Below are positions 1 through 64,000 of a DNA stretch of 64,000 nt, one piece after another. Every line of letters begins with the position of its first letter. Within the stretch, counting starts at the first letter, position 1. The position numbers and the translations under genes are program-made. The notes beneath the pieces were generated by a model, which saw only the letters and a program-made list of their open reading frames with translations, made no database searches and was not told the origin of the DNA. Where the stretch lies: positions 1 through 64,000 of the forward strand of contig WHVA01000128.1 in the NCBI GenBank assembly GCA_015179125.1. The letters run 5' to 3'. The stretch is from Gautieria morchelliformis (Eukaryota; Basidiomycota; Agaricomycetes; Gomphales; Gomphaceae).

Positions 1-3000
1 TTTGGTGTAGTGATAGTGTACGTCTATGTGTTTGGTCCTTCCGCTGCCCGTTCCATCCTTTGAGAATGCGATCGACGATTGGTTGTCGGTGAAGATGGGG
101 AGGGGATAAAGTCGTGTCTGAAGTCCTTCCCGAGTCTAATCAACCAAATGCCCTCTGCCGTTGCGACGAACTCGCCACCAGCTCAGATTCCATGGTGGAT
201 CTGCTAACCAGACCTGCTTCTTCGACGCCCAGCATATGGTGCACCGTTGAAGGTGAAGAGCCATCCAGTGGTCGACTTACGATCATCCCTGTCGCCGGCG
301 AAATCGGCGCTGCGAAGCCTGTGAGGTTATGGGCAAAGCCCATAGCCCCATCACCCTCCCTCATGTATGCTATGCCGTACTCCCGCGTGCATAACAGATA
401 GCGGACGATTCGTTTTGCCGCCTCCCAGTGAGTTGCGTCTGGTTTTGATGCATATTGCACCGCATTTGTTGACAGCGTAGGCGATGTCGGGTCTAGTTGA
501 TACGGCGCAATAGTTGAGACTTCCGATTATGGAGGCGTATGCGAAATCGATGTTGTCTTGGGGGAAGGGGAGGCTCGTAACTTGGTGTTATGTTCCATTG
601 GGGAGCTCACGGTGCATCCTGCAGTAATTTCAAATCGTTTGGCGATTGTGTTTATGAATGCCGGTTGTGAGATGTGAATGGTGCCGACGTCTCGGTTTCT
701 GACGATCTGGATCCCGAGTAGTCGTGTTGGGTTGCCCAGATCCTGGATATCGAAACTCCCCCTGATGTCGGCTACCATTTGCTCCATCGCCGCTGGTGAG
801 TTCGATGCGAGGAGCCCGTCGTCGACATACCATCCTGCGACCTCGATGCTTCCTCCGTCCCCGAATCTAAAGAAACCGTTTGTCCGCCTCTCCCGCTTTG
901 AACCCGATCCTCCATCTCTCCCTTCAGCGTTCCGTGCCACACCCTACCGGACAAACCCTCCTCCCCTGGTTTCACGAACCCCTCCGGCTGCCTCATATAC
1001 ACCTCGTCCTCTAGCCTCCCGTTTAGGTACGCCCCTTTTACGTCCACCTGTCGCAGTTCTAAGTTGTATTTGCTTGCCAGGGTGAGGATCATCCTGATAG
1101 ATGTGAGTCTGATCGTGGGGGAGTACGTTTCTTGGTAGTCGATCCCGGAGATCTGTGAGTACCCCTGCGCAACGAGTCGTGATTTAAACTTATCCACTTC
1201 TCCCTGATTGTCCCTTTTCACCCTAAACGTCCATCTGCTTCCCACTATGTTGGCGTCCGTCGGCTTCTCTGTCAGCTCCCATGTCTGGTAACCCATCAGT
1301 GTGTTGTACTCTTCCTCGCACGCTTTTCTCCACTTCTCAGCGTTCACTGACTTCATCGCTTCTTTGTAGCTTCCCAGCTCATCCTCCGCTAGTACCACTA
1401 ACGCCCTCTCGGTTTCCTCGAGCTCTATCCTCCCTGATGCCAACGCCGCTACCTCTGTAAGCATCGCCGTGTGTCTCTTTCCCCTTCCGTATTCCGTGTT
1501 CGATGCGTCCATCCATGGGCCCTTCGAGAATTCTTTAGGTGCCGTCTCCTCCTTTTCCTCTGTCTCTTTGCTTCCTTTTGCCTCTTCATTGTGATTTTCT
1601 CCTCCTCTTTTAGGTTCGGCTTCTGCGTCGAAGCTCTCCGCGCGTGACTGCCACCTCCCTTCCTCCAATGCCGCCTCTATCTCCTCCTCCTCGTCATCTG
1701 AGTCCTCGTCAAATGTCGCTTCGATCAGTGGTGGTATTGTATCGTCGTCGTCGTCGTCATTTTCGTCTGTGGGTTCAGGTCGTTGGACAAAGGTGGGTAT
1801 TTTGCCGTCGACTACCCAGAGGGAAGGATTGTCGTCGTTGTCGATGGAATGGATTATGGTGCGTTCGATTTGGTTCAGTTCGTCGAATATGACGTCTCTT
1901 GCCTTCATCAGTGTCTGTGTACGAGGTATCCACATCTTGTATGCCTTCGAGTCGTCGAAATACCCTACGAAGATCCCCTCCACTGAATTGAACTCACCCT
2001 TTCTCCTGGTGGCCTTGGGTAGCATGGCCCAGCATTTTGACCCGTATATGTGCAGCCAGTTGAGTCTGGGCCTTGTTCCCCAGAGTGCTTCGTATGGGGA
2101 CATGTCAAGTCTGTGGTGTAGTAGGCGATTTTTGACGAAATTTACAGTGTGTGTGCTTGAAACCCAGAATCGACTAGTTAATCCCACGTCATGTTGCAGC
2201 GTCAGTGCTCCTTCCTGGAGCGTCCTGTTGTATCGTTCTGCTACGCCGTTATGTTCAGGGGTGTGAGGCGTAGTAGTTTCGTGGATAATGCCTAGTTCGT
2301 TGCACAGACCGGTGAATTCCCTTCCCATGTATTCCCCTCCGTTATCTGTTCTGATCCTCTTCACGTCCTCTCCTCTCTGTTTCTTCAGCCATGCGATGTA
2401 GTTCTTGAAGGAATTTGTGACGTAGCGCATTCTTTGTTCTTCAGAAAATCGATGTTGACGTATCTTGTTGCATGATCGATCCAGGTGATGAAATATCTGT
2501 ATCCTCCTACTGACGTCTCGAACGGACCACATATGTCTGACGATGTCATGTCTCCCATGCTCTTTGGGAGTTCCTTGATGCGCTTGAAGGGAGACCGAGT
2601 CTGTTTCCCGAAAGGACAGTTAGCACACGGGGTCGTTATCTGGCTCATGTCTAGCTCCGGGATTCCTACGCCGGTCTTCTTTTTCTGCATTTTCTCGATC
2701 GTTGAAACTGCGGTGTGGGCCAATCTGTGGTGCCACAGGTTGAGTTCGTTCGGTTGGTTCGAGTAAGCTGCTGTTTCTTTTCCCGTCTTCGTCGATGGCT
2801 GAGCCATGTAGGTGAAGAGGTTGTTGATCTTCGTTCCTCTGGCTATGGCTGTGCCGTCCATTAGGAGAGAGGTATCTGTTTTGCTGAAGATCACATCAAT
2901 GTTAGCTGAGGTTACTCGCCCTACGGATAGGAGATTTGCGTTCAGTTTTGGGACATAGATGACGTCTGTGAGGGTGAGGGCGAGTGGTGGGATTTTTGTG

Positions 3001-4537
3001 TGTGCGTCGCTTTGGATTGTGATCCGGATTGTGCCCTTCTGATCGGCCTTGAATGTATCGCCGCTGGATGTCTCGATTGATATTGTGGCCATCGGGTGAA
3101 GTTCTTCGAATAATCCGACGTTTCCGCACAAGTGACTAGATGCTCCCAAGTCTATGAGCCACATATGTATGTCATCCCCTACCGCTGATAATGCTGACGT
3201 GTCTGTGGATAAGATGATGTTACTAGTCTTTTCTTCGATCTGTGCCATCATGACGATGTCATTTCTCGGTATGTTGGCAAACCTGGCCGAATCGGCGTTC
3301 CCCGGTTGCTGATGCTGGGGGGGTGGGGCCGGCCTGCCCTGCCCGTCCTGTTCGTTTCTGCCGGCTACTCCTCCGTGAGTATTCTCCCCTTTTCTCCATG
3401 ATCCTTGGGATGCGAGTCCGCCACCTGGTGCGTAACACCTGGCTGCGGAGTGGTTGGGTTTGCCGCAATTGTTGCAATAGAAGTTTGTCCCTCCGTAAGT
3501 TGGTTGTTGTGCGGGTCTGTTTTGGTAAGGGGGGACGTAGTTGCTGACAGTTCTTTGGGCAGGGTTGTTGGGCTGTTGCCTCGGTGTTCTGGACTGTGCT
3601 ATGAAGGCCGTGGCGGCCTGCGTGGATACTTCGACGGCTCCGAGGTCGGCTTCGTGGGCTTCCAGCCTCTCTTCAATCTCGTCTGGATCTGTTGCTATCA
3701 TGCGTATGGTTTGCGCTATGGACCTCCAAGACTCTGGCACATTTCTGAGGATGGTAGCCGCGTGAGTAGAATCAGCTATGTTTTCACCCATTTTTGAGAG
3801 CTGATTCCTGTATTCCTTCATCACCGTAATGTACGCCGACACCGACTGTCCCTCGGTCATGTGGTAGTTCTCATATCTGGTCCTGACTATGCTGATTTTG
3901 CTCGGGTCGGTGGACTTGAACTTTCTAGTCAGGACTTTCCACGCTTCTTCGCACTTGTCGGTGGTGTCAATCGCCGTTTGGAGTTCTGGTGATATGCAGA
4001 GTAGGATTTGGCTGTAAGCGACATTGTTTTTGTCGTCCCATTCGTCTTGACGCTGTGTTAGGGTCGTGCTGTCGATCGTGTTGGCACCGGTGATGGCGAT
4101 CTGTTGGTTAGCAGTGGTGGGATAGGGTTCTGTACCGGTGATAATTTTGTATAGTCCTCTATCCCTGGCTGTTGCTAACAATTCCCTCTTCCAGGACATC
4201 CAATTGTCCTTTCCCAACTTCGGCTTTATGTCTCGGAACTTGTGGATGTCGTGCTTCGGTGTTATGTGAGTCGGTACCATTGCTTGAGCCATGGTAAAGG
4301 TCGGTGAGACTTTTAATCTAAGAAGGTGTTTGGATGTAAATGTTTTGGGTTTGGTAGAAATGTAATTCAAGTTTCAAGTGAAACCTCGAGCTGTGTTCAA
4401 GAGTCGAGAGACTGAGAGTGTACGAGAAGTATATGCTTGCTGATAGAGTTGTCGCAGATGTAACTGTGCTTCGAGATGAGAGAATCCTTTGGAAAACAGT
4501 GAGTACAATTGACTGGTTTTCTAGTGTACATTCGACA
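1..4537 (-). mobile_element. Ty1/copia LTR retrotransposon (3' end outside window)
   Basis: A copia-type element read on the minus strand. In order from the right: an LTR at 4392-4537; a gag region with a CCHC knuckle near 3440-3480; a protease region near 3130-3170; a GAG-pre-integrase and integrase core across about 2250-2900; then reverse transcriptase (about 800-1350) and RNase H (about 140-460). The Gag-Pro-IN-RT-RH order is diagnostic of copia. The second LTR must lie left of position 1. Coding is close to full length but spread over several reading frames, so the copy is broken, with roughly three to four breaks. It looks moderately young because long stretches remain open. Fossil element; no host function is implied. 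Confidence 0.92.
4392..4537 (-). repeat. LTR of the copia element (5' LTR of the minus-strand element)
   Basis: The 146 bp block starts TGTGTTCAAG and ends TTCGACA on the plus strand, so it has TG...CA ends and sits just upstream of the gag start. Boundaries are inferred from the terminal dinucleotides and position only, because the partner LTR is outside the window. Confidence 0.5.
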
Positions 4538-4989
4538 ACTATTTAACCTCTGCATGGGATGTACTAGGATGAATGGGGTGTTACCGGCGCCGGTAGCTGC
4601 GTGTGAGAGACATGTGCTATGGGGGTTGGGGTGCCGGTTGCTGTTATGTACGTATGGTTTGTCTATCGAATGAGAGGGGAGGTATAGGGCAATGATATCA
4701 GAAATGTGTCATGTGTAAGGGAAAAGGAATGAGGAAAAGGGGAAGGTCTATGCACGGCGGCTGAGCCGCCGTGCCACTCCGTGGATCAGTTGCCCTCAGG
4801 CTACTTTCGGGCTCAGGGGTGGGTCCGCGGGTTCTGCATCTGGCATCGACCTGTGATCGCGTGGCGTGGGATGATTGGACGTGTGTGGGTTCGAGTGGAT
4901 GTGTATGGGCTGATGGGGGATCGTGTAAAGACTGTGGTAGTGTGTGCACAGCGTAGGAGATAAGTAAGGAGGACGAGAAGTAGGGAGGA
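4538..4989. other. Intergenic stretch without a recognised gene
   Basis: Between the copia LTR and the gypsy relic. The open frames here are short, overlap on both strands and are low in complexity. I see no conserved motif. Confidence 0.5.
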
Positions 4990-6000
4990 CTGATAGGGAG
5001 GACTGTGTGGGGGCTTTATTTGTGACAATTCTTGGCACATTCTGCTCTGGTCAGTGCCACGATTTGCAGATCTACTTCTCCCTTTGCCTCGGCTCCCATG
5101 ATGAGAGGCCAGGAAAGGCTTTGCAATGTCGTACACAGGAGGCATATAAAAATTTTCTGGTCTGAAAAACTGTTCAAAAAACTGTAAAGATATTCCAAAT
5201 TTTTTTAGTGTTTTTAATGTAAAAAAAACTTTAACAAAATTGTGTTTTTGTTAGAATTTGTTGAGCAAGAAAATTGTAAAAAAAGTTTAAAGTTTTTTGC
5301 AGGGTTTTTTATGTCTATTTATAAGTTTCTTTGTGAAGACACAAAGAAACCCATAAAAAACCCTGAAAAAAACTTTGAATTTTTTTAGAATTTTCTTGCT
5401 CAACAAATTCTAATACAAACACAAAATTTTATTATAGTTTTTTTTACATAAAAAACACTAAAAAATCTTTACAGTTTTTCAACAGTTTTTCAGACAAAAA
5501 AACTTTTATATGCCTGCAGTGGTAGGGAATTCAGGTGCATCACTTTCGTGGATATACTCAGAGTCAGCCCTGACAGTTCCTAAGCTTTCATTGCTGTAGA
5601 TGTGTGACAGCGCATTTACAAATACGTTGGTAGGACCTGGGATGTATTTGATCTCAAAGGTGAAGTCACTTAGCAGGTCTATCCAGCGCTATTGACGTGC
5701 TGATAGGTTTTTCTGCTTCATGAGGAATTAGATCAGCTTGTGGTCTGTGTAGATATCAAAGTGGATACCTAGTATCTGATTCGTTTGAGGGATTCAACCA
5801 TGGCAAGTAATTCCCTTTTGTGTACTGGGTAATTTTGCTGCGCTGAATTGAATTTTCCTGACCAGAATGCGATGATATTGACGTTTGGAGATTTGCCTTG
5901 TGTTACTACACCTCCTCCCCCAGTCTGACTTGCATCTATAGTCAGGAAGGCAGGGCGATTTTCCGCGATCCCCACTGTAAGTTTGTATACATCTGCAAAC
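4990..6000 (-). mobile_element. Ty3/gypsy pol relic (RNase H region), split by a MITE
   Basis: On the minus strand, 5775-5975 encodes an RNase H-like segment with LTIDASQTGGGGV and AFWSGKFNSAQQNYPVHKRE, the usual gypsy RT-RNase H signature. 5520-5640 continues with IPGPTNVFVNALS. 5016-5100 carries the ADLQI/ALTRA-type linker that normally follows RNase H. The relic is heavily decayed, lacks the rest of the element, and is interrupted by the foldback element at 5140-5515. I saw no LTRs. Old fossil. Confidence 0.75.
5140..5515. mobile_element. AT-rich foldback MITE
   Basis: A 376 bp, very AT-rich sequence with AGGCATATAAAA at the left end and its complement TTTTATATGCCT at the right. The two halves are inverted copies of each other along nearly their full length, with the turn near 5325-5350 (GTTTCTTTGTG / CACAAAGAAAC). 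It has no coding capacity. It sits inside the gypsy relic, so it inserted after that element died or arrived. I could not see a clear target-site duplication. A non-autonomous foldback DNA transposon is the simplest reading. Confidence 0.75.
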
Positions 6001-6345
6001 TGAATATATTTGAAGTCTACCGGTGAAGGTTACTGTAAGTATGCAGGATCCAAGGCAGGGACCGCCAGAAAAGCCAATTAGTACATAACGTAGTACTAGG
6101 GCTGGCAAACGGTCGGCCACCGTACAATGTACTTATCTTTTTTAGGGCAATAATTTGCAGATCATATCGGTGGGTTCAGACCGGCTGGTAATCCAATGCT
6201 CGGAGGTACGTACTCTCGCACCGGTCGCCGGAGGCAGCCAGTCCTGCAAGTACTGTCTCATCAATTCACGCATGCAGCCTTATAATCTCGACTTGGCCAG
6301 TCCCAAATCTCTAACGTTCTAACCCCCAACCCTTCTCTTTCAATC

Positions 6346-8508
6346 ATGAACGCTCCAAGCTGCGCTCCCACTGGCAGCGTTCCCAGCCTGATCGCATCAC
6401 GCTTCGCCCCTCTCAGTACTTCCGGACTGTTGGACGGTCTTGATCCTGCGTTCAACTACGCCTGGGCTGGACTCGCGTTCCTCCTTTTTTGCATCATATA
6501 TTCTGCGACACGACCCAAAAACCTATATGTAACCACTTATTCCTCCATTTTCAGATCCACTACTTATACGCCCTTGGTGCTGCTTAGGATTCAATCCCAG
6601 CTATTGGAAGGACTGGTTTGTTTTCGTCGTACCTCGATGCGATGCAATTTGCCCAAAATGGACAAGACCTTCTCATGAAGGGCTATGCCAAGGTCGGCAG
6701 CGGTATTTTTGCCTCGTGAGCGCACGACTGATGCAATTCTAGTATCAGCATGGAATATTTCGCGTCGCGGATAAGAGACGTTGGCAGATCATAGTGTCTG
6801 GACCACAGTTTATAGATGAACTTCGTCACGCACCCGATGATGTTTTCTCTTTATCCGGGGCTACCGAAGAGGTGCGCTCTTGGCTTCAAGACAAATATAA
6901 CCCACAGCTTCTCACCATCCTCGAAGACGTTTGCTATTAGTTTGACCATTGGACCCACCCTCAACACAGACCCGTACCATGTGCCAATTCTCAAGAATCA
7001 GCTTACTCGCAATCTCGGAAATTTGTTTCCAGATTTACAGGAAGAGATAAAGCTTGCTTTCCGAGACATTATTCCACCCACAGAAAGTACGTTCCTTACT
7101 ATTAAAACTTCCCTTAATCTTATTGTTTTCGAACCATTTGCAATTTGGGGACATTGACTCTCCTTGTCGTCCCACAGACTGGACTAAAGTCAAAGCCTTT
7201 GAGGCTGGAGTGACCGTCGTCGCCCGTGCTTCGAATCGCATTTTTGTCGGTGCCCCTCTATGTATGTTCGTTTGCCGACTCTCGTGGACAAAATCTTGAC
7301 GTCGCTGTAAGGTCGCGACCCAGAGTTCCTTCTACTCAGTATCACATTCGCCTCCAATGTGGTAAATAGTGGCAGAACCATCTCCTTGTTTCCTGACCTC
7401 CTCAAACCGTATGTTTTGAATATCCTTCTTTTCAATTCACTAGAAGCATTCTTTCCATTGTTCAGAATCGTAGCCCGCCTGCTCACGACCACACCTAAGG
7501 CTGTCCGAATGGTTCTCAAACATACTAAACCCATCATTGAGGAACGGAAGCGAAAAATCGAGAAATATGGTTGGGATTACCCAGACAAACCGGTTGGGCT
7601 TCTCTTCCACTCTATATCACCACGAGTAACGTTGGATGCAGGTTGATATGATTTCTTGGCTCTTAGATGAAGCGCAAGGCAAGGAGCGTACACCAGAGAA
7701 TCTTACCCGCCGTCTTCTGGCGCTTAACTTTGTGGCTATTCACACGAACTCCATTGTATGTTCCTTTACACCTTATGTTATAACCATCGTAAACCCTTCT
7801 TATTATAGAGTTTCACGGGCGCATTATTCAACCTTGCTTCTCGACCTGAATACATCCAACCTATCCGCGAGGAGGTTGAAGCGGTGGTAGCTGAAGAGGG
7901 TTGGACGAAAGTGGCGATGTCTCGCATGCGAAAGCTAGACAGCTTTTTGAAAGAATCACAGCGAACCAAGGGTCTCGGTGCCCGTGAGCCTCGCACTTGA
8001 CTTTGGTGTTTCTACCGAATTTATCACTGACTTTGAGCCCAAGTAACAATGGGGCGCATTGCTCTCCAGGAATTCACATTCTCAGACGGGACTCGTGTTC
8101 CAAAGGGAGCGATGGTTTCCGCAGTGGCGACACCACGCCATCTTGATGAAGAAGTGTACTCTGATGCGAATACTTTCAAAGGTTTTCGTTTCAGTGACAT
8201 GCGAAAGGAGGAGGGCGAAGCGGCCAAGAACCAAATGGTCGCAACTAGCTTAGACTTTCTCCCCTTTGGACATGGCAGGCATGCATGGTGCGTCAAGCGA
8301 TTCTGTATCAGCGTTATGTCGTCGTGCTGAATAGGTTTACTGAAGCCCCGGCCGGTTTTTCGCCGTCAATGAGCTCAAAGCCATGCTGGCGCATATTGTT
8401 TTGACATATGACCTTAAAATGACTGATACGCCACGATATATGCACATTGGGCCCAACGTCACGCCTGACCCAAAGGTAGAGGTATTGTTCAGGAAACGCC
8501 AAGCCTAG
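6346..8508 (+). CDS. Cytochrome P450 monooxygenase (multi-exon)
   Basis: A membrane-anchored heme-thiolate monooxygenase. The N-terminus has a hydrophobic anchor (AWAGLAFLLFCIIY) followed by a short linker. Later exons give the P450 body: SNRIFVGAPLCRDPEF near 7235-7335, the I-helix end near 7720-7830, the RVPKGAMV beta region near 8096, and the heme loop FGHGRHACPGRFF split by an intron at about 8284-8350. The stop is TAG at 8506-8508. About nine introns of 45-65 bp are needed. The stretch around 6870-6950 does not splice cleanly into the expected family sequence, so either an intron is unusual or the copy is damaged there. The substrate cannot be inferred. The start at 6346 is chosen because the anchor follows directly. 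Confidence 0.9.
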
Positions 8509-9329
8509 AATCGTTAATCGAGCTGTATCTCCGACTGATGTACAAACAGTATGGTGACAACTGAGATAAGAATGCTGCTACCACACCATTATCACCCTTG
8601 CTATAACTTCTCAACCTATGTACCCGGATATGTACTCGGAGTTAGCGCATGGTTCACGGGTAAATCGACTGTAGTTGCTAAATCACAACGATGACAGCGT
8701 AATGTCCGATGGCGCGTGATCATATATTGTGCTATTAGCGTGACAACAAGTAAATACCTCGTTAATACTAGAACGGGTTTGCCCAGTGACTTGTCAAGAC
8801 CTTTCAGCTGCCAGCTGTAGACCATCAAAATCATTTCTCCCAGCCAAGAGTGTTAGACGCTTCTGATCCATGTCTGATAGTTGTTTAGGGAGACGCTGAC
8901 GTCATGAAGAAAACAGCCATTCTGTACGTGGAAATAAATTTCCATCAGGGTTGATGCGATGAACCGTCATTGTCTTACACCTTGATCAAATGGGCCACGG
9001 ATAGATATCTAAATTTTCAGATAAGAAATTCGCTTGATCTCTCCCTTACTGTAAGCTTGTCACATGCCTTTTCATCTACCAAATCAATGAAATTTCAAAT
9101 GAGATACGCACAAGCTAGTTTCACCTGGTGGTTCATATAATAAACTCGAGCGCGTAGTGAGGCCCAGAACTCCCAAGTACCCAATACAAGAAAAATGGCG
9201 CCGTGAGGGAATGTGAAACCTTGGTTGAACGCGTACTACGTGTATTTTCCTGGTGTGCCGGACACCAGACACCAGGAGCCTGGTGTGACAAGACGTGGGC
9301 GGCTAAATAGTCACTCTTTGGCCACTAAC
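8509..9329. other. Intergenic region between P450 and ATG7
   Basis: It holds the 3' flank of the P450 and presumably the ATG7 promoter. I see no conserved coding or structural RNA signal. Confidence 0.5.
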
Positions 9330-12027
9330 ATGCCAGTGCTACAATTCGCACCACATACTTCGCTGGTACAGCCTGCATTTTGGCATGAACTTACAAGGCT
9401 CAAGATAGACGTCTTGAAACTTTCTCAGGATTCAATTCCTGTTGTAGCCTCCTATGGCCCTGGTCGGTCGGTGACCGACAGGGAGACCGGGAAAAATGTC
9501 GTGTTGGGTGGAAGTATCAGCATCTCGGGAGAAGGCTTTGATCCTGACGGCAGGTGCGTGATATGGATTCCAGCCGACCCCGCGTTGATCAAGCACTAGA
9601 ATACCGCAGCATGCTGCGAGAGCTCATGGGACCCTGAAGAATTACAATACTATTGAGGACTTCAAAGCTGCCGACAAGTCTGCATTATTCAATGAAGCAG
9701 CTGAGGAGGAAAGACTTTTTTTTTCGTCCTCGTCCACTGCGCTCATCCTGACTTGACATTCGCAGATATGGGGCTCTATCCAAACGTCACGGGATGTCTC
9801 CCAACTTTCGCGATTTCTTCTTATAACCTTTGCAGATCTCAAGAAGTACAAGTATGCGGCAGTGACACTTGCCATGCCTAAGTTGATTCAACTCGCTTCC
9901 CAGATACTACTATTGGTTTGCGTTTCCGGCGTTTGTGGCAAAGCCTGCCTGGGAGATCAGCGACGATGGCTGGGTAGAGGCACAGACTACATTAGGGGTT
10001 GAAACAGTGAGCTCCAAGCACTCTTGGGGAAAGCTTGTCGTTGACCCGACTTGTAGCTTGCTTCCATACACTCCGCCTTACAAGGACGGCCGTCGCATCC
10101 GCCCTACTTCCTTGCTCGCCCTTCTGCCACCTCTACCTCATATGAAACTGCTTATGTCTCGGATTACGAGACTTTCTTCGCCGACGTACCAGAGGATTCA
10201 GTGTGTCGTCATATCTGTGCTTCCCCTTCACCTCATCTCAAACGTAGCTTAGCGTCTGGTGTCTTTCCTGGACCCTTCACCACACTCACAGAACCCTGGT
10301 TGGCCTTTACGTAACTTGTTAGCCTATCTTCGCTGCCATCACCCGGCGTCATCAGGAACCCTCCGTGTCCTCTGTTGGCGGGATGTCGAAGTGCCCGGCG
10401 CTGGTAAAGGTTGGCGTAGTCGTATCGGGGTTGTCTCGATTGGAGAGTCTGCTGGAGATCTTCCGCGTGAGACACGGCCAGCTGCGGTTGGGTGGGAGAA
10501 GAATGCCCAAGGCAAGCTGGGACCACGACTGGCCGACCTGGGTGGCATGATGGATCCCGCGAGGTGAGGTGACGTTGTTTATCTGCGCGTGTTGTTTATG
10601 GACCATGCAATTCAGGTTGGCGGACCAAGCGGTAGACTTGAACCTCAAGCTGATGCGGTGGCGTATCCTCCCAGAGCTAGACCTTGAGAAAGTGGCGGGC
10701 ACAAAATGCTTGTTATTGGGAGCAGGTACACTTGGGTGTTATGTCGCACGGGTTTTAATGGTACAATTTTTGCAATCTGTCTCCATTCTCCCTGGACCTG
10801 ACAAGCTCACATCTGGTTATCCAGGGTTGGGGCGTACGCACGATCACGCTGCTTGACTCATCGCGGGTATCATTTTCCAACCCAGTCCGACAGCCTCTGT
10901 TTGAGTTTGAAGACTGCCTCGATGGTGGCAAACCCAAGGCCCAGTGCGCTGCCGACCGCTTGAAGAAAATATTTCCAGGCGTGGTGCGTTTGGTTTCCGA
11001 TTGTGTACCCTCCTTCCCTCACTTTTCTGCTTCTAAGAATGCCTCAGGCGTGTCACTCAACATCCCTATGCCTGGTCATCCCATCGCACCAGCATCTGTC
11101 GGCCAAGTGCAAGCTGACGTAGCTAAGCTGGAGAAGCTTATCGATGAACACGATGCTATGTTCCTTCTCATGGACTCGCGCGAGAGTCGGTGGTTACCCA
11201 CTGTTTTAGGGGCCGCCAAGGGAAAGGTACGAAGCTAGTCTTTGATATTTACCTGGGAGTAACTGACCGTCCTGTAGATAGTATTGAATGCCGCGCTAGG
11301 ATTCGATACATATCTGGTTATGCGACATGGTGCACGTGCCTCTGCCGTTCCCGATGGTGCAACCAGGCTTGGGTGCTACTATTGCAATGACATTGTTGCT
11401 CCTGCGGATGTGCGTGCCTCGCCAATTCACGCCAACGCTGATCTTCTCAACGGCATCACAGTCGTTAACAGATAGGACGCTTGACCAGATGTGCACGGTC
11501 ACGCGCCCTGGCCTTGCGTCCATCGCTGCAGCTACTGCTGTTGAGTTGTTGGTTTCTGTGCTGCAGCATCCAGCTGGGTATGTCTACGCGCGTCACTTTT
11601 TTCAAGTCTCTTACCTACCGTTCCATTTACTTTCAGGCTCCACGCGCCTCCGCCGCCTCCACAAAGCGCATCTGAGGTCCCGCAGGCCGCAAAGGGCGAG
11701 GACAGTGTGCTGGGGCTGGTGCCGCACCAGCTGAGGGGCTACCTGGCTCAGTTTAGGAACATGCTTGTCACAGGCGCCGCTTACAAGTCATGTACTGGAT
11801 GCAGTGACACGGTTCGTTGACTCAAGAAGCTGCATAGCGAGTACTGATACACTGCCTAATAGGTCATAAATGCATACGAGACCCAGGGATTCGATATGCT
11901 CCTCAAAGCCTTCAACGAATCGGGTTACCTGGAGAAGTTGACTGGCTTGGATCAGCTGCACAATGAGGGCGAGGCGGCCCTGGAGAGTGTGGATTGGGAT
12001 GAAGATGATGAAGGTGCTGACTTTTAG
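9330..12027 (+). CDS. ATG7: Ubiquitin-like E1 enzyme Atg7 (autophagy)
   Basis: Atg7 activates Atg8 and Atg12 and passes them to Atg3 and Atg10 during autophagosome formation in the cytosol. The N-terminal exon ([20 protein letters not shown]) matches the family opening. Later come [13 protein letters not shown] near 9910, [12 protein letters not shown] near 10295, and the Rossmann adenylation domain with [14 protein letters not shown] near 10710. [13 protein letters not shown] and [12 protein letters not shown] follow. The catalytic cysteine segment [10 protein letters not shown] is at about 11485-11515. The C-terminus ends [11 protein letters not shown] before TAG. About nine short introns are required. 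The key motifs are intact, so the gene looks functional. It is followed after 334 bp by the Argonaute gene on the same strand. Confidence 0.95.
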
Positions 12028-12361
12028 ATCGGGTGGAACCACCTGAGCGATAAGGGTGGAATATACCAACACCATGTAGAGGCGGTAGGTACTGTTGCTT
12101 ATACCCAGGAATAAAAATGGAACCGAGCGCCTAATTATTCTTACGTGATTGGCAAGTCATGCGCTACATAAATTAGGGTGCACTGCGTGCCACTCCTGGA
12201 CACAGCAGGGTGATTCATTGTGCCCTGAGCCCACCAACGTTCTAAGGGTTACTTAAGAGCGCAAGTTTTGCGTCACGTACAAGGTTCAGCTTTGACCAGT
12301 GCCACGAAAGCCGCGCCGAACAAGGTCTCTGCCTCGTTGAATCGCCCTAAGGTCAAAACCA

Positions 12362-15300
12362 ATGCGACGCGGGGATTTTCGTGGAAGAGGTCGCGGGGCT
12401 GATAGAGGAGGACCTCGAGGTCAAGGACGAGGCCAGGATAGAGGTCGAGGCGGGGTACCTGATGACAGACGTGGTGGATCACCAACCCCTCGGGGTGGAG
12501 ATAGAGGTGGGGCGTCTTTTCGTGGCGGCGATCGTGGTGGCGATAGAGGTGGTTTCCATGGTGGGGATAGAGGCGGCGGCTTTCACGGCGGGGACAGAGG
12601 CGGCGGCTTTCGTGGTGGGGACAGAGGCGGCGGCTTTCGTGGTGGGGACAGAGGCGGCGGCGGCTTTCGCGGTGGGGACAGAGGCGGCGGCGGCTTTCGC
12701 GGTGGGGACAGAGGCGGCGGCTTTGGTGGTGGGGACAGAGGCGGTGGCTTTCGTGGTGGGGATAGAGGCGGCCGCGGTGGCTACGGTCGGGGTCGTGGGG
12801 GACCTACGGTAGGATTTAGGATTAATGTCCCTTGGTCGCCTGGCGTTCTTGACTCTATATTCCAGGGGCCTATCATATTCACCCCGGAGGCACCTAGTGA
12901 CGTGGATCCCAAGCTCATTAGCGACGGCGATCAACTCGTTAAAAGCTTCAGTACCCTCAAACTCCAGGACGAAGGTGATCTTCCTCTTCGCCCTGGGTAT
13001 GGCAAAGAAGGGAAGGCCATCAAGGTTCGAGCCAACCACTTTTCGATGCTCAAGATTCCCAAAGGGCCTATATATGAATACAAGGTCTCATTCCACCCCG
13101 AGGTGAAATCCAAACGAATCCGAAGACGACTCCTAGAAATACTTGAGGACGCACCAGAATACGAACCGTACAAGAGTTTTACTGCACACGATTGGAGTGA
13201 AAAGCTGGTCGCCGCCAAGAAGCTACCCTCCCCGGACAACGCACCGTTAGAAGTCACAGTGAAGTTGGTTGATGAAGATGAGATGCGACCAAATACAAAT
13301 GCAAAGGCTTATAACATCACATTCACCTTTGTGAATGAAATCAACTCAGATAACCTTGATAGGTCAGGTACCTATATCATGATCAGGCGCACAGCACTGA
13401 ATCTTGTAAGTTTAGCCATCTGAATGGCTCTATGCGGTCCCACAATATCGGTCCCTTGCTGTCGGCACTGAACATTATCCTAGCCAAATATGCCTCTAGC
13501 TTGGGCAATGGGGTCAGAGTTGGCAGAGACCGTTTTTTCTTCAAGTCAGGAGAAAACCTCGACCTCGGGGGTGGTCTGGAGGCTTGGAAAGTGAGTCCTG
13601 CTTAAATCAACAGCTCCGCCCTCGATTCACGCATACACATGTATCATTTAGGGCTTTTATAGCTCTGTGCGCCCGACACTGAATTCGCTTTTGGTGAATG
13701 TCAACGTCTGCTACACTGCATTTTACAAACAACAGAACCTGGCTTATGCCATGGAAGAGTTCGAGGGCGCATCATATGGTGGTCTCATGGACAAATATGT
13801 CGAGGGGGTCCGAGTTCAGCCAACACACGTGAGGCCCTTTGTTCTTTTTTGGTGGGGCATGTTCTTAATACAATATATCCTTGTGATGCTTGATAGTTGA
13901 GTTACCGACCAAAGAAGACTGTCAGGAAGGTCTCTCGCCAATCTGCGGATCAAATGCGCTTTTCATGTCAGGAGCTGGGGGGTATGGTGACCGTTACACA
14001 GTATTTCCTGAAAAGTAAGCATTATCTCTCTCCTTGTTATCTGCGACAAACCAATATCAACATCCCCATCAGAATACCAAATACGTTTACGAAAACCTAA
14101 CCGTTTGGTCGATCTCGGAACCAGGGAAAAACCAAACTTCGTGCCAGCAGAGCTCTGCGAGATTCTCCCTAACCAACCATTCAAAGGGAAACTGTCTGAT
14201 AATCACACAGCAGCTATGATCAGATACGCGTGTAACCCTCCTGCCGACAATGCACGTTCCATTGTACACCACGGTCTCCCTTCCCTAGGCCTTACTGGTG
14301 CCACTAGTCAGATTCTCAACCCCTTTGGCGTCAGCGTCAGTTCGGAGATGGCTGTTGTTCCTGCGCGTGTTCTGGATCCCCCCCAACTGTTATACGCGCA
14401 GAACAAAATGGCAGAATTAAAAAAGGACCGAGCCAGCTGGAATTTGCAGAGCCGCAAATTTTTCAAGGGCCAACGAATGAGTAACTGGGGTGTCTTTGTC
14501 GTTAGCTCGGGAAGTCGTACTGATTTCCTTGGCCCGCAAGATGCCGAATTGGCGAACTTGATCAGGGCATTCAAGGAGTCTTGTTCTACCTCTGGGATGA
14601 CAGTTGGGGACCCAAGTCTGATTCGTGGAGCTAACATCTCTGAGGAACAGAGGGACAGCAATCTTCTACATCAGAAATTACTAACCTCACTTCAGTCTAT
14701 GAAAGACTCTAGCTTTGTTCTCGTCATTCTCTCCAATGGGGATAAACGAGTTTATGCAGCCATTCGACGTATCTGTGACATTGAGCTCGGAATTCCTGCG
14801 ACATGCACTCAAAGCCCAAAGATTCGCAGTGAAAAGGGGCAGATGCAGTACATGGCAAATGTGGCGCTGAAGATCAACGCAAAACTCGGCGGTGTGAATC
14901 ACGCCCTGGACCGTGTCTCTTCGAAATGGCTCTCCAGTCCGGTGACAATGCTTGTTGGGATGGATGTCACCCATCCAGGGTACGCTTCACTCACTATCAT
15001 AATAGTCTGCAGGTGATAAACCTGAATGTATGTTCCAGTCCGGGAAGTGCAAAGGGAACACCTTCAATTGCAGGTGTCGTTGGTAAGACCTTTCAATACA
15101 AAGCTTGCTTTATTTCTCATACCAGGTTATTATCTCAGCGTCTTATGATCCCGACCATTGCGTGTATCCAGCATCTCTAAGACTACAAGAGTCAAAGAAA
15201 GAGGTGCGAATTCAAATTGCTGACGTCTTCAGCCTGTTGAGATACCAGTCATAGATGATTGATGATTTATCACCAATGATGGTTGAACGACTTCAACTGT

Positions 15301-16087
15301 TCAAAGAAAAACGAAAACGATTACCAGACCGTATCGTCGTTTTTAGGGACGGAGTTTCCGAGGGTCAATTTATCACTGTCTTGCGAGAGGAATGTAAGCC
15401 GCTTGAAGCAGATACACTGGTAACTCTGATTGGCAAGTTGTACAGACCCGAAGTTCTTGGACGCTTTTGGTCGTGTGGGAGGGGCTGGAACTCCTTACCG
15501 ACCTAAATTGACGATAATCATCTGTGGAAAACGACACCACACGAGATTCTATCCAACAACCAGTGAATCTGGCGATCATTTGGGTAACCCGAAGCCCGGG
15601 ACTGTCGTTGATCGAGGCATCACGGTAAGTCATTATATTGCTCTGTAATTCTCCCTTATCTGAATATCATGTAGGCCATCTACGAATTTGATTTTTTCCT
15701 ACAAGCCCACGCGGGATTGCAAGGCCAAACTCGTCCTACGCATTATACCGTTGTACACGACGAAAACAACTTTGGGGCCGATGCAGCGCAGTGTCTGATC
15801 AACTACTCAAGCTACATCTTCGCGCGTGCGACAAAGGCGGTGAGCCTCGTCCCACCAGGTGAATTTTTAGTGCACAATGATCATAATGTTACGCTGACGG
15901 ATCACCAGCCTATTATGCAGATCTAGTCTGCGAGCGCGGACGCTTCTATATTCACGACCTTTTGAATATGCCATCTGGGTCTACCACCTCAGGCAGCTCT
16001 AGCGAAGGAGAAATTTACCGACAAGCACAAAAACTGTGGGGACGAGGCGTGCACAACAACGTATCAGCAAGCATGTTCTATTTGTGA
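12362..16087 (+). CDS. Argonaute, slicer-type, with RGG-rich N-terminus
   Basis: The RNA-guided effector of RNA silencing. The first ~150 residues are almost pure RGG/DRGG repeats (12362-12810). Then come the N domain ([14 protein letters not shown]), linker, a PAZ region (QYFLKK, then [15 protein letters not shown] near 14128-14165), MID ([16 protein letters not shown]) and PIWI. The PIWI catalytic set is visible: D in GMDVTHPG (14958), E in KKEMIDDLS across an intron, D in [11 protein letters not shown] (15350), and H in [12 protein letters not shown] (15745). The DEDH slicer tetrad is therefore intact. The protein ends in SMFYL, as Argonautes end in a short aromatic/aliphatic tail. About nine introns are needed. 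The start is the first ATG before the RGG run. Confidence 0.95.
12535..12800 (+). repeat. Coding minisatellite encoding DRGGGFRGG units
   Basis: About ten units of roughly 24-27 bp (core GGCGGCTTTCG/CGGTGGGGACAGA) lie in frame within the Argonaute N-terminus. Unit number and length vary by multiples of three, so the frame is kept. Such RGG runs commonly bind RNA and are arginine-methylation targets. Confidence 0.85.
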
Positions 16088-17053
16088 CCCTCAAGCACTT
16101 AGAAGTTCGCATCCTACTAGCATCATCTAGATGACCCTACTGTACCGGCATTAATCGAATGTATTACGGACATATTGAGGCTACAGAAATCTTAGTTTGT
16201 ATCTCCATATCACAGGCGTTGATACTCTCCTTTCGTAGCATCCTTGCGGTGGGTGAGTTTGGTGGCCAAGGCTTAAACCTTAAAGTCCCGTCTATGGAGC
16301 AGCACCTGGCGTCATTGCCAAATGCCAAATGACTACAAGAATATAAAAGGAAAATGTTGGAGACTTCACGTGCACCTAACCCTAAGAAGCCTCTTGCTCA
16401 TTTGTGGCAAGCAAGGCCTATGCATGCATGTCAGATGATCTTGTTCACAGGAACTAGAAGTTAGAGACATGACTTCGAGCGTGCGTAGTGTGAGCTCCAT
16501 CGAACGCCGTTCTGCAAAGAACAACTCAATCGTTGACAATATAGACCAGCTACCAAACAATCGAATAGCTACTTAGAGCGAACAACACTCTGGTGAGATA
16601 TGCACCAATCAGAAGCATTCAAAACACTCGCCGTTACACTAGACTTTTCTATTGCGACCCTTTATCACCGATAAGACGTCTGCCCCAGTCAACAAGGGTT
16701 CTATCCAATCGTCTCACAGTGTGAAATAGCCCCTCGATTTCCTCATTCCAGCGTTGCATCAACATGGCTTTTCGCGGGTTGTGATGGATCCGGTCAGCAG
16801 CCGAAGGGGATCCATGAACCCGGGGCTCCTGCAATCGGCTATCTAGAAGCTTGAGGCTACATTTTAAGGGTTGTGTGAGCGTAGCTCGTGATTGGTAGGG
16901 AATGAGACAACTCGCTCTCTCTGGTGAGCCAAGGTACGAGTCAGCAAGGGCTCAGAAAAGATGGCATAGTATATCTGAAAATCAACATCAGCCCTATATT
17001 TTGATACCTAAATAACCAACTGCCGTACTCCACCAGCGACCAGCGATCCTGAG
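16088..17053. other. Intergenic region between Argonaute and CSN1
   Basis: Nearly 1 kb with no conserved ORF, repeat or RNA gene that I can support. The last few hundred bases are probably the CSN1 promoter. Confidence 0.5.
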
Positions 17054-18957
17054 ATGATGCCTGGAAGAAAAGACATGGAAAACAGTCTAAGGGTGACGAT
17101 CGGCGTACGTAAGCGACGCCACTCTTCAGCTGCAATGGACCTCGATGATATTCTTGATGAAGCGGTAGGAGACGCAATGACAGCAGCCCAAACGGACCCC
17201 TCAAGTGGACCCAGGCCTTTACAGACGCGTGGAGAGATTGTCCCCGTGGACGACGACCACCCATTTGAGCTTGAGTCGTACATGTCCAATTACACAGGCT
17301 CGGTCAAAGTTTATTTGAGATTCATTGACTTCAATGACCCACCCTCCAGGTCGAATGGCTATATATCGGTTGATTCACATTGCCAATCATTCGCCAGTTC
17401 TTGCACCGTCGGCACTGCAAGTTGCCATCCAGCACATACTTCAAACAACCAATGCGTCGCTGTATCTCAGTACTACCCAGGATTACAATGCCTTACCATC
17501 GACGACAAAACCGATGCATGTAGACCATGACTGGCTGGAAGAAGTCTCATCAAAGAACTCGAGCGAAAAGAATAGGCTTGAGGTAGAATTAAAACAGTAT
17601 ACGAGCAACATGATAAAGGAGAGTATACGTGTGAGTTATTTCCATCTTTGTGACAGAGCCCTGTAATTCAACCTCAACAGATGGGGCATCGTGATTTGGG
17701 TGACTTCTATCGCTCCATAAGTGACTACAACGCGTCGCTCAAAAGCTACACCAAGTCGCGCGAATTCTGCACAACCAGCCAGCATGTTGTTGACATGTGC
17801 ATTTCCATCTTACAGGTAGCGTCTAGCTGTCTCTGCTCCATACTCACTCACTCGTGTCGCGCAGCTACTAATCGAGCAAAGAAATTATGCGCACATCGGC
17901 ACCTACGTGTTCAAAGCAGAGGCTGCTCTCGATGCTGCCGGATCCAAGAACGACCAGGGTTCAAAAACGAGCATCGTGAATCGAGAAAGTGTACAAACTA
18001 AACTAGATTTCTCGACTGCATTGGGATGTCTAGGACAGTGCAACTATAACAAAGCAGCGTACGGTTTCTTGAAGCTTGGGCATGCTAAAGGCTTGGGTGA
18101 TTGGTTAGGGACTGTAAAAATCTACCTGTTATCGTTTTGGAAGTGAGTTATTATTAACCCTAATTTCCAGCTCGTGGCACCCGGCGACATTGCAATTTAT
18201 GGCACCCTTTGTGCATTGGCATGCCTTTCACGGTCAGCCATACGGGCTTCGTTGTTAGAAAATGCGACTTTCGGAGTGTACATCGAACAGGAGCCTTACG
18301 TCCGTGAGATGATCGACGCCTACATGAATTCCAAATTCAAGACCGTGTTGGAACTTTTAGAACGTTATTCGGTGAGCGGCTAGGCTTTCTTAATGATGCC
18401 AATTTATCACTGCTCCATCAGACTCGTCACTATCTAGATATCCATCTTTTTCCACACGTATTGGAACTTACAGCGCTTATACGGGACCGCGCGCTCGTCC
18501 TGTATTTCCAACCTTTCCAGTCAATCAGGCTTGAGCGCATGGGTGACGCGTTTGGGATGGACGTAGAGGAAATCGAGCGACAAGTTGTTCGTCTAATTCA
18601 AAGTGGGCGAATCCAAGCGCGCGTGGATAGTCAAAACAAGGTTGCAACTATTACTGTCCTTGTGAAACTTGGATCAGTACTGATTTTGGGATGTATCACT
18701 AGATTTTACAAGCAAGGGTTCAGGACCCCCGAACCGCGATGTATTCTATGGCACTCACGGCTGGCGCTCGTATGCAAGAAACCAATCGCAAACTCCTATT
18801 CCGTATGAAACTGTTAGTGAGCGCTACATAATTGCAGGGTTGTGGTCTTGACATCACTTCTAGGATGCAAGCCGATCTTGTCGTTAAGACACCGAAGAGT
18901 CAGGGAAATAACTTGCAACGGCACGAGGCCACAGTTCACGAAATGTTATTAGGATGA
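17054..18957 (+). CDS. CSN1: COP9 signalosome subunit 1 (PCI domain)
   Basis: A scaffold subunit of the COP9 signalosome, which removes Nedd8 from cullins and so tunes cullin-RING ubiquitin ligases. Visible blocks are FELESYMSNYTG followed by MAIYRLIHIANHSPVL (RPN7 N-terminal region), GHRDLGDFYRSISDYN and REFCTTSQHVVDMC (the CSN1 signature, 17680-17810), then LGDWLG. The PCI/winged-helix portion has IRDRALVLYFQPFQSI, MGDAFGMDVEEIE and GRIQARVD near 18480-18640. The end is VHEMLLG before TGA. The first intron junction near 17300-17350 is best joined if a GC donor is used; this is tentative. Two in-frame ATGs (17054 and 17057) open the frame. Confidence 0.9.
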
Positions 18958-19679
18958 AAGTCGTTCCCTGCGCTGCACTGCTTCTTTGTCCTTGCTATGT
19001 CTTCCCTTGCATTGTATCATTACAGGTCATTAAGTGCCAAATGGTGCATTACACGACTGACCTCAGTCCACTGGCAGCTGAATCGACGCCTGACTCCTGA
19101 GTCCTCTTCTGGTTTGGCTTGACCCTGGACCTGAGAGCTAGGCGCTAGAGCCTTACACAGGCTGGACTGGTGGATTTCGACTACCCAGAGCCACAATCCA
19201 CTAGTTCTGGATTATATTAAAGTGAAATCTACAATCACCCGCATTTCACGAGCATTAAGAAATTGTCAGCGGACTGTCGGAGAAATCTGAGTTGCTGGAA
19301 TATTGCCTTACGGGGCATCAGTCCGTATTTGGCGATAAACCTCGGCCTCAACCCTTCTATTCCACCAAATACCTTTGCCATCGCCTGTCGGGCCAGATAA
19401 TCTACAATCGGTTACTTATACAGCCCTTGCCACAAAGTATTTGTAGGGGCTTTATCTTCTTGGCAGGCGCTGCTTAGAGCCTAAGCGAAATGGTCGGCTT
19501 TAGGGAGTAGCAGTACCGTCCAATCGTGATATTTGGCCGAGCAAGAAACGCCGCGTCTAGGCATCTGCTGTACCTTTGCTGCGTGGCTCAGCGGCTACCA
19601 ACAAGCTAAAAAGCCGCCTAAAGGTTGGTTGCTTACAAGATGAAAAAACTCTGCAGCATAGCCGTGAGTAAGCAATCGA
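18958..19679. other. Intergenic stretch downstream of CSN1
   Basis: No supported gene. It leads into the direct repeats at 19680-20125. Confidence 0.5.
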
Positions 19680-20125
19680 TCATGACTAGCCCCAGCTCTA
19701 CAGGCTCAGCCACTAGCTTCTTGTTGGTCGACACAAGTGATTCAAAAGTCCCTACACTTCATTTCTTTCCGGAGGGCAACAAGCACTCAGCTATAGCCTA
19801 CAAGGCCCGGAGGTTGCAAGCAGTAAATCACTGACGTGATTAGCCCCAGAGTGATATGAAGGTCCCCACACTTCATTTCTCCCCGGAGGGCAACAAGCAC
19901 TCAACTATAGTCCACAAGGCCCGCCGGTTGCAAGCAGTGAATCACTGACGACCTGGCCAAGTAATCTATCATGAGTAGCCCCAGCTCTACTGTATATATT
20001 ACCAGCAGGTTCAGCCAGTACCTTCTTGTTGGCTCGAGACCAGCGATTCGAAGGTTCCTACCTTCATTTCTCCCCGGAGGGCAATAGGCACTCAGCTATA
20101 GTTCACAAGGCCCGGAGGTTGTTTC
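19680..20125 (+). repeat. Degenerate direct repeats, three units
   Basis: The core TTCATTTCTCCCCGGAGGGC, followed by AACAAGCACTCAGCTATAG and CAAGGCCCGGAGGTTGCAAG, appears three times (about 19760, 19870 and 20060) with small changes. The lead-in TAGCCCCAGCTCTAC plus CTTCTTGTTGG appears twice (about 19688 and 19978). The arrangement suggests a ~290 bp unit plus a partial one. There is no coding sequence and no clear transposon hallmark. Confidence 0.8.
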
Positions 20126-20377
20126 GGATTCCATGCAAACAAGGAAACGCCCTGCTGTGGTTCTTCATGAATTGGACCCTACTGCAATGCCGCTCGGACA
20201 TCAAGCCAACGGCCCAATGCTTTAGGGGTATTTGTTTTTTGTAGTACTGCCAACCCTGATGATTGAGTCCATCCTATCTCGTTTTGCTTCACCCTCAGAG
20301 CTTATAGTTTAACTTTGCTGGAAGCTCTGCTCAGGTCGGTGGTATTAAATCACCAACAGCCATGGAATCACCTAGCA

Positions 20378-21452
20378 ATGTTTCCACCTCACAACTTTCC
20401 TTTCCCCCGACTCTCCATCCACGGGGCAGTTACATGGCCGCTCACCTCTGTCTGTCGGCACATACACACCCTGATACTTTTTACATACACAGATTACAAG
20501 ACGATATTCATCCCCATTGTGAGTTTATATCCTTGCTAGTATGGCCGCCATTTTGAATATTGCAGGCCGTGTTTGCGGCGGTTGCTGCCCCCGTTCACTC
20601 TTTGGGGCACCTGCTAAGTGGGCTACTGTGGATATGGCTGCACCTCCTTCAATGCAACGTATCTAATCAGTATAAGACTCCGGAAGAAGATATAGTTTCC
20701 CGACCTTGGCGACCAATCCCCTCTGGTCGTATCTCTCAGACAGATGCATTTTCCCTCCGAGTCTTTCTCATACCTGTGTGCCTGGGTCTCTCCTGGTTTC
20801 ATGGGTGGGGTGTCTTCTTCACAAGTGCGACACTGACAGCGACTATGATCGTCTACGACGAGGTCGGTTTCGCTGCCCATTGGGCCGGAAAAAACATGTG
20901 CAACGTGTTTGGATACCTTACTTTCGAGATCGGGGCCACAAAGATCATGGGTATGCTCACCAATCAGCCATGTTCCCATGACCGTGATATTGAGCACCAT
21001 CACAGGTCAAAGCCCTCGGCTTGACGCCACAGCCATGCAGGCGTTGGTGTGCAGTGCAGGTGTCATATCGACCACGATACAAGCTCAAGACTTCGCAGAT
21101 GTAGTCGGTGACAGACAGATTGGACGTGTTACATTCCCCATCTATGCCCCTTCGTTTTCGCGCATATTTACCCTCATTGCGCTGGTAACTTGGTCCATTT
21201 TTCTCAGTACCCATTGGTCACTTGGGTTATGGGGGAAAACATGTTTCTGCTTCCTTGGCACGTTGATCGGTTTGAGGTATTACAATCTCAGGAAATCAGA
21301 GCAAGACAGCCAGTCCTATGTGCTCTTCAACGTAGGTTGCGGTGTCATATTTTCGTCTATCCTCATATTCTTATTTCACATTTCATTAGGCGTGGCTTTT
21401 TATGGCACACCTATTGCCTTCTCAAGCTCGCTGGGACGTCCTTTCCTTTTGA
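20378..21452 (+). CDS. UbiA-family membrane prenyltransferase
   Basis: An intramembrane aromatic/lipid prenyltransferase. The protein is mostly hydrophobic helices. The first Asp-rich motif lies in NVSNQYKTPEEDIVSRPWR (about 20655-20710), followed by PIPSGRIS. A second conserved region is MIVYDEVGF with HWAGKNMCNVFGY. A C-terminal exon ends in MAHLLPSQARWDVLSF. Introns lie at about 20520-20565, 20950-21005 and 21334-21391. The start at 20378 is the first ATG in frame with TYTDYKTIFIPI. Basidiomycetes carry many such genes near metabolite clusters; the substrate is unknown. The 3' third, from 21133 onward, is present again in both arms of the large inverted repeat. Confidence 0.85.
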
Positions 21453-22159
21453 TGTTATACTTGAATCGCCTCGGATCCCCTTCCCTGTACCGATGGACAT
21501 CTAATTAAGTGGCGGGTGGCCTCGAAGTTGATATTTAACACTCCCAAGAATAGAGGACCTTTCCAAGCAAGGCGGCCCATCCCCCTAGCGCACATCACAA
21601 AACAGGTCAGAGAGGATCGCCGAATGATGGGATGCTATCTGGCCATGCATGATTGTTTATTGATACGATATATACAGCGTTGTAAGTCTTTAAGGAAGAC
21701 ATTGGTGTTTACAATAACAATGTGTCAATAATCCCTGAACACTCATGGGAATTAATCAATCGGCTAGCCTCAAGTATCTGGCCGCGAGAAAAACGCGTGA
21801 GGACACTATCCCTTGATACATACATACTAGTAGTCCATTCTTGTCCTTTGGTAAAGACGATGATCAATGGAACGGAACCTCACTGCTTTGACGATTGCGG
21901 TGATATGAGCGTTAACGTCAACATGAAGTTCCTCGTCTTCTCTTCTTTAGTCTGCTTTGTTGAATCCTTTGTTTTTTTCCTCGGATACATGTGACATATC
22001 GTCCGCCGTTTCCTCAAGGACTGGGCTGTGCCAAGGCACCAGTTGCACATCCACGCGCTATGATCTATTGCTGTCAGATCGACTCGATCCAGGGCCGTCG
22101 ACCTTTAGCAGAGCGTCAATCGACGCGCTAGTAGCTGGTCATTTGAGCTGATCAGCGTC
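21453..22159 (+). other. UbiA 3' flank, duplicated in both inverted-repeat arms
   Basis: Non-coding. The sequence from 21133 through about 22160 recurs inverted at about 27965-29023 and direct at about 47004-48060, with scattered differences and small indels. This copy is more diverged from the arms than the arms are from each other. Confidence 0.8.
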
Positions 22160-22330
22160 AGGAAGATAGAGCATGAGAGGCCGGCCTAGGTATAGTTGAG
22201 CCGGAGGAGGGATCGGGCAAACAAAGGAGGGAAGATAGAGCGTGAGAGGCGAGTGGAGCCGGAGGAGGGATCGAGCAAACAAAGGAGGGAAGATAGAGCT
22301 GAGCATGAGAGGCGGGTGGAGCCGGAGGAG
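22160..22330. repeat. Minisatellite of ~58-69 bp units
   Basis: Three units of GGAAGATAGAGC...GAGAGGC...GAGCCGGAGGAG...CAAACAAAGGAG follow each other at about 22161, 22230 and 22288. The matching place in each inverted-repeat arm has a single unit, so this block expanded locally or contracted in the arms. Confidence 0.75.
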
Positions 22331-22437
22331 CAATGCAGCCTTATAACTTAGATGAGAGCTCAGGAGCGTCATTAGCTGTGTCTTCGGGAGGAGTTGTCCC
22401 GGGGTAGTCGACCTCTGTTCTTTACGCGAAGAGTTGT

Positions 22438-22490
22438 TGGCGTCGTGTAGTCTGTACCACCATCATGGTGGTACAGACTACACGACGCCA
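22438..22490. repeat. Perfect palindrome, 26 bp arms, 1 nt centre
   Basis: 22438-22463 is the exact reverse complement of 22465-22490, with a single C at 22464. It lies inside the TOF1 relic. Confidence 0.95.
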
Positions 22491-22709
22491 AGTCAAAACG
22501 GCTTGCAATTGAAAAACAGATCTAGGAGGTTTTGCTGATGTCATCAAGCGTTGATGGAGCTTGACGCATAGACATCACAAGCTCGGCGCGGAGTATTGCG
22601 CACCTATCCTCCACTCTTCCTTTTCCTGCTGTTTCAAGGAGGATGGGTACGAGGTCGTTTTGCAAAACACGCGCCTACCGTGTCATCGTCTGTATCGTCC
22701 TTACGCCAA

Positions 22710-22760
22710 AACTTCTTTAGGTCCTTGAGACACCGGGTGTCTCAAAGACCTGCAGAAGTT
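22710..22760. repeat. Snap-back palindrome in TOF1 relic, 25 bp arms, 1 nt centre
   Basis: 22710-22734 is genuine TOF1-derived sequence. 22736-22760 is its reverse complement with three mismatches, after which TOF1-like sequence resumes (TATGCTTCATCACCAAG). The inverted copy was therefore inserted into the relic. Confidence 0.9.
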
Positions 22761-23279
22761 CTTATGCTTCATCACCAAGAATGTACGTTCCGCCCTTGAG
22801 GCAGGCGTATACTCTAGGTCATTCATATATACCTCAATCTGCATCGACTCATGTAGTCTTTCAAAGCGGCATTTTCTAGATTCTCAAAGACACGTTTCCA
22901 GAGCCTTGATCGATGTCCTGGCATGCAACGCCAGATCGCGGCTACTACATTCTGGTCTTGAATATTCGTTACCAGTCCTTCATATAAGTGAAGGGAGCGA
23001 TATGGGTTGGGCTGAAACTATCGCAGTCATATTAGCTGCTCTCTGGATTGGTTCTGAAGAATCAAGATTGAAGCGAACTTGTCCCCACTGGCATGAGTAG
23101 CGACAACACTAGTACGCGCTACGAATATGTTTATACATCGTTTTTACCATTTCTTGAATCACTCAACTACACTCAACATATATGTTGGACGCTATCTCAG
23201 CTTGAAGCGTCCGAGTTGCGGCCGCGGGCTGAGTTCGGTGCCATCATACTTGTTATATTTATATCAGGTTACACATTAT

Positions 23280-23397
23280 AAAATAATCAATAAAGGCGAT
23301 GGATGGCATGCTCTTATTCTGCTGCCAGAAGCCAGCAGCCCAATTACTCATCACTCTACACGCAATATGATCCTGGTGTACGACTACGTGTCACGGT
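23280..23397 (+). repeat. ~115 bp direct repeat, copy upstream of TOF1
   Basis: It begins AAAATAATCAATAAAGGCG, continues through TTCTGCTGCCAGAAGCC and ends near GTACGACTACGTGTCAC. It is repeated in the same orientation at 29024-29136. The two copies bracket TOF1 plus the UbiA 3' fragment. Confidence 0.85.
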
Positions 23398-23473
23398 GTG
23401 ACGGACACGCCACGCGTCGTCACAGCTCTACCAAGCCCCACAACCTTGCTAGTTGCTCAAGGTAATCCACGAC

Positions 23474-26400
23474 ATGGCCTCAGAGGATGAACTATCGCAA
23501 TCACATTCGCGTGGAGAATCTCCCGCGATATCCCGTCGTGCAATCCTAACGCGCGCAATTACTTCGGTTATAACTGCTTTGGGCGGCCTCAAGGGCGGAA
23601 CGTACATCCTTGGTGATGAAGCATACGGGTGTCTCAAGGACTTGAAGAAGTTCTGGCGTAAGGACGACACAGATGATGAACGTACCGTAGCTCGTATAAT
23701 GTGGAAGGCCCGTGTTTTGGAAAATGACATCGTACCCATCCTCCTCGAAACAGCAGGAAAAGGAAGAGTGGAGGATAGGTGCGCAATACTCTGCGCAGAG
23801 CTTGTGACGTCAATGACTTGGCCCATTGACGTGGCATCCGAGTTGAGGGAGCTCGACGATGAGCTTGATGTTGGGACAGATTACACGACTCTCCTCAGCT
23901 CTCATCTGAGCTATAAGGCTGCATTGCTCCAACCTGGAGTCATTCAAGCTCTTTTTGGAGTTATGCTTCCTCCGTTAGCAAAGACTAGGAAGGAAAGGAA
24001 GGATAGAGACGGTCAAATAATCAATATTGTCCTACATCTTTTTCGAAATCTGGCCTTCATTCGGGATCTGCCTTCGAATACACATCTTAGCGCAGATCAG
24101 GCCGAGCACTCCGGTCTGCAAGTACGTGTGCTGGTTTTCGTCCCAGGTTTTTTTTTTAGACGCTGACCTTGTTCTCAGAGCAAACTGATAATGACACTTT
24201 CTGAAAATCACATCTTAGACGCTTTGGTAACGTTGGCTACTAACGCCGAGAACGACCCCCTATTCACAAGTTGGAATACACTTCTACTCGAAACTTTATA
24301 TCTCCTCCTGAGGGGCGTGAAACCTTCGTCACTGGTTTTAAACCAAGTTCAGGTATGATGCTAGATGGCAGACCACATACGTTGCTCAATATATCTTGTA
24401 TTATTGCCAGGCTCCCAAAGACGACCTTGTGAGACTCCTTGACTTCGAGGCGGAACGGAAACGAACTATTCAACGAAACGCAGCCTCCCGCCACAGCAGA
24501 TTTGGAACAACCATATCTGTCAAAGCGGGCCAGGAGTCGATGATTCTGCATACCCAATATGCTATTAAGAAGGAAGCCCGGGATATTGTTGATGGCACGA
24601 AGAAGGGGAAGTATCTGAAGGCTAAAACTCTCGTGAGTCGCAGAAAAATTGTGCATATGACACATCTGTTATACCGTCTGTACATAGGACGAGTTGGGCG
24701 GACAAGACAACTTGAGTCCGTATGCACTGACTGTGCTACAAGGTTTCGCCCGGGAATTTATCTTGTCTTGCTTCAATTGTGTGTCCTTTTATTACACTTT
24801 GTTTCTTTCCTAGAAGTAACTTTGCAATAGCGTTTTTGGGATCCTTGCTCAAGGACATAAAGTCGGAGCGTCCGAAGATAACGGAGAAGGACAACTTACG
24901 CCTTCTTTTCGTGACCAAGTGGTTCCTCGAGTTCTTCATGGCTGCGCTCGCCAAGGACAGTGGTGTGGGCACCGGTTGGGGTTGGGGCTTCGAACTGGTG
25001 GCCGAAGTGGTCGACAGAGGATGGATCGTCTGGATTCTACGCCGAATGAGAGGTGCGATCGAGGAAAAGGTAGGGCGAGTGCTCTAGGCGATGTATGCGC
25101 TGACAGTTTCATTGTACCATAGCCCAAGCAGTGGACAGAACTGCAAGCTGGGATCGAGTGCCTGACTCAGCTACTACTGCTCATCGACAGCATGTCGCTT
25201 GTCTCAGAGCCTACGCTTTCTGAGGCGGCAGAAATTTTGCAGCATCAGTTATACTATAACGGCGAAGTGCTCGACCTTGCATTCGAAGGACTTCAAGGCT
25301 ACAAAGAGCAGAGCATAGCGTAAGTGTGTTTGGTCACCGTGAGATCCGCATTAACGGAAATCGCATTGTATAGCTACCTCGATTCCTCGATCCAGCTAGC
25401 TTATGTGCTTTTGCGGATGCTAGAGAAGTGGGGTAAGCAGAAGGGGGATGTTTATGTCCGGCGACGACGTATGCGAGCAAAGAACAGAGGCAGGGGAAAG
25501 GGAGGCAGAGGTTTATCTTTTGATCGGCATGCATCCATGCGGGTTCTAATATCGTATGTCTAGGCAAAGGCGTCCCAGAAGAAGAGGGCGTTTTGGATGT
25601 AGCCGATGTGGATGACGAGGTGGCCGCGGAAGACGAGCGTATAATCGAAGAGCAAATGTTCACCTTCGATAAATTTGAAGCTGTACGTCTTTTGCATCCC
25701 CTTAACTTCCAACTATTGGTTGATGTTGGCCATCACAACAGAAATTCGCCAACGAGGATATTACCCATACCCTTCTTGTCTACCTTGCTCGATTTAAGGA
25801 GTTATCTGCTGAGAATGTGAAGCGAGTGGTCAGCTTGTTGCATCGCCAAGCCGTCAAGGCTAAAGCTGAGGGTCTTTTCTTTAAAGTACGTGCTGTGGTC
25901 AATAGCTGCAGATCTGATCAACATCGCATACAGGTTTCCACCCTCGATCTGTTCAGGTCCATCCTAGCGGAGCAGAAGTCATTGCCGCGGACTCAGCCTT
26001 ATAAAGATCTTGTTCAGCTCATCAATTTCATACTTAGACAATTCTTCAAGGCGGCCGAGAAGGAACCCTTTCTGCTTGTGGAGGTCGGTCTCATGAGCAC
26101 ATGTCTATATCCACGGGCTTACTCAAGGTCCACAGGCTTTCTTTCCTAAAAATCGTGGCCAGTGGAAAAACTTCTCCAGCTGGGAACCCAAAACGCACGA
26201 CAAGCAAGCCGACAGGGTGCCTGATTCGGTACGTTGACCATACAAAACTGATATTTGACGTAACATTTATATCACGGCGGGGTTACAGACATGGAAGCAT
26301 CCGCAAGATGTGCAAGTGAAGAAAGGCTACTCGTGGAGCGAGCAGCTTGGAATCGCTGTCGGATGTCTTGTTGAGAATGATCAGCGAAATCTTGTCGAGT

Positions 26401-27863
26401 GGATCAAAGAGGTAGATAGTTTCGCAGCGTACCTTTAGCTTGTTACTTATCTCACACCTTCGCATAGATACTAGCGACTGTTGTCGGTATCAGACAACGC
26501 ATCGTGGAGGAGACGGATGGACCAGATAAGAACAAGGATTCTGACTCTGAAGAAATCAACGAGGATGAACAAATCCGTCTGGAGGCCGGGAAACTTAAAG
26601 GACCGTCAAGTGATGCAATAGCGAAATTTGAGGACTATCGTGAGTACTTTCCCACCTTTCTAAGTCAATGCTGATGGGATCGTGCAAGTGATTCCGTATG
26701 TGAGCGATGAACAAGCTGATGCTGCGACGAAAAATCCCCCATTCAAACTTGTTTGCCGTTTGATAAAATTCTGCCTCCTTGACGACAGTGAGCAATATTT
26801 TTATTCTCCTTGAATAACAACCATGCTGAGATTTATGCGAGACGCGGATGAGTTGGAGTGGTATGTGCCTGCAGCCATCCTCCCCTCGGACCTGCAAATC
26901 TCGTTCAATCTAATAAACCAATTCCTGGAAAAGCCGTTGGATCTCGAGGGCACAAAGGCAGCCCAGTTGCTTCGTAAGAAGACTCGTCGTCGAGCCAGGC
27001 GTCGGGAGCCATCTAGTGAGGCAGAAAGCGATGCGGAGGACGAGGACGTGCCTAAGCGCAAGGCAAGGAGGAAGAAAGAGGAAGTGCACTATAAGTCAGC
27101 TCAGTTCATTGAAGACAGTGATGCCGAGCTTGGCGACGATGAAGAGTTTTTTCAAAGAGAGGCTGCTTTGAGGGCGAGGACGGCCCTGGCTGCTGCTGAG
27201 GGTAGAAGTGCCAATATGAAGTCGACTGGCACGAAGAAAAGAAAGACGAGAAAAGAAGCGGAGGGACGGGGACAGAAGAAACGGAGGGGCGGCGTTCCAT
27301 CGTCTGGCAATGCTATGCAGGAAGTCGTCGACAGCGATGCGGACGACTACGCGAATGACTTGTCGCGCTCAGAACAGAGGTAGAGTACCCCGGGGACAAC
27401 GCCTCCCGAGGACTCAGCTCGAACCCGGCGGTCACGACCGCGTCCACAGCCCAACTTCGAGCGATTAAATTCGCCAGATGTGCAGGCCCCACGGAACGAT
27501 GACGAAGAAGAAATTGAGGCTACTGAGGCGCATCTGAGATCCAGGCCTATTTTTGGAGGATCCTCGCCTGTAGAGAGACCGCAGGAGGACCCGTCCGACG
27601 AGGAAATGGGAGGCCGATTGGGCAGGCGGAAGACCACAAAGATTGTAATTTTATCAGACGGGAGGACGAATGATAAGACGTTTTCTGATGCCATTATCTT
27701 GAGCTCTGTGATCAACGTGGCCATCTTTCATCAACAGGTGATCCGCATCTCAATTGAATATGATCAGCAATTAATTGTCAGGAAGTGTGGGGTGGTGCCA
27801 ATAGACAGGGATTCAAGCAAAGACCCGGGGATCAATGCTAAAGAGGTCGAGTTCGCCCCTTGA
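23474..27863 (+). CDS. TOF1: Timeless/Tof1/Swi1 fork-protection protein, left copy
   Basis: Tof1, with Csm3 and Mrc1, stabilises stalled replication forks and supports the S-phase checkpoint in the nucleus. The first exon contains the Timeless N domain: ITALGGL, CLKDLKKFWRKDD, TDDERTVARI, LLETAGKGRVEDRCAI, MTWPIDVASEL, QPGVIQALFGVMLPPLAK. Later exons (about 13 in all) carry RLLDFEAERKRTIQRNA, FFMAALAKDSGVGTG, the acidic middle part, and a lysine/acid-rich tail with RRKTTKIVILSDG. The ATG at 23474 is the first in the domain frame. An in-frame TAG at 27382-27384 separates the main body from the last ~160 codons unless removed by splicing; the right copy has the same TAG. Confidence 0.93.
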
Positions 27864-28703
27864 AATTGTAGTCAATATATTGCCAGTGAGCCTCTGCTTG
27901 ACCGACTCAGGGCACTCTCCTTGATGATATCTTCCCTCCTTTGTTTGCCCTCCTCCTCGCCTCTCGTGCTCTATCTTCCTGACGCCGATGCTCAAATGAC
28001 CAGCTACTAGCGCGTCGATTGACGCTCTGCTAAAGGTCGACGGCCCTGGATCGATCTGACAGCAATAGATCATAGCGCGTGGAGGTGCAACTGGTGCCTT
28101 GGCACAGCCTGGTCCTTGAGGGAACAGCGAACGATATCGCACATGTATCCGAGAAAAAAAAAAAAAAAGGATTCAACAAAGCAGACTAAAGAAGAAAAGA
28201 CGAGGAACTTCATGTTGACGTTAACGCTCATATCACTGCAACCGTCAAAGCAGTGAGGCATGACATATCTGCTCTTCCGTTGCATTGATCATCGTCAAGA
28301 GTGGACTACTAGTATATATCAAGGGATAGCGTCCTCTCACGCGTTTTTCTTGCGGCCAGATGCTTGAGGCTAGTCGATTGATTAATTCTAATGAACTACC
28401 TCATTTGAGCATTGTTTCATGGATTATTGATACTTTGTTATTGTAAACACCAATGTTTTCCTTAGAGACTTACAAAGCTGTATATTTCGTATCAATAAAC
28501 AATCATGCACGCCAGATAGCATCCCATCATTCGTCGATCCTCTGACCTGTGTTGTGATGTGCGCTAGGGGGATGGGCCGCCTTGCTTGGAAAGGTCCTCT
28601 AAATATTCTTGGGAGTGTTAAATATCAACTTCAAGGCCACCCGCCATTCAAATAGATGTCCATCGGTATAGGGAAGGGGATCCGAGGCGATTCAAGTATA
28701 ACA

Positions 28704-29023
28704 TCAAAAGGAAAGGACATCCCAGCGGGCTTGAGAAGGCAATAGGTGTGCCATAAAAAGCCACGCCTAATGAAATGTGAAATAAGAATGTGAGGATAGG
28801 CGAAAATATGACACCGCAACCTACGTTGAAGAGCACGTAGTACTGGCTGTCTTGCTCTGATTTCCTGAGATTGTAATACCTCAAACCGATCAACGTGCCA
28901 AGGAAGCAGAAACATGTTTTCCCCCATAACCCAAGTGACCAATGTGTACTGAGAAAAATGGACCAAGTTACCAGCGCAACGAGGGTAAATATGCACGAAA
29001 ACGAAGGGGCATAGATGGGGAAT
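28704..29023 (-). pseudogene. UbiA prenyltransferase 3' fragment (left arm)
   Basis: The reverse complement matches the end of the intact UbiA gene from 21133 to its stop at 21452. The fragment starts abruptly at 29023, where the ~115 bp direct repeat begins, so it has no promoter or N-terminal half and cannot make the enzyme. Confidence 0.9.
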
Positions 29024-29136
29024 AAAATAATCAATAAAGGCGATGGATGGCATGCTATTATTCTGCTGCCAGAAGCCGCCAGGTCAATTACTTATCACTC
29101 CACACAGAACACTGGTGTACAACTACGTGTCACATG
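29024..29136 (+). repeat. ~115 bp direct repeat, copy at the UbiA' breakpoint
   Basis: Same repeat as 23280-23397. It abuts the UbiA' fragment exactly and is followed after about 22 bp by a copia-type LTR. Confidence 0.85.
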
Positions 29137-29158
29137 TAAGGATGCACACCAAAGTAAG

Positions 29159-29301
29159 TGTTGGGATGCGAGCAACGTCACGTCGGCATAATCTTGTGTC
29201 ACTCATTGCGTCAGGCCGAAATATCGTATATGTGTTAGAACCAATGTACATTTCCCCTCGCCTAGTTGTAACCCGCTACTATCTCGCTTGCTTTTCTAAC
29301 A
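29159..29301 (+). repeat. Copia-type LTR (143 bp)
   Basis: It begins TGTTGGGATGCGAG and ends TTTTCTAACA, giving TG...CA ends with a short inverted terminus. A diverged, right-truncated copy lies at 36802-36928. Because it lies inside the large arm it is repeated inverted at 46726-46868. Confidence 0.8.
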
Positions 29302-29639
29302 CAACTACGCACCCCCTTGCCCTGTGGAGGCCGAAGTCGACACTAGAAAATCGCGCCTACCGAAAGTGCGCTTAGTCATTGAAAGCCATGCCTACCGAAA
29401 CCATGCACCCTTGTTGAGCCTACCGAAAGCTCAAATTATTGGCAATCATGCCAGAGACTTAGTTTGAGAAGCTGAATGAAAAGAATTATGTGGATTGGTG
29501 TTATATGATAGAGGCCCTGCTCATTGAGAAGGACCTTTGGGATTTGTTGATGGGACCGATGTGGCTTGCTGGAGGGACACAAGTCAAAATCAACTGGGTC
29601 AGTGCTTGGCTTTGTCCACACTGGCTAACACCGAGTCTA

Positions 29640-30459
29640 TTTTCGATCATCGCCCATGTAGTATACTGTCCGTTCGGTTGTTATTGATATTGAAGCCACT
29701 CGCCGTCGTTGATTCTCGATAAGCCTACGACTTCATCACTCAGGAAGGAATTGTCTTTTAAAGATGACACTATGGCTTTCTCATCTCTGGCAGCCAGGAG
29801 GTGAGTTATACAAATCTCCACTCGCTGTTACTTCCAAAAAAAAAAAAAAAGCTTTTTAGTAATGTGAATTTATAGGATTGGAACTAATTTTCTACGTGTA
29901 CAGGTCCGCACATGTGACCACACACGCTGTCTCAGCTCTTAGCGCGTACACGGAGCCTGCCCGTCACGGTGGAGCACACTCACACAGGCACGTCGAACGG
30001 CGTGCGTGGGACAGACAGTAGTAGCTGCAGGGCGTTCACTGCGCTCATTCCCACAGCTTCAATGTCAATGCATGTCCGGATGATGACCATTCACGGGATC
30101 AGCGCTGATGGGATAGTATGAGCAGCTCTGATGCACTCTTGATCACAATCGAGAGCAAGAGTGTTGTAAATCACATGTAGGTTGGCCACCACCCCCGGCA
30201 CTCCCGCCTTCATTAGCACACACGATGCTGGACGACAACACCCTCCTTGCCACTCACGGATGCCACCACCCCCCATGCCATTGTTGCGCGGTGCACTGGG
30301 ACAAGACTTGCCCCCTCGAACCGTCGTTCTGTCTCTGCCACAATTTTCCATGTTTATTGTCTTGTGAGCCAAACTGAGTTTCAATGTTCCACTCCACATT
30401 CTAACACTACAAATTATAGCACAAATACCTCTTTCCCCACATCCATCATTCCTCTAACC
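29640..30459. other. Non-coding stretch before the alpha-kinase gene
   Basis: It includes a poly-A run near 29837-29851 and a CCACC-rich segment near 30240-30280. There is no supported gene. The left border of whatever carried the kinase and integrase genes should lie here, but I found no terminal repeat. Confidence 0.4.
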
Positions 30460-33400
30460 ATGTCAGCAAGTGCTCCAGACAATTCTTGTTGTGCCACTGA
30501 TGTCCCCGGCGAGGGCTGTGGTAAGATATTCAGTCGAAAGACCGCGGCCGGACTTTGTGCTCGGTGTCATCACCTGACAAAGGTCGCAGATGATGCACTC
30601 GAACACGGGAGATTTGTAGTATGTATTTGTTTGCTGTCATCATTGTGCCACTTATAACATAACATAGCAAATCCTGCAATGTGGTGACTGTGGGCTCACA
30701 TTCAAGAATACAGGGGTGCGTTGTGGTGCTTGCAAGAAGTTAGTGAGTGAAGTTTCCAGGCCTGGGGAGTCTACCACTTAAGGGTAGCTTCAGCTTTTGC
30801 AGAGGATCAGGAATTAGGACGTGTGGATCAAATACTCATCGACAAACATCATGACCGTGCGATGGCCTTCAAGGCTCGACTGAGTCAAAATGGTTCACAG
30901 CCGCATCCTGCATCCCATCCACTCTCCCAGGTCAATAACCAGCCGACAATAAGCCTGACCACCGAATCCATCACTGCTGCTAAGCAAGCGGCTGGTCTGG
31001 CCCGTGAGGCTCATCTTATGGTTTGTATCAACGTGCGCACCAGAGGCAAGATTTCAAGTGCCTTTGGCTCGACTGTTCAGGCATATCCTGAATTGGTTAC
31101 TATGGCTGGTGGGTTCCTATCTTCTGCTTATTATACAAACTGACAACTGTACAGACAGAAATTCATGCAGATGTCATTGCGAGTGTCAATCGGACATGGG
31201 TCAAAACCCATGATTACAGTTTACAGTGGTGAGTGCTGAAACATCCTTCCCTTTCATAATAGACATCAGACCACACCTGTAGCGAGGATTCAGAACTACA
31301 TGTCAAGATTGGTTTTTAGGTGTTAATATCGTGTATTAGTGAACACAGTGAATGCCCAAGTAACTTGTGCAAAGAGGTATGCTGTTCGGCAAATAAGGTG
31401 AACCAATAAATGTTCAGAAGGTAAGAGGGCTGCCCGAACGGAGCTCACCCTATCTACAGTCGTAGCAAAATAGCCCATGGCACTCAACGATATAATGTGC
31501 GAGGTGTCACAAAAAGGTTGTCTAAGTAGCAACAATCCTTTCACTGGCGAAGGCACTCCTTCGGAGTCCTTCGCCGACAGCACAGAGAATAGTTCGAAGG
31601 CTAAGGTAACGAAGGTGAAGTACGAAAACTCACCAGTGGTGCTCAAGTCTTCCTCTGGTCAAAGATAGGAATCTACAGGAGAGGGCTCAAGATGGTGATC
31701 ACAGTGAGGTCAAGTTTGTACAAGCTAGACGTATGATAATTGAACTGAGGAATATACATGCGAATGTAAACTACTTATATTGAATGCTCATATGGTAACA
31801 GCGAATAGGAAAGAGGCCGTCGTGCGTCAGGGTTGGATAGGGGTGCGCAGTCATGATACAAATAGATGAAATAAACATACAATAGAATGGAAGAGGAGTG
31901 CAAACATGAAACAATGGAGAGGAAGGGGGGTGAAGGCACCTATGTACAAAAACACACCTTGGGACCTGCATATACACCACCCTGCATGGACTCTTCTTCT
32001 GCGCTGGGTTGATCCCACACGACCTACGGGTAGGACATCCTGCGAATGCATCCCGGCCATATGAACGCCTAAAGGGGTTGCATTGGGAAGATGATGGGGC
32101 CAGTGATGGACCATCACACCGGGTAGAGGATGTCAATCGCATTTGATGGTGTGCCTGCTGGCAAATGATGCGAGCAGCAAATGGTTGTTCGGTGAATGCG
32201 GTGAAGGGCGAACAGAGAGAACATAGAGGAGGCGTGGTCGAAGGGAGGGGTGAAGCCGAGTGAACAGGGAGGAGGAGTGGTGAAAGGGGAAACAGGGATA
32301 GCTGGGTGCAGGAAATACATGAGTCGTGACAATCCAATCATAGGAACATTGAAAGGGGGTTGGGCAGAGGAGGTGATAGGGCCAGTGATGAACCACCAAG
32401 CCGGTCCAAGACATTGATCGCCCTTTGATGGTGTGGCTATGGCGCTTGACACGAACAGCGAAGATCGATCGCTGAACCCGGCGAAGGGCGAACGGAGCGA
32501 ACATAGAGGTGGGGCAAGGAATGGGAGGACAGAGCGACTAGGTATAGGAAATAAGCACGTCATGACACTACAATGGCATGGTAACAGGCCGCCGGAGGAG
32601 GCAACAGAGGTCATGGCGCTTGGGGAGTTCTATCAATCCCACCAGGTCCTTCCACATGCCAATGTCTACCTGGACAACATACCAAAACAACACAACAAAA
32701 TCAAAGGCAAATGTGTTTGCCTCAAATTATGGATTAATGAAGAAGGGGTACGCTATTTTATTGTTTCACCATTGTGTCTTTAGCAAGCTTATTGTTACAT
32801 AAGTGGGAGGCATGGATAGATCATGACTTAAGCCTTCATAAAGGTATGGGCAAAAAGAGAGGCAGTTCCTCAGGGGACAGTGACCATGCCAAGTGGCCAT
32901 GTGGTATGGTAGAGTCTTTGGTATGAGGGGCTGCCTCATGTGTGCATAGTTTCAGGACCCATGGAATCATCTTTCGTGTTCTCAAAGTGGCCCTCAGTAA
33001 TGTTCTCTGAGCCAAAGGATAAGATTCAACTCCAGTTTGCAAAAACTCGTGTGGTTGAGCAAACTGGCAAAGTAGAGGTTCAGTGGAAAGTAGGGGAGGT
33101 TCATGTTGAGGGGGAGATATGTCGAACGCCTCTTGGGCAGGGAAAGAGTAAACATGTTTATGCGGTATGTGATGTGCAACTTGCCTGATCTCTTGACTAA
33201 TATACTGATGTATAGCTAACAATTGGGGAGATGGCTTACGTGGCAAAGCATTTCTTCAACATTGGCAAAGGTGAAGGGATAGTGACAGTTGATGAGAACG
33301 CATCGCAACTCGAAGCTGAGATATGGCGTGTGAAAAGAGGGCAATGGTTCTGGAAATGGTTCAAGGAGACAGCTCACCGCCACCATCGTGAAATAGCAAC

Positions 33401-33966
33401 AGGTGATATGATCAACCAGATGCACGTTCTTCTCCACGTACTCACATTGACTAGATATACAGTTCGTTGAAGCCATACTAGCTCAGGAGGACCTCAGACA
33501 TGGATCTGAACCATCCGTAGCATCCCACACATCCTCAAAGTGTGTTGAGGACTCTGACTGCCGGGCAATCTATTGGCTCCTTGAGGAACAGCGCACACTT
33601 GTAGTCAACAACTACAGCTACACGCTCAGTCACCTATCAGCATTCACACATTTTACATGGATGCATAGTCAGAACACCCTTCTGTTTGCAGACATGCAAG
33701 GTGCATGCACTGTATGCAATTGCTCTTAAGCCCTCATTTGTGACCATCTTATCAAGGCTCCCCGGCCCGTGGCTCAGATGGGCAGCCTGTTGAGATCTTG
33801 TTCGACCCAATGACTCATTCACCTACCGAGTGCGTGATTGGTGTTTCCTTTCCTAATTGACTTCAGATTAAATATCAATAGAGACACCGGACTTGGAGAC
33901 TATGATCAGCAGGGCATTGATGCTTTTATTTCCCAGCACCGTTGCAACAAGATCTGTGAAAAATGA
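30460..33966 (+). CDS. Alpha-type (MHCK/EF2K) protein kinase, multi-exon
   Basis: The N-terminal part has a cysteine-rich segment: CGKIFSRKTAAGLCARCHH, then LQCGDCGLTFKNTG and RCGACKK after an intron, probably zinc-binding. The kinase part is in the last exons: SSFVFSKWPSVMFSEP (32965), MAYVAKHFFNIGKGEG (33231), WFKETAHRHHREIA, YWLLEEQRT (33570), LSHLSAFTHFTW, LFADMQ (33685), GQPVEILFDPMTHSPT and GLGDYDQQGIDAF (33890). HxCNKIC at the end matches the Zn-coordinating C-terminus of alpha-kinases. A 1.3 kb stretch (31225-32600) between N-terminal and kinase exons has no clear coding and holds direct repeats. It may be transcribed as a long intron, or the gene may be damaged. The gene lies within the copia relic. 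Confidence 0.75.
32090..32610 (+). repeat. Diverged tandem duplication (~265 bp units) within the kinase gene
   Basis: 32098-32340 and 32375-32600 share ordered blocks: GGGCCAGTGATG, TTTGATGGTGTG, GAAGGGCGAAC, GAACATAGAGG, and a closing stretch with GAAATA followed by CATGAC. Identity is imperfect. No open frame is preserved between units. Confidence 0.7.
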
Positions 33967-34339
33967 TGCTAGAGTCACTTAGCTCCAAAGACAATGAGGA
34001 AGACATGGACCTCTCCAACAGCGAGTCTTGATGTATTTTGACTTTGCTATTACAGTTAGAATACTGGAAGCTTCTTCCCTGGTGGTTTTTTAATGCCCTA
34101 GTATTCTGTTATATAGTTGTTTCATGTTGGTAATTTTCAAATAGACACAACTTCTGATATATCGAGTGTTAGGCAAGTGACAAGCATGCCACCTTATGTA
34201 ATGATGTCTTTGCTTTCATCTTCTGTTGTCTCAACCTTCTCACTCAATGCCTGGTCACAACGAGGCAGGAAAGAATGGTGTTGATAATGGCACATGTCAG
34301 GAAACTATCTCATAAGCATCATGTCATTCTAAATAAATG
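33967..34339. other. Short intergenic gap between kinase and integrase-type gene
   Basis: No supported feature. Both neighbours read on the plus strand. Confidence 0.4.
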
Positions 34340-35850
34340 ATATACAGGGCCACTGGAGGAAGACCTCAAGGCATCGTTGCTGCAATATGCCAAAGAAAGT
34401 CTGTCTATTGATCAGAGACTACACCAATTACAAGATGAGCATGGACTACACATTAAGTGAGTTGAATTCTTGACAAACTAGTGTAAAGATAATGACGGTG
34501 TTCGATTGAAGAAGATGCACCCTCCTGAAACTACAGAAAAAACATAGCATTCCCACTGTTTGGAAACCACCACCACCTGATCAGGCAGCCCAGCTTATTT
34601 TGAACAAAGTCGCAGCAGATACAAGTGGCCTGAATGGCGCTGGCCATGTCAAGGCAGCACTAGCAATAGAGGGGCATCTCATCCCATGGTAGGATTGCTT
34701 CTACCTGTAATTTATTCTAACTTCAGAAAAATACAGTGCCACTGTACGCAAAGTCATGCTAGATCATGCACCGGAAGCTGTGGATGCATGCTACCCTGGC
34801 CAAAAGAAACTCAAGCATACTGAATTGACATCCATGGGTGTATTCGCTGAAGTGTGCTGTGATGGACATGATGAAGGGAATGCATTAGGACTCCAGCTAG
34901 GACCAGTGAATCTTCCTATATATGGGTTCCGCTGCAAATGGAGTGGGGTGATCCTCCATTTGGTGGTGGTACCGAACGATCGTCTAGGTCTAGCTACAAC
35001 AATCGGCCACGTATTCCTTGACTTAGTTGATGCTTACAAGGGTATTATAGCTTTCAATACACTCAAATTGTACAAACTGATCAGTTATCTTTGACCAGCG
35101 ATACCTTTGAAAATCACGGTAGATAAAGGTAGTGAGACCGGGGAGATGTTTGCAATGCAGTCCTCACTTAGGTAAGCAATTCCGTAGACCTTACCTTCTG
35201 CTATGGTGTTAATGTCCACAAAGGAGGAATTACGCACCAGGTATCTCAGAAAATGAACATCCGCCGATGGTTTTCTTAAAGAGTATTCACAACACCACCA
35301 TTGAAGGTATATGGCACTGGCTGCGTAAGACGACCAAATGTAATAAGACGACCAAATGTAATTTTCTTGATGAAGTTCGACAAGGTTATGACAATGGGAT
35401 GTTCAATCCGAATGACACCCTGCACATGTATGTCTAATAACTCACTGCCATAAAGATGCTAATCATGAGGCCAGCTCCCTATTCAACTGGCTGTGGCCGC
35501 CTATTTGCCAGGCCATCCTCAATGACTTCGTTGCATACTGGAATAGTCACAGAATCCAGACACAACACAATAAACTAATGCCATCTGGTGCTACCCCTCG
35601 CGACGTCATTACATCCCCTCAAGCTTATGGGGGCGAACATTGTTCAATACTGGTGCCACAAGACGCCATCGATGCTCTATGCAAAAACATTCCTATCAAC
35701 CGTGAGGAAGCCTTAAATTTCTGTGACGAGCACTTCAGTAACACCACAGATGGGGTTTGGAATGATCTCAACTCTCCTCCATGCACCGTATCAAATGGCT
35801 GGGAGATTTTTACGAAAATGCTACCTCTATTGTCTGCTTCTGGTCATTGA
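34340..35850 (+). CDS. Integrase-core (DDE) protein, basidiomycete type
   Basis: Exons carry a helical N-terminal part (GPLEEDLKASLLQYAKES, SIDQRLHQLQDEHGL), a middle part ending AALAIEGHLIP, and an RNase H-fold catalytic core. The core shows DGHDEGNALGLQLG with IYGFRCKWSGVIL and VVVPNDRLG (34860-35000), then TVDKGSETGEMFA (35110), then HNTTIEGIWHWLR (35295). The Asp-Asp-Glu set is thus present. The tail has FNPNDTLH, LFNWLWPPI, YWNSHRIQTQHNKLMPSG and TPRDV. Predicted proteins with this core are, to my knowledge, common in Agaricomycetes, but I cannot place it in a named transposon superfamily. Exon borders and the true start are uncertain. Confidence 0.7.
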
Positions 35851-36189
35851 TACTTCAATACAGTATAACTAGCTACCATTAGATACAAGAACGAACACGC
35901 TATATAGCTATTCGCACTTGTAACACATCGCGAGAGATTGACTACATATTTGAAAAGTTATACCTCAGTCACTCCGCCAGAGTCCTGATCCCATTCATGC
36001 ATGATTAGGGCCATACCATACCTCATTGTGGTTGCTGTCTGACAATGTCGACGCTGTCGCACTTAGCTGTAGTAGTGGCGTAGGTACATACCAGTCACAG
36101 CTGAGTAACAGTCCAGAGGTAAGCACAATAGTGGACCAACCCAGTTGTTTTTGACCGTGTCCTTCCAGCAGACCTCAGACCGAGCACCA
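35851..36189. other. Non-coding stretch after the integrase-type gene
   Basis: No supported feature. The right border of the kinase/integrase module against copia gag sequence falls here. Confidence 0.4.
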
Positions 36190-36801
36190 TCCTGCAGAAA
36201 CTGACAACTCCAAGGCCGTTCTTGCTCATGTCAAGAAGCAGCAAGTGGCCCAAGTGAAAATTACTCTCCACATCAAACCTTCCCCACTTCCTCATGCTCG
36301 CTTCAGTAACACAACAGAGATTTGGGAGAACCTTGAACAAGTCCACCATGCTTGTGGATTTGCGACCCACCTTGCCCTTTGTCATGAATTCCTGTATTTG
36401 AAGAAGAAATGTGACGACCAGGTGATGAATTCATGGATTGCTGATGTCAAAATACTGCATACCATCTCGACGCTGCTGGAGTTATGTATAGGTCGAAGTA
36501 GAATAAAGTTCAGGTAGATTCGATGATCCAGCAGTGACCTTCAGTCGCTGCCTTATATACATGACAATCCTTGTGCTAATTATAATTATCCTATTGTCTC
36601 CCTTGTCCTTTTTCCTTTGTCTTTTCCCTATCCCTTGTCTTCCACTCATCCTTTGTCTATGCGAGTGATGAGGACATCATTCTCTCACTCACAGCTGGAC
36701 TACCTGATTCATATTCCACACTCATTGTCACTCTCGACAACCTTCCCCCGAATGAACTCACACTTCCAAATGTCATCACCCGTCTTTTGAATGAGGAGGT
36801 G

Positions 36802-36928
36802 TGTTGGGATGCGAGTGACATCACATCAGCATAATCTTGTGTCACTCATTGCATCAGGCCAAAATATAGTATATGCATTAGAACCGATATACATTTCCCC
36901 TCACGTAGTTGTAATCCGCTACCATCTC
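36802..36928 (+). repeat. Second, truncated copy of the copia LTR
   Basis: It aligns to 29159-29285 with roughly one in eight to ten bases changed and stops at ACCATCTC, where a different TGTAAGGACC sequence begins. Confidence 0.75.
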
Positions 36929-36930
36929 CG

Positions 36931-37787
36931 TGTAAGGACCTCAAAGGCCTAGATAGTTATCTAGAACTTCGAGGCATGGCCAAGCCTCACGACTTGCCTA
37001 AATGGCATTAAGTCACATCAGTCACATGCAACCACGTGACGCGCCAGCCACAGCACCATAAATTTTCACCTCAGATCTCTCTGAAGGTGCTTTGCTCCTT
37101 AAGAAGCGACCACCACCATCTTCTAACGAAGATGGATGGCATCAAAGAGACCATGGAGGTTGACCTGTCAATGTCCATGCCACTGCCAGCAGCTCCAAAA
37201 AACGGAGCCACCACAATCTTCTTGAAAAAGTTGGCTCCCGAGAATTGGGAGATAGCGTCATGGAACGATGGCCTTGCAATCATCCATTTGGATAAGTGCA
37301 ACTGTTGCGAGTCATACGCAACACACTTAGTGGAGTTGTCAAACTCCAGTAAGGTAAGAATCGTAGACGAAGCTATTGCCTACACAGTCGAAGATGCCTG
37401 GCCTTGGGTCACCAAGAAGGTCAGGCAAAGGACACTCAAGGACTCTCGGTCAGAGATCAAGCGCCTCAAATGCAACCTGGTGTCCAAGCATGATTGAGTA
37501 GCACGCCAGGACAACAATATCCATGAGTTGAAGCAATAACTCGAGGGAGCCAGGCAGACACGCCCCACCCCACCATGGCCAAAGGCTCGGCCTGTGGCTG
37601 GCCCATCATCCCACCCAATGGCCCCACTACCATCCAACACTTCCCCAAGCACCAGCCCCAGGGACCACACCCCTCCCGACAGGCCCAGCACTCGCAAGCC
37701 AGATAACAGAGCCCCACATGGTGCCCATCGAGGATGCCTGCGCATCATCCAGAATGGCGACTGTCACATCATTGTTGACAGTGCTGG
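36931..37787 (+). other. Left half of an unidentified ORF, probably from another retroelement
   Basis: It starts with TGTAAGGACCTCAAAGGCC, which resembles the LTR start of fungal gypsy elements. 37132-37497 then encodes a 120-residue protein segment (MDGIKETMEVDLSMSMPLP ... NWEIASWNDGLAIIHLD ... EDAWPWVTKKVRQRT) with an acidic/basic helical end. A proline-rich stretch follows to 37787, where the chromovirus is inserted. The family is not recognised. Its likely continuation lies at 45797-46420. It may be a gag-like ORF of a third, dead element. Confidence 0.45.
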
Positions 37788-38351
37788 TGTAAGGACCCGG
37801 CCTTTGGCCGGTTACTTACCGGTAGAACCTTTTTCCGAGCCCAAGCCTTGTGATATTCGTGCCCGAGTACATATGATACTTATCCGCGCCCGAGCCCGAG
37901 CCTGAGCTTGAACTCATATCCGACCTTGATCCCATGCCCGTATCCCCTTAGTTACTGGTTCTGCTCCATCACGCATCATTCGTATATTACCTCGCCCTGA
38001 CCTCGCCCTGACCTTCACTAATATGTTCGCCCCTGACTCGCACCTCGTCCGTATATAACCCCCTTGTATGCATTCCTACTCCTCAGTCTGAAAATCAACT
38101 ATCGTATCCCTTCGATCCCTAGCTAGTTTCTAAGCTTCACGTCTTAAGCCAAGCTTCGCCTCTTAAGCCAAACTTCGCCTCTTATTCGTCTGCCTCCGAA
38201 GTTGGGACTCGTGCGTAGGGTCGGCGCAGCACATAAGCTGAAGCCAAGTCCCTCTCCGACTTCCCCATCCAAACCCCGCCCCGTAACCTCGGACCTTGCC
38301 TCGGGTTTCGTTCCCGACCTCGGCCAACCTACGACGGATCATATCGTAACA
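37788..38351 (+). repeat. Chromovirus 5' LTR (564 bp)
   Basis: Starts TGTAAGGACCCGGCC and ends CGTAACA. It matches 45232-45796 with only about ten differences. Confidence 0.95.
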
Positions 38352-38395
38352 GTATTTTCAGACTGCTTACACCCTACGTATCCCTTTTTTTCACA

Positions 38396-39628
38396 ATGTC
38401 CATGATAACTCGTTCTCGCACCCTTCGGGGTATCTCAGAACAACGACGTTTCTCGGAAGCCCCCAATGACTCACCCCCGTCCCCGGGGATACCCCTCGCA
38501 GACCCCGCCGAGCCTAGTAACAAAGGCAAAGGTAGGGCTAACCCCGGTGATCCTTCAGGTTATCCAGGTGATGGCTCTGGAAGTTCTGACAACGATCAGG
38601 ACCTCTCCAACCTGCCGCCCGAGGACCTCGGTGACCTCGAGGACAACGAGCTTATGCATCGAGTGTTCATCAAACTCGCGAAACCTCGCGAGTCCGAAGC
38701 ATGAGCCAAGGTCAAGGAACCGGATAGTTATGACAGTACTGACCAGGCCAAACTTCGCACCTTCTTCCTTCAATGCGTACTCAACTTCCGAGATCGCCCC
38801 ACCGCTTTCAAGACTGGGGCCTCAAAGGTGCAGTACACTATTTCTTACCTGTCCGGCTCGGCTCTACAATATTTTGAGCCGGCGATCCTCGGCGAAGTCC
38901 AACCCGAGCCAGATTGGCTCGAGGACTGGGACAGCTTCAAGGCCGAGCTCGAGCTCAACTTCGGCCCATACGACAACGCTGCCCAAGCCGAGATTGACCT
39001 CGAGAAGATCGTTATGAAAGAGCACCACAAGGCCACGCGATTCTTTATCGACTTTGCCCGAGCTTCGACTCGGACTCAGTGGAACGATGCGGCCCTCCGA
39101 CACTTTGCCTACAAGGGCTTGGCCAAACGAATCAAGGACGACTTACTTCACTTCCCTCGATTCCGCAGCCTCGCCAAGCTTAGGAACTTCGCGCTGGAAT
39201 GCGACAGCCGTTACTGGGAGCGTAAGGAATACGACGCTATGATCAATGGTCGTAGCTCCCAGCCTGCACGCACCGCTAATCAGTCCAGCAGCAATGCCAC
39301 TAACAACAACCAGTCCTCCAGCGGTTCCAATAACAATAAGAACCGCAACAAGACTAACAACAGCGGCAAGGGTTCCAACAACAACAACTCTTCGAACAAC
39401 AAGAGCCAGCCCGACATTTCGAGCAAGCTCAGGAAGGATGGCAAACTACTTCCCGAGGAACGCCAACATCGGGCCGACCAAGGCCTTTGTCTGCTTTGCG
39501 GCACCAAGGGCCACATCGTCAAGGACTGCCCAAAGAACAAGTCTACCAACAGTAGCGGTTCTAAAGGTCGGGCAGCGAAGACCCCTAACGAGGGGACTTC
39601 GGCCTCCATTATGGAGGTGAAAAAATAG
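38396..39628 (+). mobile_element. Chromovirus gag region
   Basis: It contains the retrotransposon Gag helical domain (AQAEIDLEKIVMKEHH, RASTRTQWNDAALRHFAYKG), an Asn/Ser-rich linker and the zinc knuckle CLLCGTKGHIVKDC near 39490-39530. The reading frame is broken. Part of the element at 37788-45796. Confidence 0.9.
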
Positions 39629-39802
39629 GTAGCAACCTCGGAACCACACGATCCGAGGATTGCGGTAACCTCACCCGTGTGCTCAGGCTCAGCGCCGCTT
39701 CTCATTCATTGTCCAAAGATTCCCTTGATGTAGATCTAACCTCGCCTTCGCTTCCCAACGTCGCTTTTGTTGCATTAGTTGACTGCGGGTCTTCTGATTG
39801 TT

Positions 39803-40287
39803 GGGTGCATTTATGCTCCTGCACCAAAATCAAGCATAATATGTTCAATTTATTGTGTGGTGTTTCCAATTGTTTCTCACATTGTTCTTGTACCATGCAT
39901 CCATTTCTCTGCTTATTTTCGAAATTTTCTAGTCACTCCCTATCTCTCCATTCCATTCTGTTATTTCTATTTTCATAGGCGGCTGCACCCAGCGGAGTTT
40001 GAAATGACTTCGACGCGCGAGCCCTTGGGCGCTAAAGGGCCGGGTGCAAGTATATGCCTTCTGAGACAGGATTACACTCCTCTCTCAGTGACAATAAATT
40101 CACTGAGAGAGGCGAGTAGTATCTTTCATATTTACATAGCATGTTGACTGAAAATCATGTAGTATATTTGATTCTAGGTATTGTATTAATATATCAGTGA
40201 CAATAAATTCACTGAGAGAGTATATTTGATTCTAGCTTTCTAAGAACTCTACCGAACCTTCCCTGCCATAGCCCCTAGTTGCTAACA
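39803..40287. mobile_element. 485 bp insertion inside the chromovirus protease region
   Basis: It lies between two copies of CTGATTGTT (39794-39802 and 40288-40296), a 9 bp direct repeat that looks like a target-site duplication. Inside, a hairpin with TCTCTCAGTGA / TCACTGAGAGA arms occurs at 40081-40110, and a shortened version recurs near 40195-40220. There is no coding. A 9 bp duplication would fit a Mutator-like non-autonomous element, but I see no long terminal inverted repeats. Confidence 0.6.
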
Positions 40288-40328
40288 CTGATTGTTTTAT
40301 TGAATCCAGATTTGTCCAGAAGTACTCT

Positions 40329-43300
40329 ATGCCTGCTTATCCTGTCTCTCCTATACCCTTGAAACTATTTGACGGTAGTACTAACACTACCATTACCCAA
40401 GCTCTAGACCTCTGCATTTGCTTTCCGACCGGCGAACAACAATGGGTTACCTTCTATGTAACCTCGCTCGACTCGAGTTGCTCGGTGGTACTTGGCCACA
40501 ACTGGCTCACCCGCTACAATCCGTCGATTGACTGGGTATTGGGCAGTATTACTTTCAAGACCATCGACCTAACAACGACTCCAGCGACCACGGTGACGTC
40601 AGCCCGCTCAGCTTCGGCTACGACTTCGACCTCGCCTACGGCATCTTCGCCCCTGCCTCCGACCTCGCCTCCGAAGTTGCAAGCACCTCTCGTTTCCCTA
40701 ATCAATGCACCCGCTTTCATGCGCGCATCTAGATTGGAAGGGTCCAAAGTGTTTCAGCTCAATCTGGCTTCGCCTGAGCTCCTCGCCAGAGGGGCAACAT
40801 CGGGAGGAAGCTCTTCCGAGCTTTCTGAGAACATCAAGAAACATGTTCCCGAAGTATATCACGATTTTGCAGATGTGTTCAGCAAAGCACGCGCTGACAC
40901 TCTAGCTCCCCACTGACCCCACGATATCAAAATCAACCTCGAAGAAGGGACCTCGCCACCTATCGGTCCCATCTACTCTCTCTCAGCTTCCGAACTCAAA
41001 GCACTTCGCGAATTCATCGACGAGCATTTGAACATCGGTTTCATCCGACCCTCCCGCTCGCCTCATGGTGCACCGGTATTGTTTGTTCGCAAAAAAGATG
41101 GCTCACTTCGGTTGTGTGTCGACTTCCGAGGTTTAAACAAGATCTTGAAAAAAGATCGGTATCCATTGCCATTGATTGCTGACTTACTTGATGCTCCAAA
41201 GAATGCTCGCATCTATACGAAGATTGACCTTCATCACGCTTACCACCTCGTACGGGTGGCCGAGGGTGACGAATGGAAAACCGCCTTCAGGACTCGCTAT
41301 GGGTCTTTTGAATGGTTGGTTATGCCATTTGGTCTCACTAACGGCCCTGCTGCTTTCCAGAGATTCATGAACGAGGTTTTCGCCGACCTTTTGGATGTTT
41401 GTGTGGTGGTATACTTGGATGTCATTCTAATCTACTCCAGTGACCCCTCCAAACATGTTGAACATGTCAAGGAAGTCTTGCGACGACTGCGACTCAACAA
41501 CCTCTTCGCCAAAGAAGACAAATGCGAGTTTCATCGCGACTCGGTTGAATTTCTCGGCTACATACTCTCTCCCGAGGGCCTCACTATGGCGGATGACAAG
41601 GTAAAGGTCATTCAAGACTGGCCTGAACCTCGCAAAGTTCGCGACATCCAATCCTTCCTCGGCTTCGCCAACTTCTACCGACGGTTCATTCACAACTACT
41701 CCAACATCACCATTCCTCTCACCCGACTCACCCGCAAGGGTACCCCTTGGAACTTTTCCGAGGATTGTCGACAGGCCTTCAACCTGTTGAAGAAGGCGTT
41801 CACTACCGCTCCTATCCTTACTCACTGGATTCCTGACCTTCCGTTAATCGTAGAGACTGATGCTTCAGATTATGCCTTAGCGGCAATCTTATCACTGCGA
41901 ACCTCGGAAGGCGAACTTCATCCCGTCGCTTTCCACTCCCGCACATTCACCTCTACCGAGCTCAACTACGATGTTCACGACAAAGAGCTCCTCGCCATTT
42001 TTGAAGCCTTTCAACGCTGGCGACACTACCTAGAGGGCTCTGGCGACCCTGTCGACGTGGTCACCGATCACAAGAACCTCAAATACTTTTCAACAATGAA
42101 GCTCTTGACCCGTCGACAAGCTCGTTGGTCAGAATACCTTTCCCAGTTCAACCTCGCTATACGTTTCCGACCTGGTCGCCTTGGAACGAAGCCTGACTCT
42201 CTCATTAGACAATGGACGTCTACCTTAAAGAGGGGAATAGCGACTATGCCACCATAAACCCACAGAACCTACGGCCAGTGTTTACCCAACACCAGCTGGC
42301 ATCGTCCCTTAGAGCTACTAACCTCACTCCCGTCGTACTCTGAGCCACTTCACTGCTTGATACCGAACAGATCCGAGCTGACATACTAGCAAACCTCCCC
42401 TCGGACCCCATAGCCAAGTCGCACCTCGGCTTGGTTAATGACCCGAGGTGGACCACAGACCCCGAGGGTTTTCTCAAGCTAGACAACCGAACCTATGTTC
42501 CAGCGGCCCAAGACCTTCGACTTCGCATCCTGCAATACAAGCACGATCACATTCTCTCGGGACACTTCGGGGTCAACAAGACCTTGGAGCTGATCCGACG
42601 AGACTATACTTGGCCAGGGATTAGATCCTTTGTCAAGAAGTATTGCAAGACGTGTACCACTTGTATGCGAAGCAAGCCGCAACGTCACAAACCCTATGGT
42701 CTCCTCAAACAACTTCCTGTTCCCGAGAAGCCTTGGAATTCCATCTCTATGGATTTCATTGAGCAACTTCCCCCTTCATCCGAGTTCACCTCCATCCTAG
42801 TGATTGTTGACCGCTTCACTAAGCAGGTTATCTTCATTCCAACCACAGACAAGATAACCTCGCAAGAGCTCGCTCATCTCTTCGTGCTTCATGTCTTTTC
42901 CAAGCATGGGGTCCCCTCGCACGTCACCTCGGACAGGGGTTCTGAGTTCGTCTCGCATTTCTGGTGTTCCCTAGGGAAAGCCTTGGACATGCGGTTGCAT
43001 TTCACCTCAGGATATCATCCCGAGGGTGACGGTCAAACCGAGTGTGCTAACCAAACCTTGGAACAGTACCTCAGGATATATTGCAACTATCAGCAGTCCA
43101 ATTGGGCTTTGCTCCTTCCCCTAGCCGAGTTCGCCTACAACAACGCGCCTAGCGCAACCACCAGCATCTCCCCATTCTTTGCAAATAAAGGTTACCATCC
43201 GAACCTCGCAGTTCACCCCGAGCGCGACCTCGCCTCGGCACGAGCCCGAGACTTCGTGGTTGACCTGGACGAGCTTCACCAAGAACTTCGCCGCGCCATC

Positions 43301-43831
43301 CTCGAGGCTCAGAAAACCTACCAAGCCTCGGCCGATGTTCGTCGCAAGCCCGCTCCTGATTTCCAAGTAGGATCCCTCACCTTTGTAAAGGCACAGTACT
43401 TCCGAACAACTCGGCCTACCAAGAAGCTCGCCGAGAAGTTCTTGGGTCCTTTTGAGATCATTTCCCGAGCGGGTACTCACTCCTTCACCCTTCGACTTCC
43501 AGAACACATGCATTCAGTCCATCCAGTATTCCACCTATCTATGCTCGAACCAGCCTCGCCCAACACCATCCCAAACCGAGTTCAGCCGCCTCCGCCCCCA
43601 GTCATTATCGACGGCGAACCCGAGTTTGAGGTTTCCGAAATCCTCAACTCGAAGATCGATAATAGACGCAAAAGCTGCAAATTACTCTATCTTGTTAGGT
43701 GGACTGGTTACGAAGGTACCGACGAAGAAACCTCATGGATCCTCGCTTCCGAGCTTGATCATGCCTCGGAGCTGGTCACTGACTTCCACGAATCTTACCC
43801 GGGCAAGCCGGGCCCCTTGACTGCTCTATGA
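40329..43831 (+). mobile_element. Chromovirus pol: protease end, RT, RNase H, integrase, chromodomain
   Basis: The retropepsin tail (VVLGHNWLTRYNPSIDW) is near 40490. RT (VRKKDGSLRLCVDFRGLNK, MPFGLTNGPAAFQRFMN) and RNase H (ETDASDYALAAIL, HDKELLAIFEAF, VTDHKNLKYF) occupy 41028-42230. The integrase has an HHCC finger near 42535-42665 (TCTTCMRSKPQRHK), a core with MDFIEQLPPS and SDRGSEFVSHFW, then NQTLEQYLR. The chromodomain (YLVRWTGYEGTDEETSW) closes at 43690-43740. Clade: chromovirus by the chromodomain. Broken in several places. Confidence 0.95.
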
Positions 43832-43944
43832 TCGTTTCTTTTGTTAACCCCCATGACCCCAGTAGTTAGATAACAAAATCCCCTCGCAATCGAACAACAA
43901 AAATCAACAAAATCCAAGAAAATTCTATTATTCCATTTACTAGT

Positions 43945-44880
43945 TTATTCCACCATCCTCATATCCTCTCCCTCGCTCTCCTCGCTACCCTCGCCTGACT
44001 CCTCCTCATTACTACTACTACTTCGCTCCACCAGACCCCCATGTCCCCCATGATCTGCCAAGTCCCTCGCCCCCTGCATCCGCTTCAAATAATTCCGCCT
44101 CCTCCTTATCCTCATGAACTCCATATCCGCCCTGTTCATCCTGTCATTCGCAGCCCTAAACTCCCCCAGCAACTCGCACACCCTCTCCCCAACCTCGCCA
44201 ACTTTCTGTCCCACATCCCTCACAGCCGCTATCAACTCCCTCATCTCTGCACTCCGCTCCGATCTTTTCGTCTTCTTGTCCTTCTTTGCCCTCCGACCTT
44301 CCACCTCGGTTTCCTCCACCTCGGTTCCCTTCCCCTCATTCTGCCTCGCCCCTTCTGTTCCCTTTCCCTTCCCCTCGCTCAGCCTCGCTTCCATCCTCTC
44401 CACCCTCGTCTCGAGGTTACGCTCGACCCAATCGCTCGAGTCGTTGTCATCATCATCCACCTCGTCTCGAACCTTGGCCCCTTTCCTCGGCCTCGGTTCA
44501 CCCTCGGCCTCCTCGCTTCTTGCTCGCTGCACCCGCCTGACCTTTCCCTGGGGTCGCCTTGCTGCGGTGACCTTGGGCGATGCTACAGCCCAAGGAACGG
44601 GTCCTGCACCACACGCAGGCACCCTGGTTGGCGAGGCCGAAGTCGAGACTAACGGCCCGAAGGCACGTATAGTCACGCTCTTCGCAGCGCGCGCACCTCG
44701 CCTCGGCCTTGGTCGCGAGCTGCCACTCGCGAGGTCCCCCGTCGGCGAGCTTGTACCCGTATAAGGACAAGTCGGTCGGGTGATAAGAAAACAACATGCG
44801 TTTATACTAGACAAATCAGCAGAGCCCATGACTAGACAACTACGGTACTCACCTTCTTTCCACTCGGTCCCTCCTGCCAC
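43945..44880 (-). mobile_element. Antisense 311-codon ORF within the chromovirus
   Basis: A long open frame on the strand opposite to pol, lying between the chromodomain and the right LTR. It is rich in charged residues: a basic middle (RRPQGKVRRVQRARSEE), an acidic run (EVDDDDNDSSDW), Lys/Arg stretches (RRAKKDKKTKRSERS), a heptad-like helix and an acidic C-terminus (SEESEGEDMRM). In an overlapping minus-strand frame (about 44590-44710) there are paired CxxC-x6-C cysteine groups (CARCEERDYTC, CVWCRTRSLGC). Whether either frame is expressed is unknown. Its length without stops and its placement recall antisense ORFs predicted in other Agaricomycete gypsy elements. Confidence 0.55.
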
Positions 44881-45231
44881 GGCTGCCGCATGTCAATGGC
44901 GCCCCTGTCATCGATTGGCACTACGCCAACCTCGGGTCAATCCTCGGGCATAACCTCGCCCGAGGCTCCGTTCTCCTCAGACAACAAAGTCTGGTCGAAC
45001 GCGTTGTTCGCGCTGTTCTCGTCAACGGCTGAATTAAAGAGGGGTTGCGGGCGCACCATATTCGTTGGCACTTGGGTTCGCTGCCTCCTACCCACCCTTT
45101 TATCTAACCTCGGCTACGATTTAAGCTTCGCCTTTCCGGCTACTTAACATCGGGCCGGGATCTAGATTCGAGGGTAGGCGAACCTTGTTCACATTACGGC
45201 CTCAAGGGTCTCGGCCATAAGGGGGGAATAC

Positions 45232-45796
45232 TGTAAGGACCCGGCCTTTGGCCGGTTACTTACCGGTAGAACCTTTTTCCGAGCCCGAGCCTTGTGATAT
45301 TTGTGCCCAAGTACATATGATACTTATCCGCGCCTGAGCCCGAGCCCGAGCTTGAACTCATATCCGACCTTGATCCCATGCCCGTATCCCCTTAGTTACT
45401 GGTTCCGCTCCATCACACATCATTCGTATATTACCTCGCCCTGACCTCGCCCTGACCTTCACTAATATGTTCGCCCCTGACTCGCACCTCGTCCGTATAT
45501 AACCCCCTTGTATGCATTCCTACTCCTCAGTCTGAAAATCAACTATCGTATCCCTTCGATCCCTAGCTAGTTTCTAAGCTTCGCCTCTTAAGCCAAGCTT
45601 CGCCTCTTAAGCCAAACTTCGCCTCTTATTCGTCTGCCTCCGAAGTTGGGACTCGTGCGTAGGGTCGGCGCAGCACATAAGCTGAAGCCAAGTCCCTCTC
45701 CGACTTCCCGATCCAAACCCCGCCCCGTAACCTCGGACCTTGCCTCGGGTTTCGTTCCCGACCTCGGCCAACCCTACGACGGATCGTATCGTAACA
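45232..45796 (+). repeat. Chromovirus 3' LTR (565 bp)
   Basis: Starts TGTAAGGACCCGGCC just after the polypurine tract and ends CGTAACA. Confidence 0.95.
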
Positions 45797-46528
45797 GCCG
45801 GCTCCATTCGAGTCAGCACATGCTGACATCCCGGACAGGTGGCAGTCTGACATGTCGGTCTGGGATGACTACGACTCAGATCGGCCCCACTGTGTTTCCA
45901 AACGGAAATGCAGAAAACCTCTCCACCACCAGTCCCAGACAACAGACTGGCAGAAGAGCTAGAATGTGTCAAGAACACATATCTAGCAGAATCATCGATG
46001 TATTGTCGCAGAGGTCTAGTACGAGAACCCTGGCTAGACGACTTCAGCAGGGGCTGAGAGGTCGTCGTACAAGCGTAGGCTACTTATACTACAGAGCCCG
46101 TTGTGTTATGACGATAAGAAACGGAATGAAGGGATGAGAGACATGGATGGAGCAAGTAGCATATGATGGTTGACACATGGAAACAAGACGACATGAAGGG
46201 GATTGGGCATGGGTCAAGTATCACTGGATTCACAACACCACGCACAGCGCCGACGACCCCAGGCTACACCAAGCGCTAGCCACCGTCCAGGCCCAATACA
46301 TAGGGCCCCACATTGTGCTGCCACCACCCGGAGTGGAAGTTGTACACCGCTACCCAGGGGAAGGGGAGCAGTTGAGACACGGAGATCCTCGATCTCCGTG
46401 ACGGGCTGCGTGCCGCAGCCCCTTGGCTTGCCAAGTGGCACCATGTCTGTCTGATATCCAAGGCGAGGTTTCAAGACCTCCTCATGCACGCCAAGGAGAC
46501 CCCAGCTGACCAGTGCACGCCAGAAATG
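45797..46528 (+). other. Right half of the unidentified ORF and spacer to the inverted-repeat arm
   Basis: Sequence after the chromovirus includes SAHADIPDRWQSDMSVWDDY near 45810-45865 and DWAWVKYHWIHNTTHSAD near 46200-46255, both plausible protein segments of the ORF broken by the chromovirus. The family is not recognised. The stretch to 46528 is unique to this side of the inverted repeat. Confidence 0.4.
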
Positions 46529-46725
46529 CCAATCCACATAATTCTTTTCATTCAGCTTCTCAAACTAAGTCTCTGGCATGATTGCCAATAATTTGAGCTT
46601 TCGGTAGGCTCAACAAGGGTGCATGGTTTCGGTAGGCATGGCTTTCAATGACTAAGCGCACTTTCGGTAGGCGCGATTTTCTAGTGTCGACTTCGGCCTC
46701 CACAGGGCAAGGGGGTGCGTAGTTG

Positions 46726-46868
46726 TGTTAGAAAAGCAAGCGAGATAGTAGCGGGTTACAACTAGGCGAGGGGAAATGTACATTGGTTCTAACACATATA
46801 CGATATTTCGGCCTGACGCAATGAGTGACACAAGATTATGCCGACGTGACGTTGCTCGCATCCCAACA
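46726..46868 (-). repeat. Copia-type LTR, right-arm copy
   Basis: Inverted copy of 29159-29301, carried along with the arm. No gag beyond the first few dozen bases is present on this side. Confidence 0.8.
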
Positions 46869-47003
46869 CTTACTTTGGTGTGCATCCTTACATGTGACAC
46901 GTAGTTGTACACCAGTGTTCTGTGTGGAGTGATAAGTAATTGACCTGGCGGCTTCTGGCAGCAGAATAATAGCATGCCATCCATCGCCTTTATTGATTAT
47001 TTT

Positions 47004-47323
47004 ATTCCCCATCTATGCCCCTTCGTTTTCGTGCATATTTACCCTCGTTGCGCTGGTAACTTGGTCCATTTTTCTCAGTACACATTGGTCACTTGGGTTA
47101 TGGGGGAAAACATGTTTCTGCTTCCTTGGCACGTTGATCGGTTTGAGGTATTACAATCTCAGGAAATCAGAGCAAGACAGCCAGTACTACGTGCTCTTCA
47201 ACGTAGGTTGCGGTGTCATATTTTCGCCTATCCTCACATTCTTATTTCACATTTCATTAGGCGTGGCTTTTTATGGCACACCTATTGCCTTCTCAAGCCC
47301 GCTGGGATGTCCTTTCCTTTTGA
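47004..47323 (+). pseudogene. UbiA prenyltransferase 3' fragment (right arm)
   Basis: Same fragment as at 28704-29023, now on the plus strand and converging on TOF1. It lacks the N-terminal half including the first Asp-rich motif. Confidence 0.9.
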
Positions 47324-48162
47324 TGTTATACTTGAATCGCCTCGGATCCCCTTCCCTATACCGATGGACATCTATTTGAATGGCGGGTGGCCTTGAAGTT
47401 GATATTTAACACTCCCAAGAATATTTAGAGGACCTTTCCAAGCAAGGCGGCCCATCCCCCTAGCGCACATCACAACACAGGTCAGAGGATCGACGAATGA
47501 TGGGATGCTATCTGGCGTGCATGATTGTTTATTGATACGAAATATACAGCTTTGTAAGTCTCTAAGGAAAACATTGGTGTTTACAATAACAAAGTATCAA
47601 TAATCCATGAAACAATGCTCAAATGAGGTAGTTCATTAGAATTAATCAATCGACTAGCCTCAAGCATCTGGCCGCAAGAAAAACGCGTGAGAGGACGCTA
47701 TCCCTTGATATATACTAGTAGTCCACTCTTGACGATGATCAATGCAACGGAAGAGCAGATATGTCATGCCTCACTGCTTTGACGGTTGCAGTGATATGAG
47801 CGTTAACGTCAACATGAAGTTCCTCGTCTTTTCTTCTTTAGTCTGCTTTGTTGAATCCTTTTTTTTTTTTTTCTCGGATACATGTGCGATATCGTTCGCT
47901 GTTCCCTCAAGGACCAGGCTGTGCCAAGGCACCAGTTGCACCTCCACGCGCTATGATCTATTGCTGTCAGATCGATCCAGGGCCGTCGACCTTTAGCAGA
48001 GCGTCAATCGACGCGCTAGTAGCTGGTCATTTGAGCATCGGCGTCAGGAAGATAGAGCACGAGAGGCGAGGAGGAGGGCAAACAAAGGAGGGAAGATATC
48101 ATCAAGGAGAGTGCCCTGAGTCGGTCAAGCAGAGGCTCACTGGCAATATATTGACTACAATT

Positions 48163-51100
48163 TCAAGGGGCGAACTCGACCTCTTTAGCATTGATCCCCG
48201 GGTCTTTGCTTGAATCCCTGTCTATTGGCACCACCCCACACTTCCTGACAATTAATTGCTGATCATATTCAATTGAGATGCGGATCACCTGTTGATGAAA
48301 GATGGCCACGTTGATCACAGAGCTCAAGATAATGGCATCAGAAAACGTCTTATCATTCGTCCTCCCGTCTGATAAAATTACAATCTTTGTGGTCTTCCGC
48401 CTGCCCAATCGGCCTCCCATTTCCTCGTCGGACGGGTCCTCCTGCGGTCTCTCTACAGGCGAGGATCCTCCAAAAATAGGCCTGGATCTCAGATGCGCCT
48501 CAGTAGCCTCAATTTCTTCTTCGTCATCGTTCCGTGGGGCCTGCACATCTGGCGAATTTAATCGCTCGAAGTTGGGCTGTGGACGCGGTCGTGACCGCCG
48601 GGTTCGAGCTGAGTCCTCGGGAGGCGTTGTCCCCGGGGTACTCTACCTCTGTTCTGAGCGCGACAAGTCATTCGCGTAGTCGTCCGCATCGCTGTCGACG
48701 ACTTCCTGCATAGCATTGCCAGACGATGGAACGCCGCCCCTCCGTTTCTTCTGTCCCCGTCCCTCCGCTTCTTTTCTCGTCTTTCTTTTCTTCGTGCCAG
48801 TCGACTTCATATTGGCACTTCTACCCTCAGCAGCAGCCAGGGCCGTCCTCGCCCTCAAAGCAGCCTCTCTTTGAAAAAACTCTTCATCGTCGCCAAGCTC
48901 GGCATCACTGTCTTCAATGAACTGAGCTGACTTATAGTGCACTTCCTCTTTCTTCCTCCTTGCCTTGCGCTTAGGCACGTCCTCGTCCTCCGCATCGCTT
49001 TCTGCCTCACTAGATGGCTCCCGACGCCTGGCTCGACGACGAGTCTTCTTACGAAGCAACTGGGCTGCCTTTGTGCCCTCGAGATCCAACGGCTTTTCCA
49101 GGAATTGGTTTATTAGATTGAACGAGATTTGCAGGTCCGAGGGGAGGATGGCTGCAGGCACATACCACTCCAACTCATCCGCGTCTCGCATAAATCTCAG
49201 CATGGTTGTTATTCAAGGAGAATAAAAATATTGCTCACTGTCGTCAAGGAGGCAGAATTTTATCAAACGGCAAACAAGTTTGAATGGGGGATTTTTCGTC
49301 GCAGCATCAGCTTGTTCATCGCTCACATACGGAATCACTTGCACGATCCCATCAGCATTGACTTAGAAAGGTGGGAAAGTACTCACGATAGTCCTCAAAT
49401 TTCGCTATTGCATCACTTGACGGTCCTTTAAGTTTCCCGGCCTCCAGACGGATTTGTTCATCCTCGTTGATTTCTTCAGAGTCAGAATCCTTGTTCTTAT
49501 CTGGTCCATCCGTCTCCTCCACGATGCGTTGTCTGATACCGACAACAGTCGCTAGTATCTATGCGAAGGTGTGAGATAAGTAACAAGCTAAAGGTACGCT
49601 GCGAAACTATCTACCTCTTTGATCCACTCGACAAGATTTCGCTGATCATTCTCAACAAGACATCCGACAGCGATTCCAAGCTGCTCGCTCCACGAGTAGC
49701 CTTTCTTCACTTGCACATCTTGCGGATGCTTCCATGTCTGTAACCCCGCCGTGATATAAATGTTACGTCAAATATCAGTTTTGTATGGTCAACGTACCGA
49801 ATCAGGCACCCTGTCGGCTTGCTTGTCGTGCGTTTTGGGTTCCCAGCTGGAGAAGTTTTTCCACTGGCCACGATTTTTAGGAAAGAAAGCCTGTGGACCT
49901 TGAGTAAGCCCGTGGATATAGACATGTGCTCATGAGACCGACCTCCACAAGCAGAAAGGGTTCCTTCTCGGCCGCCTTGAAGAATTGTCTAAGTATGAAA
50001 TTGATGAGCTGAACAAGATCTTTATAAGGCTGAGTCCGCGGCAATGACTTCTGCTCCGCTAGGATGGACCTGAACAGATCGAGGGTGGAAACCTGTATGC
50101 GATGTTGATCAGATCTGCAGCTATTGACCACAGCACGTACTTTAAAGAAAAGACCCTCAGCTTTAGCCTTGACGGCTTGGCGATGCAACAAGCTGACCAC
50201 TCGCTTCACATTCTCAGCAGATAACTCCTTAAATCGAGCAAGGTAGACAAGAAGGGTATGGGTAATATCCTCGTTGGCGAATTTCTGTTGTGATGGCCAA
50301 CATCAACCAATAGTTGGAAGTTAAGGGGATGCAAAAGACGTACAGATTCAAATTTATCGAAGGTGAACATTTGCTCTTCGATTATACGCTCGTCTTCCGC
50401 GGCCACCTCGTCATCCACATCGGCTACATCCAAAACGCCCTCTTCTTCTGGGACGCCTTTGCCTAGACATACGATATTAGAACCCGCATGGATGCATGCC
50501 GATCAAAAGATAAACCTCTGCCTCCCTTTCCCCTGCCTCTGTTCTTTGCTCGCATACGTCGTCGCCGGACATAAACATCCCCCTTCTGCTTACCCCACTT
50601 CTCTAGCATCCGCAAAAGCACATAAGCTAGCTGGATCGAGGAATCGAGGTAGCTATACAATGCGATTTCCGTTAATGCGGATCTCACGGTGACCAAACAC
50701 ACTTACGCTATGCTCTGCTCTTTGTAGCCTTGAAGTCCTTCGAATGCAAGGTCGAGCACTTCGCCGTTATAGTATAACTGATGCTGCAAAATTTCTGCCG
50801 CCTCAGAAAGCGTAGGCTCTGAGACAAGCGACATGCTGTCGATGAGCAGTAGTAGCTGAGTCAGGCACTCGATCCCAGCTTGCAGTTCTGTCCACTGCTT
50901 GGGCTATGGTACAATGAAACTGTCAGCGCATACATCGCCTAGAGCACTCGCCCTACCTTCTCCTCGATCGCACCTCTCATTCGGCGTAGAATCCAGACGA
51001 TCCATCCTCTGTCGACCACTTCGGCCACCAGTTCGAAGCCCCAACCCCAACCGGTGCCCACACCACTGTCCTTGGCGAGCGCAGCCATGAAGAACTCGAG

Positions 51101-52552
51101 GAACCACTTGGTCACGAAAAGAAGACGTAAGTTGTCCTTCTCCGTTATCTTCGGACGCTCCGACTTTATGTCCTTGAGCAAGGATCCCAAAAACGCTATT
51201 GCAAAGTTACTTCTAGGAAAGAAACAAAGTGTAATAAAAGGACACACAATTGAAGCAAGACAAGATAAATTCCCGGGCGAAACCTTGTAGCACAGTCAGT
51301 GCATACGGACTCAAGTTGTCTTGTCCGCCCAACTCGTCCTATGTACAGACGGTATAACAGATGTGTCATATCCACAATTTTTCTGCGACTCACGAGAGTT
51401 TTAGCCTTCAGATACTTCCCCTTCTTCGTGCCATCAACAATATCCCGGGCTTCCTTCTTAATAGCATATTGGGTATGCAGAATCATCGACTCCTGGCCCG
51501 CTTTGACAGATATGGTTGTTCCAAATCTGCTGTGGCGGGAGGCTGCGTTTCGTTGAATAGTTCGTTTCCGTTCCGCCTCGAAGTCAAGGAGTCTCACAAG
51601 GTCGTCTTTGGGAGCCTGGCAATAATACAAGATATATTGAGCAACGTATGTGGTCTGCCATCTAGCATCATACCTGAACTTGGTTTAAAACCAGTGACGA
51701 AGGTTTCACGCCCCTCAGGAGGAGATATAAAGTTTCGAGTAGAAGTGTATTCCAACTTGTGAATAGGGGGTCGTTCTCGGCGTTGGTAGCCAACGTTACC
51801 AAAGTGTCTAAGATGTGATTTTCAGAAAGTGTCATTATCAGTTTGCTCTGAGAACAAGGTCAGCGTCTAAAAAAAAAACCTGGGACGAAAACCAGCACAC
51901 GTACTTGCAGACCGGAGTGCTCGGCCTGATCTGCGCTAAGATGTGTATTCGAAGGCAGATCCCGAATGAAGGCCAGATTTCGAAAAAGATGTAGGACAAT
52001 ATTGATTATTTGACCGTCTCTATCCTTCCTTTCCTTCCTAGTCTTTGCTAACGGAGGAAGCATAACTCCAAAAAGAGCTTGAATGACTCCAGGTTGGAGC
52101 AATGCAGCCTTATAGCTCAGATGAGAGCTGAGGAGAGTCGTGTAATCTGTCCCAACATCAAGCTCATCGTCGAGCTCCCTCAACTCGGATGCCACGTCAA
52201 TGGGCCAAGTCATTGACGTCACAAGCTCTGCGCAGAGTATTGCGCACCTATCCTCCACTCTTCCTTTTCCTGCTGTTTCGAGGAGGATGGGTACGATGTC
52301 ATTTTCCAAAACACGGGCCTTCCACATTATACGAGCTACGGTACGTTCATCGTCTGTGTCGTCCTTACGCCAGAACTTCTTCAAGTCCTTGAGACACCCG
52401 TATGCTTCATCACCAAGGATGTACGTTCCGCCCTTGAGGCCGCCCAAAGCAGTTATAACCGAAGTAATTGCGCGCGTTAGGATTGCACGACGGGATATCG
52501 CGGGAGATTTTCCACGCGAATGTGATTGCGATAGTTCATCCTCTGAGGCCAT
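48163..52552 (-). CDS. TOF1: Timeless/Tof1/Swi1 fork-protection protein, right copy
   Basis: Mirror of the left copy with the same exon layout and exactly equal length. Only a few substitutions are visible: Glu to Lys in the N-terminal RGxSPAI, Ala to Ser in FDKFExVRLL, and a change near the intron after KAKTL. The same in-frame TAG is present (minus strand, 48642-48644). Nothing in the sequence says which copy is expressed; both keep all recognisable domain motifs and splice sites. Confidence 0.93.
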
Positions 52553-53422
52553 GTCGTGGATTACCTTGAGCAACTAGCAAGGTTGTGGGGCTTGGTAGAG
52601 CTGTGACGACGCGTGGCGTGTCCGTCACACTGTGACACGTAGTCGTACACCAGGATTGCGTGTAGAGTGATGAGTAATTGGGCTGCTGGCTTCTGGCAGC
52701 AGAATAATAGCATGCCATCCATCGCCTTTATTGATTATTTTATAATGTGTAACCTGATATAAGTATAACAAGTATGATGGCACCGAGCTCAGCCCGCGGC
52801 CGCAACTCGGACGCTTCAAGCTGAGATGGCGTCCAACATATATGTTGAGTGTAGTTGAGTGATTCAAGAAATGGTGAAATCGATGTATAAACGTAATTGT
52901 AGAGCGTACTAGTGTTGTCGTTACTCATGCCAGTGGGGACAAGTTTGTTTCAATCTTCAGAACCAATCCAGAGAGTAGCTAATATGACTGCGATAGTTTC
53001 AGCCCAACCTATATCGCTCCCTTCACTTATATGAAGGACTGGTAACGAATATTCAAGACCAGAAAGTAGTAGCCGCGATCTGGCGTTGCATGCCAGGACG
53101 TCGATCAAGGCTCTGGAAACGTGTCTTTGAGAATCTAGAAAATGCCGCTTTGAAAGACTACATGAGTCGATGCAGATAGAGGTATATATGAATGACCTAG
53201 AGTATACGCGAGAGCAGCATGCATTCTTACGTCCTGCTACTGCAACAGCGGTCCCAACAGCGAGAAGGTGACAAGGTCAGAAATAAATGGACAACACATA
53301 ACCTTTATAAAATGATATCGCGCCAAGCAGGTAAGTAGCGGAGGATACCCAGGATGTATAAGAATACCCTTTCCAGACCTTGGCTCCTACCGTTCGACTT
53401 GAGTTCTCGGCTGCCGCCACCC

Positions 53423-53489
53423 CTTCGTCAGCGCAGCGAGCGAGAGTTGGAGAACTTCTGTCCAACTCTCGCTTGCTGCGCTGACGAAG
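53423..53489. repeat. Hairpin, 29 bp arms, 9 nt loop
   Basis: 53423-53451 pairs with 53461-53489 with one mismatch. Confidence 0.9.
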
Positions 53490-53614
53490 TATGCGCCCCC
53501 TGCGGACTTGAGTCCTCCACTGCCACCAATTCCAGCGGTACCTCCAACTCTCGCTCGCGACGCCGGCCTTGAAGTCCCATCCAGCGCTCGATTTGAGTTA
53601 CGACTTCCGAGCCT

Positions 53615-53657
53615 AAGTCTGGAGAGGATGATTGACTCAATCATCCTCTCCAGACTT
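53615..53657. repeat. Perfect palindrome, 21 bp arms, 1 nt centre
   Basis: 53615-53635 is the exact reverse complement of 53637-53657. The central base is C, as in the 22438 palindrome. Confidence 0.95.
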
Positions 53658-53752
53658 GGGCTCCTACCGCTCGACTTGAGTTCTCCACGGCCGCCACCAT
53701 TCCAGGGACACCTGGAGTGCAGGTGCATCTGCGGTCACACACACTGCTCTCT

Positions 53753-53818
53753 CCGGGGTCATTAAATATGACAACGCGAGACTTACGGTCTCGCGTTGTG
53801 ATATTTAACGACCCTCGG
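53753..53818. repeat. Hairpin, ~30 bp arms, 5 nt loop
   Basis: 53753-53782 and 53788-53818 pair with a few mismatches and a 1 nt bulge (GACAACGCGAGAC against GTCTCGCGTTGTG at the centre). Confidence 0.85.
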
Positions 53819-53949
53819 GAGAAGGGCGCTTTTATTGGCGTATGCGAGACGGAGGTGAGGGCTAGGACGGCGAAGGGGAAGCAGAGCGGACGAGAGTGGA
53901 GACAACACACCCCGCCCATCCAGGCACGGACACGCTCAGGGCCCTGCCC

Positions 53950-54075
53950 AATGAGCACAAGTAGAGACTGATAAGGAAAGGCTAGATAGACACCAATCTT
54001 GTGACCGCTTTGTATGACTTGTCTTACATAGGGCCCTGCCCCAAAAGACAATAAATTGGATTATAAAGAAAGAAA
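53950..54075 (+). mobile_element. LINE 3'-end fragment
   Basis: GAGCACAAGTAGAGACTGA, AAGGAAAGGCTAGATAGA, then CAATAAATTGGATTATAAAG follow the order of the LINE tail at 61895-62000. The copy is strongly diverged and short, hence older than the one at 61595. Confidence 0.65.
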
Positions 54076-54510
54076 AATTGATGTCACCACATGCATGCAA
54101 CGTACCTACATCTCCCACCACCCACGTGAATGGACGACTGACGAGAAGGTACGTACACATATATACTGCGGGGCGTTGTCCCGTTTGCCTCACATCCGCA
54201 GACAGACCTTGAACAGCGTCGCCGCCTCGCTAGAGTACTTATACTATTTATTTATCAACAAGCAGACTGTGAAGTATCGATGCAGACAAACTCAAATTAG
54301 CATCGCTATTTTACAGGCCTTTTACTTGATATCTATAGTGTCTATCAGCTGTGGAAGCGTACTGTTACAGCTGCACCTGTCTAGTCAGTCAGCGAAAATC
54401 CGACTTCAGGATGGTATTGAGTTACTGAGCTTGACCTGGATTCCGATGGGGTCACCGTCGCCAGAATGTACATGTTAAGAAGATGATGTTAGTATATGGT
54501 ATGATAACCG

Positions 54511-54599
54511 AACTGGAAGAACTCACAGGTAAGTACTCTGAGGCTTGTCCAGTTGGGGACCCCCCACAACTGGACAAGTACCTGTGAGTTCTTCCAGTT
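54511..54599. repeat. Compound hairpin with inner and outer stems
   Basis: The outer stem of 21 bp (54511-54531 with 54579-54599) and an inner stem (CTTGTCCAGTTGGGG with its near complement) are separated on the left side only by ~12 nt. A short insertion or incomplete copying on one side would explain the asymmetry. Confidence 0.85.
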
Positions 54600-55454
54600 G
54601 GGGTCTGGAGAGAATGGGCCGGACGGGCCGGTGGGATACAGAAGCGCCCGTCTTTACAGGTGGGTCAGCTGGACGCGGCGTAATGGTGCATATATACTAC
54701 GTTCTGCCAGTGCGCTGAAGCTTGAAGGCTTAACTGCTCGAAATTGACTCAAGACCTGCAGTACCCAACGTTGTATGTAGCCCACGGGGAGACCGGTCTA
54801 GTAGTTATATATAACTTCGCGCGTATTGCATGTGGAGCTAAGATGCTGGCGACTGGAAGTGATTGATCCTGCATGAAACATTTAGTTAAGCAGACCGATG
54901 TGCCATGTCGCAGAGAGGCTTCGAGTTTCTGATTATAATAAAAATACCTCTGTCGGGCTGCTCAAGACCTGCAACATACGGGCCGATGTCATAGACCACA
55001 TTAGAAAGATATATATAGTTGCGTCCGGTGTCACGAGAGGGTGAGCTGAAGGAACCATTGAAAATTCGACATCGAAAATTAATCCCATCATCGCCAAAGT
55101 GACTGTACAAGACTTTGGAGATATCCATTACAGAAATCGTTGACGTCACCATCATCCGGAATGCCGAACGGAACGTCTAGTCAACACGGTTTGGCCATAG
55201 AGGTCGAGCGTTTAGAATGGACCAATGTAAGATGTGGAAAAGGACTTGGAGTTATAGGGGGGGCCAGTTGTAAAAGACGGCGGATTTTATTTGCCACCCA
55301 CCAAGAGCAAAGTAAAACAAGCTTAGCTAAGCGCTAACCGGAAGTTCGTCATCGCACTACACTTTGCTGAGCACTCAACAGAGCTCAACGCCACAAACCT
55401 CACGTGCCTTGCTTGGTTCATAGACATCATCCACCCTCACAGATATACCCACGT

Positions 55455-56721
55455 ATGGCCGCGACAGCGCTGGAAAAGTTAGCGACCTGGCGGGTGCGAG
55501 GCACTCGCGCCTCGGAGCAGGTTGTCGAACAAGGCATAATTGTGCTGGAACAGGGCGCACTTAAAAGGATGGGAGATGATGGTGTGTACTGTACATATTA
55601 ACCCGTATTCGCATGCCGCGGTTGACTTGACCTGCGCATATAGCGTGGGCTTTCCTAGAACAGCTTGCGTTGGCATCGTTAGACATTGGACGGCTGGATA
55701 TTGCGGACGTTCGTAACAGATGCTCTGGGTGTGAATACTGATGACTTATGAGTGCATGCTTGCTTGTACCCTTGTTGTTACCAGGATTGTCTCGAACAGC
55801 TCACTGAAGAATTTCCGGGTTCTCCGAGGGTCGAATGTCTCAAAGGTATCCGCCTTGAAGCGGACGATAAGCCAGGAGAAGCATTAAATTTTTACGAGGC
55901 CGCATTGAGAGAGGACGATACAAATATTGTGCGTCATTTCGTGGAGCGTACACGTTGCAGATAGCGCTTACCCCAAGTTCCACATTTGTCCTACTTTGGT
56001 ACAATTGTACCGTCGAATAGGCGCTTTGGAAGCGACAAATCGCTGTGCTTCGGGGTCAAGGACCTCAGACCATCCCTCGTGCTGTGGAAGAGCTCACCCG
56101 ATACCTGGACACTTTCTACGCCGACGTAGAGGCGTGGATTGAGCTCGCCGATATTTACTCCGAATTAAATTTGTTCGTGGCCTTAACTCTTCCGTAGCAC
56201 CGGCTTATATTTCCCCATCCTGTCATGTGACGCACCTCGGACCGTGTACCAAAAGATATGCACTGTCGCTTCAAGCTTTGGCACATGTCCTCCTTCTTGC
56301 ATCACAAAACCCCTTCTATGTCCTACGGTTCGCGGAAACTGCCTATACAGCGGGAGATATTCCGCTGGCATTAAAAACCTTCCTCCGTGTCATTGACATG
56401 GACGAATCAGGCCCAAGCGAGGGCAACGCCACCAAAAGGGCGTGGTGGGGTGTTAAGCTGGTGCGATACATTATTGTGTTTGTCCTTGCACAGTCCACTG
56501 ATTTCTATTATTCCACTGCATTGTAGACCTCATCCCGTCTCTTGTCGTCTTCAAATGCATCGTCGGACTCCCAAACGCTTGCGCCGTCTGCCGAGCATCT
56601 GAAATTACTTGACGAGCTGGCGACAGAACGACTAGCCGGATCATATAGCACGACGTCGGCTGATAGGCAGGCTCGGGGCCGAGACGTTGTATTAGCTTGG
56701 TTGATCGGGCGGAAACGGTGA
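55455..56721 (+). CDS. EMC2: ER membrane protein complex subunit 2 (TPR protein)
   Basis: EMC2 is the cytosolic TPR subunit of the EMC insertase, which places tail-anchored and multipass proteins in the ER membrane. Visible blocks are WAFLEQLALASLDIGRLDIA, LEQLTEEFPGSPRVECLKGI, GEALNFYEAALREDDTN, VEELTRYLDT, then TFYADVEAWIELADIY, FYVLRFAETAYTAGD and ALKTFLRVIDMDES. The order and spacing match EMC2/TTC35. It ends LAWLIGRKR before TGA at 56719-56721. About six introns of 50-75 bp. The start is the first ATG in frame with the TPR region. Confidence 0.88.
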
Positions 56722-57893
56722 AGGCACATGAATTGGCAGGCTAGATAACATTAATACCAGTCCCCTGACCCTGCCTCTGTTGTACTCTAGGTCGCCGGGG
56801 AGGTCAGTTTGCGGACACTACAAGGCAGCTCTACATTTCGAGTTAATGGTCCGAACCGAGTCCAGACAAGCTTGATTATTGATGTTTTGGGGCCATGGTC
56901 AAGCTTTGAACCCTCCCCAGTACAGTTCAGACGGGTAGACGGACTCCGTTATGCTGTTGATTGGATTGGTTCCACAGATGAATGGAGACGGTGGCGACGT
57001 CGAAATAACCAAGATGCTTGCCGGGTATGAGTGGCCTGGCTGAGGGCGCGTCCTAGGTCAAGACAGAGAACTCATTCTGATGCCAAGGATGCCGCCTATC
57101 CATGAAGAAACCAATACCCAGATTGATAAGAGGATTGCAATGACAGGTCAGCAGCTCACGGCTAATTCCAACGAATTGGGGTGTACAATAGGAGGGTAGA
57201 TCAATTAAATGCAGATGTTGATGACTTCTCTCGCTCCCACGTGGAAGCGGTGATACAACGCCTAGCGGATACTGACGGTCCGCCCAGTGAAAGGTGCGCG
57301 CAACTGACTTCAAGTGGACAAACTGTGGTGGCAAGGAAAGCGTGTACATGGACTTGAGTCGAGGAGCCATAATCCAGTTGTTATCGGCTGCGGGCCAACA
57401 TTGGAGGAGTACAAGAGCCTCTCGAGGCTCGCGACTTGACGCGGTGAAGCGCCTTGTTCGACCCGGGGTTCCGAAAAGTGATGGGCTATATCCACAAATG
57501 GCATGGTTCATCGCCCTGAATGAAATTCGCCGGATGTTAACCGGCGCGCCCCGCATGGGCCAGGTCGCGCACAAGGCCTCGCAACCGCCTAGGACGCTTA
57601 AGACGAAATCTGCCACACCTTTCAGCAGGTAGAGTGAGACTGGAGATAATATGTCTAGACCAGTAACACGTTGGGGAGATATGTGGTTAGAAGAGAAGTC
57701 TGGGAACGTGGTGAACCTCGCGGTTGTGACAGGCTCTCGGTTCCCAGTCCGGAAACATCGGACAGTGACGGTGACCGATGTGACTGCGGCCGCTAAGATT
57801 TGAATCTGACAGTTTACTTATCTAACACGTGAGGCTCTATCTCTGGGACCACCACTTCCTGCCTCTCCTGCCTCTCTTTCCTTTACCCTCATC
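56722..57893. other. Region with possible unidentified small gene(s)
   Basis: Two open stretches on the plus strand might be exons: 56803-57030 (TLQGSSTFRVNGPNRVQTSL) and 57294-57632 (RATDFKWTNCGGKESVYMDL). A third frame shows MPRMPPIHEETNTQIDKRIA near 57080-57140 and RVDQLNADVDDFSRSHVEAV near 57197-57260. They do not assemble convincingly and no family is recognised. It could be a decayed gene. The last ~90 bp is probably the promoter of the bZIP gene. Confidence 0.3.
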
Positions 57894-59204
57894 ATGTCGT
57901 GCGTCGTCACCAGTCCCATGGGCGAATCTCCACCAAGTGAACTTTGGGCTGGCAAGAGCAGGAACGCGAAGGCGCAGGCTAGACATCGCGCAAAGCGAAA
58001 GGCGTATATCGAACAGGTGCTTATCTCTCGTCTACAGCAACCTTTCTCTCGTGGGTACTGAGTAGGCATCTCTAGCTTGAGCAGACGGTTTCAAAGCTTC
58101 AGACGGCGCTGGCACTCTCACCCGAGGAGGTGTCCAACCTGCCTAGCACACAAGCCAAATTGCGCGAGCTAAAAGAAGAGAATGACTCATTGCGAGCAGA
58201 ATTACGCAAATTCCAAAACCAGCCGCCGGCATCTGGCTACCTTGTTCCTGTACAGGTGCACAGCCCGCCACTGTCCGACGAGTTTCCGCGCCGCTCAAAG
58301 CGCCGCAAAATGTCCCCCGCGCGTGCCGCGGACCTCGAGTTACGGAATGCATATCTGGCGAGTATTTTGTCTGCCGACCAGGCATCATAGCCTGAGGGCT
58401 CGTGATCCTAGTTCATTCGTCTCTGCTTCAGGCTTCGGCGGATCCTTCGGTCGACGCTATGTCTACCTCTCATGGCAACTACGCAAGCTCACGGTCACTG
58501 GTCTCTGCATCTGTGTCTCTCGATCGGACTATGTACCCTTTGCAACATACCAATAGCATGGCCCCAAAGCATTCGTCTATCGAGCCTCCGGTCTTAAGGG
58601 AGGCGGCGCCGTTCTCTTGGACGCCTTTCACACATCAGCCTAACCCCACGCACCAAGTTGCCCCCGCGCCATGGTCAGTGCCCACTCATCACCGGAAGTC
58701 TTCATCTGGATCTAGCTCGTCTTCCGACTCGGGTCCCCCTTACATGGCGAGTGTTTCTTCCTGTTTCATTGACACCCTGTTCCCCCCACTACCCGTTCCT
58801 TGTTTCGAATCGTCAAAAATCTTTCGATCCTAGTAACGCTCCTGTTATCTTGCGACCCTTAGACACAGTCCCACAACCCCGTACAAATGGCTCTAACCCC
58901 CATATCCTCGTCGTATAAATCACCCCTCGCGAACAACCATATTACACGTCCTGAACCCACCTCAAAGGCTTACTACGTATGTTCTCATCACCAAAAATTT
59001 TTTACAACTTTTTACAACTTATTATGTTTCTCCACTTAGAATCACAGCTCCGAGGAGTCTACCGCTGTATACGGGATACCGAGCGAAATCCCTATGAACG
59101 CTTGTGAGCCTGCCCGTGCCGTTTCTGCAGGCTCGTCTCAGGACCCTGGCAGTACATGGCCCGATGCGCCGTCCTGGTCCTATTCGTTTGTGAGAATGCA
59201 ATGA
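57894..59204 (+). CDS. bZIP transcription factor
   Basis: Exon 1 carries the basic region NAKAQARHRAKRKAYIEQ, joined across an intron at about 58017-58076 to a leucine-zipper helix (LEQTVSKLQTALALS ... LRELKEENDSLRAELRKF). A nuclear-type basic patch RRSKRRKMSPAR and a Ser/Pro/His-rich region (MAPKHSSIEPPVL, HRKSSSGSSSSSDSG) follow. A last exon ends WPDAPSWSYSFVRMQ. A DNA-binding regulator; targets unknown. Downstream exon borders between 58350 and 58990 are uncertain. Confidence 0.8.
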
Positions 59205-59795
59205 CAGCCTGTATAATTCAGTGGTGCCAGCTACTAAAAGCCCGCCACGACGTCCAGTAATACTGCTTGGTATCCTGTGTTCTTGTTTGTCCTTGGCATC
59301 TTGCTGTGAGTCGTATAACTGTATCTGGGACCACAAACATGTATATTTTGCAAGCAGTCCGCTGCCGTCCAAATGACTTCCAATGTGCAATTACTGTCCT
59401 TGGCTTTACCGGTACCGAAGGTTTTGTGACTAGCTTGTCTGCTTTGTATCAGCCATCCGAAGGGTAAGTCGCGCCTAGGAGTGTGGCGGCAGCTTCGCCA
59501 CTTGCTTAAGGATATCATCTCTACGCTTGATTGACATTCGTGACTTTGTTTATACATCGGCTATCCACCAGTCAGAGGAACAGTTTGTATCTGAAAACTT
59601 TTCATCAAAGCAACACCGAAGTATGCTATCGATAAATTTCAGAACCGGATTTTAGTATGTACCCCTCGCCCTCAAACATGGTCTCTCTAACTCAAACTAG
59701 GTTGTGCGCCCTGAAGGATAGTCTTATGGATCAATCGATCGTCGTCTGTCCTTTGCCGCCATTTTTGATTCAAATACATCTCCGTGGCTTAATAC
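59205..59795. other. Intergenic region before the lectin tandem
   Basis: No supported gene. An open stretch near 59338-59467 lacks a recognisable family. Confidence 0.4.
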
Positions 59796-61491
59796 TATTG
59801 TAGCCTTGCCATTTCGTACCTCTCAGCCAGAGGGCTTGTTCGCCAGCATCAAGGTACCCTCAGAAGAGGGGCATGTGCTGCCTTAATTGATCGAGCGTGC
59901 GTGCGCACCTGGCAGACAGGCAGCCTGAGGTGACTGCGATAATATTTGAAGAGCAGGGCACCCAAGCTGAGGCCCGAAACTGACTCGACAGCTGGGAGAT
60001 AGACCGACGCAATATGCCAAACCAACGCCACCAGTCAGCCTGCCTTGAAAGAATGTTCCCCATTCGAAACTGATACTGATGCAGGGAAAGGATGGCGTGG
60101 TAGAACAGACAGATGGACAAGATGGGCGAGAGGCTACGCCTTGCACTATATATTAGAGGTATCAAGGCGGCGAAACAGTAGACTCGTTTTACCTCGAGCT
60201 CCTCACTTATATTACATCCGTGAGTGATGCTCTTACAGCGCTGAGTGCGCACGTAATTCTGACAGTTCGCAGTCAACATCCCCGCTCGATGTCCTCCCTG
60301 GCACCAGGCCGTATCAATGTCTTTGGCCTTGGTACCGACCATGCTCTTTACTGGAAATACAAGGTCCCCACCGACGACAAGGCTTGGACCGCTTACCACG
60401 GTAGTGGTGGGAAATGGGTCCATGAACCAGTCACCGTGTCGCGCGTCCTCAACGAGATCAGCGTTTTCATGGTCGATGAAGCTGGGGCGCTGAAGCAATC
60501 AGATTTCGACCTGGTAAATAATGGTGACCTAGGCCCATGGAAGAACCTCGGTGGGAAACTGAGCGGTCCACCTGCTATCGCTAAGCGTAAAGGAGGGATC
60601 CTCCACATTTTCCACATTGGTGGCGACCACGCATTACATCATAAAGCTTGGGACGGTGTGGTTTACAGCCCCGCGGATGAATATGAGAAGCTGGCAGGTG
60701 AATTCACCCACACACCTACGGCAGTTAGTACCGGACGCGACGACGTTTCCGTATTTGCTATTACCCTGGATAATCGGCTCTGTCATTACCAATGGAAGTC
60801 GAGCTCTGGCTGGGGTTCTGCAGAAACGTTGCCGGGTCACTGGGCCGACTCCCCCAAGGCTGTTTCAGATCAAGTCGGTTCAATGGATGTCTTTGGTCTC
60901 GACGCCGGAGGCAACGTCACCCATGCCTTCTGCAGTGTGTTAATTTATTTGTATTTCTCTTTATGCGCTTGCTGATTGGATCACCAGGAAACGGAAAGGA
61001 TTGGTCCCTTCAGAGGCTCTCGGGATCATTCCGGTCATTAGATGCTATATCCTTGGCTCCGGGATGTGTCGACTTCTTTGCACTTGGAGATAGCAAGACT
61101 ATATTTCACAGGACGCTGATAAACGATTCCTGGCAGGAGTGGGAGGACTTGAAAGGCATTATGACGAAACCTCCGACGGCAGTCACCCATACTCCTGGCC
61201 ATTTGGGGGTATTCGGTCTTGGGGAGGGTGGCGTGCTATTCTATAAGGTCAGAGATGAGAAAACAGGTGGCTGGGGAGAATGGATCAACCTAGGGGGATT
61301 CTCATATCTCGAGTAGGATAGCATTCTGGTGTTGCCTAGTTTGACTTGCGCGTACCTCAGTGATGTATGAACCGCATGCTACTCGGCTATCCGCTCGCTC
61401 CCTGTGTTCCTCCGTGGTGAACAATAGAGGCACGTTCCTCAGCCTCAAGGTGGGGTTGCCACCAAATGAACCATCCATGACTTACAAATAA
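59796..61491 (+). repeat. Tandem duplication, unit 1
   Basis: It runs from TATTGTAGCCTTGCC through the lectin gene to its 3' flank. It is repeated from 61492 (TATTGTAACCTTGCC) to about 63610. The upstream non-coding part (GTGCGTGCGCACCTGGCAGA) and the 5'UTR intron are included. Confidence 0.88.
60289..61316 (+). CDS. PLL-like beta-propeller lectin, copy 1
   Basis: A soluble repeat protein with repeated W/F-G/A-L blades: GRINVFGLGTDHALYWKYK, ISVFMVDEAGALKQSDF, GILHIFHIGGDHALHHKAW, VSVFAITLDNRLCHYQW, SMDVFGLDAGGNVTH, VDFFALGDSKTIFHRT and LGVFGLGEGGVLFYKV. This is the DUF346/PLL propeller pattern, with about seven blades of ~48 residues. There is no signal peptide. One coding intron lies at about 60932-60990, and a 5'UTR intron at about 60216-60272. 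The start is the ATG directly after that intron. Fungal relatives often bind glycans and are thought to act in defence; the ligand here is unknown. Confidence 0.8.
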
Positions 61492-61594
61492 TATTGTAAC
61501 CTTGCCACTTCGTGCCTCTCAGCCAGATGTCTTGTTCACCAACATCAAGACGGTGCTCTCAGAAGAGTGGCATGTGCTGTCTTATTGATCGAGT

Positions 61595-62010
61595 AATAGG
61601 GAAGGCTGAGTCACCGACTTGCACCGCATGCAGAGCAGAAACGGCACACCACTTTCTATTCCGATGCCCGGCCTACAACAATCAGCGCAAAGAGCTCGAG
61701 CGATCACTGCGGAGAGGGGCAAAAGCGGTCAACACACTCCTAGCAAATCTTCAAGTATATCCACGACACGAAGAGATTCGAAGGGATGGCCATGCGGGAG
61801 GAGAGACAGCGAGGAGAAGAACTAGACATGGAACAAGCTGTGCGGGAAGCGCAGCGGAGACACCACGCCACCAAGCCCCGGGCCTCACCCAAGGAGCACA
61901 AGTGGAGACCGAGAAGGAAAGATTAGATAGAAATCCTGTTGACCGGGTCTTTGTAGCAACATCTTACACAGGGCATAAATTGGATAAAAATAAAAATAAA
62001 AATAAAAATA
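61595..62010 (+). mobile_element. 5'-truncated LINE fragment with A-rich tail
   Basis: It encodes the C-terminal zinc-knuckle segment typical of fungal LINE ORF2: CTACRAETAHHFLFRCPAYN, RKELERSLRRGAKAVNTLL. It ends in an (AAATA)n-type tail at about 61983-62010. It is flanked by TGATCGAGT at 61586-61594 and 62011-62019, a 9 bp target-site duplication. The empty site is visible in unit 1 at about 59888 (TTGATCGAGC). It is 5'-truncated and therefore dead on arrival. Confidence 0.9.
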
Positions 62011-62466
62011 TGATCGAGTCTGGAGTTGAAGAATGATCCCAAATGCGTGCGTGCGCACCTGGCAGACAGGCAGCCTGAGGTGACTGCGACATTTGAACAG
62101 CGGAGCACCTAGGCTGAGGCCCGAAACTGACGTCGACAGCCTGGAGCTGCGCAGACAAGGGCAGAAGGGTAGACAGGCGCAATGTGCCAAACCAACGCCA
62201 CCAGTCAGCCTGCCCTGAAAGAGTGTTCCACATTCGAAACTGATACTGATGCAGGCGACGGATGGCGTGGTAGAACAGACAGGTGGACAAGGTGGGCGAG
62301 AGGCTACGCCTTGCACTATATATTAGAGGTATCAGCGCAGCGAAACAGTAGACTCGTTTTACCTCGAATCTGGGAGCTCCTCACTTATATTACATGTGAG
62401 TGATGCTCTTACAGCGTTGAGTGCGCACGTAATTTTCTGACAGTTCGCAGCCAACATCCCCACTCG

Positions 62467-63499
62467 ATGTCCTCCCTGGCACCAGGCCGTATTAATGTCT
62501 TTGGCCTTGGTACCGACCATGGTCTTTGGTGGAAGTACAAGGCCCCCACCGACGAAAAGGGTTGGACCGATTACCACGGTGGTGGGGGGAAATGGGTCCA
62601 TGAACCAGTCACCGTGTCGCGCGTCCTCAATGAGATCAGCGTTTTCATGGTCGATGAAGCTGGGGCCCTGAAGCAATCAGATTTCGACCTGGTAAATATT
62701 GGTGACCTAGGCCCATGGAAGGATCTCGGTGGGAAACTGAGCGGTCCACCTGCTATCGCTAAGCGTAAAGGAGGGATCCTCCACATTTTCCACATTGGTG
62801 GCGACCACGCACTTCATCATAAAGCTTGGGACGGTGTGGTTTATACCCCGCGGACGGGCATGACAAGCTTGAAGGTGAATTCACCCACACGGCTACGGCA
62901 GTTAGTACCGGACGCGACGACGTTTCCGTATTTGCTATTACCCTGGATAATCGGCTCTGTCATTACCAATGGAAGTCGAGCTCTGGCTGGGGTTCTGCAG
63001 AAACGTTGCCGGGTCACTGGGCCGACTCCCCCAAGGCTGTTTCAGATCAAGTCGGTTCAATGGATGTCTTTGGTCTCGACGCCGGAGGCAACGTCACCCA
63101 CGCCTTCTGCAGTGTGTTAATTTATTTGTATTTCTCTTTATGCGCTTGCTGATTGGATCACCAGGAAACGGAAAGGATTGGTCCCTTCAGAGGCTCTCGG
63201 GATCATTCCGGTCATTGGATGCTATATCGTTGGCGCCGGGATGTGTCGACTTCTTTGCGCTTGGAGATAGCAAGACTATATTTCACAGGACGCTGATAAA
63301 CGATTCCTGGCAGGAGTGGGAGGACTTGAAAGGCATGATGACGAAACCCCCGACGGCAGTCACCCATACTCCTGGCCATTTGGGGGTATTCTGTGTTGCG
63401 GAGAGTGGCGTGCTATTCTATAAGGTCAGAGATGAGAAAACAGGTGGCTGGGGAGAATGGATCGACCTGAAGGGGGTTATCATATCTCGAGTAGGATAG
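62467..63499 (+). pseudogene. PLL-like beta-propeller lectin, copy 2 (frame interrupted)
   Basis: A second copy with the same start, exon layout and propeller blades as copy 1. The reading frame is interrupted about once, so it probably makes only a shortened product, although all blade motifs can still be found across the two open frames. Several amino-acid differences from copy 1 (ALYW to GLWW, NLG to DLK) show it has been drifting. Confidence 0.75.
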
Positions 63500-63610
63500 C
63501 ATTCTGGTGTTGCCTAGTTTGACTTGCGCGTACCTCAGTGCGGCTATCCGCTCGCTCCCCGTGTTCCTCCGGAGGCAGGCTCCTCAGCCTCAAAGTGGGG
63601 TTGCCCCTAA

Positions 63611-64000
63611 GCTACCACGGCCCTGTTGCGGCCGACTCGACCGTCCCCAAAGCCCAAACTATGACAATCAACTGAATTGAAACCATCTCCAAGGCAACTC
63701 TCGTATGGCAGCCAGACACGGGGTTGACAGCATCCCCAGCGCCGCGAAAGAGTTGTGCGGCAGGCCCATGGGTCGCGAAATAATGACACATTGCTGACGG
63801 GCAACATCCCAGAACTCGGAGAACCAGACGTCTGCGTATAGTTATATATATATGTCAGTAATAGCAAGATACTATGCACGCACTTAGCAAGTCATCATGC
63901 ATCATGAACTGGCGCGTGGGATAGGACGAATGTAGTTACTACAGCAAGGGGCCGGTCATGGTACCAAGTGTTGGGCGACGCAGTTTGTACAGCTATACTA
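63611..64000. other. Window end, no supported gene
   Basis: An open stretch on the minus strand (63607-63879) has no recognisable family and a TATATATATA run lies near 63843. No call. Confidence 0.4.

Follow-up and report, generated by a model that had tools for sequence, protein, structure and literature searches.

Two intact copies of TOF1, which encodes one subunit of the fork-protection complex, lie in opposite orientation on a single contig of Gautieria morchelliformis, raising the question of how they arose and what has kept them alike. We analyzed the window, the whole stretch of 64,000 nucleotides of contig WHVA01000128.1 that surrounds them. We consider it probable that the locus, as read from the assembled sequence, is a real chromosomal amplification of the UbiA-TOF1 neighbourhood, formed as an inverted amplification by template switching and spread apart by transposons, with its intact copies kept alike by conversion.

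Self-BLAST and base-by-base alignment confirmed the near-identical inverted arms of the original prediction (Table 1). Arm 1 aligned with the reverse of arm 2 at 99.40% over 6694 columns, with 27 mismatches and 3 gaps; the indels comprise 7 nt (23057-23063), 5 nt (23365-23369) and 1 nt in a poly-A run at 28154. Three of the four predicted arm limits were exact, and the fourth, the end of arm 1, was placed one base too far, at 29499. An Rfam search of the window at gathering thresholds gave no match.

Table 1. Positions of the arms, genes, repeats and hairpins in the window.
Feature	Position	Strand	Basis or remarks
UbiA prenyltransferase gene, left flank	20557..21508	+	two overlapping frames
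Third-copy remnant: TOF1 3' flank and UbiA 3' end	21133..22181	- (strand of lost TOF1)	matches arm 1 27959-29023 reversed
Perfect hairpin	22437..22491	.	27-bp stem, 1-nt loop
Third-copy remnant: TOF1 exon 1 piece	22567..22802	-	arm 1 23586-23815 reversed, 75% with gaps
Fold-back in remnant exon 1	22710..22760	.	25-bp stem, 3 mismatches; 44 bp from arm 1
Arm 1 of inverted repeat	22805..29498	+	self-BLAST and base-by-base alignment
TOF1 5' flank block ahead of copy 1	23278..23394	+	arm 2: 52631-52743; self-comparison
TOF1 copy 1	23474..27863	+	16 exons, 1196 aa; hand-built model, Pfam TIMELESS, PDB matches
UbiA', truncated copy of UbiA 3' end, in arm 1	28648..29023	-	frame open to its stop
Second TOF1 5' flank block, abutting UbiA'	29022..29134	+	arm 2: 46893-47005
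Repeat, putative Copia-type LTR and leader/gag start	29158..29559	+	many genomic copies; Copia assignment by eye from frame
Spacer between arms	29499..46528	.	largely transposons and other dispersed repeats
Gypsy-type LTR retrotransposon	37788..45796	+	gag, reverse transcriptase, integrase, chromodomain
Arm 2 of inverted repeat	46529..53209	-	self-BLAST and base-by-base alignment
TOF1 copy 2	48163..52552	-	same 16 exons; all 15 introns GT..AG; 3 aa unlike copy 1
Hairpin	53423..53489	.	29-bp stem, 1 mismatch
Hairpin	53609..53663	.	27-bp stem, 1 mismatch
Hairpin	53756..53814	.	27-bp stem, 2 mismatches

Each arm carries a full-length TOF1 gene, as predicted, and both could be modelled as intact genes with open frames. 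The last intron of the copy 1 model (27327-27383) is uncertain; left unspliced, the frame stops after 1055 aa. Small introns and the general style of the genes give the impression of a mushroom-forming basidiomycete. The N-terminal TIMELESS domain is present (Pfam PF04821, E 3.2e-80, residues 43-311, profile positions 1-271 of 271), and the product matched yeast Tof1 (PDB 6skl, E 9.8e-34, best stretch 267-782) and human TIMELESS (7pfo, E 2.6e-33, 30-567). Between the arms the gene spans 4390 bp with no indel and 8 substitutions, in agreement with the predicted indel-free 4.39 kb with few changes. One substitution is intronic and seven are coding, four of these synonymous and three altering the protein (E15K, A231T, A615S). 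The two genes, behind diverged promoters, would yield Tof1 proteins three residues apart, and we infer that both copies are expressed. Their arrangement had been described as head-to-head; since the arm 1 copy lies on the plus strand and the arm 2 copy on the minus strand, the genes are convergent, tail to tail.

No further full-length TOF1 was found in the 122-Mb assembly (12/12 and 5/5 candidates scored). The only other piece of the gene is a 1.8-kb middle fragment with three stops, on contig C462. We rejected this fragment as the other allele of the locus, because the 20 kb around it share nothing with the window beyond the TOF1 piece and two segments belonging to the spacer repeats. Within one open-access library, we found no paper on Tof1 gene duplication in basidiomycetes or on Timeless/Tof1 paralogs in fungal genomes.

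The foremost rival to amplification, itself unlikely, is an artefact of assembly or haplotype, in which the alleles of two nuclei, or one copy, were joined in opposite orientation within a transposon cluster. The inner 3.8 kb of the arms is identical save one homopolymer base, so that an assembler could misjoin there, and the assembly from which the structure is read comes in 1113 contigs. However, no alignment was obtained between the outer flanks of the two arms, and the window contains no ambiguous N base. A single locus matched each of CSM3 (a family match, at C209) and MRC1, so the assembly looks like one haplotype. Searches for a second allelic copy of the unique flanks gave none among the 40 of 615 candidates scored and none in 33 of 34 in a further list, which is weak because it lacked the query's own place. 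Comparison with an outgroup copy was possible for 6 of the 27 substitutions: arm 1 is derived at 23313 and 23674 (and at 23395, where the alignment is ambiguous) and arm 2 at 24901, 25066 and 25680. Each arm has therefore changed on its own, which speaks against an artefactual copy, though alleles would show such changes too.

The differences between the arms of the amplification are strongly zoned: 19 of the 27 substitutions are crowded into the outermost 669 bp and the other 8 fall within the following 2207 bp, leaving the inner 3818 bp free of them. As predicted, the outer ~670 bp is the more diverged and contains 12 nt of net indels, the 7-nt and 5-nt indels given above. Outside TOF1, the 669 bp upstream contain 19 substitutions and the 1635 bp that run from the TOF1 stop to the inner end of the arm contain none (Fisher p = 4e-11), indicating that the zoning is not due to chance; for 27 uniformly placed changes, the chance of a difference-free run this long is at most 3.5e-9. 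Such zoning points to gene conversion between the arms, the inner neutral part being far more alike than the outer neutral part, as in concerted evolution. For this pattern the original prediction had named two alternatives, gene conversion and distinct events of unequal age, and the zone counts support that proposal. We infer that gene conversion homogenised the two intact copies; consensus polishing across near-identical copies could mimic its effect. Repeat-induced point mutation was considered and rejected: 8 of the 27 differences are transversions, and no one-arm C-to-T/G-to-A pattern was apparent by eye, a judgement that carries no statistic.

Next among the rivals, and improbable, is a recent simple inverted duplication without conversion, whose outer part would be older or derived from a separate event. 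Youth would account for the inner identity, but a single event should leave uniform neutral divergence, at odds with the differing ends outside TOF1, and a second breakpoint would be required near 23.4 kb, of which there is no sign.

Further evidence on the amplification comes from the left flank. Directly next to arm 1 lie the ruins of a third TOF1 on the minus strand (21133-22802), absent from the original prediction. The longer piece matches arm 1 at 89% with gaps counted, 45 of the 1022 aligned columns being mismatches, the exon 1 piece has stops inside the matched stretch, and shorter TOF1 pieces lie out of order at 22230-22446. The remnant pieces end 3 bp short of the outer end of arm 1, and the TOF1 start and 5' flank are missing from them. 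The frames of the left-flank UbiA gene jointly cover profile positions 9-244 of 250 (exons not modelled), and we take this gene as the ancestral convergent neighbour of TOF1. Its truncated copy UbiA', whose arm 2 counterpart lies at about 47004-47379, shows zero differences between the arms, yet together with the TOF1 3' flank it differs from the left-flank copy by the 45 mismatches above; the arms thus share a post-truncation history. The second 5' flank block set against UbiA' reads as a tandem-duplication junction. In order, the TOF1 copies are the remnant (minus), arm 1 (plus) and arm 2 (minus): the centre copy is inverted, only two are intact, and arm 2 and the remnant are in tandem orientation.

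Blocks of the 17-kb spacer were found again at many other genomic places. The LTRs of its Gypsy-type element are 97.9% identical, with GCTGG and GCCGG as the flanking 5 bp, and 3 of the 9 spacer frames scanned had Pfam matches (Gypsy-type gag, reverse transcriptase and integrase). This transposon make-up had not been part of the original prediction. The inner end of arm 1 falls inside the putative Copia-type repeat, the arm 2 copy of which occupies 46529-46869. That TOF1 is the cargo of a large transposon, with the arms as its terminal inverted repeats, would fit long inverted repeats around a transposon-rich centre but is highly improbable, as outside the Copia repeat the arms match only the local remnant and the C462 piece (40 of 73 candidates scored), no target-site duplication was visible by eye at the outer ends, and none of the nine spacer frames matched a DNA transposase, the three Pfam matches all being Gypsy-type.

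The outer edges of the arms hold hairpins, also absent from the original prediction. A strict search gave four near-perfect hairpins in the window, each no more than 605 bp from the outer end of an arm; control loci gave 0 in 40,000, 1 in 91,855 and 0 in 30,000 bases. These control loci were partly transposon-rich and not random, the 91,855-base set being 24 loci that include 4001 bases of the window itself (L001). With the fold-back included, the hairpins sit 44-605 bp outside the outer ends, and the amplification junctions themselves are not preserved. Their link to the amplification event is circumstantial, resting on their position just outside the arms, with three of the four in one cluster.

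Amplification of the UbiA-TOF1 neighbourhood would have left the three TOF1 copies, minus / plus / minus: a wreck beside UbiA, followed by the intact copies of arm 1 and arm 2. Replication template switching may have begun with a tandem step, joining the truncated UbiA' to a second TOF1 5' flank, and a next step would have laid down one copy in inverted orientation. Transposons would then have come to occupy the space between the arms. Gene conversion would have removed differences from the inner 3.8 kb and lowered their number in the 5' half of TOF1, sparing the promoters. A one-step inverted triplication leaves unexplained the 5' flank block and Copia start common to both arms, which calls for two or more steps or for secondary changes. 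Against this origin, the junction presumed to come from the first inversion has not survived, the out-of-order pieces are not predicted, and arm 1 extends into the Copia repeat by 61 bp more than arm 2 does, a difference that requires a subsequent loss or a spacer flip.

There is a slim chance that the locus is a natural fossil of template-switch inverted triplication whose cargo is a gene restraining fork instability: extra TOF1 dosage would have been selected (CSM3 and MRC1 are unduplicated), conversion would equalise the copies, promoters would diverge and the structure would feed back on its own stability. Until tested, we treat the presence of a fork-stalling structure around a fork-protection gene as coincidence. 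That this subunit of the complex is out of balance with its partners in copy number is a testable oddity. Known inverted triplications have mostly been seen soon after their origin, in yeast cultures and human patients, an impression drawn in part from PMC10766183. A decayed natural triplication with orderable layers (third copy, transposon insertions, conversion zones), if true, would allow two questions to be asked: how such structures age, and whether conversion can keep two genes identical with 17 kb of repeats between them.

The locus looks like a recognisable type of gene amplification and not a new system. Its genes resemble Tof1/Timeless in their Pfam TIMELESS domain and PDB matches to the yeast and human proteins, and differ in that TOF1 has two intact copies whereas CSM3, whose product works with Tof1 in a complex at forks, and MRC1 have one locus each. 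The palindromes of mammalian Y chromosomes are gene-converted inverted gene pairs. They share with this locus near-identical gene-bearing arms that are more alike in their inner part than in other neutral parts; unlike them, the TOF1 locus is one pair, its identity falls before the promoters, and its spacer is long and repeat-filled. In the yeast lineage, short inverted repeats are homogenised by template switching, according to PMC8604942; the near-perfect repeats at 22437-22491 and 53423-53814 are similar, but lie beside intact genes and not within them. Inverted triplication by template switching (ODIRA) is expected to have its junctions at short interrupted inverted repeats, with arms within about 100 bp, and a replication origin inside the amplified segment. 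PMC10766183 describes it at yeast SUL1, with repeats of 2-14 bp that mostly total 40-80 bp including the spacer, and its discussion notes that inverted arms can be moved further apart by secondary rearrangements. Here the stems are 25-29 bp with loops of 1-9 nt, the first copy is wrecked, the junctions are not preserved and the gap is 17 kb of repeats. The likeness to that system lies in three copies with the centre one inverted and in inverted repeats near the boundary.

The near-identical inverted repeat with two TOF1 genes described in the original prediction was recovered: 22805-29498 pairs with 53209-46529, with 27 substitutions and three indels (7, 5 and 1 nt). The two genes, previously called head-to-head, proved to be convergent. 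The window (64 kb, 49.5% G+C, without N) is the first part of a contig of 239,783 bases, in an assembly of 122 Mb and 1113 contigs. TOF1 in either arm has 16 exons and 15 introns, all GT..AG, and the two translations differ at 3/1196 residues; the last intron is a modelling choice, and if left unspliced the frame stops after 1055 residues. TOF1 matched Pfam TIMELESS (3.2e-80) and also solved structures of yeast Tof1 and human TIMELESS.

Searching the whole assembly with TOF1 protein identified the two arms, a remnant at 22561-22803 and pieces on another contig, C462 (12/12 candidates scored), while the arms were the sole matches in a TIMELESS family search. The C462 fragment retains introns and 93% identity across about 1.8 kb. 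Its codon differences comprise 41 non-synonymous changes, including three stops, and 32 synonymous ones, and it is a dead genomic copy.

Coordinates of TOF1 remnants and the flanking UbiA gene
Feature	Position	Details
TOF1 3′-region remnant	21133-22181	reverse match to 27959-29023, just left of arm 1
TOF1 exon 1 remnant	22567-22802	reverse match to 23586-23815
UbiA frames, overlapping	20557-21021 and 20849-21508	profile positions 9-124 and 106-244 of 250
TOF1 mid-gene fragment	C462, 82466-84280 (locus L024, 6467-8281); protein match 82542-84283	introns present, three stops

Between the two remnant stretches left of arm 1 lie small TOF1 pieces in scrambled order. The neighboring UbiA gene is a two-frame family match rather than an exon model. 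The arms contain only the UbiA 3′ end (29023 onward), identical between them and with its frame open up to the stop. Taken together, this 3′ end and the TOF1 3′ flank next to it differ from the left flank by 45 mismatches in 1022 aligned columns. In our reading, the left flank probably represents the original UbiA-TOF1 pair, whose copies in the arms were truncated inside UbiA. Right next to this truncation, the block of 113-117 bp found ahead of TOF1 occurs a second time (29022-29134 vs 23278-23394), which is how a tandem-duplication junction would look. Relative to the remnant, arm 2 is tandem and arm 1 inverted, so that the locus order is TOF1 remnant (-), TOF1 (+), TOF1 (-). Since both arms share an inner block (TOF1 5′ flank and Copia start), the tandem step and the Copia insertion would have come first and the inverted copy later.

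Most of 29551-37170 and of 45798-46528, in the spacer, consists of blocks that recur at many other sites of the assembly (one search scored 40 of 4733 candidates, the other 40 of 182); 37171-37787 had no match among the 40 of 4733 scored. Between these blocks lies a Gypsy-type element with gag, reverse transcriptase, integrase and chromodomain, LTRs 97.9% alike and flanks GCTGG and GCCGG. The LTRs have diverged slightly less (0.020) than the outer arm ends (0.029), and insertion after duplication would fit this, on small numbers. A Copia-type retrotransposon with long gag/pol frames occupies 772-4373 (-). Other features of the window are an Argonaute gene at 12341-15016 (ArgoN, ArgoL2 and Piwi above cut-off, PAZ and Mid below), whose first frame has 27-bp tandem repeats (12559-12772), and a tandem direct duplication (59895-61460 and 62045-63605, 90.9% identical over 1600 columns), four frames of which gave no Pfam match above curated cut-off and one sub-threshold RMP1.

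Substitutions between the arms are zoned, with 19 in 22805-23473, 8 in 23474-25680 and none in 25681-29498. Outer and inner arm ends, both outside TOF1, differ (p = 4e-11), as do the 5′ and 3′ halves of TOF1 (p = 0.008), and the 3818-bp substitution-free run has a probability of at most 3.5e-9 if placement is uniform. Outgroup pieces polarised 6/27 substitutions and not the other 21: arm 1 is derived at 23313, 23674 and, though alignment there is ambiguous, 23395, and arm 2 at 24901, 25066 and 25680. Conversion across the inner part, perhaps repeated, is the simplest account; assembly polishing errors could in principle produce a conversion-like pattern.

An assembly or haplotype artefact, conceivable for a structure known from assembled sequence, is an improbable explanation of the locus as a whole: the outer flanks of the arms fail to align with each other, derived changes are present in both arms, and CSM3 (PF07962; one matching place) and MRC1 (PF09444; two adjacent stretches) each occupy a single locus. 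Nor was a second allele of the unique flanks found among the candidates scored (40 of 615; 33 of 34, a negative weaker than it appears because the query's own place is missing from that list). We conclude that the inverted TOF1 structure is in all probability real and of an already known kind; the original observation stands, and is more informative than first seen.

Under strict settings, with stems of 16 bp or more and loops no longer than 30, the window had four hairpins, none farther than 605 bp from an outer arm end. The control loci contained none in 40,000 bases (four loci), none in a further 30,000 (five loci) and one in 91,855 (24 loci from repeat searches, some overlapping and one of them, L001, taken from the window itself); no hairpin appeared in either of two base-composition shuffles of the window. 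At a stem cut-off of 12 bp there were seven in the window, six of which lay no more than 1.4 kb from an outer end, and three in 70,000 control bases. The remnant exon holds one fold-back, 44 bp off arm 1. Since a looser, imperfect palindrome of roughly 400 bp (5134-5521, 80% alike) lies near a Copia-type element, away from the outer arm ends, the edge association is restricted to near-perfect hairpins. A local direct repeat (53368-53421 and 53645-53698, 87%) also lies among the right-edge hairpins.

Compared with the yeast template-switch inverted triplications, as described in PMC10766183, junctions at this locus are not preserved, so that it is not a proven case. In its -/+/- order and in the inverted repeats at its edges, the locus nevertheless resembles these triplications and may work like them.
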